A stretch of 64,000 nucleotides of DNA from Blastopirellula retiformator (GCF_007859755.1 NZ_SJPF01000002.1:205729-269728), one strand, 5' to 3'; shown: positions 1-64,000, numbered from the stretch's first letter. The notes: generated by a model from the sequence alone, not told the origin. Program-made: numbers and translations.

Positions 1-579
1 CTTTCGCACCAGTCGGGTCAATTCCTTGAAATGCTCTCCGCCGGCGGCCTGGCACCATTCGAACATCGCCGCTTCGGTCGTCGTCAGCACGGCGCCAGCA
101 TTTTCCATCCGCCGTAGGGCGACTTCTTTTTCCAGCGCAAATCGGGACCCGACGGCGTCGACGGCGATATAGACGTCAAAGCCGGCGGCAATCAGATCGA
201 GCGCCGTTTGCTGAACGCAGACGTGCGTCTCGACGCCGACCAGCAAAAGCTTATGGATGGCCCGCTTCGGCAACTCCTTCAGCAATCCCTCGACGCCGCA
301 GGCGCTAAAGGTTAGCTTCTCGGGCAGCGGCGGCAGCATCGACTTGAGGGGCTCGACCGTGGGGCCAAGTCCCTTCGGGTACTGTTCGGTTCCCAGAATC
401 GGCATGTCGAACATCTGCGCCGTCAGGAAAAGTCGTTCGACGTTCTCGACGATTGTTTCGGAATCTTCGATCACCGGAACCAGACGTTGCTGCAAATCAA
501 TCATCAGTAGAGCGGTGTCGCTTTGCGACATCAGCAGCGGGCTGCGGAAGTAGCCGGAAGAGTCGGTCGACGCGTTCAT
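1..579 (-). CDS. Isochorismatase-family cysteine hydrolase (3' end outside window)
   Basis: The reverse strand carries 193 codons from an ATG at 579 with no stop before the window edge, so the C-terminus is missing. The translation has the isochorismatase-like fold signature: Asp28 in MIDLQ, Lys88 in EKLTF, and Cys121 in VGVETHVCVQQT, the Asp-Lys-Cys triad of this superfamily. These enzymes hydrolyse amide or vinyl-ether bonds in small cytoplasmic substrates. The substrate cannot be read from sequence; YcaC-like or nicotinamidase-like hydrolases are the nearest relatives by motif. The family is usually about 180-215 residues, so only a short tail is probably lost. It is divergent from hslV, with under 80 bp between the starts. 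Confidence 0.85.
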   Translation of the reverse strand, partial: MNASTDSSGYFRSPLLMSQSDTALLMIDLQQRLVPVIEDSETIVENVERLFLTAQMFDMPILGTEQYPKGLGPTVEPLKSMLPPLPEKLTFSACGVEGLLKELPKRAIHKLLLVGVETHVCVQQTALDLIAAGFDVYIAVDAVGSRFALEKEVALRRMENAGAVLTTTEAAMFEWCQAAGGEHFKELTRLVRK

Positions 580-657
580 AGAGAAAGGGGCGGTCCTAGC
601 CGCGCGAAGGTTGATCCGTCACAATAGCAACGGATCGAAACCCAGGAATTCTTTGCG

Positions 658-1200
658 ATGAAAATACGTTCTACCACGATCTTGACCGTGCGGCACAACG
701 GCCGCGTGGCGATCGGCGGCGATGGTCAAGTTACCATGAATTCGTCGGTCATGAAATCCGACGCGCACAAGATTCGTCCCCTGCTGGGCGGGAAGGTAAT
801 CTGCGGATTCGCCGGCTCGACCGCAGATGCGTTTTCTCTGCTTGAACGTTTTGAAGGGAAGCTGAAAGATTACCCCAACAACGTCCCCAAGGCGGCGACC
901 GAACTGGCCAAGGAATGGCGAACCGACCGGGCGATGCGACGGCTCGAGGCGTTGATGACCGTGATCAGCAAAGAACATACCTTGTTGGTCAGCGGGACCG
1001 GCGACGTGATCGCGCCGACCGATGGCGTGCTGGGGATTGGTTCTGGCGGCGACTATGCGGTCGCCGCGGCGCGGGCCTTGGTGCGGCACAGCTCACTCTC
1101 GGCAGATGAAATTGTCCAGTCGTCGCTGGAGATCGCCGCGGGAATCGACATCTACACCAACGACAATATCCTCGTCGAAACCATGGAGTGCCCATCGTGA
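658..1200 (+). CDS. hslV: ATP-dependent protease proteolytic subunit HslV
   Basis: 180 residues, the usual HslV length. It is the peptidase ring of the HslVU (ClpQY) cytoplasmic protease. The N-terminus reads [11 protein letters not shown], so the catalytic N-terminal threonine is Thr6 after removal of a five-residue propeptide. Other family landmarks are [17 protein letters not shown], the [10 protein letters not shown] segment and IGSGGDYA. The stop TGA overlaps the GTG start of hslU as GTGA, which implies translational coupling. HslV needs HslU for unfolding and gating, and both genes are intact here. Confidence 0.97.
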
Positions 1201-2543
1201 GTACCGCGTCCAAAGAGATGACCCCACGCGAAATCGTAGCGGCGCTTGATCAGAACATCGTCGGTCAGGCCGACGCGAAACGGGCGGTGGCCGTAGCCGT
1301 TCGCAATCGCTGGCGCCGCAAGCAACTGCCAGAGGAACTGCAGAACGAGATCGCGCCCAAGAACATCTTGATGATGGGACCAACCGGCGTCGGCAAGACC
1401 GAGATCGCCCGGCGTCTGGCGAAGCTGACCGGAGCGCCGTTTTTGAAGCTGGAAGCGACTAAGTACACCGAAGTCGGCTATTACGGCCGCGACGTCGAGA
1501 GCATGGTCCGCGAACTAGTCGAAACCTCGATCGCGATGGTTCGTGAACGAGAACGCAAGAACGTCGAGAAGGACGCAACCGCTCGCGTCGAAGAACGCTT
1601 GCTCGATTTGCTGGTCCCCCGCCCTGTTTCGTACGAGATGGCGAGCGAAGAAGAAGACGCGACCGATCACTACGAGCGAACGCGCGAACGGTTCCGCGGC
1701 ATGCTGCGTGGCGGTGAACTGGAGCAGCGGAAGGTTGAGTTGACGATCGAGCAAAAGTCGGGGCCGATGATGATCGGCGGGATGGGGCTCGAGCAAATGG
1801 ACGTCGACCTGCAGGGGATGTTCGAAAAGATCCTGCCCAAGAATTCGACCCGTCGCGAGATGACGATCACCGAGGCCCGCAAGGTTTTGCTGGAGCAGGA
1901 AAGCGAAAGCCTGCTCGACAAAGAGGCGATCAGTCAGGCGGCGATCGAACTGGCCGAAAATCTGGGCATCATCTTCCTGGACGAGATCGACAAGATTATC
2001 GCCACCGACGGCAAAGGCGCCGATGTTTCGCGGCAAGGCGTGCAGCGCGACTTGCTGCCGATTGTCGAAGGGACGACGGTACAAACCAAGCATGGTTACG
2101 TCTCAACCGATCACGTGCTGTTTATCGCCGCCGGCGCATTTCATAAGACCAGCCCGAGCGAATTAATGCCGGAACTGCAAGGGCGGTTTCCGATTCGCGT
2201 CGAACTGAACGATTTGACGAAGGAAGACTTCGTCCGAATTTTGACCGAGCCGAACGCCTCGCTGACGATGCAGTACCAGTCGCTGCTGGAAACGGAAGGC
2301 CTGAAGATCACCTTCACCGACGACGCGCTCGAGGAATTGGCGTCGTTCGCCTTTCACGTCAATCAAACGACGCAAAACATCGGCGCTCGCCGGCTCTATA
2401 CGATTATGGAACGTTTGCTTGAAGAACTCAGCTTCGACGCGTCGGATCGCAAAGAGAAAAAGGTGACGATCGACGCCGATTACGTTCGTGAGCGGTTGAC
2501 CAAGGTTTCGCAGGACGAAGACCTGAGCCGGTTTATCCTATGA
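1197..2543 (+). CDS. hslU: ATP-dependent protease ATPase subunit HslU
   Basis: AAA+ unfoldase partner of HslV. It has Walker A ([13 protein letters not shown]), the pore-loop region ([14 protein letters not shown]), a central I-domain, Walker B ([10 protein letters not shown]) and a C-terminal sensor-2 region ([17 protein letters not shown]). I place the start at GTG 1197 because a GGAG at 1185-1188 lies 8 nt upstream and the GTGA overlap with hslV is typical. An in-frame GTG at 1188 would add three residues but has no ribosome binding site. The product is about 448 residues, normal for HslU. Its stop overlaps the modA start as ATGA. Confidence 0.97.
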
Positions 2544-3340
2544 GCGGAGTCGGTCGTTGGGCGATGGGCGGCGCGTCGTGCCTGATTATGGGCTTGCTCT
2601 GCAGTTGCGGGCCAGTCATCGACTCGGCCCGTCAGCCGCGGAGGATCACCGTCTTGGCGGCCGCCAGTTTGACCGACGCGATCGAACAAGTAGCCGATGC
2701 CTGGTCGCGGCAGTCAGGCAACGTCGCTCGGATTAGCGTCGGTCCCTCCAACGCCCTCTCTCAACAAATCTTGGCGGGAGCGCCGGCTGACGTCTATCTC
2801 TCGGCTAACGAGAGGTGGGCCGACGTGTTAGTCGAGCAAGGACGTGTGGAAAAACAGGTTCCGCTTCTTTCCAATCGATTAGTCTGGATTATCCCGCATG
2901 AAAATCACGCAGGCATCGCCAGTCCCGATGAGATAACGACCAAGGCGACTCGCGTCGCGCTGGCAGGCGAAAACGTGCCGGCCGGGATCTACGCCGATCA
3001 GGCGCTGCGAACCGCGGGCCTACTCGATCAGTTCGAGGGACGCATCGTCCGCGGCAATGACGTCCGTACGACATTGGCCTACGTCGCGCGAGGAGAAGTC
3101 GACGCGGGGATCGTCTACGCGACCGACGCGGCGGCGACGGACCAAGTCGTTACGTTGGCGGAGCTCGATCCGGAAAGCTACGATGCGATTCGCTATCCGG
3201 CGATGGTGCTGAAAGGGGCTGACGAGGGCGCCGAAGCGTTCTTCGACTTCCTGCAATCGCCGACGGCAAGCGAAATCTTCCAGCGTCACCATTTCGTTGT
3301 GCTGACAGCTCAAGTCGGAGAGATTGATGACGCCCGCTGA
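2540..3340 (+). CDS. modA: Molybdate ABC transporter substrate-binding protein ModA
   Basis: 266 residues with an N-terminal export signal ending in LLCSC (residues 19-23), a plausible though imperfect lipobox with Cys23 as the lipidated residue. The mature part has the ModA pattern: ITVLAAASLTDAI, GPSNALSQQILAGAPADVYLSAN, LSNRLVWIIP and a late GEVDAGIVYATDA. The function is extracytoplasmic capture of molybdate or tungstate for the ModBC transporter. The gene starts inside the hslU stop (ATGA, 2540-2543), so it is probably co-translated with the protease genes. That operon arrangement is unusual. The sequence does not separate a molybdate from a tungstate preference. Confidence 0.9.
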   Translation: MSGVGRWAMGGASCLIMGLLCSCGPVIDSARQPRRITVLAAASLTDAIEQVADAWSRQSGNVARISVGPSNALSQQILAGAPADVYLSANERWADVLVEQGRVEKQVPLLSNRLVWIIPHENHAGIASPDEITTKATRVALAGENVPAGIYADQALRTAGLLDQFEGRIVRGNDVRTTLAYVARGEVDAGIVYATDAAATDQVVTLAELDPESYDAIRYPAMVLKGADEGAEAFFDFLQSPTASEIFQRHHFVVLTAQVGEIDDAR

Positions 3341-4007
3341 GTTTAGCGCGATCGCCGTCAGCCTGCAGGTAGCGCTGGCCGCCGTATTTTGCAGTTTGCC
3401 GCTGGGTATCGCGGCTGGTTGGCTGCTGGCGCGAAAGCGATTTCCGGGCAAGCTGTTGGTGGAGACCTGCGTCAACTTGCCGTTAGTAATGCCGCCGGTG
3501 GTGACTGGCTATTTGCTGTTGATCGCTTTTGGGCGGCAGGGCCCGTTGGGCGGTTGGCTCGAGCGTTGGTTCGGCGTGCAATTGGTGTTCGACTGGAAAG
3601 GAGCGGCTTTGGCGGCGGCCGTCGTTTCGTTTCCGCTACTGGTCCGTTCCATTCGTTCCGCGATCGCCGGCGTGGACGTACGTTTAGAAGATGCGGCGCG
3701 AACGCTGGGCGCTGGACCATGGGACCTGTTCTTTAGCGTTACCTTGCCGCTGGCGCGACGCGGCGTCATCGCTGGCGCTGTGTTGGCGTTCGCCAGAGCG
3801 CTCGGTGAATTCGGCGCGACGATCATGATCGCGGGCAATATCGCCGGCGAAACGCGAACGATCCCGCTGATGATCTACAGCGAACTGGAAACGCCGGGTG
3901 GCGAGGGGCAGATCACGCTGCTGATCCTCGCCTCGATATTGATTTCGGCCGCCGCGCTGTTGGTCAGCGAATACCTGGAGCGCCGCGTCGAGCCCGCCGC
4001 CCGTTGA
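3327..4007 (+). CDS. modB: Molybdate ABC transporter permease ModB
   Basis: 226 residues, strongly hydrophobic with about five or six membrane spans. The cytoplasmic EAA loop that contacts the ATPase reads EDAARTLGAGPWDLFFSVTLPL, followed by RALGEFGATIMIAGN, typical of ModB/CysT permeases. I choose ATG 3327, preceded by GGAGAG, over the adjacent TTG at 3324. The start lies within the last 14 nt of modA. It forms the inner-membrane channel with ModC, eight base pairs downstream. Confidence 0.93.
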   Translation: MTPAEFSAIAVSLQVALAAVFCSLPLGIAAGWLLARKRFPGKLLVETCVNLPLVMPPVVTGYLLLIAFGRQGPLGGWLERWFGVQLVFDWKGAALAAAVVSFPLLVRSIRSAIAGVDVRLEDAARTLGAGPWDLFFSVTLPLARRGVIAGAVLAFARALGEFGATIMIAGNIAGETRTIPLMIYSELETPGGEGQITLLILASILISAAALLVSEYLERRVEPAAR

Positions 4008-4014
4008 GCATCGT

Positions 4015-4653
4015 ATGTCCCTCTCGCTAAGTTGCAGTTTTCGCTATCCGCCAGGTTTCTCGCTGGAGGCCGAGTTCGCAACCGATGCGCACGTAACGGC
4101 GCTCTGCGGCGCGTCGGGAAGCGGCAAGACGACAGTGTTGATGCTGATCGCAGGGCTATTGCGTCCGCGGACCGGCGGCATTCAATTTGGCGACCAGATG
4201 TGGGCGGCAACCGCCAAGCGAAAATTCGTACCGGCGCATGAGCGACGGGTTGGCGTGATGTTTCAAGAGCCGCGGCTCTTTCCGCACTACAACGTCCAGC
4301 AGAACCTCGACTATGGTTTCCGCCGCCGCAGCGGCGATGCGGCGCAAAGGACGAAAGCGATCGAGACCCTCGAAATCGGCGAGCTGCTGAATCGATCCGT
4401 GGAGAGTCTCAGCGGCGGTCAAAAGCAACGCGTGGCGCTCGCCCGGGCGCTCGTTAGTTCGCCGCAACTGCTGCTGTTGGATGAGCCGCTCACCTCCGTC
4501 GAGCCTGCGCTGCAAGAGCGGATTGCCGACTACGTGAAGCGAGTCGCCGAACAGTTCGCCATGCCGATCTTGCTCGTTAGTCATTCGCCCGACTTGGTCG
4601 AGCAGATGGCGGAGCGCACCTTCTGGGTCAAGGAAGGGTTCGTAAGAGCTTAG
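4015..4653 (+). CDS. modC: Molybdate ABC transporter ATP-binding protein ModC, short form
   Basis: 212 residues. Walker A is GASGSGKTT (near residue 33), the ABC signature LSGGQKQRVALARAL, Walker B LLLLDEPL, and the H-loop LLVSHS. The typical enterobacterial ModC is about 350 residues with a C-terminal TOBE molybdate-binding domain. Here the protein stops right after the nucleotide-binding domain, so TOBE-mediated feedback is absent, as in other short ModC forms. The D-loop reads SVEPALQ rather than the common SALD. The gene completes modABC. Its last 4 bp overlap the stop of the convergent regulator gene, leaving no room for a separate terminator. Confidence 0.9.
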   Translation: MSLSLSCSFRYPPGFSLEAEFATDAHVTALCGASGSGKTTVLMLIAGLLRPRTGGIQFGDQMWAATAKRKFVPAHERRVGVMFQEPRLFPHYNVQQNLDYGFRRRSGDAAQRTKAIETLEIGELLNRSVESLSGGQKQRVALARALVSSPQLLLLDEPLTSVEPALQERIADYVKRVAEQFAMPILLVSHSPDLVEQMAERTFWVKEGFVRA

Positions 4654-5849
4654 CCGCTTGCGCCGCCGGCGCGATTGACGCGGCGATAATGACTTGGCAC
4701 GTCCCCCATCATCCGCTTGAAACAGCGGATGAACGACTCGGGATGATTGAAGCCGCAATTCCGGGCGATATCGGGAATCGACAACTCCGTGTCGCGCAAG
4801 AGGACGGCGGCGCGCTCGACGCGGATGCGGCGAAGTACGTCTGCGGGAGATCGCCCGACGAATTTTTCAAAGCGATTCTCCAGCACGCGACGAGAAACCT
4901 GAAGCGTTTTTTCGACATCGTGGATCTGAATCGGCTGGTTGGCGTGATCGCGGAGATAGCGGATCGCCTCGGTAACGACCTCGTCTTCAAAGCCGGTCGC
5001 ATCGGACGATCGTCGCGCGACGACGCCGCGTGGCGGAATTTCGATCGGCTTTTTTGGGGCCGGTTCTCCTTGGATCAAACGGTCGAGCAGTTCCGCCGCT
5101 TTGAAACCGACGGTGTGGCCGGCCTGGTCAAGGCTCGACAGCTCGACCGGCGCCAGGGCGGACATCAGATCGTCATGCTCGACGCAGAGGATGGCGACAT
5201 CGTCGGGGACTTCGATCGCCGCATTGGCGCAGATGGTCATCACGCTCCGCCCGATCATGGCGCTCCAAATAATGACGCCGACCGGTTTCGGCAGTTCCAG
5301 CAGCCATCGTTGTAGGTCCACGATATCGGCGCGGATGCCATGTTCCCGGATCATCGATTGCTTGGGACTGTGCTGAAAGCTGTAAATCTCCGCGCCCCCC
5401 TCCTTCGCCGTCGTCCGAATCGCTTCCTCGAGTTGCGGTCCGTAACCCATGTGGGGAGCGGCGCCGACATAGGCGATGGTGCGAAACCCACGGTCCAGGA
5501 AGTGACGGACCGCCATCTGGCCGCAGGCCCGCCAGTCGGAGACGACGTTGGGGAAACGAGTCGAATGTTGTCGCGACCACGAGACGTTCACGCAAGGAAG
5601 CCTGCGTCGGGCGAGCGCGCGAACCATGCCTGGATGAGTAATCCGACCGATCACTCCATGCCCTCGCCAATTGGGCGGCAGCTGCAATTCGTCCCAAAAG
5701 CCGTGCGGTTCGATAAAGCAGTCCCAGCCGCCTTGCTGCCGCGCATAGTCGGCGACGCCCCGCAACACGTCGCGACTCCAAGAGGTCGCCGTTTGCACCA
5801 ACAAAGCGATCGAGCGACGGGCTGGTACGCCCAACAATGAGTCTGACAT
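4650..5849 (-). CDS. XylR-like transcriptional regulator (LacI-type sensor + AraC-type HTH), candidate phosphonate-module regulator
   Basis: 399 residues. The N-terminal two thirds resemble a periplasmic-binding/LacI-type ligand sensor (SIALLVQTATSWSRDVLRGVADYARQ near the start, DDVAILCVEHDD and SSLDQAGHTVGFKAAELLDRL later). The C-terminal ~100 residues are a two-HTH AraC-type DNA-binding domain (DVEKTLQVSRRVLENRF and SIPDIARNCGFNHPESFIRCFKR). This is the XylR architecture common in planctomycetes. The gene diverges from the DUF5690-oxidoreductase-PhnX module, and the gap holds a 21-bp-spaced direct repeat, so I infer it controls that module. The ligand is unknown; the phosphonate link comes only from neighbours. 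It ends tail to tail with modC. Confidence 0.88.
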   Translation of the reverse strand: MSDSLLGVPARRSIALLVQTATSWSRDVLRGVADYARQQGGWDCFIEPHGFWDELQLPPNWRGHGVIGRITHPGMVRALARRRLPCVNVSWSRQHSTRFPNVVSDWRACGQMAVRHFLDRGFRTIAYVGAAPHMGYGPQLEEAIRTTAKEGGAEIYSFQHSPKQSMIREHGIRADIVDLQRWLLELPKPVGVIIWSAMIGRSVMTICANAAIEVPDDVAILCVEHDDLMSALAPVELSSLDQAGHTVGFKAAELLDRLIQGEPAPKKPIEIPPRGVVARRSSDATGFEDEVVTEAIRYLRDHANQPIQIHDVEKTLQVSRRVLENRFEKFVGRSPADVLRRIRVERAAVLLRDTELSIPDIARNCGFNHPESFIRCFKRMMGDVPSHYRRVNRAGGASG

Positions 5850-5934
5850 CTCTGATTTCGCGGTAGCTTCCCTATCGGATCGGTAGCGCCATCTCCAACG
5901 TGGAGCCGCGCTTGTTACGAGAGCGTAAACGCTG

Positions 5935-5969
5935 TGTGCATATTGTCAATGAAAATGCGCATATTGTCA
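5935..5969 (+). promoter_or_regulatory. 21-bp-spaced direct repeat, candidate XylR-like operator
   Basis: In the divergent gap the 11-mer GCATATTGTCA occurs at 5938-5948 and again at 5959-5969, exactly 21 bp apart, or two helical turns. Each copy is preceded by TG(T/C), giving TGTGCA at 5935 and TGCGCA at 5956. AraC/XylR-type domains bind direct repeats with this kind of spacing, so this is the best operator candidate for the regulator starting at 5849. The repeat is seen directly; the binding is inferred. Confidence 0.6.
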
Positions 5970-6097
5970 TGGGGCTCGGCGGCGTGGTTCGCTACGATGG
6001 TGCGGAAGATCGTGCAGGGAAATGCGACCTCAGCCCGCATGCCGTCGCGATTGGCGGAGATCGAAACCGCCTGTTTGGAGGGATGTCGTTAGCGGCT

Positions 6098-7447
6098 ATG
6101 AATTCAACCGATACCGCCGAAAATTCGAGCGCCCTGCATTGGCGCGGCAGTTTGGCGGCGGCCGCGATCGCGTTTGCCGCCTATTTCTGCATGTACGCGT
6201 TTCGCAAACCTCTTACGGCGAACGACTACGAAGGCATCTTCTTTTTGGGGGGCGCACTCAAGCTGAAGTCGGCGCTGGTGATCAGCCAGGTATTGGGCTA
6301 CGCGTTGTCGAAGTTTGTCGGCGTGAAGTTTTGCTCGGAGGTGACGCGCGAGCGCCGGGCCTTTTGGTTGGTTGGGTTGATCCTCTGGGCCGAGTTGGCG
6401 CTGGTGGCGTTTGGGGCCGTGCCGGGCGACTGGAAGGTGGCGGCGATTTTCTTCAACGGCCTTCCCCTCGGAATGATCTGGGGGCTCGTCGTCCGCTATC
6501 TGGAAGGGCGCAAGTCGTCTGACTTTTTATTGGCGGCGCTCTGTTGCTCGTTTATTATTTCCACCGGCATTGTCAAGGATGCTGGCAAAGCGTGGCTCCG
6601 CGTTGGCGTCGATCCGTTCTGGATGCCGGCCATCACGGGAGCTTCGTTCTTCATCCCGTTCCTGTTCGCGGTCTGGCTGCTAGAACGCCTGCCGGAACCG
6701 AGTTTGGGAGATCGCGAGCAACGGACCGAGCGGAAGTCGATGCGGCGTGATGAACGGACGCTCTTCTTGCGGAACTTCTGGATCGGCCTGGTCCCGCTCT
6801 TCGTCTTCTACGCGGTGCTCGCCGCGTTTCGCGACTTTCGCGACAACTTCAGCAAAGAGCTGTTAGACGAACTTGGCTATAGCGAGGTCCCGGGGATCTT
6901 TACGGCCGTCGAAGCGCCGACCGCGTTCATTGTGACTGGGTTATTGGCGGCGTTGATCTTGATCAAGAACCATCGGACTAGCCTGTGGGCGATTTTTGGG
7001 ACGATGATCGCCGGCGCCCTGGTGGTTGGACTGACGACGGTCGGGTATCTGTTCGGTCAGCTGGATGGACTCAGCTGGATGATCATGATTGGGTTGGGAG
7101 GTTACCTGGCCTATGTCCCTTACAACGCCGTGTTGTTCGAGCGTCTGCTGGCCTGCACGCGATCGGTCGGCACCGCGGTCTTCGGCATCTACATCGCCGA
7201 TTCGTTCGGCTACGTCGGCTCGATCTTGGTGCTGCTCTACAAAGACGTGCTGGCGCCCAAGACGACGCAGATCGATTTCTTCGTCAATTTTTCTTGGGTG
7301 TTGGCGGCGGTTGGCGTCGTCTCGCTTGTTACCAGCGGCTATTTCTTTTTGCGCTTGCCCTCCTCCGCGGGGAGCAGCGCAGTCGTTGACTCTGGGCCAG
7401 ACGAGACGTCGGCGGTCGACGACGCGCAGGCGACGCAAGTCGTTTAA
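6098..7447 (+). CDS. DUF5690-family polytopic membrane protein, candidate phosphonate transporter
   Basis: About 449 residues, mostly hydrophobic, with roughly eleven or twelve membrane spans and an MFS-like layout. The N-terminal AAYFCMYAFRKPLTANDYEG followed by SALVISQVLGYALSKFVGVK is characteristic of DUF5690. Start choice is uncertain: ATG 6083 directly abuts a GGAGGG, leaving no spacing, whereas ATG 6098 lies 15 nt after it; I use 6098. The next gene begins 27 bp downstream, followed by phnX, so it appears to be the first gene of a phosphonate operon. A role in substrate uptake is inferred from position and hydrophobicity, not from a characterised homologue. Confidence 0.75.
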   Translation: MNSTDTAENSSALHWRGSLAAAAIAFAAYFCMYAFRKPLTANDYEGIFFLGGALKLKSALVISQVLGYALSKFVGVKFCSEVTRERRAFWLVGLILWAELALVAFGAVPGDWKVAAIFFNGLPLGMIWGLVVRYLEGRKSSDFLLAALCCSFIISTGIVKDAGKAWLRVGVDPFWMPAITGASFFIPFLFAVWLLERLPEPSLGDREQRTERKSMRRDERTLFLRNFWIGLVPLFVFYAVLAAFRDFRDNFSKELLDELGYSEVPGIFTAVEAPTAFIVTGLLAALILIKNHRTSLWAIFGTMIAGALVVGLTTVGYLFGQLDGLSWMIMIGLGGYLAYVPYNAVLFERLLACTRSVGTAVFGIYIADSFGYVGSILVLLYKDVLAPKTTQIDFFVNFSWVLAAVGVVSLVTSGYFFLRLPSSAGSSAVVDSGPDETSAVDDAQATQVV

Positions 7448-7474
7448 TCATTTCCAACGATCGAAAGAAGGACA

Positions 7475-8680
7475 GTGAACGCAGAACTCTCAAGACAGAA
7501 CGGAGGCGGCGAGCAATACGACTTGGCGATTGTGGGGGCGGGCATCCTCGGGCTGGCGCATGCCTGGCGCGCAGCCGAGCGAGGACTGAGGGTGCTGGTG
7601 CTCGAACGTCGTTCGTTTGGCAGCGGGGCGTCAATCCGTAATTTTGGAATGATTTGGCCGGTTGGTCAGACGCAAGCGGGGCTCTGGTCGACCGCGATGC
7701 AAAGTCGCGGCTTGTGGCTCGAACTGGCGCAGAAGGCCGGCATTCCGATCCATGAATGCGGCTCGTTGCACCTGGCGTTTCGCGATGACGAATGGGCCGT
7801 GCTGGAGGAGTTTCAAGCGAAGCAGGGAGAAGCCTTTGGAACCGCCTTGATCTCGCCCGGTCAGGTCCATAAAAAAACGCCAGCCGCCAACGACGATGGC
7901 TTGATTGGCGCACTGTGGAGCGGTTCGGAAGTGCGCGTCAATCCACGCGTTGCCGTCGCGGCGGTCCCCAGTTTTCTGATTGACGGTTTCGATGTGAAGT
8001 TCGAATTTTCGACGACCGTAATTCGCGTCGGCGATGGCCAGTTGGAAGCGGCCGACGGTCGTCGCTGGCGGGCCAAGCACACGATTGTTTGCAGCGGCGC
8101 CGACTTCGCCAATCTCTTTCCGCAAACGCATCGACAGGCGGGGCTCTACAACTGCAAGTTGCAGATGTTGCGAACGGCCCAGCAAACCAAGTTTCAAATC
8201 GGTCCCCATTTGGCGGGCGGCCTAACGCTACGGCACTACGAAGCGTTCCGTAGTTGCGAAGCTTTGCCGGCCCTGTGCGATCGGGTCGCGAAAGAAACGC
8301 CGGAACTGGACCAATACGGCATTCATGTGATGGCTTCGCAAACGGACGAAGGCGAAGTCGTGCTCGGAGACTCGCATCACTATGGCGACGAGATTGAGCC
8401 ATTTGATCTGGCCGAAGTCGAATCGCTAATGTTACGCGAACTGCACAAGATCATCCGGCTGCCCGATTGGACGATCCAGCAGCGGTGGCATGGGTACTAT
8501 GCGAAGAGCGACAAAAAGCCGATTGTTATGGAACAGCCGCAGCCAGGCGTGACGATCGTCAACGGCGTTGGCGGAGCGGGCATGACGTTGTCGATGGGAG
8601 TCGGCGAGGAAGTGATCAATCGATTGCTGGGCGACAAAACGCTTGGCGCCAAGCTAGGAGAGATGGCCAGTGTCGGGTAA
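7475..8680 (+). CDS. FAD-dependent oxidoreductase, TIGR03364-like, phosphonate-associated
   Basis: 401 residues from a GTG start preceded by AAGAAGGA. It has an N-terminal FAD-binding dinucleotide fold (LAIVGAGILGLAHAWRAAERG), then SGASIRNFGMIWPVGQ, and a C-terminal VNGVGGAGMTLSMGVGEE that completes the flavin site. This is the D-amino-acid-oxidase/glycine-oxidase-like fold, and the RNFG(M/Q)xWP(V/T)GQ stretch matches the group found next to phosphonatase genes. A plausible reaction is oxidative deamination of 2-aminoethylphosphonate or an N-methyl derivative to phosphonoacetaldehyde, the substrate of the next gene. No PhnW transaminase is visible nearby. The end overlaps phnX by 11 bp. Confidence 0.85.
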   Translation: MNAELSRQNGGGEQYDLAIVGAGILGLAHAWRAAERGLRVLVLERRSFGSGASIRNFGMIWPVGQTQAGLWSTAMQSRGLWLELAQKAGIPIHECGSLHLAFRDDEWAVLEEFQAKQGEAFGTALISPGQVHKKTPAANDDGLIGALWSGSEVRVNPRVAVAAVPSFLIDGFDVKFEFSTTVIRVGDGQLEAADGRRWRAKHTIVCSGADFANLFPQTHRQAGLYNCKLQMLRTAQQTKFQIGPHLAGGLTLRHYEAFRSCEALPALCDRVAKETPELDQYGIHVMASQTDEGEVVLGDSHHYGDEIEPFDLAEVESLMLRELHKIIRLPDWTIQQRWHGYYAKSDKKPIVMEQPQPGVTIVNGVGGAGMTLSMGVGEEVINRLLGDKTLGAKLGEMASVG

Positions 8681-9485
8681 CGAGCTAGGAATTCGAGCGG
8701 TGGTTTTCGATTGGGCCGGTACGGTTATCGACTTTGGTTGCTGTGCGCCGGCGAGCGTATTTCGCCGCGTGTTTCAGCAGAAGGGATTGGAGATCACGGC
8801 GCGGCAAGCCCGCGAGCCGATGGGCCTGGCGAAGCGGGCGCACATCGCCGCGGTGATCGCGATGCCAGAGGTGAATCAGGCTTGGATCGATCGGTTCGGG
8901 GAAGTGCCAACCGACGCCGACGTCGATGCGCTATACAGCGAGTTCCTGCCGCTGCAAAAGGAGGTCTTGTCCGATCACTGCGATCTGATTCCCGGCGTCG
9001 TCGAATTGGTCGAGACGTTGCGTCGCCGCGAGATCGCCATCGGCGGCACGACCGGTTATACCCGCGAACTGATGAGCGTCGTCACGCCGGCGGCTGCCCG
9101 GCAAGGCTATTCGCCCGACGCCGCGATCTGTTCGGACGAGGTTCGCGAAGGCCGCCCCGCCCCGTGGATGATTTTTGAACTCGCGCAGCGGACCGATGTC
9201 TATCCTATGGCGTGCGTGGCGAAAGTGGACGATACGCCGGTTGGCATCGCGGCCGGTCACGCCGCCGGGGCGTGGACCGTGGCGGTGACCGACTCCGGCA
9301 ATGAAATGGGCCTGACGCTGGTAGAGTACGAATCGCTCTCGGACGCCGAAAAGAAGGAGCGTCGCACGGCGATCGAAGGCCGCTTTCAGCAGGTTAAGCC
9401 GCACTTCTTCATCCGCAGCGTGGCCGACCTTCCGGACGTGCTGACCAAGATCGACGAGAAATTGGCCGCTGGAGAGCGTCCCTAG
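8670..9485 (+). CDS. phnX: Phosphonoacetaldehyde hydrolase (phosphonatase)
   Basis: 271 residues, HAD superfamily. The nucleophile is Asp14 in VVFDWAGTVIDFG. The Schiff-base lysine that distinguishes phosphonatases is Lys55 in EPMGLAKRAHI. Later motifs include GGTTGYTRELM and a C-terminal KVDDTPVGIAAGHAAGAWTVAV acidic motif. It cleaves the C-P bond of phosphonoacetaldehyde to acetaldehyde and phosphate in the cytoplasm. The start is GTG 8670 with AGGAGAG just upstream, overlapping the oxidoreductase gene, so the two steps are probably translationally coupled. Confidence 0.94.
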   Translation: MSGNELGIRAVVFDWAGTVIDFGCCAPASVFRRVFQQKGLEITARQAREPMGLAKRAHIAAVIAMPEVNQAWIDRFGEVPTDADVDALYSEFLPLQKEVLSDHCDLIPGVVELVETLRRREIAIGGTTGYTRELMSVVTPAAARQGYSPDAAICSDEVREGRPAPWMIFELAQRTDVYPMACVAKVDDTPVGIAAGHAAGAWTVAVTDSGNEMGLTLVEYESLSDAEKKERRTAIEGRFQQVKPHFFIRSVADLPDVLTKIDEKLAAGERP

Positions 9486-9526
9486 ACAGAACGCTTTCCG
9501 CCGGCGGTTCTTTGCGTCTGGAAATA

Positions 9527-9554
9527 TTGACAGCCGACCGAGGGGCGATATGCT
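9527..9554 (+). promoter_or_regulatory. Candidate sigma-70-type promoter for the 9606 gene
   Basis: TTGACA at 9527-9532 and TATGCT at 9549-9554 are separated by 16 bp. The pair lies about 50 bp upstream of the ATG at 9606 and beyond the phnX stop, so the downstream gene can be transcribed independently. The match was found by eye only. Confidence 0.5.
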
Positions 9555-9605
9555 TGAGACGCTTTCGTCCCTCTTTTTATTTCGCTTTCAGCAGGAAGCT
9601 GGCGT

Positions 9606-10361
9606 ATGTTCGGTTGGTTGTTCGCTCCGGTCAGTTGTCCTGTCACCCCAGAGCAGCGGCGGACGATTGAAGAGGGGTTTTCTTATCTGGCGGGCGTTCA
9701 GGGAATCGAACGCTTGCGAACGACCACGACAATTCTGCCGACGACAGAGTTTTTTCCGGCAACTTACGACAGGACGACCGCAGAGGTGGAGGACCTGAAG
9801 TGTCGCGTTGCGCGATATATGGAAGTGGAGCCTGACCGCGTGGTCATTCATTTCTACTGCAGGGACGACGCGATCCGTTCGGTGGACAATTGGCAGGCGA
9901 CGTTGGACGAGAACCGTCCGCTCGATCGCCGAATTGAAGTTTGGATCGAAAAGTCGGTCCTCGACGATCCCTTGCTGCTGGTCGCATCTCTGGCGATGGA
10001 GATCGCGTTCGTCGTGCTGACCGACGACTTTCAGCTGCGGGAGGAGCAAGGAACCATCGTCGTGATCGCCGAATTGTTGACCGTCTATTTGGGACTGGGA
10101 ATCTTTACGGCGAACGAGTCTCTCAAAGAGGGAGTCGAGCGAACGGGACACGCTTCGTGGTGGCGCATGAGTCGCGAATCAACGCTCAGCCTGAATGCGT
10201 ATGGTTACGCGCTGGCGATCTATGCTCTGTCGCGTGGCGAGTCGCGGCCGCGCTGGGCGTCGCACTTGCGCGGAGACGTGATCGGGGCGATGCGACAATC
10301 GATTCGCTATCTTCAACAAACCTCGGATTGCAGCTTTCCCCATTTGTACGCGACGACCTAG
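9606..10361 (+). CDS. Hypothetical protein resembling a metallopeptidase-like family but lacking its HExxH histidines
   Basis: 251 residues from an ATG 8 nt after AGGAAG. No enzyme is assigned. From memory, a bacterial family of uncharacterised proteins has a helix of the HELAHV type followed by an (E)PLTDLLTVFLGLGIFTAN block and then FGYALAxYAxLRGE. Here the matching blocks are SLAMEIAFVVL, AELLTVYLGLGIFTANESL and AYGYALAIYALSRGES. Both zinc-binding histidines are therefore replaced (Met and Phe), although the Glu is kept. The protein may be a non-catalytic derivative. There is no signal peptide. It stands alone between phnX and a repeat element. Confidence 0.6.
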   Translation: MFGWLFAPVSCPVTPEQRRTIEEGFSYLAGVQGIERLRTTTTILPTTEFFPATYDRTTAEVEDLKCRVARYMEVEPDRVVIHFYCRDDAIRSVDNWQATLDENRPLDRRIEVWIEKSVLDDPLLLVASLAMEIAFVVLTDDFQLREEQGTIVVIAELLTVYLGLGIFTANESLKEGVERTGHASWWRMSRESTLSLNAYGYALAIYALSRGESRPRWASHLRGDVIGAMRQSIRYLQQTSDCSFPHLYATT

Positions 10362-10383
10362 AGCGGTTTTCTTCAATCTTTAG

Positions 10384-10531
10384 CAGTCCGTTGATTTTCT
10401 CGACGGACTGCGTGATCGCACGGATGCGATCCCAAAATAACGACGTAAGTCGTCATTTTGCGAGCCGCGAAGAGCTATGCTCTGAGCCTGGCGAGGTTGA
10501 AAAATGCCACGAGGGCATTTTTCAACAGGCA
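10384..10531. repeat. 148-bp five-hairpin interspersed repeat, copy 1
   Basis: Nearly identical to 37499-37646 and the same length. It contains consecutive inverted repeats: CAGTCCGT/ACGGACTG; GATCGCA/TGCGATC; AAAATAACGAC/GTCGTCATTTT (one mismatch); AGAGC/GCTCT; and TGAAAAATGCC/GGCATTTTTCA. The last stem ends in a T-run and could act as an intrinsic terminator. The copy lies 23 bp after a stop codon in a convergent intergenic space. Short ORFs read through it are spurious. Confidence 0.85.
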
Positions 10532-10653
10532 GTTAGCGTTCTGGCTGGTTGCGGCCGCGCTGGTCGGCGTTGACCTGCATCGACGAATCTTGAGGATTCG
10601 CCTGCTTCGGTCGCCTTGACCAGCTTGCCTCACCAACGCCAGAAACGCTACAG
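10531..10653. repeat. Imperfect ~123-bp palindrome between convergent genes
   Basis: The left arm, beginning AGTTAGCGTTCTGGCTGG, pairs imperfectly with the reverse complement of the right arm, which ends near 10653. Nested pairs include GCTGGTC with GACCAGC and CGAATC with GATTCG around a TTGA loop at the centre. The region directly abuts the 148-bp repeat and the stop of the MMPL gene. A cruciform or terminator-like RNA structure is possible. It is absent from the other copy of the 148-bp element. Confidence 0.55.
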
Positions 10654-10682
10654 CTATCAGAAAAACGCTCTAATTGCCGCGC

Positions 10683-12980
10683 TTACGATTCGGAGGGAGA
10701 CGCCGGCGCTACACCCGCTGCGTTTTCGTTCGTCTTCTTTTCTCGCGAAAAACAGAGCAAGATCGCCGGTAGCACAAATAGGTCGCACAGCAGCGCGATC
10801 AGTAGCAGCGAGAACATCATCCAGGCGAATCGCGAGATCGGCGCGAAGGAACTGAGGCCAAAGACAAGCAGGCCGAACGAGCAGATCAGCGACGTCTGCG
10901 TCATCGCAGCGCCGCAATGTTCGTAGGCCAAGCGAGTCGCTTCGCGGCGAGTTGACCCGGCGGCGATTCCGCGATTGAACCAACTGATAAAGTGCAGCGA
11001 ATCGTCCACGGCGATGCCGAGCGCGGCGCTGGCGGTCAGTAGCGATCCAACCTCGACCGATAGCCCCAGCCAACCCATCGTGCCGAAGGCGATCAGAGTC
11101 GGCAAGACGTTCGGCGCCATGCTGAAAAAACCAGTCAGGACGTTGCGAAGCAGGATGATCATGATCAGGGCAATCATGACGAAGGCCAGGCCGAAGCTCT
11201 TGATCAAGTCATTGAGCATCTCGGTCTGCGCCTTGAAGACCAACGGGACCGAGCCGGAGTAGATTGGTTCGATTTCGGGATGTTCGGCAAGGGTCGCGTC
11301 GACGCTCTGTTTCACGCGAGCCATTAGGTCGCCATAGTCCAGGCGATCGGCCGCGGAGACGCGAGCGCTGATTCGCCACAGATGATCCCCCTGCTCCGCC
11401 ATGCTCAGATAGTGCATCTCAACGTATTCATCGAGTCGCCCTTCCAGGACTTTGCGGAACGAAGCGCGGCGGGCGGCGGCAATAAAGCCGCGTTGCTTTG
11501 GATCAGGAAACTCGGGGGCGAACGTTGCGGCCGACATTGACGCGCCGATCCCCTCGACCTCGGCGATCGCTTTTTGCGCCTTGTCCAGAATGTAGAACTC
11601 TTCGTCCAGCTTCAGCCCGTTCTCTTCGTCATCGATCTTGGTCGGCATGCGCAGGACGACCTCGACCGGCACGAGCGGACCGACTTTGTTTTCGAGCCAA
11701 TCATAGTCGCGGATGATCCGGGCTTCGGGCCAAAAGAGATCATGCATCTGCGCCGAAGTTTCGATGCGAGCGACGCCCATCAAGCAAAACCCAATTATCA
11801 CCAAGGAGCCGAGAAAAATTGCCCAGCGAGCCTTATCGACGCCGATCGATAACCTTTCCCAAAACAGATGCAGCCAGCGTGGCCCATGGTTCGGATCGCG
11901 CCAGCTCTTGGGATCGACCGGAAACTTGTAAAGCGCCGCCGGGGCCAGCAGTAACAACACAACCGCTCCCGCAGCGATCGAAGCCGCCGCGTACATCCCG
12001 AAGTTGGTGACCGGCCGAATCTGACTGACCATCAACGACAGCATGCCGATCGAGGTCGTGCAGGCTGATAGCAAGCAAGGGACCAGGGCCGCGCGCAGCG
12101 CCCAAGCGACCGATTCTCTTGGCGAACGATCAGCGAGCGACTCGCGATAGTAGTTCACCAGGTGGACGCCGGACGAAATGCTGAGCACGTACGTCAGGTT
12201 CGCAACCAACGTCAAAACCGAGTCGATCGCCTGGCCGCTGAAGTACATGATCGACATGCTGAGCTGTTCGCAGAAGATCGCGATCAGGAAGACGATCATC
12301 GTCGCCCGCATGCTGCGAAAGCCGATGTACATGATTACGATGCAGACGAGAAACGAGCCGGCATTGATCAGATCAAGCGAGTCCTTACTGGCGGCGTCGA
12401 CGGCGACTCCGTCGCTGGTCGGTCCTGCGATGATCATGTTCTCAGACTCCAGGCCTTCGACCTGATCGGCGCAGCGATAGGCGTAGTCAATCGCCCCAGC
12501 GCGATCCCCTTCTCCCTTTTTCGACACGATCGCCACCAGGCAGGTTTGCGAGTTGTCCGGTCCGATCAACCAGCCTTGCATGCGGGCCAAGGCTTCATCG
12601 CTTGCGAGTTCGAGTGGATCGGCGGTCAGCGACTGCAGCGCGTCTTTGCCGGTGACGATGTCGCCAAACCAAGGCGCTTTGGCATCGTCCGCTGAGCCCG
12701 GTTTCGCCAGCTCCGCTTTGTACTGTTCAAGCCGAGGATCATCCAGCGTGCAGCCGTCCCAACTGATCATCAACAGCTCGTCGGTACCGAACTGCTCGTT
12801 GAACCACTTCAGCCGCTGGGTCTCTTCAAACGTTTCGGGCAGCCAATCCTCGACGCGATTCTTGATGCTGTCGAACGCTCCCTTGGCGCCGTAAGTCAAA
12901 ACGGGGGTCGCCAGAAGACAGAGAGCGAGGATCAGCCAGCCGTAGCGATCTTGCCAGGCGCGTGGAGAGGAGGACGACAT
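10683..12980 (-). CDS. RND/MMPL-family membrane exporter
   Basis: 765 residues. The plan is that of an RND-superfamily exporter: one N-terminal span (YGWLILALCLLATPVLTYG), a large periplasmic loop, a bundle of spans (near residues 215-350), a second loop after AIFLGSLVIIGFCLMGVARIET, and a second bundle near residues 600-750. The IAVDDSLHFISWFNRG segment is the conserved polar TM4-equivalent of this superfamily (compare GVDYGIHL). Relatives export lipids, sterols or hopanoids, and the substrate here is unknown. It has no adaptor gene nearby. It is convergent with the 9606 gene and divergent from the MBL-fold gene. Confidence 0.85.
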   Translation of the reverse strand: MSSSSPRAWQDRYGWLILALCLLATPVLTYGAKGAFDSIKNRVEDWLPETFEETQRLKWFNEQFGTDELLMISWDGCTLDDPRLEQYKAELAKPGSADDAKAPWFGDIVTGKDALQSLTADPLELASDEALARMQGWLIGPDNSQTCLVAIVSKKGEGDRAGAIDYAYRCADQVEGLESENMIIAGPTSDGVAVDAASKDSLDLINAGSFLVCIVIMYIGFRSMRATMIVFLIAIFCEQLSMSIMYFSGQAIDSVLTLVANLTYVLSISSGVHLVNYYRESLADRSPRESVAWALRAALVPCLLSACTTSIGMLSLMVSQIRPVTNFGMYAAASIAAGAVVLLLLAPAALYKFPVDPKSWRDPNHGPRWLHLFWERLSIGVDKARWAIFLGSLVIIGFCLMGVARIETSAQMHDLFWPEARIIRDYDWLENKVGPLVPVEVVLRMPTKIDDEENGLKLDEEFYILDKAQKAIAEVEGIGASMSAATFAPEFPDPKQRGFIAAARRASFRKVLEGRLDEYVEMHYLSMAEQGDHLWRISARVSAADRLDYGDLMARVKQSVDATLAEHPEIEPIYSGSVPLVFKAQTEMLNDLIKSFGLAFVMIALIMIILLRNVLTGFFSMAPNVLPTLIAFGTMGWLGLSVEVGSLLTASAALGIAVDDSLHFISWFNRGIAAGSTRREATRLAYEHCGAAMTQTSLICSFGLLVFGLSSFAPISRFAWMMFSLLLIALLCDLFVLPAILLCFSREKKTNENAAGVAPASPSES

Positions 12981-13126
12981 GTCTGTTTGCGAAATTGGTC
13001 TTCAGCGACGAATCAGAGAGAGTAATGCACAATTTGTCGAATGAGCGTAACAGATCGGCCGGGCGGCAAATAGGATAAAACTATCGTAATCAAGAACTTC
13101 CTTCACTCCACTGGCGGCCCCTACTC

Positions 13127-13963
13127 ATGCAGATTGGCGATTGGCGAGTTGATTTGGTCTCTGGCGGCAGGTTTCTGCATGACGGCGGAATCTTGTATGG
13201 CGTCGTGCCAAAAGCGATCTGGGAAAAGATGACGCCTGCCGATCCGCAAAACAGAGTCCCGCTTGGGATGCACTGCGTCGTGGCGCGAAATCAAACGCAT
13301 ACCGTGTTGATCGACGCTGGGCATGGCGACAAGCTTTCGCCGCTCGACCGCAAATCGTATAGCCTGGAACCGGGATGGCCGCTGCTGACCGACCTGGCCC
13401 GGCTCGGAATTGCGCCGGAGGATGTCGACGTCGTCATTCTGAGCCATTTGCACTGGGATCACGCGGGGGGAGCGACGTCGCGGATCGATGGTCAGATGAA
13501 GTCGACCTTCCCAAAGGCGACCTATTACGTGCAGCGGCAGGAATGGACCGATGCGACGTCGGGGGCGCTCGAGGTCTCTGGCGGCTACCAAGATGACGAC
13601 TATTTGCCCTTGGCCAGCGAAGGCCGATTGATGCTAGTCGACGGCTCGCATGAGATCATCCCTGGAGTGCGGACGATTCTAACCGGCGGACATACGCTCG
13701 GTCACCAGGCGGTTGAGATTACGTCCAATGGACAAGGGCTAGTCTTTTTGGGGGATGTTGCTCCGACGGTTGCGCACATTCGCCGGATGTGGTGCACTTC
13801 GTATGATCTCGACCTTCCCCAGTCTCGGCGGGTGAAGTTGGAACTGTTTGGCCATGCGGCTGACCGCGGATATTGGGTTGTCTGGAATCATGATTGTTAC
13901 AACCCGATCAGTCGGATCGAGCGACATCCCAGACGCGAATTTGCGGCGGTAGAACTTCAGTAG
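13127..13963 (+). CDS. MBL-fold metallohydrolase
   Basis: 278 residues, cytoplasmic. The metal-binding signature of the metallo-beta-lactamase fold is LSHLHWDHAGG, supported by GGHTLGHQA, VFLGDVAPT and a late VWNHD. The short, single-domain form with a HLHWDHAGG motif resembles N-acyl-homoserine-lactone lactonase-like or related hydrolases, but the substrate cannot be decided. It is a single gene upstream of the long leader of the megasynthase gene, and a role in that pathway is not supported. Confidence 0.85.
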   Translation: MQIGDWRVDLVSGGRFLHDGGILYGVVPKAIWEKMTPADPQNRVPLGMHCVVARNQTHTVLIDAGHGDKLSPLDRKSYSLEPGWPLLTDLARLGIAPEDVDVVILSHLHWDHAGGATSRIDGQMKSTFPKATYYVQRQEWTDATSGALEVSGGYQDDDYLPLASEGRLMLVDGSHEIIPGVRTILTGGHTLGHQAVEITSNGQGLVFLGDVAPTVAHIRRMWCTSYDLDLPQSRRVKLELFGHAADRGYWVVWNHDCYNPISRIERHPRREFAAVELQ

Positions 13964-14392
13964 AATCTCGAAAGTTTTTGAGAATCTCTCGATTGCTAGC
14001 GAAGTGATCGCCGCTCAAGCAGCGTTTCTGAGAGAGATTTAAAATACCGCCTTGGGTTCGATTAGGTGGTGCAGATTGCCCTTCGCGATTGTAGTGACTG
14101 TGTTGCCCAGGGGGGATGCGGTCGAATAGCCCATAGGTAGCGAAAAATGGGCCGCCGTATTCTATCAGAATGTTGCATTTACCCCATCTTGTGTAATCAT
14201 GGGTAGTTCATTGCGGTAAACACCTGGGAAAGCCACTACACAAACCCCCTCCCAATCGAACTCTCAACTTCGATATTCGCCCAACACTTCGCGACCACGA
14301 CGGGTGCGCAAGTCAACGTGAATTGCCAAAGTCTGCCAGCGGTCCCAATGTGAAGCTGCGGCTGGCGATTGAACGAATCAGGATTAGAAAAC
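13964..14392. other. Long intergenic leader upstream of the megasynthase
   Basis: 429 bp without a convincing gene. Visible items are two AGAATCTC direct repeats near 13962 and 13980, a GCCCAT/ATGGGC hairpin at 14129-14152, and a TACCCCAT/ATGGGTA near-palindrome around 14180-14211. No clear sigma-70 promoter stands out. The space is large compared with the packed genes that follow, so cluster regulation probably resides here. Confidence 0.4.
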
Positions 14393-17300
14393 ATGACGAT
14401 TTCGACTGATCGAACCGATATCCCGGTAGCGATTGTCGGCATGGCGTGCCGTCTGCCTGGCGCCGCCAATTTGAATGAATATTGGCAACTGATCTCGGAA
14501 GGTCGGTCCGCCGTCGGCGAAGTCCCCGCGGATCGCCTGAATCGTGAGATCTACTACAATCCTGAAAAAGGCGTTCGAGGCAAGACGTACTCCACCAAGG
14601 CGGCGACGCTGGCTGATCGCACGTTCAATCGTGAACGTTGTCCCCTGCCGCAAGACCTGATTGATTCGGTCGACAACACTCACTTGTTGATGACCGAAAC
14701 CGCCGCCGAAGCGTTTCGTCACGCGGGCTACGATCCGTTCAACTTGAAGGATCGAAATTGTTCGGTCTTCATTGGTCACGCTCAGGGAAGTTCGCGACTA
14801 GGCGAACTGACGTTTCAGGCCTATCTCGACGAAGCGGTCGCCCTGCTGGAAGCGACGCCCGAGTTCCAGGACTTGCCCCCGGCGCAGCGGCAAGAAGTCG
14901 AGCAGCAGTTGCTGCAAGAGTTGACCGCGTCGATACCGGACGGCGGCCAAAGCATCCGCAATCTCAATTGCAACATGGTTTCCGGAACGGTCGCACGAGC
15001 GTTCGGACTGACCGGCTCGTGGTTGGCGCTTAACTCGGCTTGCGCTTCGTCGCTACACGCGATGTTGATGGGCGCCCGAGCGCTGCAGCGTGGTCGGGCC
15101 GACATGGTGGTGGTCGGCGGCGCTTCGGACTGCAAGTCGGACTCACTGGTCCTGTTCTCCGCCGCGCAAACCTTGACCAAGAATGACAGCTGCCCGTTCG
15201 ATGCGAATGCGGACGGTCTGATCATGTCGGAAGGTTACGTCGCGCTGGTGATGAAGACGCTGGATCGCGCGATCGCCGATGGAGATAACATTCAAGCGGT
15301 CGTCCGCGGTATGGGGGTAGCGACCGACGGCAAAGGGAAGAGCCTGTGGGCGCCCCGTAAAGAAGGACAAATGCGGGCGATGCGCCGCGCCTATCGCAGC
15401 GGCGTCGACGTCTCGCGACTGCAATATCTTGAATGCCATGCGACCGCGACCCAACTGGGCGACGCGACTGAAATGGAAACGCTCCGCGAGGTCTTAGAGC
15501 CGAAGTTCCCCGTTGGGAAGAAGATTCCGATCACCAGCGCCAAGGCCAACATCGGCCATGCGCTAGAAGCGGCCGGCATCGCGGGGATGATCAAGACGAT
15601 TCTCTGCATGCAGCATCAGCAGTTCCCTCGGGCGATCAACATTAAGCAGTTGAATACGAAGGTGCCGTGGGATGAGTCTCCGTTCTTCGTGCCGATGCAA
15701 CCGGCGGCCTGGCCGGCCCAGACCGATGGCGGTCCGCGCACCGCGGCGGTCAATGCGTTTGGCATCGGCGGCTTGAACATGCACGTGGTGATCGACGAGT
15801 ACGTCGGTCAAACCGCCGAACAGATCACCGGCGGACCGCGCCCGGTGGCCGAATCGGCCGACGATCGCGCCGTAGCGATTATCGGCATGGGCTGCATCGC
15901 GCCTGGCGCCAGCGAAATCAATCAGTTCTGGGACGTGCTGCAGAAAGGGACCGACCCGAAGGGCGAACCGTCGGAAGAACGCTGGTCGAGTTTGGCCCGC
16001 CAGAAAGCGGAAGCCAAAGGCATCAAGGTCCTGGGCGGTTTCATCAACGACTACGCCTATGACTGGCGGAAGCACAAGGTGCCGCCCAAGCAGGTCAATG
16101 AAGCCGATCCGCTGCAGTTCATGTTCCTCGACGCCAGCGAACAAGCTTTGGCCGACGCCGGCTACGATCGCACCTCGATCGAACGTGAGCTTTGCGGCGT
16201 TGTGATCGGCACCGAATTCGGCGGCGACTTTGGCGACCAGTTGGAAATGGGCCTTCGTCTCCCCGAAATGCAGCACAAGCTGACTGGGATGCTCACCAAG
16301 CGAGGTCTGTCGGCCGAGAAGATCGAAGCGATCAACAAGAACTTCGCGGACGTGCTGCTGAAGAAATGGCCGGCCCTGGTCGACGAAACCGGAAGCTTTA
16401 CCAGCAGCACGCTCGCCTCGCGAATCAGCAAGACGCTTGATCTGAACGGCGGCGCCGTCGCGATCGACAGCGGGACGACCTCCGGCATGTCGGGTATCGC
16501 GCTCTGCATCGATTCGCTGCTCTCGGGCGACAACGACATGATGATCTGCGTCGCCGGTCAACGCCGGATGGGGCAGACGATGTATCAAGGTCTGGCCGAG
16601 TCAGGCCACCTGCATCGCGAAGGGGCGCCGAAGAACGTCCTCGACGCTGGCTATAACGGCATCGTGCCGAGCGAAGGCGCCGCGGTGGTCGTGCTGAAGC
16701 GTCTGGCCGATGCCCGCCGCGATGGTGATCGCGTTCGCGCTGTGATTCGCGGTCTAGGCGCCGCCACGCATGATTCGCCAGCCGAAGCGATGCGATTGGC
16801 GGTTCAGCGTGCCGCCGAAATGGCCAGCATCGCACCGAGTGAAATTCAATTTGTTGACGTCGAAACGGATGAGAACCATGCGAGCGTCACACAGGCCCTA
16901 GCGACCCTCGCGCACGAACACGCCTCGCCAGAACGGGAAGAGCCGCTCCAGTTGAGCTCGGCCACCGCGCAGTTTGGCAGCATGGGAGGCGGCAGCTCGT
17001 TGATCGCTGTGCTGAAGGCGGCGCTCGAAGCCCAAAATCATGAAGTCGCCGCCGCGCGACAACTGCACCAACCGACCGCCGCGTTCAACGGTTCGTCGTC
17101 GAGCGTGCAAACCGCCTCGCTGAACGTCAAGTTGACCGGTCGCGGACTGGGTGGCGTCGCCAACTGGTCGAAGGGACAAGCCTTCTTCCTGATTCTGGAC
17201 GATGGCGTTCCCGCTCCGCCGAAGCCGAAGAAGCAGGCGCCGGCCGTCGCCAAACCGACTCCGGCCGCGAAGATCGTTCGCTTTGGCGCCGCTTCGCTAG

Positions 17301-20300
17301 CGGAGCTGCAGACGCAAGTCGCCGCCGCCGAGCCGGTCCAACTGTATCAAGCGGCGGAATCAATCAAGTTTTCGCCGACCGATAAAATTCGCCTGGCGAT
17401 TGTGGCTGACAGCGCCGAAGCGCTGGCCAAAAAGCTGGCGATGGCGTCGCCGCAGCTGGGCAATTCCGCGTCGCGTCAAGTCTTGGAACAACAGGGGATC
17501 TTCTGCCGCGAACCGCTCGCGACCAAGCCGCGCATCGCGTTCCTGTTCCCTGGACAAGGTTCGCAATACGAGGGAATGTTGCGCGATCTGGTCGCTCAGT
17601 CGTCGGCCGCCGCCAAGATGATGGCCGACGCCGACGCCGCGATGCGACGCCTGGGCTATCCGACCTTTGCCGAACTGGCCTGGAACAGGCCGACGCAACT
17701 GGGCGCCGACGTCTGGAAGACGCAGATCGCCATGTTGCTGGCCGATCTGATCTGCCTGGCGGCGCTTAGCGATCGCGGACTGAAGCCGGACGTGGTACTT
17801 GGTCACAGCTATGGCGAGTTCCCGGCGCTATATGCCGCCGGCGTTTGGAATCTGGACGCCGTGATTCGCATGACCCGCGCTCGTTGCGATGGCGTGAACG
17901 CCACCTCACTGAACAACGCTGGTCTGTTGGCGACCACCGCCCCGCCGGAAGAAATCAAGTCGATCATTACCGCCAGTGGCGTTCAGGCCTACCTGGCCAA
18001 CTACAACGCGCCCGACCAAACGGTCATCGGCGCCAAGTTGACGGCGCTGGAGCAACTGGCGAAGGAACTCTCGGCCAAGTCGTACCCGGCCCGCATCTTG
18101 GCGGTTCCGGCGGCGTTCCACACGCCGCTGATGGCTGGTTCGAGCCGGATGTTGCAGCAGGCGCTCGAAACGGCCGAACTGAAGGCGCCGCAAACGCCGT
18201 TCATCAGTACCGTCGACAACAGCTTGATCGACGATCCGGCGCGGATCCGTCGCAATCTGGGAGTGCAGCTGACCACGCCGGTCAAATACGCGCCGCTGAT
18301 CGAACAACTTGCGCTCGAAACGCCGACGATTTTCGTCGAGGTCGGGCCGCAGCAAACGCTTACCAAGCTAAATCGCCGGATCCTCTCTGGCGATGCGACA
18401 GTGATCGCTTCCGACAACCCCAAGCGCGGCGGTATTGAGCCGATCTTGAACGTCGAAGCGTTGCTGGAATGCCTGGGAGTTGGCGCCGAAGTCGCAAGCG
18501 TGCCGCAGCCGGCCGCTATCGCTATCGCCGCCGTCTCCCGTACGATGTCTTCTTCGACCGACCGCGCGCCCGCTAAGCCGCAGCCTGTCGCTTCGTCCCG
18601 TAGTCCGATTAGCACCAACGAGAAGAACCTGATGGACGATATTCCGCACTTTGACGCTACCGAGCGTCGACGCGCGAAGATGCGAGGTTCTGCCCAGGCT
18701 CCCGCGCCTGCAGCAGCGCCGCCGGCTCCGGCTCCGCCGGCCGCCGCGTCTCCCGCGCCCGCCCCGGTCGCAGCGCCAACTGTTCCGAGACCGACGTTTG
18801 CGGCGGCGCCCGCGGTTGCTCCCGCGCCTCCGGTGGCGCCGGCGCCGCAACCTGCTCCCCCTGCGCCTGTGGCGGCGGTCAACAAAAGCGACGGGGTCGA
18901 CCTGGAGAAATTCCTGGTCAACTTCGTGGTCGAACAGACCGGCTATCCGCCGGAAGTGGTCGATCTGGACGCCGACATGGAAGCCGACTTGGGCATCGAT
19001 AGCATCAAGAAGGCGCAATTGTTCGGCGAACTGCAGGAGTACTTCGAGATCAGCACGTCGGCGACCGACTTGTCGCTGGACGACTTCCCGACCCTGCGTC
19101 ACGTCATGAACTTCCTGAACGCCAGCGGACAAGGCGCCTCGTCGGCTCCGGCCGCCGCACCGACGCCGGCTGCTGCTCCGGTCGCTCCCGCGCCGGCCGC
19201 GGTTGCTCCGCCGGCTCCGGTCGCTGCGCCGCAACCGGCTGCTCCCGCGCAGCCTGCCGCCGCCGCTTCCAGTAGCGCCAGCACGGCCGAACTCGAGAAG
19301 TTCCTGGTCAACTTCGTGGTTGAGCAAACCGGTTATCCGCCGGAAGTGGTCGATCTGGACGCCGACATGGAAGCCGACTTGGGCATCGACAGCATCAAGA
19401 AGGCGCAATTGTTCGGCGAACTGCAGGAGTACTTCGAGATCAGCACGTCGGCGACCGACCTGTCGCTGGACGACTTCCCGACCTTGCGTCACGTCCTGAA
19501 CTTCCTCTCGGCCAATGGCCAGGCTAGCGAAAGCCAACCGGTCGCCGCTGTTCCGGCTCCGGTGACTCCGCCAGCTCCGGTGATGCCAGCTCCGGTGACA
19601 GAAGCGCCCGCGACTGGCGGCGCCAGCACCGAGGAACTCGAAAAGTTCCTGATCAACTTCGTGGTCGAGCAAACCGGTTATCCGCCGGAAGTGGTCGATC
19701 TGGACGCCGACATGGAAGCTGACTTGGGCATCGATAGCATCAAGAAGGCGCAGCTGTTCGGCGAACTGCAGGAGTACTTCGAGATCAGCACGTCGGCGAC
19801 CGACCTGTCGTTGGACGACTTCCCGACTCTGCGTCACGTTTTGAACTTCCTCTCGGGCAACGCTTCGGCGACCACCGAGGAACCAGCATCTTTTTCCCTG
19901 GCCGCTCCGGCGCCGGCTCTGGAAACTAAAGAAGATGCGCCGGCCGCGGTGAGCGTTGCGACTAGCGCTCCTGCGGAACTCTCTGGTAAGACTTTGGACT
20001 CTGGCGCCGCGGCGCCGCTCGTGCTCGACGGTACGCCGTACGAGATGGGGCGGCGTCATGGTAGCCAATATCGGGACGAGATTCGTCGCGTACTCCGCAC
20101 CTATGCGGAGTACGTCGGCGAGTCGATTGACGAGCTTCCCGGCTCGGCCCAATCGACCGACGCGCTCCAAACGCTTTCGCCCGATCAATGGGACGAATTG
20201 GCGGGGATTGCCGACGCGATTGAAGCTCCCCTGAGCAATGTGTTGGCCCATCACTTCGCCGTGGCCGAAACGCTGTCGGCGATGGAGCAAGCGGCCGCCA

Positions 20301-23300
20301 ATAACGGCTCGCTGGTCCATGCCGCGCAGATTGACTCGCCAGCGATCAATCCGATGCGGGAGACGATTCGCCTAACCGCTTTCCTCCGCAAGCCGACTTC
20401 CGGCCTCTCGTGCGTCGTTGTGGCGCCGATCGGCACGGCGTTGATTTTGGGGGGCGTCAATGCGGCCGGCGTCACCTTTGGTGGTGAAAACGCTTCGGCA
20501 GCCGTGGTGCAAAAGAGCGCAAGCCTGGAAGCGGCGATCGATCTGTCGCTCAGCGAACAGGGCAGCGTGGTCTTGGGCGAACTATCTACCGGTCGACTCT
20601 CCAGCATTCAGGCTGGCGGCGACGACCGACAAATCATTAGCGATCAAGCGTCGGTGCACTGCGGCAATCGTCAGCTGGCGTTGGCCGGTGGCGCGTCCGC
20701 GGATCAAGGCGAGTTTTCCGCCAGCGACGTGACCAACCTGCTGCTATCGGCTGAAGGAGACTTGTTGGCGTTCCTGTTCGACTTTGGCGGCGGACAGCTA
20801 TCGCTGAAGAGCGCGCCCCTTTCGCGGGCCATCGACAGTTACTCGTTGGGCGGTCTGTTCGACGGCAGCGAGGTTTCGTCGCCGGCGACGCCGACTTGCG
20901 GCGAAGCGACTCCCCTCGCTCCGGCGAACGTGACGGCTCGCTTTGAACTGGAAATGTGCGAATCGCCCCTTCCGTCGACCGCGCCCAATCAGCCGGTCTT
21001 TGAAGGAGCGGCAATTGTTCTCGGAAGCGGCGAGACTGCCGCCGCTTTGATTGAACAGTTGCAACAGCAAGGCGTCACGGCGTATCAAATCGCCGACGCC
21101 GCTGATCTAGAGAACGCCGTCGCGCAGGTCGAAGCGATCTGTGCGGCTGGCCCCGCGCCTCACTTGTTCATGACGACTGCTCGCGATGAGCGGAAGCATC
21201 TGCAACTGGGCGCCCCGGCGACCTGGGAAGCGGTCCAGACGACTGCAATGGAAACGCCCCTGTTCGTCGCCCAAAAATGGCTGTCGATCGCCGACAAGGC
21301 GGGCTGGCTGGAGAAAACGACCGTCGTGGCGGTAACCGCTCTGGGAGGCGACTTCGGCTTTGGTCGCGGCGCGACGGCTGTCGAAGGTGGCGCCTTGACT
21401 GGTCTGATGAAGGCGGTGTTTATCGAATACACCGTCATGCGGGGCGGAAAAGGTCCCCGCGCCAAGGCGTTCGATACCTGCCTGCAAGACGCCCCACGTC
21501 AAATCGCCAGCGACATCATGACCGAACTGGCTTCGGGCAACCAAGATTACGAGGTCTCCTACTCCGGCGGCGTGCGTCGCGTTCCTTTCGCGATGGATCG
21601 ACCGGGCGAAGACTGCCCGTCGGCGGAACTGCCGCAAGGCGTGTGGGTCGTTACCGGCGGCGCTCGCGGCATCACGGCGGCCTGTGCTTTGGAACTTGGC
21701 AAACGGTATGGCTTGAAGCTGCACCTGATTGGCTCCAGCGAACTGCCGGCGATTGATCCCGCTTGGCGAGAGCTCGACGAGGCGGGCCTCAACAAGCTGA
21801 AGGCCGACACGATGATCGCGGCACGCCAAGCGGGGCAACAGGCTCCGCAGGCTTGGCAGCGCGTTCAGAAGAGTCTAGAGATCGACAAGTCGCTGCATGC
21901 GTTCGTCGACAACGGCGTCTCGGCCACCTATCACGCTTGCGACGTTTCGAGCCGCGACGCGGTCGCCCAAGTGCTGGACGAAATTCGCCGCGTCGATGGT
22001 CCGATCTCCGGCATCCTGCATGGCGCCGGTATCGACAAGTCGTGCCGCATGGAAAAGAAACGCCGCGACGTGGTGCAGGCGACGCTCGGCATCAAGGATG
22101 GCGGTATTGTGCATCTCGCTTCGCTCACGCAAAGCGATCCGATTCGCCACTTCATCGGTTTCGGTTCGATCGCCGGTCGTCTGGGCAGTTTTGGCCAGGC
22201 CGACTATTGCATGGCGAGCGATCTCCTCTGCAAGCTGATGGGCGCCTATCGTCGTCAACGACCGTGGGTTCGCAGCGTCGGCTTCCATTGGCATGGTTGG
22301 GACGAAGTCGGCATGGCCGCTCGCCCCGAAACGAAGAGCGTGCTCAACGACAAGAGCGCCCTGAAGTTGATGCCGTTGGCGGAAGGGATCGGCCATCTGA
22401 TTCGCGAAATCGAAGCCGATGTGCCGCGTCACGAGATCCTGATCACCGAACGTCGTCACTGGCAACGCTTCGCCGACGGGTTGGGCATTTTGGCCGAGAG
22501 TCGCGCCGAAGCGCCGACCGCCGCGCCCGAGAAGCCGGCGGAAACCGCTTCGAGCGAACCGCTCGCGCCGGCCGACGCCTCGGTTGAACTCCGTACCGAA
22601 CGTTGCGAACTGAAACTGATCGACGCTCCGCTGGGCGCCGCAACTCCGGCGTCGCCGACCTTTGCCGGTCCGACCTGGATCTTAGGCGAAAACGCCGATG
22701 CGGTTGAATTGGAACAACGGCTGACCCAAGCCGGCGTCGAAGTTTATCGCTTTAGCGCTCGCGCCGATTTGGACGAGACGTTGGCCTGGCTCGATTCGCT
22801 ACATCCCGAAAAGCCGGCGCAGCGACTCTTCCTGATGACGGGGCGTGACGCTGCTGGTAGCGATCCGCTGTCGGCGGCCGAAATCGATCGTCGTCGTCAC
22901 GAAGGGATCATCTTCCCCTACTTCATCGCGCAAAATTGGTACAAGCGAAACCTGAAGTTCCCAGAAGCGGGTACCGGCGACTTGGTCGCGGCGGTTTCGC
23001 TTGGCGGCGACTTCGGCTTTGAGTCGACTGTGCAGATGCCAGACGGAGGCGGCGTCGCCGGCTTCGTTAAGTCGCTGCACATCGAGGACTCGCGGCTCGA
23101 AACCCGTGGAGCTCGTTGCAAGGTCATCGATACTCCGGCATCGCAATCGCCGGCCGCACTGTTTGACGCGATGATGCGTGAGCTGGCCGGGGATGGGCCG
23201 GAAGTCGAAGTCAGCTGGAACGAAGGCGTGCGTCGAGTGGTACGCCCGATCGGCACGACGATGGAAATGGGACCCGACGCCAACATTCCGCGTGGCGGGG

Positions 23301-25051
23301 TTTGGGCGGTTACCGGCGGCGCTCGCGGCATCACCGCGATCGCGGCTCGCGAACTAGCGGCGAAATATGGCTGGAAGCTACATTTGCTCGGGAAGAGCCC
23401 GGCGCCGCTAGCTGACGCCGTATGGCGCAACTTCGACGAAGACCAACTGAAGACCTACAAGACGCAGATCACCCGCCAAGCGGTCGCTGCCGGCGGTTCG
23501 CCCGGTCAGGCCTGGGACCGCGTCCTGAAAGACTGCGAGATCTTCAGCAACCTGCAGAAGTTCGCCGACGCCGGCGTTCAGGCGACCTACCACCAGTGCG
23601 ACGTCACAGACCGCGATGCGGTCGACGCCGTGCTGCAAGAGATTCGCAAAACCGACGGTCCGATCACCGGGCTGATGCATGGCGCCGGCTTGATCGAACC
23701 GGGGCGCTTCGATCACAAGCGTCGTCCGTTTGTCGAAAAGCTGATTCGGGCCAAGTTTGATGGCCTGATGCATCTGTTCGCGTTGACCAAGCACGACCCG
23801 CTGACCCACTGCATTGGCTTTGGTTCGATCAGCGGCCGCTTTGGCGGTAACGGGCTAAGCGACTACGCGGCCGGCAACGACTCGATGTCGAAAGCGCTCG
23901 ACTGGTTCCGCGCGGCTCGACCCGACTGCACCACGCTGTGCATTCACTGGGAGTCGTGGGAAGGCGCAGGCATCGCCACCCTTTCGCGTTTTGCGTGGGG
24001 CCCGCGTTCGGTCATGAAGATGAAGTACATGCTGCCGGAAGAAGGCGTTCGCCGGTTGGAAGAAGAGTTGGCCGGCGGTGGCTACAAAGCGGAAACGCTT
24101 TACACCTTTGGCGACTTCTATCCGATGTTCTACCCGAACGAACAGTTCCCGCTCGGCGAGTTCCAACCGCGGAGCGGCGAAGCGGTTGATGGTTCGTTTC
24201 CGCTGGTTACCGCTTCGCGTACCGAAGAGGGAGAGCTGGTGGGCGACGTGCCGCTCGATCCAGTCAACGACCCGTTCCTGGCGCTCCACCGCTTGCGAGG
24301 CAAACCGCTGATGCCGGTTGTCGTCACCTTGGAAGCGCTGCGAGAAGCGGCCGAGTTGGCCTCTGGTAAAAAAACGGTCGCCTTCTGCGATGTCGACATG
24401 ATGGACGGATTGGCGTTCCACACCGACAACGCCACAACCGCCCAGGCGCGAGCCAAAATGGTTGGCGATACGTTGGCCGAATGCCGCTGGACTTGCGACT
24501 TCCGTAACCGCAGCGGTGGTTTGATTCAAAAAGATCGCCTCTACCTGCAGGCGAAGATCGAAGTGGCCGATGAGCCTGCGGCGCTAACCGCCGAACTGCC
24601 GGCGTTCCCCAGCGATTGGAGCGCCGTCACCTATCCGGAAGACGCGGCGATTTATCACGGTACTCCGTTCCGTTGCCTCAAAGCGCTCAGCTGCGATGCC
24701 GATGGGGGGTGGGGGCACATTGTTGCCGAGCCCCTGGCCGATTTGACGAAGCCGGAACGGGTCGAAGGGTGGCGGGTCCCCTCCTGCATCCTCGATTCGG
24801 CGTTGTACGCCTGCGGTTGCCAGTTGTACATGCACAGCGAAGGCGCGGTATCCCTGCCGCGGAAGATCGAACGTCTGGAGTTGGGACGGATGCCCAGCGA
24901 CGGAGAAAACTGCTACGTTCACTTCGTTTGTCGCGAAGTCGCCGAGAAATCGGCGCTGTACGACTTGACGTTGGTGGGCGAAAACGGCGAAGTGATCCTG
25001 AAGGCCTACGGCTATCAGAAGGTCATTCTCGGCCGGGGAGGCGTTGCATGA
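14393..25051 (+). CDS. PUFA-synthase-like iterative megasynthase: KS-CLF-AT-ACPx3-C45like-KR-KR-DH
   Basis: 3552 residues from ATG 14393 (AGGA at 14380; an in-frame TTG at 14369 is less likely). Domain order: KS (10-475; Cys217 in NSACASS, His in ECHATAT and ANIGHA, so apparently active); KS-like (492-942; DSGTTSG replaces the Cys site and the histidine motifs are lost, as in chain length factors); AT (1047-1333; Ser1139 in GHSYGE, AFHTPL); three ACPs with phosphopantetheine serines 1537, 1667 and 1782 in LGIDSIKKAQ; a peptidase-C45-like domain (1876-2156); two ketoreductase regions (2203-2690 and 2756-3240, each with VTGGARGIT, GFGSI and an active-site Tyr in QADYCMAS or LSDYAAGN); and a PS-DH hot-dog region (3283-3546; ALHRLRGKP, ILDSAL). 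No enoyl reductase or thioesterase is seen. The build resembles PUFA and heterocyst-glycolipid synthases and predicts iterative, reduced chain synthesis. The product is unknown. Confidence 0.9.
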   Translation: MTISTDRTDIPVAIVGMACRLPGAANLNEYWQLISEGRSAVGEVPADRLNREIYYNPEKGVRGKTYSTKAATLADRTFNRERCPLPQDLIDSVDNTHLLMTETAAEAFRHAGYDPFNLKDRNCSVFIGHAQGSSRLGELTFQAYLDEAVALLEATPEFQDLPPAQRQEVEQQLLQELTASIPDGGQSIRNLNCNMVSGTVARAFGLTGSWLALNSACASSLHAMLMGARALQRGRADMVVVGGASDCKSDSLVLFSAAQTLTKNDSCPFDANADGLIMSEGYVALVMKTLDRAIADGDNIQAVVRGMGVATDGKGKSLWAPRKEGQMRAMRRAYRSGVDVSRLQYLECHATATQLGDATEMETLREVLEPKFPVGKKIPITSAKANIGHALEAAGIAGMIKTILCMQHQQFPRAINIKQLNTKVPWDESPFFVPMQPAAWPAQTDGGPRTAAVNAFGIGGLNMHVVIDEYVGQTAEQITGGPRPVAESADDRAVAIIGMGCIAPGASEINQFWDVLQKGTDPKGEPSEERWSSLARQKAEAKGIKVLGGFINDYAYDWRKHKVPPKQVNEADPLQFMFLDASEQALADAGYDRTSIERELCGVVIGTEFGGDFGDQLEMGLRLPEMQHKLTGMLTKRGLSAEKIEAINKNFADVLLKKWPALVDETGSFTSSTLASRISKTLDLNGGAVAIDSGTTSGMSGIALCIDSLLSGDNDMMICVAGQRRMGQTMYQGLAESGHLHREGAPKNVLDAGYNGIVPSEGAAVVVLKRLADARRDGDRVRAVIRGLGAATHDSPAEAMRLAVQRAAEMASIAPSEIQFVDVETDENHASVTQALATLAHEHASPEREEPLQLSSATAQFGSMGGGSSLIAVLKAALEAQNHEVAAARQLHQPTAAFNGSSSSVQTASLNVKLTGRGLGGVANWSKGQAFFLILDDGVPAPPKPKKQAPAVAKPTPAAKIVRFGAASLAELQTQVAAAEPVQLYQAAESIKFSPTDKIRLAIVADSAEALAKKLAMASPQLGNSASRQVLEQQGIFCREPLATKPRIAFLFPGQGSQYEGMLRDLVAQSSAAAKMMADADAAMRRLGYPTFAELAWNRPTQLGADVWKTQIAMLLADLICLAALSDRGLKPDVVLGHSYGEFPALYAAGVWNLDAVIRMTRARCDGVNATSLNNAGLLATTAPPEEIKSIITASGVQAYLANYNAPDQTVIGAKLTALEQLAKELSAKSYPARILAVPAAFHTPLMAGSSRMLQQALETAELKAPQTPFISTVDNSLIDDPARIRRNLGVQLTTPVKYAPLIEQLALETPTIFVEVGPQQTLTKLNRRILSGDATVIASDNPKRGGIEPILNVEALLECLGVGAEVASVPQPAAIAIAAVSRTMSSSTDRAPAKPQPVASSRSPISTNEKNLMDDIPHFDATERRRAKMRGSAQAPAPAAAPPAPAPPAAASPAPAPVAAPTVPRPTFAAAPAVAPAPPVAPAPQPAPPAPVAAVNKSDGVDLEKFLVNFVVEQTGYPPEVVDLDADMEADLGIDSIKKAQLFGELQEYFEISTSATDLSLDDFPTLRHVMNFLNASGQGASSAPAAAPTPAAAPVAPAPAAVAPPAPVAAPQPAAPAQPAAAASSSASTAELEKFLVNFVVEQTGYPPEVVDLDADMEADLGIDSIKKAQLFGELQEYFEISTSATDLSLDDFPTLRHVLNFLSANGQASESQPVAAVPAPVTPPAPVMPAPVTEAPATGGASTEELEKFLINFVVEQTGYPPEVVDLDADMEADLGIDSIKKAQLFGELQEYFEISTSATDLSLDDFPTLRHVLNFLSGNASATTEEPASFSLAAPAPALETKEDAPAAVSVATSAPAELSGKTLDSGAAAPLVLDGTPYEMGRRHGSQYRDEIRRVLRTYAEYVGESIDELPGSAQSTDALQTLSPDQWDELAGIADAIEAPLSNVLAHHFAVAETLSAMEQAAANNGSLVHAAQIDSPAINPMRETIRLTAFLRKPTSGLSCVVVAPIGTALILGGVNAAGVTFGGENASAAVVQKSASLEAAIDLSLSEQGSVVLGELSTGRLSSIQAGGDDRQIISDQASVHCGNRQLALAGGASADQGEFSASDVTNLLLSAEGDLLAFLFDFGGGQLSLKSAPLSRAIDSYSLGGLFDGSEVSSPATPTCGEATPLAPANVTARFELEMCESPLPSTAPNQPVFEGAAIVLGSGETAAALIEQLQQQGVTAYQIADAADLENAVAQVEAICAAGPAPHLFMTTARDERKHLQLGAPATWEAVQTTAMETPLFVAQKWLSIADKAGWLEKTTVVAVTALGGDFGFGRGATAVEGGALTGLMKAVFIEYTVMRGGKGPRAKAFDTCLQDAPRQIASDIMTELASGNQDYEVSYSGGVRRVPFAMDRPGEDCPSAELPQGVWVVTGGARGITAACALELGKRYGLKLHLIGSSELPAIDPAWRELDEAGLNKLKADTMIAARQAGQQAPQAWQRVQKSLEIDKSLHAFVDNGVSATYHACDVSSRDAVAQVLDEIRRVDGPISGILHGAGIDKSCRMEKKRRDVVQATLGIKDGGIVHLASLTQSDPIRHFIGFGSIAGRLGSFGQADYCMASDLLCKLMGAYRRQRPWVRSVGFHWHGWDEVGMAARPETKSVLNDKSALKLMPLAEGIGHLIREIEADVPRHEILITERRHWQRFADGLGILAESRAEAPTAAPEKPAETASSEPLAPADASVELRTERCELKLIDAPLGAATPASPTFAGPTWILGENADAVELEQRLTQAGVEVYRFSARADLDETLAWLDSLHPEKPAQRLFLMTGRDAAGSDPLSAAEIDRRRHEGIIFPYFIAQNWYKRNLKFPEAGTGDLVAAVSLGGDFGFESTVQMPDGGGVAGFVKSLHIEDSRLETRGARCKVIDTPASQSPAALFDAMMRELAGDGPEVEVSWNEGVRRVVRPIGTTMEMGPDANIPRGGVWAVTGGARGITAIAARELAAKYGWKLHLLGKSPAPLADAVWRNFDEDQLKTYKTQITRQAVAAGGSPGQAWDRVLKDCEIFSNLQKFADAGVQATYHQCDVTDRDAVDAVLQEIRKTDGPITGLMHGAGLIEPGRFDHKRRPFVEKLIRAKFDGLMHLFALTKHDPLTHCIGFGSISGRFGGNGLSDYAAGNDSMSKALDWFRAARPDCTTLCIHWESWEGAGIATLSRFAWGPRSVMKMKYMLPEEGVRRLEEELAGGGYKAETLYTFGDFYPMFYPNEQFPLGEFQPRSGEAVDGSFPLVTASRTEEGELVGDVPLDPVNDPFLALHRLRGKPLMPVVVTLEALREAAELASGKKTVAFCDVDMMDGLAFHTDNATTAQARAKMVGDTLAECRWTCDFRNRSGGLIQKDRLYLQAKIEVADEPAALTAELPAFPSDWSAVTYPEDAAIYHGTPFRCLKALSCDADGGWGHIVAEPLADLTKPERVEGWRVPSCILDSALYACGCQLYMHSEGAVSLPRKIERLELGRMPSDGENCYVHFVCREVAEKSALYDLTLVGENGEVILKAYGYQKVILGRGGVA
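18899..19858 (+). repeat. Three tandem, nearly identical ACP-coding repeats
   Basis: ACP blocks at about 18899-19120, 19290-19510 and 19625-19858 encode almost the same 70 residues (EQTGYPPEVVDLDAD, LGIDSIKKAQLFGELQ, SATDLSLDDFPTLRHV). They also match at nucleotide level: about five differences in some 185 bases between the first two. They are separated by Ala/Pro-rich linkers that differ. Tandem ACPs are a hallmark of PUFA-type synthases, and the near-identity suggests recent duplication or gene conversion. Confidence 0.9.
20019..20860 (+). other. Peptidase-C45-like domain embedded in the megasynthase
   Basis: Residues ~1876-2156 begin LDGTPYEMGRRHGSQYRDEIRR, the conserved opening of C45 acyltransferases (acyl-CoA:6-APA acyltransferase-like Ntn hydrolases). 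ELAGIADAIEAPLSNVLAHH and a GGVNAAGVTFGGEN block follow. In the family a GCTS-type motif supplies the autocatalytic Cys before the LLGQNWDW-like strand. Here the corresponding stretch (TLSAMEQAAANNGSLVHAAQID) has no Cys; a Ser in TLSAM is the only nearby nucleophile. The assignment is by motif memory. Confidence 0.6.
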
Positions 25052-25749
25052 TGAATGCCCTTGCGCGGCTGGTGCGCTATGTCGCCGATGCGGGCCAACT
25101 CCCCATTTCCTATTCCGCCGCGTGGTTGAGCGAGGCGGAACGCGCTGAACTTGATTTCTTCACGCATGCGGACCGCCGTCGCCAGTGGTTGAGCGGTCGG
25201 TGGATCGCCAAGCGATTGGTCACCCGTTCGAGCGATGCTGGCCAGCTGAGACGCGTCGAGATCTTGTCGCGTTCGGCGGATGGCCTTGGCAAATCGCCAA
25301 AGGTCTTGGTGGATGGACAAATGGCCTCGATCCGCATCTCGCTGTCGCATGCCGGCGGCGCGGTACTGGTCGGGATGACGACCGATGCGACGTCGATTGG
25401 CGTCGATTTGGCTTGGGACGTTCCGCAAGATAGGCAGTTCTCGGCCGCTTGGTTTACCGAGCGGGAACAAGCCTGGCTTGCCGAACGCCCCGAGTCGGCG
25501 TCGCTGTTGTGGGGACTGAAAGAGGCGATTTTCAAGTCGCAGGGAAGCGGTCAGGCCTGGAACCCCCGTGGCGTTGAAATCGAATCGTATTGCGACCATC
25601 AAGTCCGCTGCACGCTGTTCGGCCGCCAGCTCGCTCCACTCGCGGTGTGGGCGCGCCATTCGCACCGAGGCGCCGCCACCGCCGTCTGGCAATCCGCCGC
25701 TGGTGACACTCCCGCCTATCCCCAGCAGGAGCTTTCATCATGTTTGTGA
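25048..25749 (+). CDS. Sfp-type 4'-phosphopantetheinyl transferase
   Basis: 233 residues. The signature motifs are IGVDLAWD (the Mg/CoA-binding V-G-[VI]-D pattern) and WGLKEAIFKSQG (W-x2-K-E-A-x3-K). The enzyme moves the phosphopantetheine arm of CoA to ACP serines, here most simply the three ACPs of the preceding gene. ATG 25048 overlaps the megasynthase stop (ATGA), and its 3' end overlaps the Rieske gene by 10 bp, so it is translationally embedded in the cluster. Cluster-borne transferases are usual for PUFA-type synthases. Confidence 0.93.
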   Translation: MMNALARLVRYVADAGQLPISYSAAWLSEAERAELDFFTHADRRRQWLSGRWIAKRLVTRSSDAGQLRRVEILSRSADGLGKSPKVLVDGQMASIRISLSHAGGAVLVGMTTDATSIGVDLAWDVPQDRQFSAAWFTEREQAWLAERPESASLLWGLKEAIFKSQGSGQAWNPRGVEIESYCDHQVRCTLFGRQLAPLAVWARHSHRGAATAVWQSAAGDTPAYPQQELSSCL

Positions 25750-26903
25750 GCAAGGAACATCATCCGCAGGTTCTGCCGCGGCAGGCCTATTTCGATCAAA
25801 CCATCTTCGACAATGAGATGGAAACCATCATGATGCCCGCGTGGCATGCCGTCGCCCTGATGCACGAACTGCCGAAAGACGGTTCGTTCCTGACGATGGA
25901 CATCTTCGATCGCCCAATCATCTTGTGGCGGAAGGGAGATGAGGTTTGCGGCTTTTTGAACGTCTGTTCGCACCGCTACGCCAAGCTGACCTGCAAGGGG
26001 TGCGGGGTCGCTGAGCGATTGCACTGCCAGTATCACGGCTGGGAGTTTGATGAAACCGGCAATGTCCGCAAGATTCCAGATGCGAAGACATTCAAGCCCC
26101 TGCAAAAAGGGATGCTTGGCCTTAAAAAATTCCGCGTGGAGCGCTGCGGGGAGTTGGTCTTTTTGAATCTGACCGACGAAGGCCCGAGCCTGCGAGAGTT
26201 TCTGGGCGATAAGTTCGAGATGTACGAGAGTTGGTTTACGCCGGAGATGCATACGGCGATCGTCATGACCCGCACAATCGACGCCAACTGGAAGTGCCTG
26301 GTCGAGAACGCGCTAGAGAGCTACCACACCACGACGGTGCATCCGCAGACGTTCGGCCAGTTTCCGGATGAAAAAGATATCCAGCACACGATGCAAGAAC
26401 ATTGGACGTCGATGTTCGTTGATTACAGTGAAGAACGATCGGTGCGGGCGACGCTCGACATGATTGGTCACCTCGCGGTTGGCCGTCCGCGGGACGGATC
26501 GTACGAACATATCCTGCACTACCCCAACGTGATGATGGCGCGACTGTCGCTCTATCGATGGGTCGAGTGCGTAATCCCGGTTTCGCCCGGTCGATCATTG
26601 TCGGTGGTTCGCCTGATGTGCCATATCGGCCAGAAGGGGCAACTGCGACGGTTATGGAACCGGTTTTTCGTGACCAAATGGGCGCGAGACTTTTTGACCA
26701 AGGTCGGCTCGGAAGATGCCCGGGTGTTGGTGCAGATTCAGAAAGGGATTGCCGCTCCTGATGAACCGATGGGCGGATTGATCTCGACGCGTGAAGAACG
26801 CATTTTCCATTTTCAGAAATACGTCGAGAAAGCGAGCGGATTGGCTGGCTTTTGCGACGAAAGCGATGTACTTCCAATTCGATTTTCAGGAAACGCAACA
26901 TGA
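25740..26903 (+). CDS. Rieske non-heme iron oxygenase, alpha subunit type
   Basis: 387 residues. The N-terminal Rieske [2Fe-2S] site is CSHRY with CQYHGW (C-x-H and C-x2-H). The C-terminal catalytic domain has the mononuclear iron motif ENALESYHTTTVHP. The family hydroxylates, desaturates or demethylates, with electrons from a separate reductase that is not encoded here. Start at ATG 25740 with AGGAG about 10 nt upstream. It overlaps the transferase gene upstream and the reductase gene downstream (ATGA), so it is almost certainly a tailoring step on the lipid product. Aromatic substrates are typical of the family, but a lipid or amine substrate is equally possible here. Confidence 0.9.
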   Translation: MFVSKEHHPQVLPRQAYFDQTIFDNEMETIMMPAWHAVALMHELPKDGSFLTMDIFDRPIILWRKGDEVCGFLNVCSHRYAKLTCKGCGVAERLHCQYHGWEFDETGNVRKIPDAKTFKPLQKGMLGLKKFRVERCGELVFLNLTDEGPSLREFLGDKFEMYESWFTPEMHTAIVMTRTIDANWKCLVENALESYHTTTVHPQTFGQFPDEKDIQHTMQEHWTSMFVDYSEERSVRATLDMIGHLAVGRPRDGSYEHILHYPNVMMARLSLYRWVECVIPVSPGRSLSVVRLMCHIGQKGQLRRLWNRFFVTKWARDFLTKVGSEDARVLVQIQKGIAAPDEPMGGLISTREERIFHFQKYVEKASGLAGFCDESDVLPIRFSGNAT

Positions 26904-27664
26904 TTAACCTCTCCGGACGTATCGCTTTGGTTACCGGAAGTTCGCGCGGCATGGGGCGAGCTTGCGCATTGCGACTGGCCGAAGCAGGCTCCGACGTGAT
27001 CGTGAACTACGTCACGTCGCGCACCGCCGCGATGGAAACGGCCAAAGAGATTCGGGCGATGGGGCGCCGCTCCTTCGTCGTCAAAGCCGACGTCAGCCAA
27101 AAAGACGACGTCGAATCGATGATGGAATATATCAGCGAACACATCCAGCAGCTTGACATCATCGTCAGCAACGCGGCGACCGGCGGCTTTCGTCCGTTGA
27201 TGGCCGCTAACGAAAAGCACTTTGAAAACACCTACCACACCAACGTGTTGGCGTTGCTCTACCTGGTGCAAGCTGCTTTGCCCCTGCTGGTCAAGAGCCA
27301 AGGCCGCGCCAAGGTGATCGGCATCAGCAGCCATGGCTCGGACATGGCTTTGCCGTGGTATGGTTTGATCGGTAGCTCGAAGGCGGCCCTGGAAAGCCTG
27401 GCTCGTCACCTGACGCTGGAAGTCGGCGACAAGGGCGTTAACGTCAACGTCGTCAAGTCGGGCCTTGTCGAAACTGACTCGACCAAGCGACTGCCGGGCG
27501 CCGGCGAGATGTTCGATCATCGCAAAGACAAGACGATGATGGGCGATCGGATGCTGTCGGTCGAAGACATCGCGGATGCGGTCCTGTTTTTGGCCTCGCC
27601 GCTGTCGGATCTCGTGCAAGGCGAAACGCTGGTCGTCGATGGCGGCGCCGCGGTTCACGTTTAG
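26900..27664 (+). CDS. SDR oxidoreductase, FabL-like enoyl/3-oxoacyl-ACP reductase
   Basis: 254 residues, Rossmann fold with LVTGSSRGMGRACALRLAEAG for NAD(P) binding, SNAATGGFRPLM, and a Tyr-x6-Lys catalytic pair (WYGLIGSSKAALESL). The Y-x6-K spacing and the RPLM(A)..EKHFENT region match FabL/FabI-type enoyl-ACP reductases rather than FabG (Y-x3-K). Since the megasynthase has no enoyl reductase domain, this gene may supply that step in trans. Its ATG overlaps the Rieske stop. The end VVDGGAAVHV is SDR-typical. Substrate specificity is inferred. Confidence 0.82.
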   Translation: MINLSGRIALVTGSSRGMGRACALRLAEAGSDVIVNYVTSRTAAMETAKEIRAMGRRSFVVKADVSQKDDVESMMEYISEHIQQLDIIVSNAATGGFRPLMAANEKHFENTYHTNVLALLYLVQAALPLLVKSQGRAKVIGISSHGSDMALPWYGLIGSSKAALESLARHLTLEVGDKGVNVNVVKSGLVETDSTKRLPGAGEMFDHRKDKTMMGDRMLSVEDIADAVLFLASPLSDLVQGETLVVDGGAAVHV

Positions 27665-27700
27665 TCGATTGCTTGGAGACTTAGGGCTAGTTTTCTTAAC

Positions 27701-29200
27701 ATGAAGTATCACCTGTTAACTGGCGCCACGGGCTTGCTCGGCCGCTATTTGATTCGCGATTTGACCCTGGCGGATATTCCGCTGGCGGTCGTAGTGCGCG
27801 GCTCGCGCTTTGAGTCGGCCGCCCAGCGAATTGAAACGGCCATGGCCTATTGGGAGACGGAACTGGGACGCGCACTCGTCCGCCCCGTCGTCCTGGAAGG
27901 CGACATTGCCAAACCCGGCCTAGGCATGTCGCAAGCTGATCAGGCCTGGGTGGCGCAAAACTGCGAAGCGGTCGTGCACTCGGCGGCGTCGCTTACCTTT
28001 TACGCCGACGAAGAAGATGGCGAACCGTGGCGGAGCAACATCCAGGGGACGCGCAACGTCCTGGGACTGTGCCGCGATGCCGGGATTCGCCAACTGCATC
28101 ACGTTTCGACCGCCTACGTCTGCGGCCGTCGCCGCGATGTGATTCGTGAAGAAGAAGTCGACGTCGGTCAAGAGCCGAGCAACGACTACGAATCGAGCAA
28201 GTTGACGGCCGAGAAAGAAGTTCGCGCCGCTGATTTCCTCGACGTGCTCACGATGCATCGTCCTTCGATCATCGTCGGCGACGCCGAAACCGGATTCACC
28301 GTCTCGTACCACGGGTTCTATACGCCGCTGCGACTGGTTCACGCCTTGGTGACCTCGCTGCCGTGGGACCTGTTCGTGCAGTGCGACCTGCTGGGCGCGC
28401 TTAAACTGGATGGCTCGGAACGGAAGAACCTGGTTCCGGTCGATTGGGTTTCGGCGGCAATGACCGAAGTCATTCGGAAACCGGAATTGCACGGTCAAAC
28501 CTACCACTTTACCAACCCGAATCCGGCGACGGTGGCCGATATGCTGGGGTCGCTCGCTTCGATGGTGATGGCTTTGGCCAAGCCGGGTAAAGAGGCGTCC
28601 GAAGCGGCGAAGAACATTTCGATCGACGACGTCGCCGCGAATTTTCGCGAACAGATGTGGGTCTACCAGTCGTATTGGAGCGATGACCCGTCGTTCGATT
28701 CGACCCATACCGAGCAGGCGCTTCCTTACCTGCCCTGCCCTCCGGTCGACGACGCGATGATGGATCGCCTGGTCGCGTTCGCCTTAGAGAAGAACTTCGG
28801 CTGGCCCCGCGAGGCTTCGGCAAAAATTAAATATCCGGTCGCCCAAGATTTGGAACCTTGGCTCGACAGCGCCAAGCGGCTAGAAGGCGACTCCGCGGAT
28901 CGACGGTACGTTAGTCTGCAGATCTGCGGCAGCGGCGGCGGCCAGTGGCACATGATCGTTGATCATGGTCGCGTGGTTGGCGTTGGGGCCGGTCTGCAAG
29001 ACGGCGACAGCCCGACCTGCTATTTGAACAGCGATACTTTTACGCGACTGACGCGTGGAGAACTCTCCTGGGAATCGGCTTTGCAGTCAGGTCGTCTCGT
29101 GACGACAGGAAATGCGGCAAGTTCCGATCAGCTCGCTCGTTGTTTTCACGATCTTGCCTCTTTGACCTGCTCCGACACCACTAACAACTGCGCCAACTGA
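27701..29200 (+). CDS. Thioester-reductase-like SDR with C-terminal SCP2-like domain
   Basis: 499 residues. The first ~300 are an extended SDR of the NAD_binding_4/male-sterility type (LTGATGLLGRYLIRDL, HSAASLTFYADE, HVSTAYVCGRRRD, DYESSKLTAEKEVR as Tyr-x3-Lys, then MHRPSIIVGDAETG). This fold ends many PKS/NRPS lines by reducing an acyl thioester to aldehyde or alcohol. The last ~110 residues (GGGQWHMIVDHG, DSPTCYLNSDTFTRLTRGELSWESAL) look like an SCP2 lipid-binding domain. With no thioesterase in the megasynthase, this is the best candidate for reductive chain release. The SCP2 tail could hold the lipid. Both roles are inferred. Confidence 0.8.
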   Translation: MKYHLLTGATGLLGRYLIRDLTLADIPLAVVVRGSRFESAAQRIETAMAYWETELGRALVRPVVLEGDIAKPGLGMSQADQAWVAQNCEAVVHSAASLTFYADEEDGEPWRSNIQGTRNVLGLCRDAGIRQLHHVSTAYVCGRRRDVIREEEVDVGQEPSNDYESSKLTAEKEVRAADFLDVLTMHRPSIIVGDAETGFTVSYHGFYTPLRLVHALVTSLPWDLFVQCDLLGALKLDGSERKNLVPVDWVSAAMTEVIRKPELHGQTYHFTNPNPATVADMLGSLASMVMALAKPGKEASEAAKNISIDDVAANFREQMWVYQSYWSDDPSFDSTHTEQALPYLPCPPVDDAMMDRLVAFALEKNFGWPREASAKIKYPVAQDLEPWLDSAKRLEGDSADRRYVSLQICGSGGGQWHMIVDHGRVVGVGAGLQDGDSPTCYLNSDTFTRLTRGELSWESALQSGRLVTTGNAASSDQLARCFHDLASLTCSDTTNNCAN

Positions 29201-29213
29201 AAGACACACAGCA

Positions 29214-30584
29214 ATGAACGGGGGTAACGCCATGACGGGAATGATTTCCAAAACGGATTCGAGCGGAGCGGCGATAAGTGCGAAAACGCTGGAACGCGGC
29301 CGAAAAAGCATCGCCGGCGGCGATAGCAGCACGATGCGGGTTCTGCCGTATCACATTCCGCTGGTCGCCGACCGCGGCGAAGGCTGCCGCCTTTGGGACG
29401 TCGACGGCAACGAATACATCGACTTGAACATGGCGTACGGGCCGCTGCTGTTGGGCCATCGTCCCAAGCAAGTCATCGAAGCGGTGTATCGTCAGATCTC
29501 GGAACAAGGGAGCCAGCTTGGCTTTCCGACCGAAGTGACGATTCGCGTCGCCGAGAAGCTGAAGATGCTGTTCCCCAGCATTGAACTTCTCCGATTCGCC
29601 AACTCGGGCACCGAAGCGTGCGCCTCGGCGATTCGCCTGGCTCGCACCTACACCGGTCGCCGCAAGCTGATCATGTTTGAAGGTCACTACCACGGCTGGA
29701 GCGAAGCGGTCTTCACCAAGTACCACGCTCCGCTCGACATGCTGCCGGAATGTGGGTACGGCCCGGCCATCCCGGGCACCAGCGGCATGACCGACGCCCT
29801 GGACGACGTGATCACGGTTCAGTGGAACGATCTCGACGCCCTGGAACGTTGCTTGGGAGAGCATGGCGCCGACGCCGCGGCGGTCATCATGGAGCCGATC
29901 TCGGGTAACGCCGGTTTGATCATGCCCCGTGAAGGCTACTTGCAGTCGGTTCGCGAGATGATCCATGACCGCGGCGGTTTGTTGATTTTTGACGAAGTGA
30001 TCACCGGTATGCGAGTTTCGCCGGGCGGCGCCCAAGAGCACTACATGGTCTCGCCCGACATCTCGGTCGTCTCGAAGGCGATGGGTGGCGGTTACCCGGT
30101 TGGTTCGTTCGGCGCCTCGGCCGAAATCATGAGCTGCATCACCGATGGCCCGCTGTTCCACGGCGGCGTGTTCTCGGGCAATGCGATCGTGATGTCGGCG
30201 GCGGAAGCGGTTCTCGATACGGTCCTGGCCGACAAAGAGAACATCTACGCTCACCTGCACGCCGTTGCCGATCAATTGGCCGGCGGCATCAGAGAGATCT
30301 ACACGCGGCTCAACATTCCGGCCCACGTCAATCACCTTGGCCCGTTGCTGGCCGGTCTGATTACGAAGGAAGAGGTCGAAGGGCTGTACAACTATCGCGA
30401 CGTTCGCCGTCACTGCGACTTCGAGCGTTACATTCAGTTCCAGCACCACATGCAGCGTGCCGGCGTTTACTTTCATCCGAATGAATTTGAACCGATGTTC
30501 CTGTCCACCGCGCACACGTCGGCCGACATCGACGAAGTGCTGGAAAAATGGGAAGATGGAGCCCGCCAGTGTCTGGTCCGGTAA
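29214..30584 (+). CDS. Class III aminotransferase (glutamate-1-semialdehyde aminomutase-like)
   Basis: 456 residues. PLP fold type I: WDVDGNEYIDLNMAYGPLLLGH, FANSGTEACASAIRLAR, FEGHYHGWSEAV, LLIFDEVITGMRVSPGG, and the PLP lysine Lys288 in VVSKAMGGGYPVG. This subgroup includes GSA aminomutase and aminotransferases of natural-product clusters. In this setting it could aminate the aldehyde made by the preceding reductase, or a keto group on the chain, giving a fatty amine. A heme-pathway role is unlikely given the neighbours. Start ATG 29214; ATG 29232, preceded by a GGGGGT, is an alternative. The 3' end overlaps the next gene by 16 bp. Confidence 0.88.
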   Translation: MNGGNAMTGMISKTDSSGAAISAKTLERGRKSIAGGDSSTMRVLPYHIPLVADRGEGCRLWDVDGNEYIDLNMAYGPLLLGHRPKQVIEAVYRQISEQGSQLGFPTEVTIRVAEKLKMLFPSIELLRFANSGTEACASAIRLARTYTGRRKLIMFEGHYHGWSEAVFTKYHAPLDMLPECGYGPAIPGTSGMTDALDDVITVQWNDLDALERCLGEHGADAAAVIMEPISGNAGLIMPREGYLQSVREMIHDRGGLLIFDEVITGMRVSPGGAQEHYMVSPDISVVSKAMGGGYPVGSFGASAEIMSCITDGPLFHGGVFSGNAIVMSAAEAVLDTVLADKENIYAHLHAVADQLAGGIREIYTRLNIPAHVNHLGPLLAGLITKEEVEGLYNYRDVRRHCDFERYIQFQHHMQRAGVYFHPNEFEPMFLSTAHTSADIDEVLEKWEDGARQCLVR

Positions 30585-32050
30585 TTTCCGATTCGATTTG
30601 GAGCGCCTCGCCCATCCTGGATGCTGTCGAGAACTATCGCGGCAGCATCGTTGACCTGGATGCGGGGCGCGTCATTTCGGCGGAGGAGTTCGCCCGCGCT
30701 CGAGAAGCGATCATGCGCACGTTTCGCCAGCAGGGCTTAGCTGCTGGCGATCGCGTTTTGGTAACGATCGGAAATGGCCCGCTGTTTCCGGCGGTGCTGG
30801 CGGCGCTGCTCACGTGCGAAGCCTCGCCGCTGCTAGTGCATGTCATGACGCCGTCAGCCGAACTGGCCCGCTACTCAAAGCGGTTTGGCGTGAAATGGCT
30901 GGTTGGTTTTGGCGGCGATACGCAAGTCGCGTCGGTCTTGAAGTCGGCGGCGCAGCTCGAGCCGCTCGCCGGTTGGAATTTGCTGTGGGGCGCCTTTCCC
31001 GAGCCAAGCGTCGTCCCCGGCCCCGAACTGAAAGGCGTGCCGCTTCATCCGACTTCCGGTTCGACCGGTTTGCCGAAGATCGCGCTACGGCCTGGCTTTG
31101 CGGCGATGGAAGAAGCGCGGCACTACGCAGAGACGATGGCGATTTGCGAAGACGACTGTCTGTTCGCCATTCCGCCGATGAGCCACGCTTACGGCTATGG
31201 CCTGACGGTGATGACGCCGCTTCTCTCGGGCGCCAGCGTCGTGACGACCGCCAACTTCAGCATCAAGAAGTTGGGAGAAGTCTTGCGCGACTATCCGGTG
31301 ACGGTCTTGCCGATGGTACCGGCGCATATCGACATGCTTCTGTTTGGCGGTGCGATCGACTTTGGTCGGCTCCGTTGGCTATTGACGGCGGGCTCGATGA
31401 TGCCGCGTCGTTCGGCGGTGCAGTTCCGCAAGAAGACGGGCGTCACCGTTTGTCCTCTCTACGGCACAACCGAAACTGGCGGCATTTCCGTCGCCACGAC
31501 CGCCGATGGCGAAGATGTCGATGGCCGCGTCGGTCCGCCGATGAACGGAGTGAAGGTCTGCGTGCGACCTCCGGCAGATGCCGAAGCGCAAGGTCTGGAA
31601 TCGGGCGTCGGCAAAGTCCACATCCAAAACAGCTCGATGATGGCCGGCTACCTGGATGACCAAGGCGCCATATTGCATCCGTGGGATGCCGACGGATGGT
31701 TCGAAACCGGCGACCTGGGCAAAATCGCATCGGACGGCGTGATTCATCTGCGCGGTCGAACCGGCGAGATGATCAATGTCCTGGGGTTGAAGGTCGTGCC
31801 GTGCGAGGTTGAAGAAACGATCGCCGCAATGCCGGGCGTTCGTGAGGTAAAAGTATACGGAAGTCGCCTGGCGTCGCAGGCCGAGATCGTCAAAGCGGCG
31901 ATCGCCGTCGACCCCGGAGTTGATGAACTGTCGATTCGGGCTTACTGCGAAGAGCATCTGGTCTACTACAAGCGTCCGCAGGCGATCGCCCTGGTCGACG
32001 CGTTGCCTCGTTCGCCGGCCGGCAAGATCGTTCGCGATCAACTTCCTTAG
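30569..32050 (+). CDS. Acyl/aryl-adenylating AMP-dependent ligase
   Basis: 493 residues from GTG 30569, with GGAG 7 nt upstream and inside the end of the aminotransferase gene. ANL-superfamily motifs: TSGSTGLPK (A3), YGTTETGG (A5), GWFETGDLG (A7), and PRSPAGKIVRDQL with the A10 lysine. It activates a carboxylate as acyl-AMP and passes it to CoA or an ACP thiol. In this cluster it could load a starter unit or activate the acyl group used by the downstream condensation-type enzyme. The sequence alone does not give the acid; there is no obvious FAAL-specific insertion. Confidence 0.88.
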   Translation: MSGPVISDSIWSASPILDAVENYRGSIVDLDAGRVISAEEFARAREAIMRTFRQQGLAAGDRVLVTIGNGPLFPAVLAALLTCEASPLLVHVMTPSAELARYSKRFGVKWLVGFGGDTQVASVLKSAAQLEPLAGWNLLWGAFPEPSVVPGPELKGVPLHPTSGSTGLPKIALRPGFAAMEEARHYAETMAICEDDCLFAIPPMSHAYGYGLTVMTPLLSGASVVTTANFSIKKLGEVLRDYPVTVLPMVPAHIDMLLFGGAIDFGRLRWLLTAGSMMPRRSAVQFRKKTGVTVCPLYGTTETGGISVATTADGEDVDGRVGPPMNGVKVCVRPPADAEAQGLESGVGKVHIQNSSMMAGYLDDQGAILHPWDADGWFETGDLGKIASDGVIHLRGRTGEMINVLGLKVVPCEVEETIAAMPGVREVKVYGSRLASQAEIVKAAIAVDPGVDELSIRAYCEEHLVYYKRPQAIALVDALPRSPAGKIVRDQLP

Positions 32051-32080
32051 TCCTTCCGCCCTGCTGTAGGGAGATCGCCG

Positions 32081-33472
32081 ATGTCGCAAGTCGCAGACGT
32101 TCCCAAATCGGACTACGCCGCCGCGATAAGCAAGGTCTTTCCTCTGCCGCTGTCGCCGGTAGAGAAGTTCATGTTCGCCGATACGCGTCCGCAGTATCCG
32201 ATGATTTGCGACGCCGAGGCCCGCTTTCAAGGCACGGTAGAACGTGGCCCGTTTGAGGAAGGGCTGAACTTTGCGCTAGAGCGAGCGCCGATGTTTCGCA
32301 GCGTCATCGAGAACGACAAGAAGCGGGGCCTAGTTTGGCAACTGTGCGATCGTCGGCCCGAAGTCGATTGGGGCGAATATGGCGAGCCGTACATCGACGG
32401 TTACGATCAGGTGATCGATCTGACCAAAGATGTCGGCCTGCGCGTTTTTGTCCGTAGCGGCAGTGACCGATCGACGGTGATGTTTCACTTTCATCATGCC
32501 TGTGCCGATGGTGTGGGAAGCTTTGCTTTCATTGAAGACTTCTTGACGGGGTACAACAACGCGACTCCCGGAGCCAAGCCGGCGACGCCGCGCAAGTTGG
32601 AGCCCGAGCGTCTGCTGGATCGCTGCAACTCGGCGCTGGAGAATCCGAGCGTCTGGAAGGGACTTTGCGACGTCGGCAGCGGCATCGCTTCGGCGTTTCG
32701 CTTCTTCGCCGATCGGCCGTTGCCGCTCACCAGCGGTCTGCCGCTAGCGGAGCCAGGCGCCGAGCGCAAGCAACGCGGTCCGGTTTCGGTTGCGCTCTCC
32801 AACGAAACGACCGTGGCGCTACGACGATTTTCGACCGAAACGAAGGTGACGCTCAACGACTTGCTCCTGCGCGACTTGTTCTTAGCGCTCAATGAGCAGA
32901 TCGAAACGCAAGGATTTCCGATCAAACGTCGTCAATTGCGGGTACTCATGCCGCAAAACCTACGTGGTCGCGGCGACAAGGCGATGCCGACGACCAACGA
33001 CATTGGTTTCGCGTTTTTGACGCGGCGCGGCGACTTCTGTCAGAAACCAGACGAGTTGCTGAAGTCGCTGGCTTGGGAGACGAACGCCATTCGCGGTGAT
33101 CGCTTGTCGCGGTATTTCATTGGCGGGCTAGCCGGTATCCAGGCGGTCGGCGCTCATCCGTGGATCGTCAATGGTCGTTTCTGTTTCGCGACGGCGGTGC
33201 TGACCAACTTGGGCAATTCATGGCGGCGATTCGCCACCAAGCTACCAGTGGCCAACGGCGGTCTGGTCGCGGGCAATCTGGTGTACGATTCGTTGATTGG
33301 CATGCCGCCGGTTCGACCCCGCACGGCCGCCGCCTTCAGCGTTACGACCACCGCCGAGCAGATAATTTTGTCGCTAAAACAGGACCAATTTCAATTTACC
33401 CGACAAGAATCGACTGACGCATTGAACTCCTTTGCAAGCAAGGTGGCTGAAACGGTCGAACTGGCTCGATAG
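32081..33472 (+). CDS. Condensation-domain-like acyltransferase (HHxxxDG)
   Basis: 463 residues with the hallmark FHHACADG motif (His138, His139, Asp143, Gly144) of the CAT/condensation-domain fold. That fold is shared by NRPS condensation domains, papA-type and wax-ester-type acyltransferases. The family joins an acyl thioester to an amine or hydroxyl. As the last gene of the run, 30 bp after the ligase, with GGGAG before its ATG, it is a good candidate to acylate the amino-lipid made by the preceding genes. It is free-standing with no carrier domain. Acceptor and donor are unknown. Confidence 0.8.
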   Translation: MSQVADVPKSDYAAAISKVFPLPLSPVEKFMFADTRPQYPMICDAEARFQGTVERGPFEEGLNFALERAPMFRSVIENDKKRGLVWQLCDRRPEVDWGEYGEPYIDGYDQVIDLTKDVGLRVFVRSGSDRSTVMFHFHHACADGVGSFAFIEDFLTGYNNATPGAKPATPRKLEPERLLDRCNSALENPSVWKGLCDVGSGIASAFRFFADRPLPLTSGLPLAEPGAERKQRGPVSVALSNETTVALRRFSTETKVTLNDLLLRDLFLALNEQIETQGFPIKRRQLRVLMPQNLRGRGDKAMPTTNDIGFAFLTRRGDFCQKPDELLKSLAWETNAIRGDRLSRYFIGGLAGIQAVGAHPWIVNGRFCFATAVLTNLGNSWRRFATKLPVANGGLVAGNLVYDSLIGMPPVRPRTAAAFSVTTTAEQIILSLKQDQFQFTRQESTDALNSFASKVAETVELAR

Positions 33473-33564
33473 GCGCAAAGAAGTTCACTGTCGTTTGTGC
33501 ACGATGTGTGGCTATGCTAGATTGAACGTACGGATGCCGTTCCCACCTAGAAAAAGCCCACCTC

Positions 33565-36018
33565 ATGAATCTCAATTTGGCGTTGAAGGTCTTGTGTTGC
33601 GCGCTCTCCATCTGCGGCGCACAGGCGATCAGCGAGGCGAGTATCGAAGCTGCCGAACCTGCGGCGAAGATCGATTTTGCTCATCAGATCGTGCCGATTT
33701 TGCGCAAGCATTGCACCGCGTGCCACTCTGGCGCCAAGGCCGAGGGAGGTTTTTCGATCAACGATCGCAAGGCGTTTCTCGATAACGCCATGGCGATCCC
33801 TGGCGATGTCGAAGGCTCTTATTTCCTCGATCTGATCCAGTCGGACGATCCCGACATGCAAATGCCGCCCAAGGATCGCCCGCGTCTTTCCCCAGACGAA
33901 GTCGCCCTGCTCCAGCGCTGGGTAACGTCGGACATGCCTTGGGAACCGGGGTTTACCTTTGGGGATAAGTTCTACGAGCCGCCGCTATTGCCGCGTCGTC
34001 CCGAACTTCCTCCGGTTGTTGACGGTCGTGAGAATCCGATCGATCGGATCATCGACGCTTATCTCGCCGATCAGCAAATCGCCCGTCCAGGCCCGATCAC
34101 AGACGAGCAGTTTCTGCGGCGCGTCACGCTCGACCTGGTCGGCTTGCCTCCGACCGTTGACCAGCTGCAGGCCTTCCTGGCCGACGACTCGCCGCAAAAG
34201 CGAGAGGACGTGATCGACGCGCTGTTGGCTCGCGACATCGACTACGCTGATCATTGGCTCAGTTTTTGGAATGATCTGCTGCGGAATGACTACGACGGTA
34301 CCGGCTTTATCACCGGCGGCCGTTCGCAGATCACCACTTGGTTGTACGACGCCCTGCGGCAGAACAAACCGTACGATCAGCTGACCCGCGAGCTGATCGC
34401 TCCGCCGACGTCGGCCAGTCGCGGATTTATCGATGGCATCAAATGGCGGGGCGAAGTTAGCGCCGGGCAAACGACCGCGATTCAGTTTTCGCAAAACGTT
34501 TCGCAGTCGCTGTTGGGCATCAACATGAAGTGCGCCTCGTGCCACAACAGTTTTGTCGACAACTGGAAGCTTGCCGACGCGTATGGGTTGGCGGCCGTCT
34601 ACGCCGACAAACCGATCGAACTGCACCGCTGCGACAAGCCGACTGGCGAGATCGCCAAAGCGGCCTGGTTGTTTCCCGAACTGGGGACCATTGATCCCGA
34701 AGCGGCTCAGCCCGAACGCTTGAAGCAATTGGCGGCGCTGATGACGGCGCCAGAAAATGGGCGATTCTCCCGCACGATCGCCAATCGACTCTGGCAACGA
34801 CTGATGGGCCGCGGCGTGGTCCATCCGCTCGACTCGATGCAGTCGCGGCCTTGGAACGAAGACTTGCTCGACCAGCTGGCGGTTTCGCTGACCGATGAAG
34901 GCTATGACTTAAAGCAACTGATGCGTCTGATCGCCACCAGCCGAGCGTATCAATCGCAGACCGAAGTGCTGGCGGATGGCTCCAGCGATGGAGAATACGT
35001 CTATCGCGGTCCGCAGGCCAAACGGCTGACGGCGGAGCAATTTGTCGACTCGGTCTGGCGACTTTCCGGCGCTGCGCCTCGCATCGCCGACGCGAAGGTG
35101 GATCGAGTTAAGGGCGACGCCGGCAAGGCGACCGAAGTGAAGCTGATTGCGAACTGGATATGGAGCAGTTCTGCCGCCGGCGGCAAGTCGCCGCCAGCCG
35201 GCGAGACCATCGCTTTGGTCAAAACGATCGAGCTTGACGACCAGCCAACATCGGCGATCGCGGCGATCACCTGCGATAACGAGTTCCAGCTCTGGATCAA
35301 TCGCCAGGAAGTGGCGTCGAGCGGCGATTGGACCGAGGTGCAGTCGGTTGAGCTGAATCCCTATCTGAGAAAAGGGGCGAATGAGCTGGTGGTGATCGGC
35401 AAGAATGCCGGCAGCGGACCCAACCCGGCGGGACTCTACTTCCAGGCCAAGATCGATCTTCCCGGTGAGAAATCGACGACAATCGCCTCGGACGCGACAT
35501 GGACTTGGACCGCGGCGCCCAAGTCGAACGTTCTCAAGAAGCAGCCGCTCGCCGAATGGGCCGAAGCGGCCCAGCCGGTTGTTGTGGCGCCGGCGCTCGA
35601 CGCGTGGACGAGCGGCGTTGAGAATGGCGCCATGGCGGCGCTCGCGGGCGAAACCCCTATGGTGCGGGCCGCGCTGGTGAAGGGGGACTTCCTGATGCGA
35701 TCGCTTGGCAGACCGAATCGCGATCAGGTCGTTTCGACCCGGCCCAACGAGCTGACCACGCTCGAGGCGATCAGTCTGGCCAATGGGCCCGAGCTGGACA
35801 ACGCGCTCGCGCAGGCAGCGCAGCAACTCTTGAAACGCGACTGGGCGAACTCGGCCGAGCTGGTCGATCATGTCTACATGTCGCTTCTGTCTCGACACGC
35901 GTCGCAGCAGGAGCAAACGATTTTGGCCGAGGCGATCGGCGAGCAACCTGACCCGCAGAGCGTACAGGACATGCTTTGGACGGTGTTGATGCTTCCCGAA
36001 TTTATGATCATTCGTTAA
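33565..36018 (+). CDS. Planctomycete cytochrome c + DUF1549/DUF1553 (PSD1) secreted protein
   Basis: 817 residues. The signal peptide spans about residues 1-25. A first heme motif is CTACH (50-54) in the planctomycete cytochrome domain, followed by DUF1549 (RRVTLDLVGLPPTVDQLQAFL, YADHWLSFWNDLLRNDYDG), a second CASCH near residue 323, then DUF1553 (RTIANRLWQRLMGRGVVHP, LMRLIATSRAYQ). A stretch near residues 522-650 (NWIWSS, CDNEFQLWINRQEV, LRKGANELVVIGKN) reads like a jelly-roll carbohydrate-binding domain inserted in DUF1553. Such proteins are periplasmic and specific to the PVC group; their biochemical role is not established. It is followed after 16 bp by the usual DUF1501 partner. Confidence 0.9.
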   Translation: MNLNLALKVLCCALSICGAQAISEASIEAAEPAAKIDFAHQIVPILRKHCTACHSGAKAEGGFSINDRKAFLDNAMAIPGDVEGSYFLDLIQSDDPDMQMPPKDRPRLSPDEVALLQRWVTSDMPWEPGFTFGDKFYEPPLLPRRPELPPVVDGRENPIDRIIDAYLADQQIARPGPITDEQFLRRVTLDLVGLPPTVDQLQAFLADDSPQKREDVIDALLARDIDYADHWLSFWNDLLRNDYDGTGFITGGRSQITTWLYDALRQNKPYDQLTRELIAPPTSASRGFIDGIKWRGEVSAGQTTAIQFSQNVSQSLLGINMKCASCHNSFVDNWKLADAYGLAAVYADKPIELHRCDKPTGEIAKAAWLFPELGTIDPEAAQPERLKQLAALMTAPENGRFSRTIANRLWQRLMGRGVVHPLDSMQSRPWNEDLLDQLAVSLTDEGYDLKQLMRLIATSRAYQSQTEVLADGSSDGEYVYRGPQAKRLTAEQFVDSVWRLSGAAPRIADAKVDRVKGDAGKATEVKLIANWIWSSSAAGGKSPPAGETIALVKTIELDDQPTSAIAAITCDNEFQLWINRQEVASSGDWTEVQSVELNPYLRKGANELVVIGKNAGSGPNPAGLYFQAKIDLPGEKSTTIASDATWTWTAAPKSNVLKKQPLAEWAEAAQPVVVAPALDAWTSGVENGAMAALAGETPMVRAALVKGDFLMRSLGRPNRDQVVSTRPNELTTLEAISLANGPELDNALAQAAQQLLKRDWANSAELVDHVYMSLLSRHASQQEQTILAEAIGEQPDPQSVQDMLWTVLMLPEFMIIR

Positions 36019-36034
36019 CTGGCGAGCGAGAACC

Positions 36035-37498
36035 ATGGCTGAGAAACGAGACGAAACGATGGGACAGGATCGCCGGGCCATTCGCCGCGACTTTTTGAAG
36101 AAGCTGGCGGCCGCTAGCGCCGCCGCCTGGATGACGGGCGCACCGCAGATGGTTTCGGCGTCGGAGGAGCATGCGGTCGAGCAACCGCCGGCGAAAGCGG
36201 ACGCCTGCATCTTGCTATGGTTGGCCGGAGGCATGGCGGCGCCGGAGACGTTCGACCCCAAACGGTATACGCCGTACGAAACGGGGATGTCGGTCGACAG
36301 CATGCTCAGCACATTCCCGGCGATCGACACCAGCGTCGATGGTCTGCAGATTTGTGCCGGACTTGAGAATATCGCCCAAGTGATGGACCGCGGAACGCTG
36401 ATCCGCTCGGCGGTACAGCCCGACCTGGGCAGCATCTTGCACTCGCGGCATCAATATCATTGGCACACCGGTTACGTTCCGCCGCAAACGGTCGCCTGTC
36501 CGCATATTGGCGCCTGGATGGCGAAAGTGTTGGGACCGAATAACCCGGTGATGCCCCCCTTCGTCAACATCGGTCAGCGGCTGGAAGGCGTGGGAGAAAA
36601 GGAAGAGCTGAAGGCGTTTACGACCGCCGGGTTCTTCGGCAGTGAGTTCGGTCCAATGAACTTGCCCTTCCCCGAGGAAGCCGCCGCTGCGGTTCGTCCG
36701 CCCAAAGGGATGAACGCCAATCGTTTCGCTGATCGCAATAAGCTGTTCCGCAAGTTGGTCGATCAAACTCCGCAGCGCGACTACATGAGCGACTACCAAC
36801 AAGAGTCGATGTTGCGATCGCTCGACAACGCCTATCGCTTGCTTAGCTCGAAAGATCGCAGCGCGTTTGACTTGTCGCTCGAACCGAAAGAATCGTACGC
36901 CAAGTACGATACCAGCCGCTTTGGCCGCGGCTGTTTGCTGGCGCGGCGCTTGGTTGAAGCGGGCGCCCGGTTTGTCGAAGTAACGACGGAGTACGTTCCG
37001 TTTCTGCATTGGGACACCCACGCCAATGGTCACGATACCGTTGCCCGCATGCATACGGAGATCGATCGGCCAATCGCCCAATTGGTGCTCGATCTGGAAG
37101 AGCGAGGATTGCTCGATCGCACGCTGGTGATCGTCGCGTCCGAATTCAGCCGCGACGCGATCGTCGAAGGAAAGCCGGGTTCTATTGCCAACGATCAGGC
37201 GACCTTCAAGGTCGACAAAGTAACCGAATCGAAGCACTACGGGCTGCATCGCCACTTCACCGGCGGCACCAGCGTGGCGATGTTCGGCGGGGGCGTGAAG
37301 AAAGGTTTCGTCTATGGCGAAACGGCGGATGAACGTCCGCTGATCGCGACCAAGAATCCGGTCAGCGTAATGGACATGCACGCCACGATCATGGCCGCGA
37401 TGGGGATCAGCCCGCGTACCGGATTCACGATCGAAGAACGCCCCTTCTATGTGACGCAGGATGGCAAAGGAAAAGCGGTGACCGAGCTATTCGTCTAA
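36035..37498 (+). CDS. DUF1501 (sulfatase-like) Tat-exported protein
   Basis: 487 residues. The N-terminus RRAIRRDFLKKLAAASAAAW is a twin-arginine signal, so the folded protein is exported. The body has DUF1501 features: ILLWLAGGMAAPETFDPK, HSRHQYHWHTGY, GARFVEVTTEYVPFLHWDTHANGH and TLVIVASEFSR. The fold is related to alkaline phosphatase/sulfatase enzymes, but no activity has been assigned to this group. An internal ATG at 36059 would still leave the Tat motif intact. It pairs with the PSD1 gene upstream, the common planctomycete arrangement. A 148-bp hairpin repeat begins at the base after its stop. Confidence 0.9.
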   Translation: MAEKRDETMGQDRRAIRRDFLKKLAAASAAAWMTGAPQMVSASEEHAVEQPPAKADACILLWLAGGMAAPETFDPKRYTPYETGMSVDSMLSTFPAIDTSVDGLQICAGLENIAQVMDRGTLIRSAVQPDLGSILHSRHQYHWHTGYVPPQTVACPHIGAWMAKVLGPNNPVMPPFVNIGQRLEGVGEKEELKAFTTAGFFGSEFGPMNLPFPEEAAAAVRPPKGMNANRFADRNKLFRKLVDQTPQRDYMSDYQQESMLRSLDNAYRLLSSKDRSAFDLSLEPKESYAKYDTSRFGRGCLLARRLVEAGARFVEVTTEYVPFLHWDTHANGHDTVARMHTEIDRPIAQLVLDLEERGLLDRTLVIVASEFSRDAIVEGKPGSIANDQATFKVDKVTESKHYGLHRHFTGGTSVAMFGGGVKKGFVYGETADERPLIATKNPVSVMDMHATIMAAMGISPRTGFTIEERPFYVTQDGKGKAVTELFV

Positions 37499-37646
37499 CA
37501 GGCCGTTGATTTTCTCAACGGGCTGCTGGATCGCACGGATGCGATCCCAAAATAACGACGTAAGTCGTTATTTTGCGAGCCGCGAAGAGCTATGCTCTGA
37601 GCCTGGCGAGGTTGAAAAATGCCACGATGGCATTTTTCAACAGGCA
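37499..37646. repeat. 148-bp five-hairpin interspersed repeat, copy 2
   Basis: Same length and order of stems as 10384-10531. Here the third stem AAAATAACGAC/GTCGTTATTTT is perfect and the second extends to GGATCGCA/TGCGATCC. The loop sequences are almost unchanged. It starts directly after the DUF1501 stop codon and ends 17 bp before the stop of the convergent lyase gene, again a convergent intergenic position. Confidence 0.85.
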
Positions 37647-37662
37647 ACTAAAGTCGATTGCT

Positions 37663-38607
37663 CTATGACGATGTCGAAATGGGCGCCAGGTGCGACCATT
37701 GGAAGAAGCCGATTTCCTCGAGATGCGAACGCAACTGCTCAATGGCTTCCGGCATTAACGAACGAATCGGCAGCCGGCTTGGGCCACAGTCTTGCCCGAT
37801 CATCGCCATGATCGCCTTTTGGGCGGCCCGCGGACCAAACGGCACGAACGCTCGCACCAATTGCTGCGAGCGCGATTGCCACAGTCGGGCTTCGTCCGTC
37901 TGGTCTTGCTCGAAGGCTTGCATCAAATGGTGATAGACGGCCGGTGCAAAGTTGTAGGTGCTGCCGACCGCGGAGGTTCCACCGGCGGTTAGGCCGGAGA
38001 GTAGCATCTCATCCAGGCCCCACAGCACCTCGTACTCATCTCCCGCCGATTCGATGCAGGCCTGGTAGTCTTGCACTGCCGGGGAGGTGAACTTGATGCC
38101 GCGGAGCGTGGCGATTCGTTGCTTGGCCGCTTCGAGAAACGCGAGCGGCGAATGTGCCAATCCGGTCGCCCCAGGAATGTGATAGTAGTAGAACGGCAAG
38201 TTCGGCGCGGCGCTGGCGATTTGCGCCATCGAGTCGACCAGCGACTCGACCGTGTCTGGTTTGAAATAGACGGGACTGACGGCCGAGACCGCGTCGGCGC
38301 CAATCTGTTGGGCGTGGGCCGCTAGATCGGCGGCGGCGGCCAAACTCTCGCAGCCCACTTGGACGATCACGGGGATTCGTCCCTGCGTGGCGGCGACGAA
38401 TGCTGCGGCGACCTGCTTCCGCTGGTCTGTGGTCAGCGAAACGCCTTCTCCCGTACTCCCCAAGACGTACAGCCCGCGAATCTGCTGTTCGATCAGATAG
38501 TCGACCATCGGCGGGATGCGCGCGATATTGATGGCGCCATCGTGCTGAAATGGAGTAAACGTCGCCGCGACGAGACCAGTTAATCGACCGTAGTTCGGTT
38601 GAATCAC
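37663..38607 (-). CDS. nanA: N-acetylneuraminate lyase-type DapA-family aldolase
   Basis: 314 residues, (beta/alpha)8 class I aldolase. Family landmarks: LGSTGEG (ketoacid-binding loop, residues 50-55), the YYYHIPGATG tyrosine motif (140-149), and the Schiff-base Lys172 in RGIKFTSP. The YYxIP and KFT signatures fit N-acetylneuraminate lyase better than dihydrodipicolinate synthase. It splits sialic acid to N-acetylmannosamine and pyruvate in the cytoplasm. The start is GTG 38607. It lies 53 bp downstream of a sialidase gene on the same strand, so the pair covers release and cleavage of sialic acid. No NanK or NanE is in the window. Confidence 0.85.
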   Translation of the reverse strand: MIQPNYGRLTGLVAATFTPFQHDGAINIARIPPMVDYLIEQQIRGLYVLGSTGEGVSLTTDQRKQVAAAFVAATQGRIPVIVQVGCESLAAAADLAAHAQQIGADAVSAVSPVYFKPDTVESLVDSMAQIASAAPNLPFYYYHIPGATGLAHSPLAFLEAAKQRIATLRGIKFTSPAVQDYQACIESAGDEYEVLWGLDEMLLSGLTAGGTSAVGSTYNFAPAVYHHLMQAFEQDQTDEARLWQSRSQQLVRAFVPFGPRAAQKAIMAMIGQDCGPSRLPIRSLMPEAIEQLRSHLEEIGFFQWSHLAPISTSS

Positions 38608-38660
38608 GTGCTCGAACCCCGTTTCATATTCGAGACAAAAGGAAGGGAAGCGGCGGCGAG

Positions 38661-39809
38661 CTACTTAGGACCGTCCGCTTGTGCAGTGAGCCAATCGAGA
38701 TCGAAGCGCGCGAAGACCACTTCTTTGTAACCATTCCGCTCGTAGAGGCAACCAATTTCGCCGTTGGGCAGAACCGTCAGCGACGAGTAGGCGCTGCTGC
38801 CGTCAAACAGGCGACGGGCAACTGGCCAAGTTTTGCAGTCGTCAAAACTGGCGCGGACCGTCATCGCCGATCGTCCCTTGGGGTTGGCCGGATTGGAGAA
38901 CAGGACGACGCCCGGCTGATCGCCGACAGGCCAGCGATAGCGATGGACGCTTGCCTGGCAAATCGGTTCAATCAGCGCCGGGTCAAACTTCTGATCGGTC
39001 CAAGTCTGGCCGCCATCTTCACTGACGCACACCTGGCGGGCCGTCTGCTTGCGATCGTAATTTCGCATGTTCAGCAGCAGCTTGCCGCCGGTTAGTTCGA
39101 CCACTTCGCATTCGTTGACCTTGTAGTTGGGCGCGGATCCGCCCAATTTCCACGTTTGACCATGATCGTCGGAGATAATGACGTGCGAACCGAATTTCAG
39201 CTTACCGCCGGTCAGCCATTTGTGATCGCACGGAATCACCAGGCGGCCGGCGTGTGGGCCATGTTCGATTTGGATGCCGCTGCCGGGGCCGGTAGCGTAC
39301 CAGGTCCATTCTTTGTCTTTGACGTCGGTGGTGATCTCGGTCGGCTTAGTCCAGGTCTTACCATGGTCGTCAGACGAAGCGACGAAGACGCGACGGGAGT
39401 CTTTCCCAAAGCCGGCCTGAATTTTCCCTTCCGGCGTCTTGCCGGAGTTCCAGGTCAACAACAGCCAGATCTTGCCGGTCGATTGATCGACCACTGGGCA
39501 AGGATTGCCGCAGACGTTCTCTTTGTCGTCCCAGATAACCTCGATATCGCTCCAGGTAGCGCCATTGTCGTGCGAGCGGCGGAGCACCAGGTCGATGTCG
39601 CCGGTGTCATGCATGCTGTGTTTCCGCGCTTCGTTAAACGCCAGCAGCGTTCCGTCCTGCGCCGTGATGATGGAGGGAATGCGATAGGTGTCATAGCCAT
39701 TTTGGCCCGATTGGTAGACAACCGTTTCCTGCAGCTCGCCAGCTTGGGCGACGCCGACTGTGACCATTGCCGAAAGGGCGAACAAAGCGGCGACGAATAA
39801 GCGTTTCAT
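38661..39809 (-). CDS. Secreted exo-alpha-sialidase
   Basis: 382 residues with a signal peptide (residues 1-23, ending AQA). The six-bladed sialidase signature is complete: the RIP motif YRIPSI (Arg43), the acid/base Asp in GDIDLVLRRS, Arg in NMRNYDRK and PKGRSAMTVR, and the late SSAYSSL tyrosine with a nearby ECEVVE. At least four Asp-boxes are visible (SHDNGATW, SDDHGKTW, SDDHGQTW, SEDGGQTW). It removes terminal sialic acids from glycans outside the cytoplasm. It is the first gene of a two-gene unit with the lyase and is divergent from a XylR-like regulator. Confidence 0.92.
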   Translation of the reverse strand: MKRLFVAALFALSAMVTVGVAQAGELQETVVYQSGQNGYDTYRIPSIITAQDGTLLAFNEARKHSMHDTGDIDLVLRRSHDNGATWSDIEVIWDDKENVCGNPCPVVDQSTGKIWLLLTWNSGKTPEGKIQAGFGKDSRRVFVASSDDHGKTWTKPTEITTDVKDKEWTWYATGPGSGIQIEHGPHAGRLVIPCDHKWLTGGKLKFGSHVIISDDHGQTWKLGGSAPNYKVNECEVVELTGGKLLLNMRNYDRKQTARQVCVSEDGGQTWTDQKFDPALIEPICQASVHRYRWPVGDQPGVVLFSNPANPKGRSAMTVRASFDDCKTWPVARRLFDGSSAYSSLTVLPNGEIGCLYERNGYKEVVFARFDLDWLTAQADGPK

Positions 39810-39940
39810 GGGGGGCCTCGTGCGGAAGCGGAAAGGGATACGGGGAAGGCAAAATGGCGGGAGCGCTGGCTGAGAAGCGGGGCGATCAAAAATCAGCGAC
39901 GAAGATCGCCATTCTCATGATACTGTAGCAAGAATTGCTT

Positions 39941-39994
39941 AACATGCGCATGTTGCCGAAAAGTTTTGTCGATTTCACTACTTAATCGATTAAG
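39941..39994. promoter_or_regulatory. Two perfect 14-bp palindromes in the sialidase/regulator gap
   Basis: AACATGCGCATGTT occupies 39941-39954 and CTTAATCGATTAAG 39981-39994, starting 40 bp apart. Both are perfect palindromes in the 226-bp divergent region. The first contains TGCGCA, a core also present in the gaps next to the other two XylR-like regulators of the window. A weaker AGCAA/TTGCT repeat lies at 39927-39939. An operator function is inferred. Confidence 0.5.
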
Positions 39995-40035
39995 ATAGAG
40001 GAATTGATATCACCTGCCATCTTGCCAAGGCGCTC

Positions 40036-41202
40036 ATGAATAGGAACACCACGACTCAGCGACAGCGCCTCCCCGGCAGCGGATCTCACGTGCTGCTCGC
40101 ACTTGGCTGGTACTACTCCGAAATTCACCGGGGTGTGGCGCGGTTTGCGCGCGATCATCAGTGGCATGTGACCTTCGACTTCGATGATCCGGTTCCGCGT
40201 CATTGGGATGGAGACGGCGTCATCACGCTGCTGGGGGCGCGTCAGCAGCTTTGGCGGTCGTTGCAAGAGCTGGAGGTGCCGACGGTCGATCTCGCCGAGA
40301 GTCGCCCCGACATACGTCTGCCCCGCGTGACGATGGATAATGCGAAGATCGGCGCGATGGCGGCTCAGCATTTTCTTGATCGCGGATTCCGACATTTCGC
40401 GTACGTTCATCGATGGGAACTAGGGGTTAGCCAGCGCCGTGGTGACGCGTTCGCCGCAGAGCTCGCGAAATTTGATCTCGGCTGCCAGATTCTCTCATGG
40501 CAAAAGGAACAAGGAGACGCCGTCGATACGCGACAAGAGCGACATCGATGGATCGCGAAGCGGTTGGCCGAGTTGCCCCGTCCCCTCGCGGTGTTTGTAG
40601 CCCGCGATGTCGAAGCGATCGAGATGATCGAGGCGGCGATGGCGATCGGCGCGTCGATCCCCGATGAAGTCTCGATTCTCGGAGTCGACAACAACGAGAC
40701 GATCTGCGACTGTCTGCAAACGCCGCTCTCGAGTATCGACAACAACCTGGAGCAGGTCGGCTACGAAGGCGCCGCCTTGTTGGCCCGCTTGATCGAGGGC
40801 CAGGCGCCGCCGACTGAAACGATCTACATTTCGCCGACCCGCGTCGTCGAACGGCATAGCACCGACAGTATGGCGGTTCCGCACCCCCAAGTCGCCGCCG
40901 CATTGCGCTACATGCAGGCCAACGCCCATCTGCCGATCAGCATGGTCGACGTCGTGCGTGAAGTCGCGATGAGTCGGAGCGGCTTGGAGAAGGCGTTTCG
41001 TGAGCATTTTGTGCGGGCTCCGATGGAGGAGCTGCGCCGCATTCGACTGTTGCGTGCGCAAAAGATGCTCCAGCAAACCAGCGAGAAAATCGTCAATGTC
41101 GCCCGGCAAACTGGCTTTGAAACCTCGCAGCAACTCTGTCGCGTTTTTCGTCAACATCTCGGCATGACGCCCAAAGAATTTCGCTCACAATCGACTGTTT
41201 AA
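40036..41202 (+). CDS. XylR-like transcriptional regulator, candidate sialate regulator
   Basis: 388 residues with the same plan as the regulator at 4650-5849. The LacI/PBP-like sensor (VLLALGWYYSEIHRGVARFARDHQW, DEVSILGVDNNETICDCLQTPLSSID) is followed by AraC-type HTHs (MVDVVREVAMSRSGLEKAFRE and IVNVARQTGFETSQQLCRVFRQHLG). It diverges from the sialidase-lyase pair with two perfect palindromes in between, so control of sialic-acid use is the simplest reading. The ligand is unknown. Each of the three such regulators in the window is divergent from a catabolic module, which supports local regulation. Confidence 0.88.
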   Translation: MNRNTTTQRQRLPGSGSHVLLALGWYYSEIHRGVARFARDHQWHVTFDFDDPVPRHWDGDGVITLLGARQQLWRSLQELEVPTVDLAESRPDIRLPRVTMDNAKIGAMAAQHFLDRGFRHFAYVHRWELGVSQRRGDAFAAELAKFDLGCQILSWQKEQGDAVDTRQERHRWIAKRLAELPRPLAVFVARDVEAIEMIEAAMAIGASIPDEVSILGVDNNETICDCLQTPLSSIDNNLEQVGYEGAALLARLIEGQAPPTETIYISPTRVVERHSTDSMAVPHPQVAAALRYMQANAHLPISMVDVVREVAMSRSGLEKAFREHFVRAPMEELRRIRLLRAQKMLQQTSEKIVNVARQTGFETSQQLCRVFRQHLGMTPKEFRSQSTV

Positions 41203-41261
41203 ATTCGCCCTGTCTGCGGTAAAAATAGTAGTAGTACGCCGCGCGTGACGGGAGACTTCCA

Positions 41262-42212
41262 ATGATTGAATTTCGCTATCTGCAAACCGGCATTACCGCA
41301 CTAGCCCGGGCACATAGAGCGGGAACCATGGCGGGGCATTTGGGCGCTGCCGTGGTCGCCGGCTATTTCTATGGCGAAGACCACGCCGAATTGCCCGAGG
41401 AAGTTTGCCAGGGAATCGAAGGAGAGCTGGAGCGGGTCATCGCCGGCGAAGAGGGAATCTGGTGGAACGTTGAGCAAGCCGGCATCAAGCCGGAGGACCT
41501 GTTTCAGCCGCTCGATCAACAAGCGGCGACGCCTGACGGTATTGATTCGATTGCTGACGCGTTGGCCGAAAACGTCGGCCAGCTTCGCCAGTCGGGACAC
41601 AACATCATCTTCGCAGCGCTCGCGTTGCGAGCGCTACAGGATCATCCTGATTTTGCGACGCCGCAAACCATCGCCGGCATTCGGAAACTGACCGCCGGCT
41701 TTCAAAAGGCGCATCCGGGACGCGGCTACTATGGAAAGGAAAAAGGTTGGCTGCTGGGGCATCAAGTCAAACTGACCGACGACGCCAGGTTCGCTCCTTA
41801 CAACTCGATTCAAGACATGGTCAACGTCTCGATCGATGAGCTGATTGCGACCGCCGCTGTTCGCAAACAGGGCTTCGGCGGGCTTTGGCATCTGGTCAAT
41901 CATGCGGCCGCGATCACCGAAATCAATCGGTTCGGCTATCGGCAACTCGCCCAGAACGCCTTGCCGGCGCACCACTTTCATGTTGAATTGTGGCGGTCGC
42001 TGCCCGACGTTTCGGACGAACTGGGGAACGTGGAAAAGTCGCCGGAAGACCCACGCCAGCCCGCCTACTGGAACGGGATGCTCAAACGTGATCAAGCCCG
42101 CCTGACCCATCGCGTGAAGACGTTGTATGGCTATGGCACGCTCCGTCGTTGGATTGAGGATGAAGGCAAGCGGAATCAGGCGGATGAGGCGCTCCGCTAT
42201 CTGATGGCCTGA
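41262..42212 (+). CDS. Conserved hypothetical protein, 316 residues
   Basis: Not recognised. The start ATG follows GGGAG by 7 nt. No signal peptide or membrane span is evident, so it is probably cytoplasmic. The N-terminus (MIEFRYLQTGITALARAHRAGTMAGHLGAAVVAGYFYGED) is rich in Gly/Ala/His, and later segments (HNIIFAALALRAL, GYYGKEKGWLLGHQVKL, QGFGGLWHLVNHAAAITEINRFG) look helical with several conserved-looking histidines. It lies 59 bp after the XylR-like gene and might be co-transcribed. Its last 131 bp overlap the opposite-strand repair gene. No function is proposed. Confidence 0.6.
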   Translation: MIEFRYLQTGITALARAHRAGTMAGHLGAAVVAGYFYGEDHAELPEEVCQGIEGELERVIAGEEGIWWNVEQAGIKPEDLFQPLDQQAATPDGIDSIADALAENVGQLRQSGHNIIFAALALRALQDHPDFATPQTIAGIRKLTAGFQKAHPGRGYYGKEKGWLLGHQVKLTDDARFAPYNSIQDMVNVSIDELIATAAVRKQGFGGLWHLVNHAAAITEINRFGYRQLAQNALPAHHFHVELWRSLPDVSDELGNVEKSPEDPRQPAYWNGMLKRDQARLTHRVKTLYGYGTLRRWIEDEGKRNQADEALRYLMA

Positions 42213-42732
42213 TTTTCGCCGCACAAGTCGCGGCGTGCCTCTTCTCATGGTCTAGCAGCCACCGTTTGCGCGGGAGACCGCCGCCGTAGCCAGTCAAGGA
42301 TCCGCCCGAGCCGATGACCCGGTGGCATGGCACGACGATCGCAATCGGATTGGCGCCATTGGCCAAACCGACCGCCCGCGAAGCGCTGGGCTTGCCGATC
42401 CGCCGAGCCAGCTCGCCATAGCTGCAGGTCTCGCCAGGAGCGATCCCGCGCAGCGCTTTCCAAATCAGGCGTTGAAACTCGGTGCCGCCGGTCCGCGTTG
42501 GAAGCTTTTCGACGGCCGACAGATCGCCAGCAAAATAGGCGTGCAGCGCCTCGGAAATCAGGTGCGGCGTTTCTCCCGCGGTCAACTCGTAGGTTCCGTA
42601 ATGCCGTGAGAGGAGTCTTCGCATGCGCGGCTCGTAATCGTGAAAGTCGAGCGATCGCAGCGTCCTGTCGGCGTCGGTGACGATGAACATCTCACCCAGA
42701 GGAGACGTTTGTCGGCTAAGTTGCAGTTGCAT
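42082..42732 (-). CDS. ogt: Methylated-DNA-[protein]-cysteine S-methyltransferase
   Basis: 216 residues. The active-site motif is VVPCHRV with acceptor Cys136, preceded by CSYGELARRIGKPSASRAVGLANGANP and followed by GSGGSLTGYGGGLPRKRWLLDHE. It repairs O6-alkylguanine by irreversible methyl transfer. A strong AGGAGGT lies 6 nt before the ATG. The family domain ends near residue 166; about 50 further residues run into the convergent 41262 gene for 131 bp and have no homology I recognise. The start overlaps the Ada/AlkA-type gene by 17 bp, so the two are one repair operon. Confidence 0.92.
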   Translation of the reverse strand: MQLQLSRQTSPLGEMFIVTDADRTLRSLDFHDYEPRMRRLLSRHYGTYELTAGETPHLISEALHAYFAGDLSAVEKLPTRTGGTEFQRLIWKALRGIAPGETCSYGELARRIGKPSASRAVGLANGANPIAIVVPCHRVIGSGGSLTGYGGGLPRKRWLLDHEKRHAATCAAKIRPSDSGAPHPPDSACLHPQSNDGACHSHTTSSRDGSGGLDHV

Positions 42733-44212
42733 TGGGGACCTCCTGTGGGTGACTCGATTCCAAAGATGACGATTCGCTGGTCCACAGGTGCATGACGGCG
42801 TAGGCTCGCCACGGTCGCCAGTTCTCGGCCCATGCCAGCAGTCGTTTGGCGGTAGGGCGAACGCCGTCGACCGCCATCACCCGTTGCAAACCGACGTCGG
42901 CGGCGAGAAACGCGTCGCTGTCACGCAGCACCCGCATTGCGATATAGTGGGCCGTCCAGGGGCCGATGCCGCGTAGCTCGCACAATGCTTCGATTGCGTT
43001 CGCTCGCTGCCCGATCGTTTCTAACAGCTGCGGTTCGGCCGACAAACGCGTGGCGAGATCAACGATGGCGGCCGCTCTGGCCCGCGGCATTCCGAGCGAC
43101 TCGATCGTTTGTTGGTCAAAACGTTCAGGCGGCGGAAAGCGATGCGTCAGACCGGCCGGACCTTCCCCCTCCAGCGGCACGCCCAGTTTCGAGACAAGTC
43201 GACTAGCCAGCGAGCGGGCGGCCTGGACGGTGATCTGTTGACCCAGGATCGCCCGCACGGCAATCTCAAAGCCGTCCCACGCGCCGGGAATACGTAGGCC
43301 CGGACGAGCCTCGATCAGCGGGGCAAGCCGCGGATCCTGCGACAACACGCCGCCGATCGCGCCAATGTCGGCGTTCAGATCAAACATGCGACGTATCCGG
43401 GCAATGATCTGCGGCAGACTCTTCAGCTGGGGAAAGCGGATCGTCACCTGTAGCGCCGCTTCATCCGGCGCGTCGGCGACGTGGAGCGTTCCGACAGCCC
43501 CGTCGAGCTCAATCGCGCGCGCGTAGCTGGCGCCCTCGACTTGCTCGACGCCTGTGATGGCGCGTTGCTCCAGAAATCGCAGGATGCTTGGCCAGTCGTA
43601 GGGCGGGCGATACGGAAGCGACAACGACAGCTGCGAACCGGGGCCCGCTGCCTGGCGATGTTGGCGCCGCAATTTCGCCGGCGGTCGATCGTATAGTTTC
43701 TGGAACGCTTCGTTGAAGCGGCGTAAGCTTTGAAATCCGGCCGCCAGGGCGACGTCGATCATCGACAGATTGGTCTGCTGAAGCAACTGGAGGGCGAGCA
43801 AGACCCGCCGCGTTTGGGCGACGGCGATTGGCGAGGCGCCCAACTCTTGTTGAAACAGGCGCCGCAGCTGACGCTCACCGATGCCGAGTCGCTCGGCCAG
43901 TGCGGCGACGTTTTCAACGTCGAGCGCCCCTTCCTCGATCCACCGCAGTCCTTGGGCGACGACCTGCGTGGCGCCCTCGTTCCAAAACTGGGGTGCCTTT
44001 TCCGGTCGACAGCGGAGACAGGGACGGTAGCCCGCTTCTTGCGCTGCGGCCGCTAAACTGGCGAACCAACAGTTCTCCCGCTTTGGCGGCACGGCTGGGC
44101 AAACCGGTCGACAATAGATCTGCGTCGTCCTCACACAGGTGAAGAAGCGGCCGTCGTGACGTTCGTCGCGGGCCAGCACAGCGCGGTAACAAGCTTCGGC
44201 GTTTAGTTCCAT
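42716..44212 (-). CDS. Ada-type methyl-sensing regulator fused to AlkA DNA glycosylase
   Basis: 498 residues from ATG 44212; an upstream in-frame extension to 44503 has no family similarity. Three parts: an Ada zinc/methyl-acceptor domain (Cys34, Cys38, Cys65, Cys68 in CRPVCPAVPPKRENC and CLRCRP); an AraC-type HTH (ALAERLGIGERQLRRLFQQELG, MIDVALAAGFQSLRRFNEAF); and an AlkA-type 3-methyladenine glycosylase (IRAILGQQITVQAARSL, helix-hairpin-helix LCELRGIGPWTAHYI, catalytic Asp in FLAADVGLQ). It probably senses methyl phosphotriesters, activates its operon and excises alkylated bases. The O6-methyltransferase is supplied by the overlapping gene, so Ada functions are split differently from E. coli. 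Confidence 0.92.
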   Translation of the reverse strand: MELNAEACYRAVLARDERHDGRFFTCVRTTQIYCRPVCPAVPPKRENCWFASLAAAAQEAGYRPCLRCRPEKAPQFWNEGATQVVAQGLRWIEEGALDVENVAALAERLGIGERQLRRLFQQELGASPIAVAQTRRVLLALQLLQQTNLSMIDVALAAGFQSLRRFNEAFQKLYDRPPAKLRRQHRQAAGPGSQLSLSLPYRPPYDWPSILRFLEQRAITGVEQVEGASYARAIELDGAVGTLHVADAPDEAALQVTIRFPQLKSLPQIIARIRRMFDLNADIGAIGGVLSQDPRLAPLIEARPGLRIPGAWDGFEIAVRAILGQQITVQAARSLASRLVSKLGVPLEGEGPAGLTHRFPPPERFDQQTIESLGMPRARAAAIVDLATRLSAEPQLLETIGQRANAIEALCELRGIGPWTAHYIAMRVLRDSDAFLAADVGLQRVMAVDGVRPTAKRLLAWAENWRPWRAYAVMHLWTSESSSLESSHPQEVPNATAT

Positions 44213-44382
44213 ACGTTTAATATAGAGAGGGGGCGAAATGGCGTCTCGCGGTTTTCGGACATGATGGTCGATTAATTCGTCGCTAGGGCGGATCCAGCGG
44301 CGGCCTGTCTTGCGCAACGCCCCAGTTTTTTGGCGTAGTCCGCGACCGATTTCAGGAAAAAACGGAGCCGACAAAAGAACTA

Positions 44383-44412
44383 TTGGCAATTTTCGATTCA
44401 ACGAGATATCAT
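44383..44412 (+). promoter_or_regulatory. Candidate promoter for the 44518 gene
   Basis: TTGGCA at 44383-44388 and TATCAT at 44407-44412 are 18 bp apart, about 105 bp before the ATG. Just downstream, CGGAGA and TCTCCG flank an AT-rich TTTATAAAA, a small inverted repeat near 44423-44447 that could be an operator. The divergent gap 44213-44517 shows no gene. Confidence 0.4.
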
Positions 44413-44517
44413 GGCAGCCAATCGGAGACTTTATAAAATCTCTCCGGCGACATTTCCCACCTGACAACGACGCCTCGCTCGCCCCCGCCTGAGGCACATC
44501 CATCTGGAGACGACCTG

Positions 44518-47500
44518 ATGCAGCCGCTTCGTAGTCTTACGTTGGCGATCACCGTCGCTGTTTCTCTTTGCTGCGGATCCACCGCGCTGGCCCAATTGCA
44601 AGTCGGCGCCGCGGCGATCGACGTCACGCCGCAGCAGTTTCCGGTGCTGATCAACGGCAGCTTCTACAGCCGCACCGGCGAACCGAAAAACATCTTCGCC
44701 CGCGCAATCGTGGTCAGCGACGGCAAGTCGCAACTCGCGATTGTGGTGACCGACAGCTGCATGTTGCCGAAAGACTTGATCGACAGCGCCAAGCAGCTTG
44801 CCGCAGAGCAGACCAAGATCCCGACCGATCATATTCTGATGTCGGCTACGCACACGCACAGCGCGCCCTCGTCGATGGGCGCCCTGGGAACTCCGGCCGA
44901 TGAGTCTTATACCCCGTACCTGCGAATCAAACTGGCCGAAGCGGTGCTGGCCGCGCAGCAGAACCTGGCGCCTGCGAAGGTCGGCTACGGCACGGCTGAC
45001 GCCAACGAGTTCACCGCGCTGCGGCGGTGGATTTTCGGCCCAGATCACATAGGGACCGATCCGTTTGGCAACAAGTCGATGCGGGCCCAAATGCACGCCG
45101 CCAAAAACAACATCAAGAACGTCACCGGCGAGTCGGGGCCCGAAGATCCGGAGCTGGCCCTTATCTCGTTCCAATCGCTCGACGGACGCCCGATCGCGAT
45201 GTTGGCGAATTTCTCGATGCATTACTTTGGCGGCGGTGGAGCGGCCGACTATTTTGGCGACTATTGCCGCGCTCTGGAGGCGAAGTACGACCAGAAGAGC
45301 GAAGACAAACCGCCGTTCGTTGCGGTCATGTCCCACGGCTGCAGCGGCGACATCTGGCGGGTCGACTATCGCGCCGGCGCCAATCAAACGTATGACGGCT
45401 TTGTCGAAGGGATGGTCGACCGTACCGAGCAGGCGCTCGACGCAATTCAATACGAGAGTGACGCGACAATCGACATGGCCGAAATGCGGATGGAGCTGAA
45501 GTATCGCGTACCGACCAACGAACGTCTCACGTGGGCGAAGAACGTCATCGCCGAGATGGGGGACCGCAAGCTGCCGAAGACCCCGGCCGAAGTCTATGCC
45601 TGCGAACAGCCGATTCTGCACGAGCGGCAATCGACTGAAATCGTGTTGCAGGCCCTTCGCATTGGCGACATCGCCATCACCACGACCCCCAACGAAACGT
45701 ATGCCCTGACCGGCTTGAAGCTGAAAGCCCGCAGTCCGCTCGAGAAAACGTTCGTCATCGAACTTGCCAACGGCGGCGACGGGTATATTCCCCCGCCGGA
45801 GCAACATGTGCTGGGTGGCTACAACACCTGGGCCGCGCGTTCGGCCGGTCTGGAAGTGACGGCCGAGCCGAAGATCGTCGCAGCCGACTTGAATCTGCTC
45901 GAAAAAGTGACCGGCAAGCCGCGCCGTGAAGCGACCGCGCCTGCCTGTGCGATGGCCGACGCAATCGCCAAGCTGAACCCGGTTCGCTACTATCGGCTGG
46001 ACGAAATGGAAGGCCCCACGGTCACCGACGCTTCCTCCAGCTATCGCGATGCGACGTACGAAGATGGCGTCGTCTTCTATCTGGCCGGCGCCGACGCCCC
46101 AGCCTTCTCGACCGCCGACACGATCAATCGGGCCGCTCACTTTGCCGGCGGGCGGATCGTGACGCGGACTCCAGAACTGAAAGGCGACTACACCGTCAGC
46201 CTTTGGTGCTGGAACGGGCTCGATCTCGACGCTCGCCCCATCGCCGGTTGGATGTTCTCGCGCGACTATGTCGATAGCGTCACGCCGGAAGGGATCCAGT
46301 TGGGGCTGGCAGGCAAGGGAGACAACGCCGGCCGCGTCGTGTTGCAACTGGGAGACAAGCCCGAGTCGCAGGTCTTCGGCAAGACGCCGCTGGAGCGTTG
46401 GATCTGGCACAACGTGACGCTCGTCAAAACGGGCGACCAGGCGAAAGTCTATGTCGACGGCGCCTTGGAGCTGGCCGCCGACGCCAAATCGGTCGGCTCG
46501 TTCGATCACACGTTCTTCGGCGGCCGCAGCGACAATCAATCGAACTGGGAAGGCCGTTTGGATGAAGTCTCGGTCTACGATCGAGCCCTTACCGACGCCG
46601 AGGTTGCAACGCTTGCGGCCGAAGGAACTGGCGAAGGCGGCAGCGTCGCTCAGACGCCGCAGCTGAGCGAAGAGGACAAGACCAAGGGAGGCCGCCATTG
46701 GGTCGACGAAAAGACGCCGGCGCCCAAGTCGCCTGCCGAAGAGTTGGCTTGCCTGCAGATCGAGCCAGGCTACAAGATCGAATTGGTCGCCGCCGAACCC
46801 CTGGTGATGGATCCGGTCGCCATCGCGTTTGACGCCCGCGGACGAATGTTCGTCGCGGAATATAGCGACTACCCGATCGGTCCGCCGAACGAAAGCGATG
46901 ACCCGCTGTCGCGGATTGTGTTGTTGGAAGATACCGATGGCGACGGGCAATTCGACAAACGTTCGGTCTTCGCCGACAAGCTTACCTTTTGCCATAGCCT
47001 GATGCCGTATGCCGGCGGCGTGTTGGCCTGCGCCCAAACGCAAGTCTTGCTGCTCAAAGACGCCAATGACGATGGCGTCGCCGACTCGCGCGAGGTCGTG
47101 TTCGACGGCTTCGTGCCGGCGCATGCTCAGATGCAGGTCGGCAATCCTCGCTGGGGACTCGATAACAAGATCTATCTGAACTACGGCGTCGGCAAGATCA
47201 CCAAGGGAGAGAGCGACGCCGAGCCGTTTGACATGCCGCGAACCGAATTCTGGTTCGATCCGATCACCCGCGAGTTCGGCCCAGCGGCCGGCACTGGGCA
47301 GTTCGGCAACACGATCACCCAATGGGGCGATCGCCTGTTCGTCACCAACCGCAATCCGATTCTCGCCGCGCCAATGACGATGGGGGAGCTGCGCCGCAAT
47401 CGCTTCGCGCCGATCTACACCGCCCAGTACGACGTCGCCCCTTCCGGCGGCGCCTCGAAGGTGTATCCGCTGGTCGCGATGAAAAGCAATTGGCTCTCGC

Positions 47501-49497
47501 ACGCGGGTACGCATACGTCGGCTTGCGGCACGACCGCCTATGTCGGCGGAGCGCTCGGCAAAGCGATGGAGAACAGCGTCTTCACCTGCGAGCCGATCGG
47601 TCACTTGGTTACCCGGGCAATCGTCACCCGCGATGGCGCCCGACTCACTTCGGTGCGGGCCCGAGAAGAGGCCGATTTTCTGGCGTCGACCGATACCTGG
47701 TTCCGCCCGGCCAGTCTGGCGAACGGTCCTGACGGCGCCCTCTACTTGGCGGACATGTATCGCTTGTGGGTCGAACATCCGAAGTTCCTGCCGCCCGAAA
47801 TCGCCGCGCAGCTTGATTGGCGGGCCGGCGAAGATCGCGGTCGCATCTGGCGAATCACTGCCGATAACAACACGCCGCTCCCCAAATACACAATGCCGAC
47901 CACGACCGACCAGTGGGTCGCGATGCTGGCCGACTTCAACGGTTGGCGACGCCGTCTGGCGCAGCAGACGCTGGTCGAAGGGCAAGTGACCTCGGCCGCT
48001 CCGGCGATCAAAAAGCTGTTCGAGCAAAGCGAATCTCCGTTGGCTCGGTTGCATGCGATTTGGACGTTGGCCGGAATTGGTCAATTGGAGGAGGGGACGA
48101 TCGCGGCGGCGCTGGGCGATAAGAACCCGCATGTTCGCGCCGTAGCCATTGAACTGGCGAGCCAAGTCTTTAGCGACAAGCCGGAATTGCTTACCGCGAC
48201 CATGGCGTTGGCTGACGACAGCGATCCGTTTGTCCGTTATCGGCTGGCGCTGGCGATGGGTACGACCGCCGATCCGCGGCGAGTCGACGTCTTGGCCAAG
48301 CTGGTCGCCAGCGATGGTGATGACGTCAACTTTGCGGATGCGATTATGACGGCGACGGAGACCTGCAGCGGCGCGGTCCTCGCGAAGCTCGCCGATACGG
48401 CGGCGGCTGACGCAATTAACAGGCGTCTGGCCAAGGTGGTCGGCGCTCGCAAAGATGAAGCCGAAACGGCGGCCCTGGTGCAATTGGCGCTGCAAAGCCC
48501 GGCGCCCCATCGGAAGTTGATCTTGCTGGCTGGTCTGGCGGAAGGTTTCAACAGCAATCCCAAGTTCGAGGCGCTCCTGAAGCAGGCGAGGCCCAACGCC
48601 GAAGCGTTGACCGAGCGGCTGGAAGAGGTCGCCCTGAATGAAGCGCAGCCGCTGGCCGATCGGCGCGAGGCGATCTTGCTGTTGGCCCGGTTTTCGTCGG
48701 TGGGTGACGATTTCTTCGCTGATCTGCTTCATCCGCGGTTACCTCCTGCCGTTCAATTAGCGGCGATCGATGCGCTTGGCGGCGGGCTCAATGAAAAGCG
48801 AGCCCAAGTGCTGCTGACCGCGTGGCCCGAAATGGAGCCGCAGTCGCACCAAGCGGTTCTAACTCACTTGCTGAAGAGCCAACTTGGCGTCGACAGCCTC
48901 TTCGCCGCCATCAAGTCAGGCGAAGTCTTGGCGTCAGCCGTCAGTCTCGATCAACAGCGGGCCCTGCACGAGCATCGTATTCCGGCGATTCGCACCGCCG
49001 CGGCCGAGGTCTTTGGCAAAGCGGCCTCGACCGATCGCGACGCGGTGCTGGCCGCCTACGAAGAAGCGCCTCGCACGATCGGCGGCGCCGTGGCTGGCCG
49101 CGAGGTCTTCCTGAAAAACTGCGCCAAGTGCCACGTCGCCACCGAAGAGGCAGGCCGCAGCGTCGGTCCCGACCTGGCCGATTCGCTCAACCGCCCGCGG
49201 GAAGCGATCCTGTACGACATTTTGAATCCCAGCGGCAAAGTTGAACCGAAATACGCCGCCAGTCAGATCCTGACCCTCGGCGGCCAATCGTACATCGGCA
49301 TCGTGGCCAGCCAATCGGGCGAATCGATCGTGCTGCAACTGGCCGACGGTAAATTGCAGGAAACGCCCCGCAGCGAAATCGATCTCTTCCAAACCAGCGA
49401 AAAGTCGCTGATGCCTGAGGGGCTGGAAAAGGAGATTAACGTCACCGACATGGCGAATCTGCTCGAGTTCCTGAAATCGCCGCTGCCGAAGAAGTAA
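44518..49497 (+). CDS. Secreted ceramidase-like / LamG / membrane-bound dehydrogenase / cytochrome c fusion
   Basis: 1659 residues with a signal peptide (1-25, ending ALA). Parts in order: a neutral/alkaline-ceramidase-like domain (~30-470; GAAAIDVTPQQFP, ATHTHSAPSS, SHGCSGDIW); a LamG-like sugar-binding fold (~485-690; YRLDEMEGPTVTDASS, YTVSLWCWNG, VYVDGALELA, WEGRLDEVSVYDRAL); a planctomycete membrane-bound-dehydrogenase beta-propeller (~745-1120; EPLVMDPVAIAFDARGRMFVAEY, LLEDTDGDGQFDKR); HEAT-like helices; and a class I cytochrome c with CAKCH (1535-1539). Substrate cleavage of a sphingolipid-like amide plus oxidation is one reading. The propeller/HEAT/CxxCH part is common in planctomycetes; the ceramidase front end is unusual. 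GGAG lies 8 nt before the ATG. Confidence 0.88.
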   Translation: MQPLRSLTLAITVAVSLCCGSTALAQLQVGAAAIDVTPQQFPVLINGSFYSRTGEPKNIFARAIVVSDGKSQLAIVVTDSCMLPKDLIDSAKQLAAEQTKIPTDHILMSATHTHSAPSSMGALGTPADESYTPYLRIKLAEAVLAAQQNLAPAKVGYGTADANEFTALRRWIFGPDHIGTDPFGNKSMRAQMHAAKNNIKNVTGESGPEDPELALISFQSLDGRPIAMLANFSMHYFGGGGAADYFGDYCRALEAKYDQKSEDKPPFVAVMSHGCSGDIWRVDYRAGANQTYDGFVEGMVDRTEQALDAIQYESDATIDMAEMRMELKYRVPTNERLTWAKNVIAEMGDRKLPKTPAEVYACEQPILHERQSTEIVLQALRIGDIAITTTPNETYALTGLKLKARSPLEKTFVIELANGGDGYIPPPEQHVLGGYNTWAARSAGLEVTAEPKIVAADLNLLEKVTGKPRREATAPACAMADAIAKLNPVRYYRLDEMEGPTVTDASSSYRDATYEDGVVFYLAGADAPAFSTADTINRAAHFAGGRIVTRTPELKGDYTVSLWCWNGLDLDARPIAGWMFSRDYVDSVTPEGIQLGLAGKGDNAGRVVLQLGDKPESQVFGKTPLERWIWHNVTLVKTGDQAKVYVDGALELAADAKSVGSFDHTFFGGRSDNQSNWEGRLDEVSVYDRALTDAEVATLAAEGTGEGGSVAQTPQLSEEDKTKGGRHWVDEKTPAPKSPAEELACLQIEPGYKIELVAAEPLVMDPVAIAFDARGRMFVAEYSDYPIGPPNESDDPLSRIVLLEDTDGDGQFDKRSVFADKLTFCHSLMPYAGGVLACAQTQVLLLKDANDDGVADSREVVFDGFVPAHAQMQVGNPRWGLDNKIYLNYGVGKITKGESDAEPFDMPRTEFWFDPITREFGPAAGTGQFGNTITQWGDRLFVTNRNPILAAPMTMGELRRNRFAPIYTAQYDVAPSGGASKVYPLVAMKSNWLSHAGTHTSACGTTAYVGGALGKAMENSVFTCEPIGHLVTRAIVTRDGARLTSVRAREEADFLASTDTWFRPASLANGPDGALYLADMYRLWVEHPKFLPPEIAAQLDWRAGEDRGRIWRITADNNTPLPKYTMPTTTDQWVAMLADFNGWRRRLAQQTLVEGQVTSAAPAIKKLFEQSESPLARLHAIWTLAGIGQLEEGTIAAALGDKNPHVRAVAIELASQVFSDKPELLTATMALADDSDPFVRYRLALAMGTTADPRRVDVLAKLVASDGDDVNFADAIMTATETCSGAVLAKLADTAAADAINRRLAKVVGARKDEAETAALVQLALQSPAPHRKLILLAGLAEGFNSNPKFEALLKQARPNAEALTERLEEVALNEAQPLADRREAILLLARFSSVGDDFFADLLHPRLPPAVQLAAIDALGGGLNEKRAQVLLTAWPEMEPQSHQAVLTHLLKSQLGVDSLFAAIKSGEVLASAVSLDQQRALHEHRIPAIRTAAAEVFGKAASTDRDAVLAAYEEAPRTIGGAVAGREVFLKNCAKCHVATEEAGRSVGPDLADSLNRPREAILYDILNPSGKVEPKYAASQILTLGGQSYIGIVASQSGESIVLQLADGKLQETPRSEIDLFQTSEKSLMPEGLEKEINVTDMANLLEFLKSPLPKK

Positions 49498-49512
49498 GGC
49501 TACCGGCGAACA

Positions 49513-49945
49513 AACTGGACCGCCTGCGCGCGTTTTTTTTGCTCTCCTCGCTTTCTGGCAGTCTGGGCAACTTTCGTGTCGGACTGGACCGGACCGTTTC
49601 GTCTTTTCGCGATGCGAGATAGTGGACTGGACCAGCGCATTTTTTTTCTCCGTAGGGTGCGTCTGGACGCACCGAGAACCTGCTCTACGTCACGCGCTGG
49701 CATCGCGTGGAAACGCAATGACGCCAAGAGTTTGCGTTGCCACGCGGGTCGCGAAACCGCCGCCATGGCAGGTTCGTGGTGCGTCCAGACGCACCCTACC
49801 GACTATTCGACGGGCCACGCGCCAATGGACCGCTGATTCTCTTTTTTTCGCGCGGAAGACCGGCTGGTACTCTCCGCGGAGGCATCTGAGGATCGTCATC
49901 ACTCCATAATCGACCCTTTTTCCGTGCGCTTTGTCAAGCATTTTA
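49513..49945 (+). repeat. Short array of GGACTGGACC/T-tract motif with shared end sequence
   Basis: Degenerate copies of GGACTGGACCG followed within about 25 nt by a run of T begin near 49514, 49581 and 49624. The stretch AATCGACC..TTTCCGTGCGCTTTGTCAA at 49908-49945 recurs at 62361-62398, after the larger array of the same motif. The region 49498-50128 contains no convincing gene; it also holds the palindromic element at 49652-49799. Confidence 0.6.
49652..49799. repeat. 148-bp MITE-like palindromic element
   Basis: Terminal inverted repeats of about 32 bp with two mismatches: the left end starts GTAGGGTGCGTCTGGACGCA and the right end is its complement, ending in GACGCACCCTAC. Inner pairing continues (GAGAACCTGC with GCAGGTTCG; GCGTGG with CCACGC). 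No open reading frame of note. Size and structure fit a non-autonomous mobilised element or a REP pair. Confidence 0.7.
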
Positions 49946-50063
49946 TGCCCCGAGGTGGGGGTGTGCCTCGGCGGGTGCTGCTGGCGACTGCCCGCCCAGG
50001 TAACGGTGGTACCCGGCCTGACCCGCTTCGATTTCAGCCTCTGGACCTTGCGGGTTTTACGTA

Positions 50064-50092
50064 TTGTCCATCCGAGACGACTGGTCTACTAT
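50064..50092 (+). promoter_or_regulatory. Promoter with TetR-type operator in the spacer
   Basis: TTGTCC (50064-50069) and TACTAT (50087-50092) are 17 bp apart. The spacer holds GAGACGACTGGTCTACT (50074-50090), an AGAC-N5-GTCT inverted repeat. The same 17-mer recurs at 50746-50762 ahead of the efflux genes. Binding in the spacer would block transcription of the TetR gene, implying autoregulation. Confidence 0.65.
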
Positions 50093-50128
50093 TCACTCAC
50101 CATCATGCCGGGACCAAGGGAGACGCCT

Positions 50129-50716
50129 ATGTCTTCAGAAACCAAACAAAAAATCATCAAGGCCGCCAGTGCGGCGATGGTCGCCAAAAGCTACAACGGC
50201 TGCGGCCTGAATGAGATCCTGAAAGAGGCGGGCGTGCCCAAGGGCTCCTTCTATCACTTTTTTAAGTCGAAAGAAGAGCTTGGGATCGCGGTGGTCGAAT
50301 GCTCGTCGGATAACGCCGTACAGATGCTTCGCGAGCGGTTGTCTGATCGTTCGATGACGCCGGTGGCGAGGTTGCGCGCCTATTTTGAATGGGCCCGCGA
50401 ACATCTCAAAGCGGCCGGATTTCGTCGCGAATGCTTGATTCCGAAACTGGCCTTGGAAGTTGGCGCCCTCAGTCCACCAATGCAAGCGGCGGTCCGCTGC
50501 GGCTGGGATCAATGGCGGTCGATCATTGCCCAGTGCGTCCGCGAAGGGCAAGAGGCGGGCGAAATCGATCCGAACCAGGACGCCGAGAAGCTGTCCGACT
50601 TCATGATTTCGGCTTTCGAGGGCGTTTTGATCCGCGCCCAGGTCAACAACGACGTGAAGCCGATTGACGAATTCCTACATTTTGTGTTCGAATTGTTAAT
50701 TGCCAAGCGAACCTGA
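50129..50716 (+). CDS. TetR-family repressor, NemR/AcuR-like, of the RND efflux pair
   Basis: 195 residues from ATG 50129, with AAGGGAG 6 nt upstream. The N-terminal HTH is typical (IIKAASAAMVAKSYNGCGLNEILKEAGVPKGSFYHFFKSKEEL). The ligand-domain segment RRECLIPKLALEVGALSPPM matches the NemR/AcuR-class block in which a conserved Cys (here Cys102) sits in CLxxxxALE; in E. coli NemR a cysteine is redox- and electrophile-sensitive, so a similar sensing mode is possible. An operator-like inverted repeat occurs both upstream of this gene and between it and the adaptor gene, pointing to control of both units. Confidence 0.88.
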   Translation: MSSETKQKIIKAASAAMVAKSYNGCGLNEILKEAGVPKGSFYHFFKSKEELGIAVVECSSDNAVQMLRERLSDRSMTPVARLRAYFEWAREHLKAAGFRRECLIPKLALEVGALSPPMQAAVRCGWDQWRSIIAQCVREGQEAGEIDPNQDAEKLSDFMISAFEGVLIRAQVNNDVKPIDEFLHFVFELLIAKRT

Positions 50717-50745
50717 TACCAAGCCTCTCGCTCTGCATCGAAGCG

Positions 50746-50762
50746 GAGACGACTGGTCTACT
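50746..50762 (+). promoter_or_regulatory. Second copy of the TetR-type operator
   Basis: GAGACGACTGGTCTACT is identical to 50074-50090. It lies 22 bp before the ATG of the adaptor gene and after the TetR stop. No strong separate promoter is seen around it. Confidence 0.65.
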
Positions 50763-50783
50763 GGACTCTCTGGAGATAACCGT

Positions 50784-51944
50784 ATGAAACGATCCACGTT
50801 CCCCCTATTGGCCCTGGCGGCGATTCTGCTCGCCAACTCGGCCTGGGCGCAAATGCCGCCGGTGGCGGTTCACGCCGTTTCGGTCGAGCTGCGACAAGTA
50901 CAACCCCATCATCGCTTTACTGGCAGCTTGCGAGCGGTCGCCCGGGGTAGCGTCGCGGCGCTAGAAGATGGCCGCGTGCTGGAAGTGACGGTTCGCGAAG
51001 GCGCCGCCGTCAAAAATGGAGACGTCATCGCGCGGGTCGACTCGCGGCGGCTCGAAGCCCAGCAAGGCGAATTGCAGGCGATGTTGCAAACGGCCCAGGC
51101 GCTTGTTTCGCAGCGACAAGCGGAACTGCGGCAAACCAAACTCGACCTAGAGCGTTCGCACAGCCTGGTCGGCCGCAACGCGATCTCGCAGCAGCAACAT
51201 GAACACAACGAAACGGAAGTCGCCGTCGCCGAAGCGCGCCTGGCGACCGATCAGCGCCGCATCTCTGAGATTGAACGCCAGATCGAATTGATGCAGGTTC
51301 GGCTCGACGACACCACCGTTCGCGCTCCGTACGACGCCCAGGTGATTGATCGTCTGGCTCAACCAGGCGAATGGATCAAAGCGGGCGAACCGTTCGTGAC
51401 GCTCGTCTCGACCGGCGAGATCGAGGCCTGGCTCGAGATACCGGAACGCTACGCCGGCGTCCTCAGCCAATACGCCCAAACGCCGGCGGTAAAAATCGTC
51501 GGCAGCGACAAACATTATGTCGCCAAATCGTCCAAGCGGGTCAACGAAGTCCATCCCCGCACGCGCACGTTTCAGTTCGTCGTGATGCTCGATGACGAAG
51601 AGGGAGAACTTTCTCCCGGCATGTCAGTCGACGCCTGGCTGCCGATTGGTCCGTCGCAAGAGGACCTGACGGTTCCGAAGGACGCGGTCGTTCGCGCTGG
51701 CGGCGCCGTCTACGTTTGTAAAGCGGTCGCTGGAGAGCAAGGAACCACCGCCGTCCGTCAACCGATCCAGGTCAAGTTTGAAACGGGCGATTGGGTCGTC
51801 GTCTCGGCGGTTGGGCTGACGCCCGGCGACAAGGTGATCGTGGAAGGGAACGAACGTTTGCTTCCCAACACGCCGATCGCGGTGACCGAAGTCAAACCGC
51901 CGTCTCTGCAAGCCGACATGAACGCCGGGCGTCGTCCGCGCTAA
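50784..51944 (+). CDS. RND efflux periplasmic adaptor (HlyD/MFP family)
   Basis: 386 residues with a signal peptide (1-22, ending AWA). The order is that of membrane-fusion proteins: a lipoyl/barrel-sandwich half (GRVLEVTVREGAAVKNGDVIARVD), a long coiled-coil hairpin (LQTAQALVSQRQAELRQTKL to IERQIELMQ), the second lipoyl half (DDTTVRAPYDAQVIDRLAQPGEWIKAG), then beta-barrel and membrane-proximal parts. It links the inner-membrane pump of the next gene to an outer-membrane channel that is not encoded here. Start ATG 50784 follows GGAG by 8 nt. Confidence 0.92.
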   Translation: MKRSTFPLLALAAILLANSAWAQMPPVAVHAVSVELRQVQPHHRFTGSLRAVARGSVAALEDGRVLEVTVREGAAVKNGDVIARVDSRRLEAQQGELQAMLQTAQALVSQRQAELRQTKLDLERSHSLVGRNAISQQQHEHNETEVAVAEARLATDQRRISEIERQIELMQVRLDDTTVRAPYDAQVIDRLAQPGEWIKAGEPFVTLVSTGEIEAWLEIPERYAGVLSQYAQTPAVKIVGSDKHYVAKSSKRVNEVHPRTRTFQFVVMLDDEEGELSPGMSVDAWLPIGPSQEDLTVPKDAVVRAGGAVYVCKAVAGEQGTTAVRQPIQVKFETGDWVVVSAVGLTPGDKVIVEGNERLLPNTPIAVTEVKPPSLQADMNAGRRPR

Positions 51945-51995
51945 CGACGCCCCTTTCGCGCCCAACTTCCATCACACTCTCTTAGGCGAAACCTG

Positions 51996-54900
51996 ATGAA
52001 CCTCATCCAGATGTCGGTGAAACAGCCGATCACCGTGGCGGTAGGCGTCATCCTGTCGGTCATGGCAGGCATGATCGCTTTCTCCCGCGTGCCGATTCAG
52101 ATGACGCCGGAAGTCCAGTCGGTCGTCATTTCGGTCAGCACCTTTTGGGAAAACGCCTCGGCGCAGGAGATCGAAAGCGACGTCATCGAAGAGCAGGAAA
52201 AGCGGCTCGGCGATCTGGCGGGGCTCGTTTCGATGACCAGCACCAGCCAGCCTGGCAGCGGTCAGATTCGCTTGGAGTTTCAGACCGGCGCCAACATCGA
52301 CGAAGCGATGTCGGAAGTCGATCAGAAGCTGTCGGAAGTGCCCGGCTATCCGGTCGGCGTCGATCAGCCGCAGATCGAAGATTTTGACCCCGAGTCGGTT
52401 GACTACATTTCGTGGATTGGGCTGGCGTCGACCGATCCCAACTTCGACGCCACAACGCTGTACGACTTTATGGAACGTCGACTCCGTCCACGGTTCGAGC
52501 GGATCAAAGGGGTCTCGCAAGTCGGCATTCGCGGCGCTCGCGAGATGGAAGTCCAGGTGCGGGTCAATCCGACCGCCCTCGCCCAACGCGGCATTACCTA
52601 CAGCGAACTGGTAAACGCCCTGCAGTCGAACAACGGCAATTTCTCCGGCGGCAAACTGCCCGACGGAAAGAGCGACATTCGCGTTCGCATGGTTGGGCGA
52701 TTTCGCGATCCCGATTGGGTCGAGAGCCTCGTGCTGCGGCGCGAAGCGAGCGGCCCGATCTATCTGCGCGACGTCGCCGAAGTGGTCGAAACGCATAAGG
52801 AGATGACCGAGTGGGTGCGAGCCCGCGGTCAGCGGATGCCGTTCTTTAACTTCATGCTCGAGAGCGGCGGCAACCTGCTCGAAACGATGGGCGCCATCAA
52901 TGACGAAGTGGCGCGGCTGAATGCGCCCGGCGGGGTGCTGGAGCAGGAAGCGAAAGAACTTGGCGTCAACGGTACGTTTGAACTCGTGCCGACCTACGAC
53001 GCGTCGACCTACGTGGTTGACGCGATCGACCTGGTGCAAAGCAACGTTCTGGTCGGCGGTTTGCTGGCGGTCTTTACGCTGTTGTTGTTCCTACGCTCGC
53101 TGCGGACGATTGGCGTGATCGCGATTGCGATTCCAATCTCGACCGTCGTGGCGTTCGTGGTAATGGTGATGCTAGGCCGCACGATGAACATCATCTCGCT
53201 GGCCGGCATGGCGTTCGCCGTCGGCATGGTGGTCGACAACGCGATCGTGGTGATTGAAAACATCTTCCGCCACCTGGAAATGGGAAAACCGCCGCGTCAG
53301 GCGGCAATCGAAGGGACGCAAGAAGTGGCGTTGGCCGTGTTGGCGTCGACGCTGACGACGATCGTCGTCTTCTTTCCGATCCTGTTGATTCAAGAGCAAG
53401 CGGGGCAGCTCTTCCGCGATATTGCGGTCGCGATTATGGCGGCGGTCGGCGTCAGCTATATCGTCTCGATCACGGTCATTCCCGCGGCGGCTGGTAAGTG
53501 GCTAAAGAGTAAACCGAAGAAGGAGACGGCCGAGCCGGCGATTCAGGAGCGTTCCGACACCTCGAAGAAGGCGGCCGGCGGACGCATGAAGTCGATGTTG
53601 CAGGCGGCGACCAACCTGCCGGCGATCGTCGGCGGCATCGTCTACAGTTTGACGGGCAACTGGTTCTCGCGATTGGCGGTGATTGGCGTATTCGCGTCGG
53701 TGACGCTGGTCGGCACCTGGCTGTTGATTCCGCCGCTCGACTATCTGCCGCTGGGGAATCGCAACATTGTCTTCGGCCTGTTGATTCCTCCGCCCGGTTA
53801 CAACGTCGATCAGCTTTCGGAGCTGGGCGAGCGAATGGAGGAAGTGATTCAGCCCGCTTGGGAAGCGGCCGGCGACAAGTTTGGCGCCGAGGCGGTCGCG
53901 CGCGGCGGCGAATGGGATGGCCAAGATAACCGCGTCCCTTATCCGGTTTACGGCTCGGACGAAACGGTGACTCCGCCGCCGCTGGATCATTACTTCCTGG
54001 TGGCGTGGGATGGCCGCGTCTTTCAGGCCGGCATCTCGCAAGATAAGAAACGCGTCGTCGACGCGTTGCCGTTGATGAACGCGGCCGCCGCGGGAGCGAA
54101 CGCGCCTGACGTGATCAACTTCGCCTTCCAAATGCCGCTCTTTCGCGTGGGTGGTACGACTGGTTCAGCGATCAAGATCGACTTGGTCGGCGACGACTTG
54201 GATAAGGTTTCGGCTTCGGCCGGCGCCTTGTTTGGCGCCTTGGCGCAGCAATACGGGCCGATGTCGGTGACGCCGGAACCGGCCAACTTTTCGCTGCCGA
54301 CGCCTGAGCTGCGGGTGACGCCGAACAACGAACGCCTGCAGGATGTCGGCATGGAACAGAGCGATCTGGGCCTGGCGGTCGCCGCCAATGGCGACGGCAT
54401 CATGATCCCCCGCGCGTTTGACGTTGGAGGCGAATTGAAGGACATCAAAGTGGTGACGCAAGACGCCCTGCTCGGCGATCCGATCTACGCAATGCACAAC
54501 TCGCCGATCGCCACGCCGGAGGGACGCGTCGTCGACATGCAAAGTTTGGCGCATGTCGAGCGCGTCGAAGCGGCGGACCAGATCAAGCACTCCGACCGTC
54601 AGCGGGCGGTCACGCTGCAGTTCACGCCGCCCACCGGCGTGCCGCTGCAAAACGCGATCGAGCAAGTCGACGCCACCGTCGCCGAGATGCGCGATTCGGG
54701 CGCAATCCCGCAAAGCGTCGCCGTCAACATGGCAGGCTCGGCCGGCCAGCTGGCGCAGATTCGGACCGCCCTGATGGGTGACGGCACGCTGCTGGGCACG
54801 ATCAGCAGCTCGCTCTTCCTGGCGCTGTTGATCGTCTACCTGCTGATGTGCGTGTTGTTCCAAAGTTGGGCCTACCCGATCGTGATCATGGTCAGCGTGC

Positions 54901-55379
54901 CGCTGGCGCTGTTGGGCGGCTTTGCCGGCCTGGCGCTAGTGCACCAGTGGAGCGTGATGGATCGCTACATGCCGATCCAGAACATGGACGTGCTGACGAT
55001 CCTCGGCTTCGTCATCTTGGCGGGCGTCGTGGTGAACAACGCGATCCTGATCGTTTACCAGACGATTAACATCTTGAAAGGCCGTTCGGAAGAAGGGGAA
55101 GACACGTCGCACTACACGCCGCGGGAAGCGATCTCGAAGAGCGTCGAAAGCCGCGTCCGTCCGATCTTGATGAGCACGCTCACCTCGGTCGGCGGCATGC
55201 TGCCGCTGGTGCTGATGCCTGGTTCCGGCAGCGAGCTGTATCGCGGCCTCGGCGCCGTGGTGGTCGGCGGTCTGGTCGTCTCGACCATCTTCACGATGAT
55301 CCTGGTGCCGGTCCTCTTGAGCGCACTGTTTGAGCTGTGGCCGCCGAAGAAGGAAGAAGACGAGGCGCTGGCGGTTTAA
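51996..55379 (+). CDS. RND efflux pump inner-membrane permease (HAE-like)
   Basis: 1127 residues, slightly longer than the usual 1030-1050. AcrB-like landmarks: an N-terminal span (ITVAVGVILSVMAGMIAF), a porter domain, a first bundle of spans with GMAFAVGMVVDNAIVVIENI, and a second half ending in VILAGVVVNNAILIVYQTIN and STLTSVGGMLPLVLMPG. The additional length is a charged cytoplasmic-type linker between the halves (KSKPKKETAEPAIQERSDTSK and following). It exports small toxic molecules using proton flux. It is 51 bp downstream of the adaptor gene, and both are probably repressed by the TetR protein. Confidence 0.93.
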   Translation: MNLIQMSVKQPITVAVGVILSVMAGMIAFSRVPIQMTPEVQSVVISVSTFWENASAQEIESDVIEEQEKRLGDLAGLVSMTSTSQPGSGQIRLEFQTGANIDEAMSEVDQKLSEVPGYPVGVDQPQIEDFDPESVDYISWIGLASTDPNFDATTLYDFMERRLRPRFERIKGVSQVGIRGAREMEVQVRVNPTALAQRGITYSELVNALQSNNGNFSGGKLPDGKSDIRVRMVGRFRDPDWVESLVLRREASGPIYLRDVAEVVETHKEMTEWVRARGQRMPFFNFMLESGGNLLETMGAINDEVARLNAPGGVLEQEAKELGVNGTFELVPTYDASTYVVDAIDLVQSNVLVGGLLAVFTLLLFLRSLRTIGVIAIAIPISTVVAFVVMVMLGRTMNIISLAGMAFAVGMVVDNAIVVIENIFRHLEMGKPPRQAAIEGTQEVALAVLASTLTTIVVFFPILLIQEQAGQLFRDIAVAIMAAVGVSYIVSITVIPAAAGKWLKSKPKKETAEPAIQERSDTSKKAAGGRMKSMLQAATNLPAIVGGIVYSLTGNWFSRLAVIGVFASVTLVGTWLLIPPLDYLPLGNRNIVFGLLIPPPGYNVDQLSELGERMEEVIQPAWEAAGDKFGAEAVARGGEWDGQDNRVPYPVYGSDETVTPPPLDHYFLVAWDGRVFQAGISQDKKRVVDALPLMNAAAAGANAPDVINFAFQMPLFRVGGTTGSAIKIDLVGDDLDKVSASAGALFGALAQQYGPMSVTPEPANFSLPTPELRVTPNNERLQDVGMEQSDLGLAVAANGDGIMIPRAFDVGGELKDIKVVTQDALLGDPIYAMHNSPIATPEGRVVDMQSLAHVERVEAADQIKHSDRQRAVTLQFTPPTGVPLQNAIEQVDATVAEMRDSGAIPQSVAVNMAGSAGQLAQIRTALMGDGTLLGTISSSLFLALLIVYLLMCVLFQSWAYPIVIMVSVPLALLGGFAGLALVHQWSVMDRYMPIQNMDVLTILGFVILAGVVVNNAILIVYQTINILKGRSEEGEDTSHYTPREAISKSVESRVRPILMSTLTSVGGMLPLVLMPGSGSELYRGLGAVVVGGLVVSTIFTMILVPVLLSALFELWPPKKEEDEALAV

Positions 55380-55404
55380 GTCAGTCCTTACGGCGTCTGC
55401 GACG

Positions 55405-55452
55405 GAAGAGCATGTCTTTGTCCTGGCAAAACGCATTGAAGACATGCTCTTC
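55405..55452. terminator. Hairpin after the RND permease gene
   Basis: GAAGAGCATGTCTT (55405-55418) and AAGACATGCTCTTC (55439-55452) form a perfect 14-bp stem around a 20-nt loop, between convergent genes. There is no long T-run. A third AAGAGCATG follows at 55468. Confidence 0.55.
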
Positions 55453-55517
55453 TGGCGAAGACGCGATAAGAGCATGACACCAAGCTGCTTGAGCATGGCG
55501 TCAAGTGATTGTCCGCG

Positions 55518-56549
55518 TCAGGGCGGGGTGGCGGTCGCTTTGAGCGACGCCCCACCGCCGAAGTCGTCGGCCAGGGTGATCTTGCCTTGGTCGACGACGA
55601 CACCTTCGGCCGGATCTTCTTTCAGCAGCACGGCGCCATCCAGGTCGGCGTAGTCCAACAGCGGCGCCAGGTGGGCCGCGGCGCTGATGCCGATCGAGCT
55701 TTCGATCATGCAGCCGACCATCGTGCGCATTTCCAAACGCCGCGCCAATCGCAGCATTCGCAATCCCGGCGTCAGGCCGCCGCACTTGCAAAGCTTGACG
55801 TTGACGCCATGGAAGAAGCCTTCGCACTGGGCGACGTCTTCTTCGACCTGGCAGTTTTCGTCGGCCACCAGCGGCAGGGCCGAATGCTGGAACACGTCGC
55901 GGCGATCTTCGGCCGAGGCGGCGTTGGGGAGCGGCTGTTCGATGAACTCCACCCCCAGCTCGGCCAGTTCGTGCGAGTAGGCGATCGTTTGCTTGACGCT
56001 CCAGCCGCAGTTGGCGTCGACGCGAAAAGTCGCGTTGGTTTGCTCGCGCAGAGCGCGGACGATCGCCATGTCATCCTTGGCGCCCAGCTTGATCTTGTAG
56101 ACGCTCCAGCCGGGGCGTTCGTTCAGCTTGGCGACCATGGTTTCGATCGTGTCGATGCCTATCGTGTAGCTGGAGTCGGGAGTGTCCTTCCACTCCAACC
56201 CCCAATTCTTGTATAGGGGCAGATTCGCTTTGCGGGCCGCCAAATCATGCGCGGCCATGTCGATCGCGCTGAGCGCGAACATGTTTTGCAGGCGGCTCTT
56301 GGCGAGCGGCCAGGCCTCTTCCGGCGAGTTGGCGGCATACACGTCCAGCAAGTCGTCGGCGCCAAGCAGCGCCGCGGTCATCGACTCGATCGTATGACCG
56401 TAGAAGCTGTTCTCGGTCACCTCGCCGAAGCCGGAAATGCCGTCATCTTCCAGCTCAACTACCAGGCTGTTCTGGAAACGAATCGAGCCGCGGGCAATCG
56501 TGAATTCGTGCTGCAGCGGCAACTGCAAGCGGTGAAGGGTCATCTTCAT
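55518..56549 (-). CDS. dgcA: Enolase-superfamily N-acetylglutamate racemase / dipeptide-epimerase-like enzyme (DgcA-like)
   Basis: 343 residues. The muconate-lactonizing-type enolase fold has VYKIKLGAKDD (the KxK general base), metal ligands in FRVDANCGW, EFIEQPLP and VADENC, and the second-side lysine in NVKLCKCGG. This pattern is usually annotated dipeptide epimerase. Its 4-bp overlap with a DUF1611 gene (56546-56549) matches the DgcN-DgcA route, in which N-acetyl-D-glutamate is converted to the L form. I prefer that role from context; Ala-Glu epimerase remains possible. Confidence 0.78.
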   Translation of the reverse strand: MKMTLHRLQLPLQHEFTIARGSIRFQNSLVVELEDDGISGFGEVTENSFYGHTIESMTAALLGADDLLDVYAANSPEEAWPLAKSRLQNMFALSAIDMAAHDLAARKANLPLYKNWGLEWKDTPDSSYTIGIDTIETMVAKLNERPGWSVYKIKLGAKDDMAIVRALREQTNATFRVDANCGWSVKQTIAYSHELAELGVEFIEQPLPNAASAEDRRDVFQHSALPLVADENCQVEEDVAQCEGFFHGVNVKLCKCGGLTPGLRMLRLARRLEMRTMVGCMIESSIGISAAAHLAPLLDYADLDGAVLLKEDPAEGVVVDQGKITLADDFGGGASLKATATPP

Positions 56550-57643
56550 TGGGCCAGCATCTCTTCTTGCAGCTGGATCGCCGCATCAACCAGTTCGTCA
56601 GCGCCGGTGCGATAGACGTCGCAGACCGGCAGTTGGAATTCTTCCCGAGCTCGGGCCAGTTCGGCCATCGCTTCCTCTTCGCTCAGCGAGCGGGTATTGA
56701 CCGCCACGCCAATGAACTTGCACGGATGACGCAGGTTGGCCATCACCTGGTAAGCGTTGAGCAGTTCCTGATGCGGGCGAAGCGGGATGTTGTTCAGCCC
56801 TTTGACCTGCTCGCGACCCGCTTCGTAGCAGTAGATCAACCCGTCAGGCGCCGCGCCATGCAACAACCCAGCCGTCACCGCCGAGTAAGCGGGATGCGAG
56901 ATGCTCCCCTGCCCTTCGATCAGCAGGAAGTCGTTCTCTTCGTGCTGACGGACGAAGCGTTCGATCGTGCCGTTCACAAAGTCGGCGACAACGCAGTCGA
57001 TCGGCACGCCGATGCCGGAGATCATGATGCCGGTTTGCCCGGTCGCGATGAAGGCGGTGTTCTGTCCGCGGCTGCGCAGACCAGCGTCGACTTCGAGCGA
57101 CGCGACCATCTTCCCCAAGCTGCAGTCTTGGCCGACCGCATGAATGCGAACGCAACCTTGGCGGAACGGTTGTCCGGTAGAGATCTGTCGATAGCGATTA
57201 CGGCGCACGTCGATTAAACGAGACCCGCTTTCTTCGGCCGCTTGAGCCAACTCGGGATCGTCGATCAAGAAGTCGTGCAGACCCGAGACGATGTCCAGAT
57301 TGCGGCGAATCGCTTCGAGCAAAATCGGCCGCCAGCTGGGCGGCAGATTTCCCCCTGGAGGAGCAATGCCGATGTAGACGGCGTCTGCGTCGGGCGCCTG
57401 CGTCAGGTCGGCGACCAGTGGCACGTCGCCGCCGGTCTTGAAGGTCTCTTGGGCGGTTTTGGTCGTGGCGCTCGTTTCCAGCACCGCGGCGATATCGCTG
57501 GTGCGGTAACGCAACATGCTGATCGCGGTCTTGGCCAGGAAGGGGGACGAGAAGCCATCGGTCAGCAGCACGATCCGATGGTGATCTTGCAGACGGTGCA
57601 CGGCCGATTCGCCGGCAGCTTCAGTAATTGCGGCGGTATTCAT
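56546..57643 (-). CDS. dgcN: DUF1611 protein, DgcN-like D-glutamate N-acetyltransferase
   Basis: 365 residues, P-loop-like cytoplasmic protein of the DUF1611 family: RIVLLTDGFSSPFLAKTAISMLRY at the start, RIHAVGQDCSLGKMVASLEVD (a modified phosphate-binding loop), FIATGQTGIMISGIGVPID and LLIEGQGSISHPAY. Characterised DgcN proteins acetylate D-glutamate. The overlapping enolase-type gene would then racemise the product. The pair is divergent from a XylR-like regulator 157 bp away. The source of D-glutamate is probably peptidoglycan or environmental D-amino acids (inference). Confidence 0.78.
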   Translation of the reverse strand: MNTAAITEAAGESAVHRLQDHHRIVLLTDGFSSPFLAKTAISMLRYRTSDIAAVLETSATTKTAQETFKTGGDVPLVADLTQAPDADAVYIGIAPPGGNLPPSWRPILLEAIRRNLDIVSGLHDFLIDDPELAQAAEESGSRLIDVRRNRYRQISTGQPFRQGCVRIHAVGQDCSLGKMVASLEVDAGLRSRGQNTAFIATGQTGIMISGIGVPIDCVVADFVNGTIERFVRQHEENDFLLIEGQGSISHPAYSAVTAGLLHGAAPDGLIYCYEAGREQVKGLNNIPLRPHQELLNAYQVMANLRHPCKFIGVAVNTRSLSEEEAMAELARAREEFQLPVCDVYRTGADELVDAAIQLQEEMLAQ

Positions 57644-57720
57644 ATCCAGCGCTCAAAGACCAAGGTGTTGATGATGAAGTGTCGATAAATGATCGTATCT
57701 CGAGCTGCTTCCAATTAAAA

Positions 57721-57755
57721 TGCGCAGTCGCGCACAAACATATCAAAATTGCGCA
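57721..57755. promoter_or_regulatory. Repeated (C/T)GCGCA sites in the dgcN/regulator gap
   Basis: TGCGCA occurs at 57721 and 57750 and CGCGCA at 57729. The last two are 21 bp apart, the same period as the repeat next to the regulator at 4650-5849. This is a candidate operator for the XylR-like protein starting at 57801. Confidence 0.4.
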
Positions 57756-57800
57756 GGCCGTCAGAATCGGCCGTTGGCGCTTGGCTTGTTAGGGTGAGTT

Positions 57801-58946
57801 GTGGTGCAGGAAAACTATCGCCGCGTGGCGGTTTTGATCGAGACGGACGACAGTTGGGGCCGAAGCGTCGTCGAGGCGATCGGCCAATTTGCCCGGCAAG
57901 AGCATTGGCGACTGTTGATCGCTCCCCGCGATTCGCAAAACCGGCTGCGGCTACCGCGGAAGTGGGAAGGCGACGGCGTGATCGTCCACCTGCGCACCCG
58001 GGCCTTGGCGACCCACCTGAAGCGGTTCGGGCTGCCGACGGTCGACGTCTCCCAGATGCTGCCAGGCGAAGCGTGGTGCGGCCGCGTGGCGACTGATGAC
58101 GAACGGCGAGCTCAGCTGGCGATCGCGCATCTTCGCCAGCTGGGGCTGAAGCACTTCGCCTGTTATGCGCCGCCGCTGGGACGCTACAACGACCAGCGGT
58201 TCGAGATCTTTGCACGGCAGTTGAAAGAGGCTGGCTACGCCTGTTCGATCTTCGATTCGAAGGAAGTTCGCCAAGGTTGGGCGGTCGATCATCAGCATGT
58301 GATGCAGTGGCTGAGCAAGTTGCCAAGGCCGCTGGGGGTCTTCGCCGCCGATCCTTACCCGGCGCGGCAACTGGCCGAGATCTGCGATCTCGGCGGCATT
58401 CGCGTGCCGGACGAAGTCGCGATCCTGGCCGGCGACGATGACGACCTGCTTTGCAACCTGGCCTGGCCGCGGCTGTCGGCGATTCAACTTGGATGCCATG
58501 CCCTTGGTACCGAAGGAGCGAAGCTGCTGAAGAAACTGATCAATGGAGGCGCCATTCCCGCCAAGCCAAAGTTGATCGCACCCATTCAAGTTCGCCAACG
58601 CCACTCGACCGACATGCTGGCGATCGCCGACGCCGAACTGCTGGCGATCTTGCGGTACATCCGCGAACATGCCGATCAAGGCCTGCAGGTGAAACGATTG
58701 GTTCGCGAGTTCCCGGTCTCGCGGCGTTCGCTGGAACAACGCTTTCGCGAGCAACTCGGCCGTTCGCCCGCCGAAGAGATCCGCCGCGTCCGGCTCGAGC
58801 GGGCCAAGACGCTGTTATTGGAGTCTTCGCTGTCGATCGCCGAGGTCGCCCGGCAGTGCGGCTTCGCTTCGAGCGCCCACTTCTCGACGGCGTTTCAAAA
58901 ACAGCATGCCGCCACGCCGACCGCCTGGCGGGGCGAGCATGGCTAG
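57801..58946 (+). CDS. XylR-like transcriptional regulator, candidate D-glutamate-module regulator
   Basis: 381 residues from GTG 57801 (a second GTG follows at 57804), preceded by AGGGTGAG. The LacI/PBP-like sensor (VAVLIETDDSWGRSVVEAIGQFARQEHW, DEVAILAGDDDDLLCNLAWPRLSAIQ) is joined to AraC-type HTHs (VKRLVREFPVSRRSLEQRFRE and IAEVARQCGFASSAHFSTAFQK). Divergent from dgcN-dgcA, so likely their regulator; the ligand is not known. A 12-bp perfect hairpin follows the stop. Confidence 0.88.
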   Translation: MVQENYRRVAVLIETDDSWGRSVVEAIGQFARQEHWRLLIAPRDSQNRLRLPRKWEGDGVIVHLRTRALATHLKRFGLPTVDVSQMLPGEAWCGRVATDDERRAQLAIAHLRQLGLKHFACYAPPLGRYNDQRFEIFARQLKEAGYACSIFDSKEVRQGWAVDHQHVMQWLSKLPRPLGVFAADPYPARQLAEICDLGGIRVPDEVAILAGDDDDLLCNLAWPRLSAIQLGCHALGTEGAKLLKKLINGGAIPAKPKLIAPIQVRQRHSTDMLAIADAELLAILRYIREHADQGLQVKRLVREFPVSRRSLEQRFREQLGRSPAEEIRRVRLERAKTLLLESSLSIAEVARQCGFASSAHFSTAFQKQHAATPTAWRGEHG

Positions 58947-58958
58947 AGCGCGCAAGCG

Positions 58959-58990
58959 AACGCACCTTGCCGCGGTGGGCAAGGTGCGTT
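58959..58990. terminator. Bidirectional hairpin between convergent genes
   Basis: AACGCACCTTGC (58959-58970) and GCAAGGTGCGTT (58979-58990) form a perfect 12-bp stem with an 8-nt loop, 13 bp after the regulator stop and 35 bp before the stop of the convergent gene. Only a short T-run is present. Confidence 0.65.
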
Positions 58991-59024
58991 GCTGTTTGGG
59001 GAGTGGCGAAGTCTTCCGTTCGCA

Positions 59025-59738
59025 TTAGGCTCGGACGAACTGCAGTTTGGCGGCGTTGTTGTCGGCCAGTTGGAAGCTGAAGGCGTTGGCGCCGCTGGTT
59101 TGCAGCGAACCGGCCAGCTTCTGGTTGTCGGTCGAGCGGATCAGGGTCAGCGAGCCGCTGTTGATTTCGTAAGTCCCTTGGAAGCTGCTCGTCGAACCGC
59201 TCTTGTTGATCGCCGACCAGCTGAAGCTGCCGTTGGCGTTCAGGTCGAGCTGAATCTTGGCGCCGTTGGCCAGGTTGGCCGACCAGCGACCGACGTGTTC
59301 CGGCAGGTCATTGGTGGCGACCGGCGTGGTCACTACCGGCTGAGAAGCTTCCGGTTGGGCGGCCGGCGGAGCGAATCCGCCCAAGGCTTCCAGGGCCGAA
59401 GTTTCGGCATTCACGGGAGCCTGCTGCTGCGGCTGGGCGGCCGGAGCTTGCTGCTGAACTTGCGGCTGCTGGGCCGGTTGTTGCTGTTGCGGAAACGGCT
59501 GCGGGGCCGGGTTCGGCGGGGTGCTCACAAAGCGGGGTTGGTGGTGGTAGATCGGCTGACGATAGCTCGAGTAGTTCTTCTTTTGATAGTGGTTGAAGTG
59601 GCTCGGGGTGTAGTTCGACTTGAAGCCGTATCCGCCCCCTTTGCTGTGGCAGCCGCCGGCTTCGGTTTGCGTCGAGAAGGCGACGACGATGGTGGCGACA
59701 GCGATCAGGGTCAGGATGTTTTTGGTGGTCGTGGTCAT
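59025..59738 (-). CDS. Secreted protein with low-complexity middle and lipocalin-like tail
   Basis: 237 residues, not recognised as an enzyme. A signal peptide ends near QTEA (residues 1-27). A Gly/Tyr/His-rich segment follows (GGCHSKGGGYGFKSNY), then a long Gln/Pro/Ala stretch (about residues 75-115). The C-terminal ~90 residues (LPEHVGRWSANLANGAKIQLDLNANGSFSW, GTYEINSGSLTLIRS) form a beta-rich domain of the sort seen in small lipocalin-like or DUF planctomycete proteins. Probably cell-surface or periplasmic. It shares an upstream element with the protease gene at 60105-61292, suggesting joint control. Confidence 0.7.
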   Translation of the reverse strand: MTTTTKNILTLIAVATIVVAFSTQTEAGGCHSKGGGYGFKSNYTPSHFNHYQKKNYSSYRQPIYHHQPRFVSTPPNPAPQPFPQQQQPAQQPQVQQQAPAAQPQQQAPVNAETSALEALGGFAPPAAQPEASQPVVTTPVATNDLPEHVGRWSANLANGAKIQLDLNANGSFSWSAINKSGSTSSFQGTYEINSGSLTLIRSTDNQKLAGSLQTSGANAFSFQLADNNAAKLQFVRA

Positions 59739-59801
59739 GATTCAGCTCCGTGAGGGTAGGTTGTGTTTTGTGTTGGTGGGAAGCGTTGACTGCCTCTCTA
59801 C

Positions 59802-59834
59802 CTAGGCTGAGCGAGAACCTGACCCGTTTGTTAC
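59802..59834 (-). promoter_or_regulatory. Upstream element shared with the protease gene (copy 1)
   Basis: On the minus strand GTAACA is followed after exactly 21 nt by GCCTAG, with a similar interior ending in a GGTTC(C)TCGCT(C/G)A block. The same arrangement occurs at 61339-61371 before the protease gene. GTAAC is typical of ECF-sigma -35 elements, and GCTCAG 17 nt later could serve as the -10. It lies 64 bp upstream of the start codon. Confidence 0.5.
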
Positions 59835-59867
59835 AGACCAATCTCAGAAAACTTGGAAGAGCTCGTT

Positions 59868-59991
59868 GTGTGCCACCGCTGGCTTGCCCAGCAGTGATTT
59901 CGATGCCCTGATGATCGATCGTATCTTGTTTCTGTACAACGCCTTATGGCTATTGTTGGTAGCGCTGCTGGACGAGCCAGCAGTGGCACAC
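59868..59991. repeat. Inverted pair of REP-like sequences
   Basis: The 29-mer at 59868-59896 (starting GTGTGCCACCGCTGGCT) is matched in reverse complement by 59963-59991 with four mismatches, around a 66-bp spacer. Each arm contains its own small GCTGG/CCAGC palindrome. This is the layout of paired REP sequences (a BIME). There is no gene in 59823-60104 apart from this and the terminator at 60023. Confidence 0.7.
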
Positions 59992-60022
59992 GGCAGATAA
60001 ATTCTGGCTTCGAACCCGAAAA

Positions 60023-60059
60023 AGCGGCTACGTTTTCCTCCGAGGAAAACGCAGCCGCT
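60023..60059 (-). terminator. Intrinsic terminator of the protease gene
   Basis: A 17-bp stem with one mismatch (AGCGGCTGCGTTTTCCT paired with AGGAAAACGTAGCCGCT on the minus strand) is followed directly by TTTT, 46 bp after the protease stop. Confidence 0.8.
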
Positions 60060-60104
60060 GCGCGGAAATGGTTCGTCGCGCGGACGTCGCGACGCCGCGT
60101 TCTG

Positions 60105-61292
60105 CTAGTTGAGCCACGAATCGAGCGTCTGCGAGGCGTTCTGCACCGATTCCTGCGGCTGGAGCTCCTTTTTCGAGACGTTGGTCAGCTTGGCGACATA
60201 CTGCATCGTGCTCTTCACGGCGTCCGGAGCAGCCGTCGCGTCGATTTTCACCGTGTAAATCACCAGGTATTCGCCATTCGGGGTCCGTTCGATCGACCAG
60301 GCGCCGATCTTGGTCTGACCGTTCTGGGCCAGCAGCTTCATGGTCGTTTCGACGCTCGGCGCCTTGTCCAGCTTGGCGGCCAGCGACCAAACCTTGCGAA
60401 TATCGGCCCGCTCGTAGTACTCGGTTTCCTTGGTCAAAAAGACCGAGGTGTCGCCGTAACCCTTTTCATCGAACTTCACTTCGTAGTGACCGCTCTCATG
60501 CGTGGTAAACGTCAATTCGGCCTCTTCCAGCAGCTTTTCGGCCGGAATCGGCGCCAGTTTCCACGAACCCCCCAGGAAATCCTTCACTTCCGAGACGTCG
60601 ACGCTATAGCTCACCAGCCGCGCTTTCGGGGCAATCGCCTGCGAAATCGCGACCAATTCCCCTTCGTTGTTGACGACCGGACCGCCGCTGTCGCCCGAGT
60701 TGATCGGCGACTGGGTTTCGACCACTTTGAAGTCATGTTCGCCGGCGCCGGTGCGGAACTGCTTTTGGTAGACCGAGCGAACCGTGCCCGAGGTGTAGAC
60801 CCACAAGGCGTCGGTCGAACCCGGGTTGCCAATCGACTGAACGTCTTCGCCTGGGCCGATGCCGTCGGCTGACAGCCCAATCGCCGTCGCGCCGGTCGGG
60901 ATCTTATCGAGCTCGATCAGGGCCAGGTCCCGTTTTCGGTCAACCGCGATCACCCGGCCGCGAATGCCAAGCTTTTTGACGTTCGTAAGGTAGTGCGAGC
61001 GTTCGACTTTCGGCTTGCCGTCGGTCAGATCGGCGAAGAAGACCACCGCCGCCCGAGCATCGCCGACGACGTGAAAGTTGGTCACCAGCAGCTTCTTTTC
61101 GGCGTCGACCAACACGCCGGTGCCGCTCGAGGTTTCGCCGCCAGTCTTGGCCAGCACCCAGGCGGTCGACTTCAGAGTTTTTTCGTAAATCGAGCTGTCA
61201 GCACGGCTTACGGCGGCCACATTGGCCAGGCAAGTCAGAGCCACAGCGGCCGTAAACCAAGTTTTCGTCATCGTTTGCATCGTTTTCACCAT
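60105..61292 (-). CDS. Secreted trypsin-like serine protease
   Basis: 395 residues with a signal peptide (about 1-31). The chymotrypsin/DegP-type catalytic triad is visible: His74 in TNFHVV, Asp122 in RKRDLALIELD, and Ser202 in INSGDSGGPVV. The pattern is that of HtrA-like proteases, but I see no PDZ domain; the C-terminal ~150 residues (FTTHESGHYEVKFDEKGYGDTSV) form an uncharacterised tail. Probable periplasmic or surface quality-control role, inferred. MQTMTK at residue 5 is an alternative start. A good terminator follows, and the upstream element is shared with 59738. Confidence 0.9.
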   Translation of the reverse strand: MVKTMQTMTKTWFTAAVALTCLANVAAVSRADSSIYEKTLKSTAWVLAKTGGETSSGTGVLVDAEKKLLVTNFHVVGDARAAVVFFADLTDGKPKVERSHYLTNVKKLGIRGRVIAVDRKRDLALIELDKIPTGATAIGLSADGIGPGEDVQSIGNPGSTDALWVYTSGTVRSVYQKQFRTGAGEHDFKVVETQSPINSGDSGGPVVNNEGELVAISQAIAPKARLVSYSVDVSEVKDFLGGSWKLAPIPAEKLLEEAELTFTTHESGHYEVKFDEKGYGDTSVFLTKETEYYERADIRKVWSLAAKLDKAPSVETTMKLLAQNGQTKIGAWSIERTPNGEYLVIYTVKIDATAAPDAVKSTMQYVAKLTNVSKKELQPQESVQNASQTLDSWLN

Positions 61293-61338
61293 TTCCGCGA
61301 GAGTTAAAAAGCGTCCGTCAGGCGATCGTGCCTGGTTA

Positions 61339-61371
61339 CTAGGCTCAGCGAGGAACCGCGGCCGATGTTAC
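61339..61371 (-). promoter_or_regulatory. Upstream element shared with the secreted-protein gene (copy 2)
   Basis: Minus-strand GTAACA-N21-GCCTAG with an interior like that of 59802-59834, 47 bp before the protease start. Two copies with identical spacing ahead of two co-oriented secreted-protein genes suggest a common promoter class. Confidence 0.5.
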
Positions 61372-61498
61372 GCGCGAATTTGGGAAAGCCGGAAGTTGGG
61401 GGAAATAGAACACGGAAGCCGCGGATGGGATCACGGATGAACACGGAACAGAGGAAGAGTTCAGACGGAACTGGACCGCCCGTTTCGTTTTTTTCCAA

Positions 61499-61772
61499 CC
61501 TCGGGCGGGTCGCGAAGCGACAAGATGCCTCACCATTCGCGCCGCCCCACCAACCAACGCCACGACTGGACTGGACCAAAACGTTTTTTCATCAGTCCCA
61601 GAGGGACGCCGCCAACCTAGCCCAGGGCAAAGTCGCCCCAAGCGACGCAGCCCTGGGTTCATCACATCACGTTCTTCGCTGACGCCGGACTGGACCGTTG
61701 CGTTTTTTTCTTCGCACCGTTGGTGATTGGCAGACGCATTCCCGGGGCCTTGCGCACTCGGGCTACGATCGG
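61499..61772 (+). repeat. 274-bp direct repeat, copy 1
   Basis: Matches 61929-62202 at a constant 430-bp offset with only a few substitutions. It includes a GTCGC/GCGAC hairpin near the start and a CCCAGGGC/GCCCTGGG inverted repeat with a nested GTCGC/GCGAC stem in the middle. Confidence 0.9.
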
Positions 61773-61928
61773 GGGCGACTGGACCGGACTGTTTTCGTTT
61801 TTTGGCTCCGCGCAGGGATAGTGGACTCGACTCGCGCCTTTTTTTCTCGCCATACGGTAGTTTGGGGGGGCTGGGGGCCTTGGCGATGCGACTGGACTCG
61901 GCCGCGCACTTTTTCTTGTGGGACACTG

Positions 61929-62202
61929 CCTCGGGCGGGTCGCGAAGCGACAAGATGCCTCACCATTCGCGCCGCCCCACCAACCAATGCCACGACTGGA
62001 CTGGACCAAAACGTTTTTTCATCAGTCCCAGAGGGACGCCGCCAACCTAGCCCAGGGCGAAGTCGCCCCAAGCGACGCAGCCCTGGGTTCATCACATCAC
62101 GTTCTTCGCTGACGCCGGACTGGACCGTTGCGTTTTTTTCTTCGCGCCGTTGGTGATTGGCAGACGCATTCCCGGGGCCTTGCGCACTCGGGCTACGATC
62201 GG
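61929..62202 (+). repeat. 274-bp direct repeat, copy 2
   Basis: Second copy of 61499-61772. Differences include CAATGC for CAACGC and CGAAGTCGCC for CAAAGTCGCC. The 156-bp spacer between copies carries three more GGACT/T-tract motifs, so the repeat unit is embedded in the array. Confidence 0.9.
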
Positions 62203-62416
62203 AATCGACCGGATTGGACCGCGCCCGATTTTTTTCGCCCATCAAATCTCCCTGTTTCATTCGCACCCGAACGGAAAGTGGACTCGACCGCGCCATTTTT
62301 TCTGCCGGCGACGGACCTCGGTCGCATTCCATGGAACGCCGGTAATCGTTCCAAGCACGAAATCGACCATGTTTCCGTGCGCTTTGTCAATCATTTTTGT
62401 GACCGCCGAAGTTCGG

Positions 62417-62445
62417 GTGCCACTGTCGTCTGCGACAGTGTTCTT
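62417..62445 (+). repeat. REP-like palindrome, left flank of RAYT gene
   Basis: A 29-mer starting GTGCCACTGTCGTCTGCGAC. It is itself an imperfect palindrome (CACTGTCG/CGACAGTG) and occurs in inverted orientation at 63167-63195 with one mismatch. Confidence 0.8.
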
Positions 62446-62536
62446 CCAAGAACCACGATCGAGTTCAATCTCTTCGACAGAGCCCGAAGCAGATTCTTCT
62501 TTGACTTCCAGACACGCATCCAATAGCTTGCCAAAC

Positions 62537-63148
62537 ATGAATGGAGAACCACCACATCGAAAACGGGTGAAGCACTTTCATGTGCCTGGTCATTTCCACG
62601 AACTAACATTCTGCTGCTATCGACGTCGGCCGCTGCTCACCAACGACGCATGGCGAGACCTATTTGCTCGTTCGATCGGCAAGGCTTGTCAAACCGAACG
62701 ATGCCAACTGGTCGCCATGGTCTTCATGCCAGAACATGTCCATCTCTTAGTCTGGCCGACCCATCACGATACAAATATCAGTCGGTTGCTACAGCGAATC
62801 AAACGACCGACGTCGGCAGGCGTCAAAGCGATGCTGGTAGAGGCCCGCTCGCCACTGTTGGACGAACTGACGGTTCGAACGCGGCCAGGCGTTCATTGCT
62901 TCCGCTTCTGGCAGGAAGGCTCTGGCTACGATCTGAATCTATACGAGCGAGCAGCCGTCGAGGCGGCGATCAACTATATCCATGAGAACCCGGTCCGGCG
63001 AGGACTTTGCCGCCGGGCGGTCGATTGGAAGTGGTCCAGCGTGCGGTTCCATTTGCGTGGAGAGATCGAGCCCCACTTGCCGACACTAAGCCGATTGCCA
63101 GCCGAGTTTCTTGATGGCGGAGGTGTGCAGACGCCGAACTTGAGGTGA
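62537..63148 (+). mobile_element. REP-associated tyrosine transposase (RAYT), apparently intact
   Basis: 203 residues from ATG 62537. The Y1/HUH nuclease motif is MPEHVHLLVWP (His67, His69), with the TFCCYRRRPLLTND block upstream and YIHENPVRRGL downstream, which holds the likely catalytic tyrosine. RAYTs are domesticated IS200/IS605-like nucleases that move or maintain REP sequences. Flanking inverted REP-like 29-mers at 62417-62445 and 63167-63195 fit that relationship. No clear ribosome binding site is seen. Several palindromic repeats in the window may depend on this or related enzymes (inference). Confidence 0.88.
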
Positions 63149-63487
63149 CGTTTCTGGAGAAATATGAAGAACACTGTCGCGGACGACAGTGGCACCCAAG
63201 ATTAAGAACGTCGGGCAGTGCCACCCGTCCGCCGGCAAACTGCATGACGCCCACGGCGCCAAGTCGCTCATGCCGCCGTCAGCCGTGGGGCGGACGACCA
63301 AATGCCAATGGTTGGGCATCAGTTGGTAGGCTAAAATTTGACACGGGTACCGCGACAGCCCCTCGGCCAAGATGCGTTCAAACGCTTCGAAATCGTCCGG
63401 CGTATCGAAGATCGCCGCCCGAGAGTTGCCTCGATTCAAGGCATGATAGATGCCGCCGGCTTCGTCTGCTCGCTTTGGCCTACCCAT
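63086..63487 (-). pseudogene. Truncated Y1 (IS200-like) transposase
   Basis: From ATG 63487, residues 1-76 match the N-terminal half of a Y1 transposase: RADEAGGIYHALNRGN, FEAFERILAEGL, and the HUH motif YQLMPNHWHLVVRP (His60, His62), ending at GGMSDL near 63260. After that the frame runs through repeat DNA and the REP flank to a stop at 63086, without the tyrosine helix. The 3' half has been lost, probably by insertion or rearrangement of the RAYT/REP segment. It differs in sequence from the intact transposase, so it is a second family member. Confidence 0.8.
63167..63195 (-). repeat. REP-like palindrome, right flank of RAYT gene
   Basis: Reverse complement of 62417-62445 with 28 of 29 bases matching; GGG adjoining GTGCCAC extends the match. 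It lies 18 bp after the RAYT stop. Confidence 0.8.
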
Positions 63488-63661
63488 GACAGCAGGGTAT
63501 CATGTGCTGGCGGAGGAAAAAAGAGTCCTGACACCTTTTCTTCTCCAAAAGGCGGCCTCAATCGCCACACCCGATTGAAGTTCATCCCATTACGCCAGTT
63601 CATCCCGGCGATTGGGGGTGGCTGTTTGACTGAATTCTCAGTAGGGAGGTTGGAACTAAAA

Positions 63662-63988
63662 ATGGGAACAGATATCGAAACTCATGAAGTTGAAGATTCA
63701 CGGTATTTCTGGAACTCCGTGGGGGTCATTGCCTGGCATTTATTCTGGAACGGAGTTCATTATCTATTTGCAGCGATCGCGGTCGCGTCGATTATTCCCC
63801 CATGTACCTCACACCCATCCCAGGCTATTGTTTTTTCAGAGTCGCTTCCGCCAATTCTAATCGCCTATTCCATAGCTTGCTTTGCATCCGTATTTCGAAT
63901 TCGGTATGCGATTGCCGATGCGTTGATTTACTTGACGATAATTCTTCTTGTAGGGATGTTGAATTTTCAACGATTAGCCTTGCAATAG
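63662..63988 (+). CDS. Small hypothetical membrane protein
   Basis: 108 residues, not recognised. Two to three hydrophobic segments are visible (VIAWHLFWNGVHYLFAAIAV, LPPILIAYSIACFASVF, ALIYLTIILLVGML). A GGGAGG lies 13 nt before the ATG, a loose spacing, so the start is uncertain. Base composition is visibly more AT-rich than the rest of the window, which suggests recent acquisition next to the transposase remnants. The coding call rests on hydrophobic pattern and length only. Confidence 0.45.
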   Translation: MGTDIETHEVEDSRYFWNSVGVIAWHLFWNGVHYLFAAIAVASIIPPCTSHPSQAIVFSESLPPILIAYSIACFASVFRIRYAIADALIYLTIILLVGMLNFQRLALQ

Positions 63989-64000
63989 CGTTGCGGGGCA

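Follow-up and report, generated by a model that had tools for sequence, protein, structure and literature searches.

A PUFA-synthase-like megasynthase followed by a series of tailoring genes raises the question of what lipid this locus of Blastopirellula retiformator makes, and of how far the responsible gene set extends. The window analysed here is a 64,000-nucleotide stretch of DNA (NZ_SJPF01000002.1:205729-269728), and all coordinates refer to it. A first-pass annotation had named eight genes between 14393 and 33472, and all eight were confirmed there: the synthase and seven packed genes after it, encoding a phosphopantetheinyl transferase (PPTase), a Rieske oxygenase, a FabL-type enoyl reductase of the SDR family, a thioester reductase (TR), a class III aminotransferase (AT3), an ANL ligase and an HHxxxDG condensation-type acyltransferase (C). 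The tight packing described in that annotation also holds, with four overlapping junctions and the rest less than 40 bp apart. As derived from ORF ends and first in-frame ATGs, the synthase and PPTase genes overlap by 4 bp on the plus strand (PPTase ATG at 25048), the PPTase and Rieske genes by 10 bp, the Rieske and SDR genes by 4 bp (SDR ATG at 26900) and the AT3 and ANL genes by 37 bp; the remaining intergenic gaps measure about 36, 13 and 30 bp. The start of the cluster had been placed too late, as two genes upstream belong to it: the cluster comprises ten genes, from 10683 to 33472, with a divergent MMPL exporter gene and a metallo-beta-lactamase-fold (MBL) hydrolase gene preceding the synthase. 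Downstream PSCyt1 and DUF1501 genes (33565-37498), pairs of which are common in planctomycetes, were rejected as members. They are present in the window's genus, and neither is found in the 10 kb beyond the C gene of G045, a genome of a second genus, which supports a cluster border at this point. Scans for promoters and terminators returned counts at chance level.

The order MMPL (minus strand), MBL (plus strand), synthase, PPTase, Rieske, SDR, TR, AT3, ANL, C is identical in all nine genomes carrying the full set, which fall in two genera (G000-G003 in one; G045, G119, G127, G142 and G154 in the other). Since the synteny is perfect across these nine genomes, at protein identities of 40-97%, a chance origin of the arrangement is excluded. 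The synteny comparison called for by the first-pass annotation shows that the tailoring genes travel with the synthase in relatives; the loss of these genes from homologous clusters, the main observation that it had named as telling against its proposal, was thus not encountered. Among sampled members of the second genus, G150 has no cluster and G198 carries a different synthase with a single ketoreductase (KR), indicating that the cluster is patchily held there. Flanks were read within 10-20 kb, and "absent" here means not found within that distance; AT3 and MBL genes were searched genome-wide.

The megasynthase gene (14393-25051, plus strand) encodes 3552 aa from the ATG at 14393 with no internal stop. 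Its proposed layout, KS-CLF-AT-ACPx3-C45like-KR-KR-DH, is borne out by Pfam and NCBIfam domains and, for the C45-like domain, by profile, fold and relatives. The KS domain (14393-15817; Pfam, 4.2e-92) has its active-site Cys in NSACASS. The second KS-like domain (15863-17120; Pfam ketoacyl-synt, 3.7e-42) lacks this Cys (DSGTTSG), and was assigned as the CLF for that reason. These are followed by a malonyl-type AT domain with GHSYGE and AFH motifs (17531-18412; Pfam, 2.1e-29; TIGR00128, 5.9e-48), three tandem ACPs recognized as three Pfam PP-binding stretches with the motif LGIDSIKKAQL (18890-19855), the C45-like domain, two KR catalytic domains (KR1, 21644-22333; KR2, 23303-23992) and a PKS-type double hot-dog DH (24227-25018; Pfam PKS_DH_N and PS-DH, 2.6e-7; HRLRGKPLMP and DSALY). 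The nearest NCBIfam family is PfaA (TIGR02813), at 910.1 bits against a curated cut-off of 1010.1. To judge from these matches, the megasynthase is a relative of PfaA but not PfaA itself, and its predicted complement of KS, CLF, AT, tandem ACPs, KR and DH fits a PUFA-type secondary lipid synthase in the broad sense. In Type R secondary lipid synthases, too, one PfaA-like protein unites KS, CLF, AT, several ACPs and KR, and a PPTase comes next (PMC3098273); the PPTase gene here lies directly downstream (25048-25749). The Type R domain order is KS-MAT-CLF-ACP-KR (Shulse and Allen 2011, PMC3098273), whereas the order here is KS-CLF-AT-ACP-C45-KR-KR-DH with further tailoring enzymes, which sets this synthase apart from Type R. 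Type I/J synthases are also PUFA-like and also occur in planctomycetes, but they have pfaBC fusions or a PfaD enoyl reductase (ER) and a different architecture (PMC3098273).

The C45-like domain (19961-20884, plus strand) occupies about 310 aa between the third ACP and KR1 and carries the motif GTPYEMG..HG. It was not detected in a Pfam search of the window protein; Pfam AAT does match the same domain in the synthases of relatives, and an hhalign profile-profile comparison with stand-alone C45 proteins gave a probability of 99.8. An AlphaFold2 model of the domain (pLDDT 76, pTM 0.78) retrieved isopenicillin N acyltransferase (2x1d, 1.8e-12), acid ceramidase (5.4e-10) and NAAA (2.5e-9) in Foldseek. 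This is a genuine C45/AAT (Ntn-hydrolase) fold with the family motif. It shares that fold and motif with the peptidase C45/AAT enzymes just named, and differs from them in being embedded in a megasynthase and in the loss of the catalytic Cys in the window and its clade: the window domain reads LSAMEQAA where relatives carry GCVQFA or GCSQFA. In a census of this residue, the Cys is missing from 16/16 synthases of the two-KR clade, which rules out the domain as an active release enzyme in the window. It is present in L146, L178, L180 and others, and is kept in 11 of 12 single-KR synthases with a scorable C45 domain; in other single-KR synthases the domain is degenerate or missing. A strict rule that two KRs mean no Cys is weakened by L149, with two KRs and the Cys, and by L182, with one KR and no Cys. 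Nor is the domain specific to this cluster, as it is widespread in the order (45/396 genomes) and has stand-alone homologues. No report matching a C45 domain in PUFA synthases was found in the open-licence papers searched.

The two-KR synthases form one group of 16 rows (UFBoot 90, aLRT 88) in a KS tree holding relatives only, and the KR2 domains likewise group together in a single clade (aLRT 99). KR1 has Y-x3-S, not Y-x3-N, in 16/16 of these synthases, that of the window among them; Y-x3-N is found in KR2, that of the window included, and in the readable single KRs. The MBL gene is present throughout the two-KR clade (16/16: the nine full clusters and 7/7 further genomes) and in 0/15 genomes with other synthases. 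The AT3-type gene is found in 9/9 full clusters and, among the 22 other genomes compared, in 4/7 with two-KR synthases and 0/15 of the others. These 15 include two genomes with two KR matches, G187 (L148), placed outside the two-KR clade by the KS tree, and G226 (L149), a fragment without a full KS. The AT3, ANL and MBL genes are contiguous in G072, G095, G103, G118 and G195, with the module some 21 kb from the synthase in G103; ANL and MBL occur without AT3 in G109, G176 and G210, all three of which keep two KRs. Across the clade, the doubled KR is linked with the missing C45 nucleophile and with a hydrolase of its own; support for the clade in the tree is moderate, and the correlation reflects one evolutionary event or a few. 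A wider scheme may be offered as speculation, and is on balance unlikely: that these proteins belong to a large family of PUFA-like planctomycete synthases, so far undescribed, with a built-in C45 acyltransferase, which in single-KR members would be active in amide-forming, in-line chain release like penicillin acyltransferase, and in two-KR members would be a dead gate or scaffold, release passing to the TR and an aminotransferase-ligase-hydrolase module, to give a new class of exported N-acyl amino-lipids.

The predicted exporter (10683-12980, minus strand, 765 aa) is an RND-type member of the MMPL family (Pfam MMPL, E = 2.8e-25) transcribed divergently from the operon. Its gene keeps its position and strand in every full cluster (9/9), and in L135 and L145 a homologue lies beside C. 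The MBL protein (13127-13963, plus strand; Pfam Lactamase_B, E = 5.4e-18; PDB 3esh, E = 1.4e-44) is possibly a thioesterase. On the plus strand after the synthase, the PPTase (25048-25749; Pfam ACPS, 1.6e-10) precedes the alpha subunit of the Rieske oxygenase (25740-26903; Pfam Rieske and Ring_hydroxyl_A), whose C-x-H, C-x2-H and H/H/D ligand residues are invariant in the alignment. The Rieske gene accompanies the window-type cluster and several single-KR clusters; by tblastn none was found adjoining other two-KR synthases. Among the genes examined, none was recognized as a reductase or ferredoxin partner for the oxygenase. The SDR protein (26900-27664, plus strand) matches FabL in the PDB far better than any other structure (3oic, 5.1e-58; next structure, 4.5e-33) and has Y-x6-K (YGLIGSSK). 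Its NCBIfam FabL score is 266 bits, below the cut-off of 328, and it is termed FabL-type rather than FabL itself on that account. It is the most conserved protein of the cluster, with 89-97% identity among the nine clusters. Given its likeness to FabL, its Y-x6-K and its position beside almost every related synthase, this protein is likely the enoyl reductase acting in trans.

The next protein (27701-29200, plus strand; Pfam NAD_binding_4, 1.6e-41) had been labelled thioester-reductase-like. The TR assignment stands, and the label omits a probable SCP2-like, lipid-binding C-terminus, for which the matches are weak only. In Foldseek the stand-alone TR finds 8v1x (1.2e-15) and the MxaA R domain (2.4e-15), and with its Y-x3-K in NDYESSK the modelled protein appears to be of the PKS R-domain type in both fold and motif. 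In G014 the TR is fused to the N terminus of the synthase, an arrangement suggesting that it acts on the synthase product. AT3 (29214-30584, plus strand; Pfam, 1.6e-59) belongs to the HemL/PctV group of class III aminotransferases and has its PLP Lys in SKAMGGG. Its best structural match is PDB 4zm3 (E = 9e-101); 4zm3 and 4zm4 bear only the PDB title "Aminotransferase", and we take them to be PctV. PctV makes 3-aminobenzoate from 3-dehydroshikimate. Against solved structures AT3 scores 340 bits with PctV, 294 with HemL and 176 with the MycA AMT domain, and it shares GVYFHPN..EP.FLSTAHT with PctV. The housekeeping HemL is a separate gene in the genome, which scores 617 bits with the HemL model, above the cut-off of 527.3; AT3 scores 366 bits and is ruled out for that role. 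The ANL acyl-CoA/ACP ligase (30548-32050, plus strand; Pfam AMP-binding, 1e-36; PDB FadD13, 1.8e-31) has fatty-acyl, malonyl and coumarate ligases as its nearest structures, all matched weakly. The stand-alone C protein (32081-33472, plus strand; Pfam Condensation, 6.2e-11; WS_DGAT, 7.7e-5) contains HHACADG, and the HHxxxDG motif is invariant.

Mycobacterial lipid loci combine a Pks, a FadD ligase, a PapA HHxxxDG acyltransferase and an MmpL exporter. The logic of those loci is alike, but the synthase family differs and the TR, aminotransferase and Rieske genes are extra here; homology of the loci is not claimed. The lipid half of the zeamine and fabclavine clusters (zmn10-14, zmn19; fclC-G, fclL) is closer, as it likewise contains a PUFA-like synthase, GSA-type aminotransferase, SDR, TR, PPTase and stand-alone C protein. 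The present cluster differs in having one fused synthase, a FabL-type rather than PfaD-type ER and no NRPS/PKS partner, and in adding the ANL ligase, Rieske oxygenase, MBL and MMPL proteins and the C45-like domain; neither a PfaD-type ER fused to an AMT nor an NRPS/PKS partner is among the genes annotated at 5900-42212. In the zeamine model, the TR forms an aldehyde, the aminotransferase converts it and the stand-alone condensation protein attaches the partner (PMC3547906, PMC9113149). The analogy with zeamine drawn in the first-pass annotation is upheld, in that the GSA-type aminotransferase, extra SDR, TR, stand-alone condensation protein and PPTase match in their roles (PMC3547906). Nothing matching a PUFA synthase with a Rieske oxygenase, or a planctomycete cluster of such make-up, was found in the open-licence papers searched, and the ten-gene planctomycete cluster appears to be previously undescribed. 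Only a handful of secondary lipids from PUFA-like synthases have known structures (PMC13291983). The cluster defines a coherent planctomycete branch, and the papers searched report no synthase of this kind with the C45-like domain. It yields a testable prediction, an exported amino-lipid, and, in a phylum whose cell envelopes are unusual, offers a direct genetic handle on their lipids.

The pathway logic is best read as zeamine-like without the peptide: a reduced chain, reductive release, transamination and acylation. It is proposed, tentatively and with somewhat less than even confidence, that the product of the genes from 10683 to 33472 is a long-chain amino-lipid, N-acylated and exported. 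Sequence or fold shows the class of each enzyme and its catalytic motifs, the order and conservation of the genes, the type of trans-acting ER and the missing C45 nucleophile; every substrate, the order of the steps and the export of this product are inferred. The PPTase would charge the three ACPs. From malonyl-CoA the iterative KS-CLF-AT-KR-DH synthase, aided by the FabL-type SDR in trans, would build a long acyl chain that is largely saturated; the dedicated reductase with its Y-x6-K lends support to the reduced chain proposed earlier. The TR, perhaps with the chain held in its SCP2-like tail, would release it as an aldehyde, and the fold match to PKS thioester-reductase domains agrees with the reductive release that had been suggested. 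The HemL/PctV-like aminotransferase would convert the aldehyde to a primary amine, the ANL ligase would activate a second acid, which the MBL hydrolase may have released from the synthase, and the C protein would join this acid to the amine. At some stage the Rieske oxygenase would hydroxylate or desaturate the chain, and the MMPL protein would export the product. Apart from the synteny, the enzyme types and the zeamine parallel, the pathway is favoured by the restriction of AT3-type genes to genomes with the two-KR synthase type among those compared, and by the MMPL homologue beside C in L135 and L145. The closest solved relative of AT3 is PctV and not a long-chain amine enzyme, an observation that counts against this pathway, as do the failure to identify a Rieske partner among the genes examined and the weakness of the SCP2 assignment.

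PctV as the best structural relative also favours a different role for AT3, in which it would make a small amino acid or aryl-amine that the ANL ligase activates as lipid starter or headgroup; an aldehyde or alcohol would then come from the TR, and the C protein would form an ester or amide. The 37-bp overlap of AT3 and ANL points the same way, as does the contiguity of AT3, ANL and MBL in five genomes; this compact module, remote from the synthase in G103, suggests an aminotransferase in the service of the ligase and not of the TR. Against this stand the three genomes with ANL and MBL but no AT3, and the ligase's own best, if weak, matches to fatty-acyl, malonyl and coumarate ligases; and closeness to PctV, among solved structures, does not settle what AT3 acts on. 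Such a building-block role is rather unlikely, though it deserves serious weight. Amination could also take place on the chain, as proposed for zeamine, with AT3 acting on beta-ketoacyl-ACP in chosen cycles to give a beta-amino or polyamino chain and the extra KR serving other cycles. The zeamine synthase also has a recruited AMT, an extra KR and a TR (PMC13291983, PMC3547906), and KR duplication and AT3 occur within the same clade here. However, AT3 is a separate protein nearer to PctV and HemL than to the MycA AMT, and G109, G176 and G210 have two KRs without it. Amination on the chain is improbable.

Slightly less probable again is that the amino-lipid reading gives AT3 too large a part, and that the product is an envelope lipid of wax-ester or fatty-alcohol type, made by a core of synthase, TR and C protein to which the aminotransferase is marginal, comparable to heterocyst glycolipids or to the mycobacterial Pks/FadD/PapA/MmpL lipids. 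Many related clusters do consist of synthase, SDR and TR, in some cases with C, and lack AT3, and the combination of MMPL protein, ligase and condensation-type acyltransferase recalls that of mycobacteria; but AT3 is kept in every full cluster, at 81-92% identity.

In every synthase of the two-KR clade, the group of 16 in the KS tree that includes the window protein (14393-25051, + strand, with KR1 near 22000), the usual active-site Asn of KR1 is replaced by Ser, suggesting that this ketoreductase may be altered or weakened. The embedded C45/AAT domain retains its nucleophilic Cys in the single-KR PUFA-like synthases L178, L180, L183, L184, L146 and L147, and likewise in L135, L136, L144, L145 and L150; it is possibly an active acyl-transfer domain within a lipid megasynthase. 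A C45 domain with an intact Cys (GCSQFA) is also found in a free-standing 501-aa protein (L175:329-1831, − strand), which looks like a fusion of an ACP-like segment to the C45 domain.

In G014, the thioester reductase (TR) is fused to the N terminus of the synthase (L030:520-9612), followed by genes for the Rieske protein, the FabL-type reductase (SDR) and the condensation-type acyltransferase. Isolate SZAS-1 (L062), which is not labelled as a planctomycete in its record, carries a similar cluster, TR-synthase-SDR-Rieske. Genome G109 (L137, L159) has two TR genes in its two-KR cluster and a second homolog of the metallo-beta-lactamase-fold hydrolase on a different contig, and its pathway is possibly duplicated. 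The full-cluster genome G000 encodes two further KS-bearing megasynthase ORFs, of 2588 and 1321 aa (C3:189114-191105 and C1:752075-753100).

Outside the cluster, two long ORFs of the window, 44431-48732 (− strand) and 44518-49497 (+ strand), overlap in opposing directions. Pfam domains (DUF7133, Laminin_G_3, HEAT and cytochrome c) were detected only in the plus-strand member, so its 1433-aa minus-strand counterpart is probably a shadow ORF. At 42716-44503 (− strand), an AlkA glycosylase is fused to Ada-type zinc and AraC domains.
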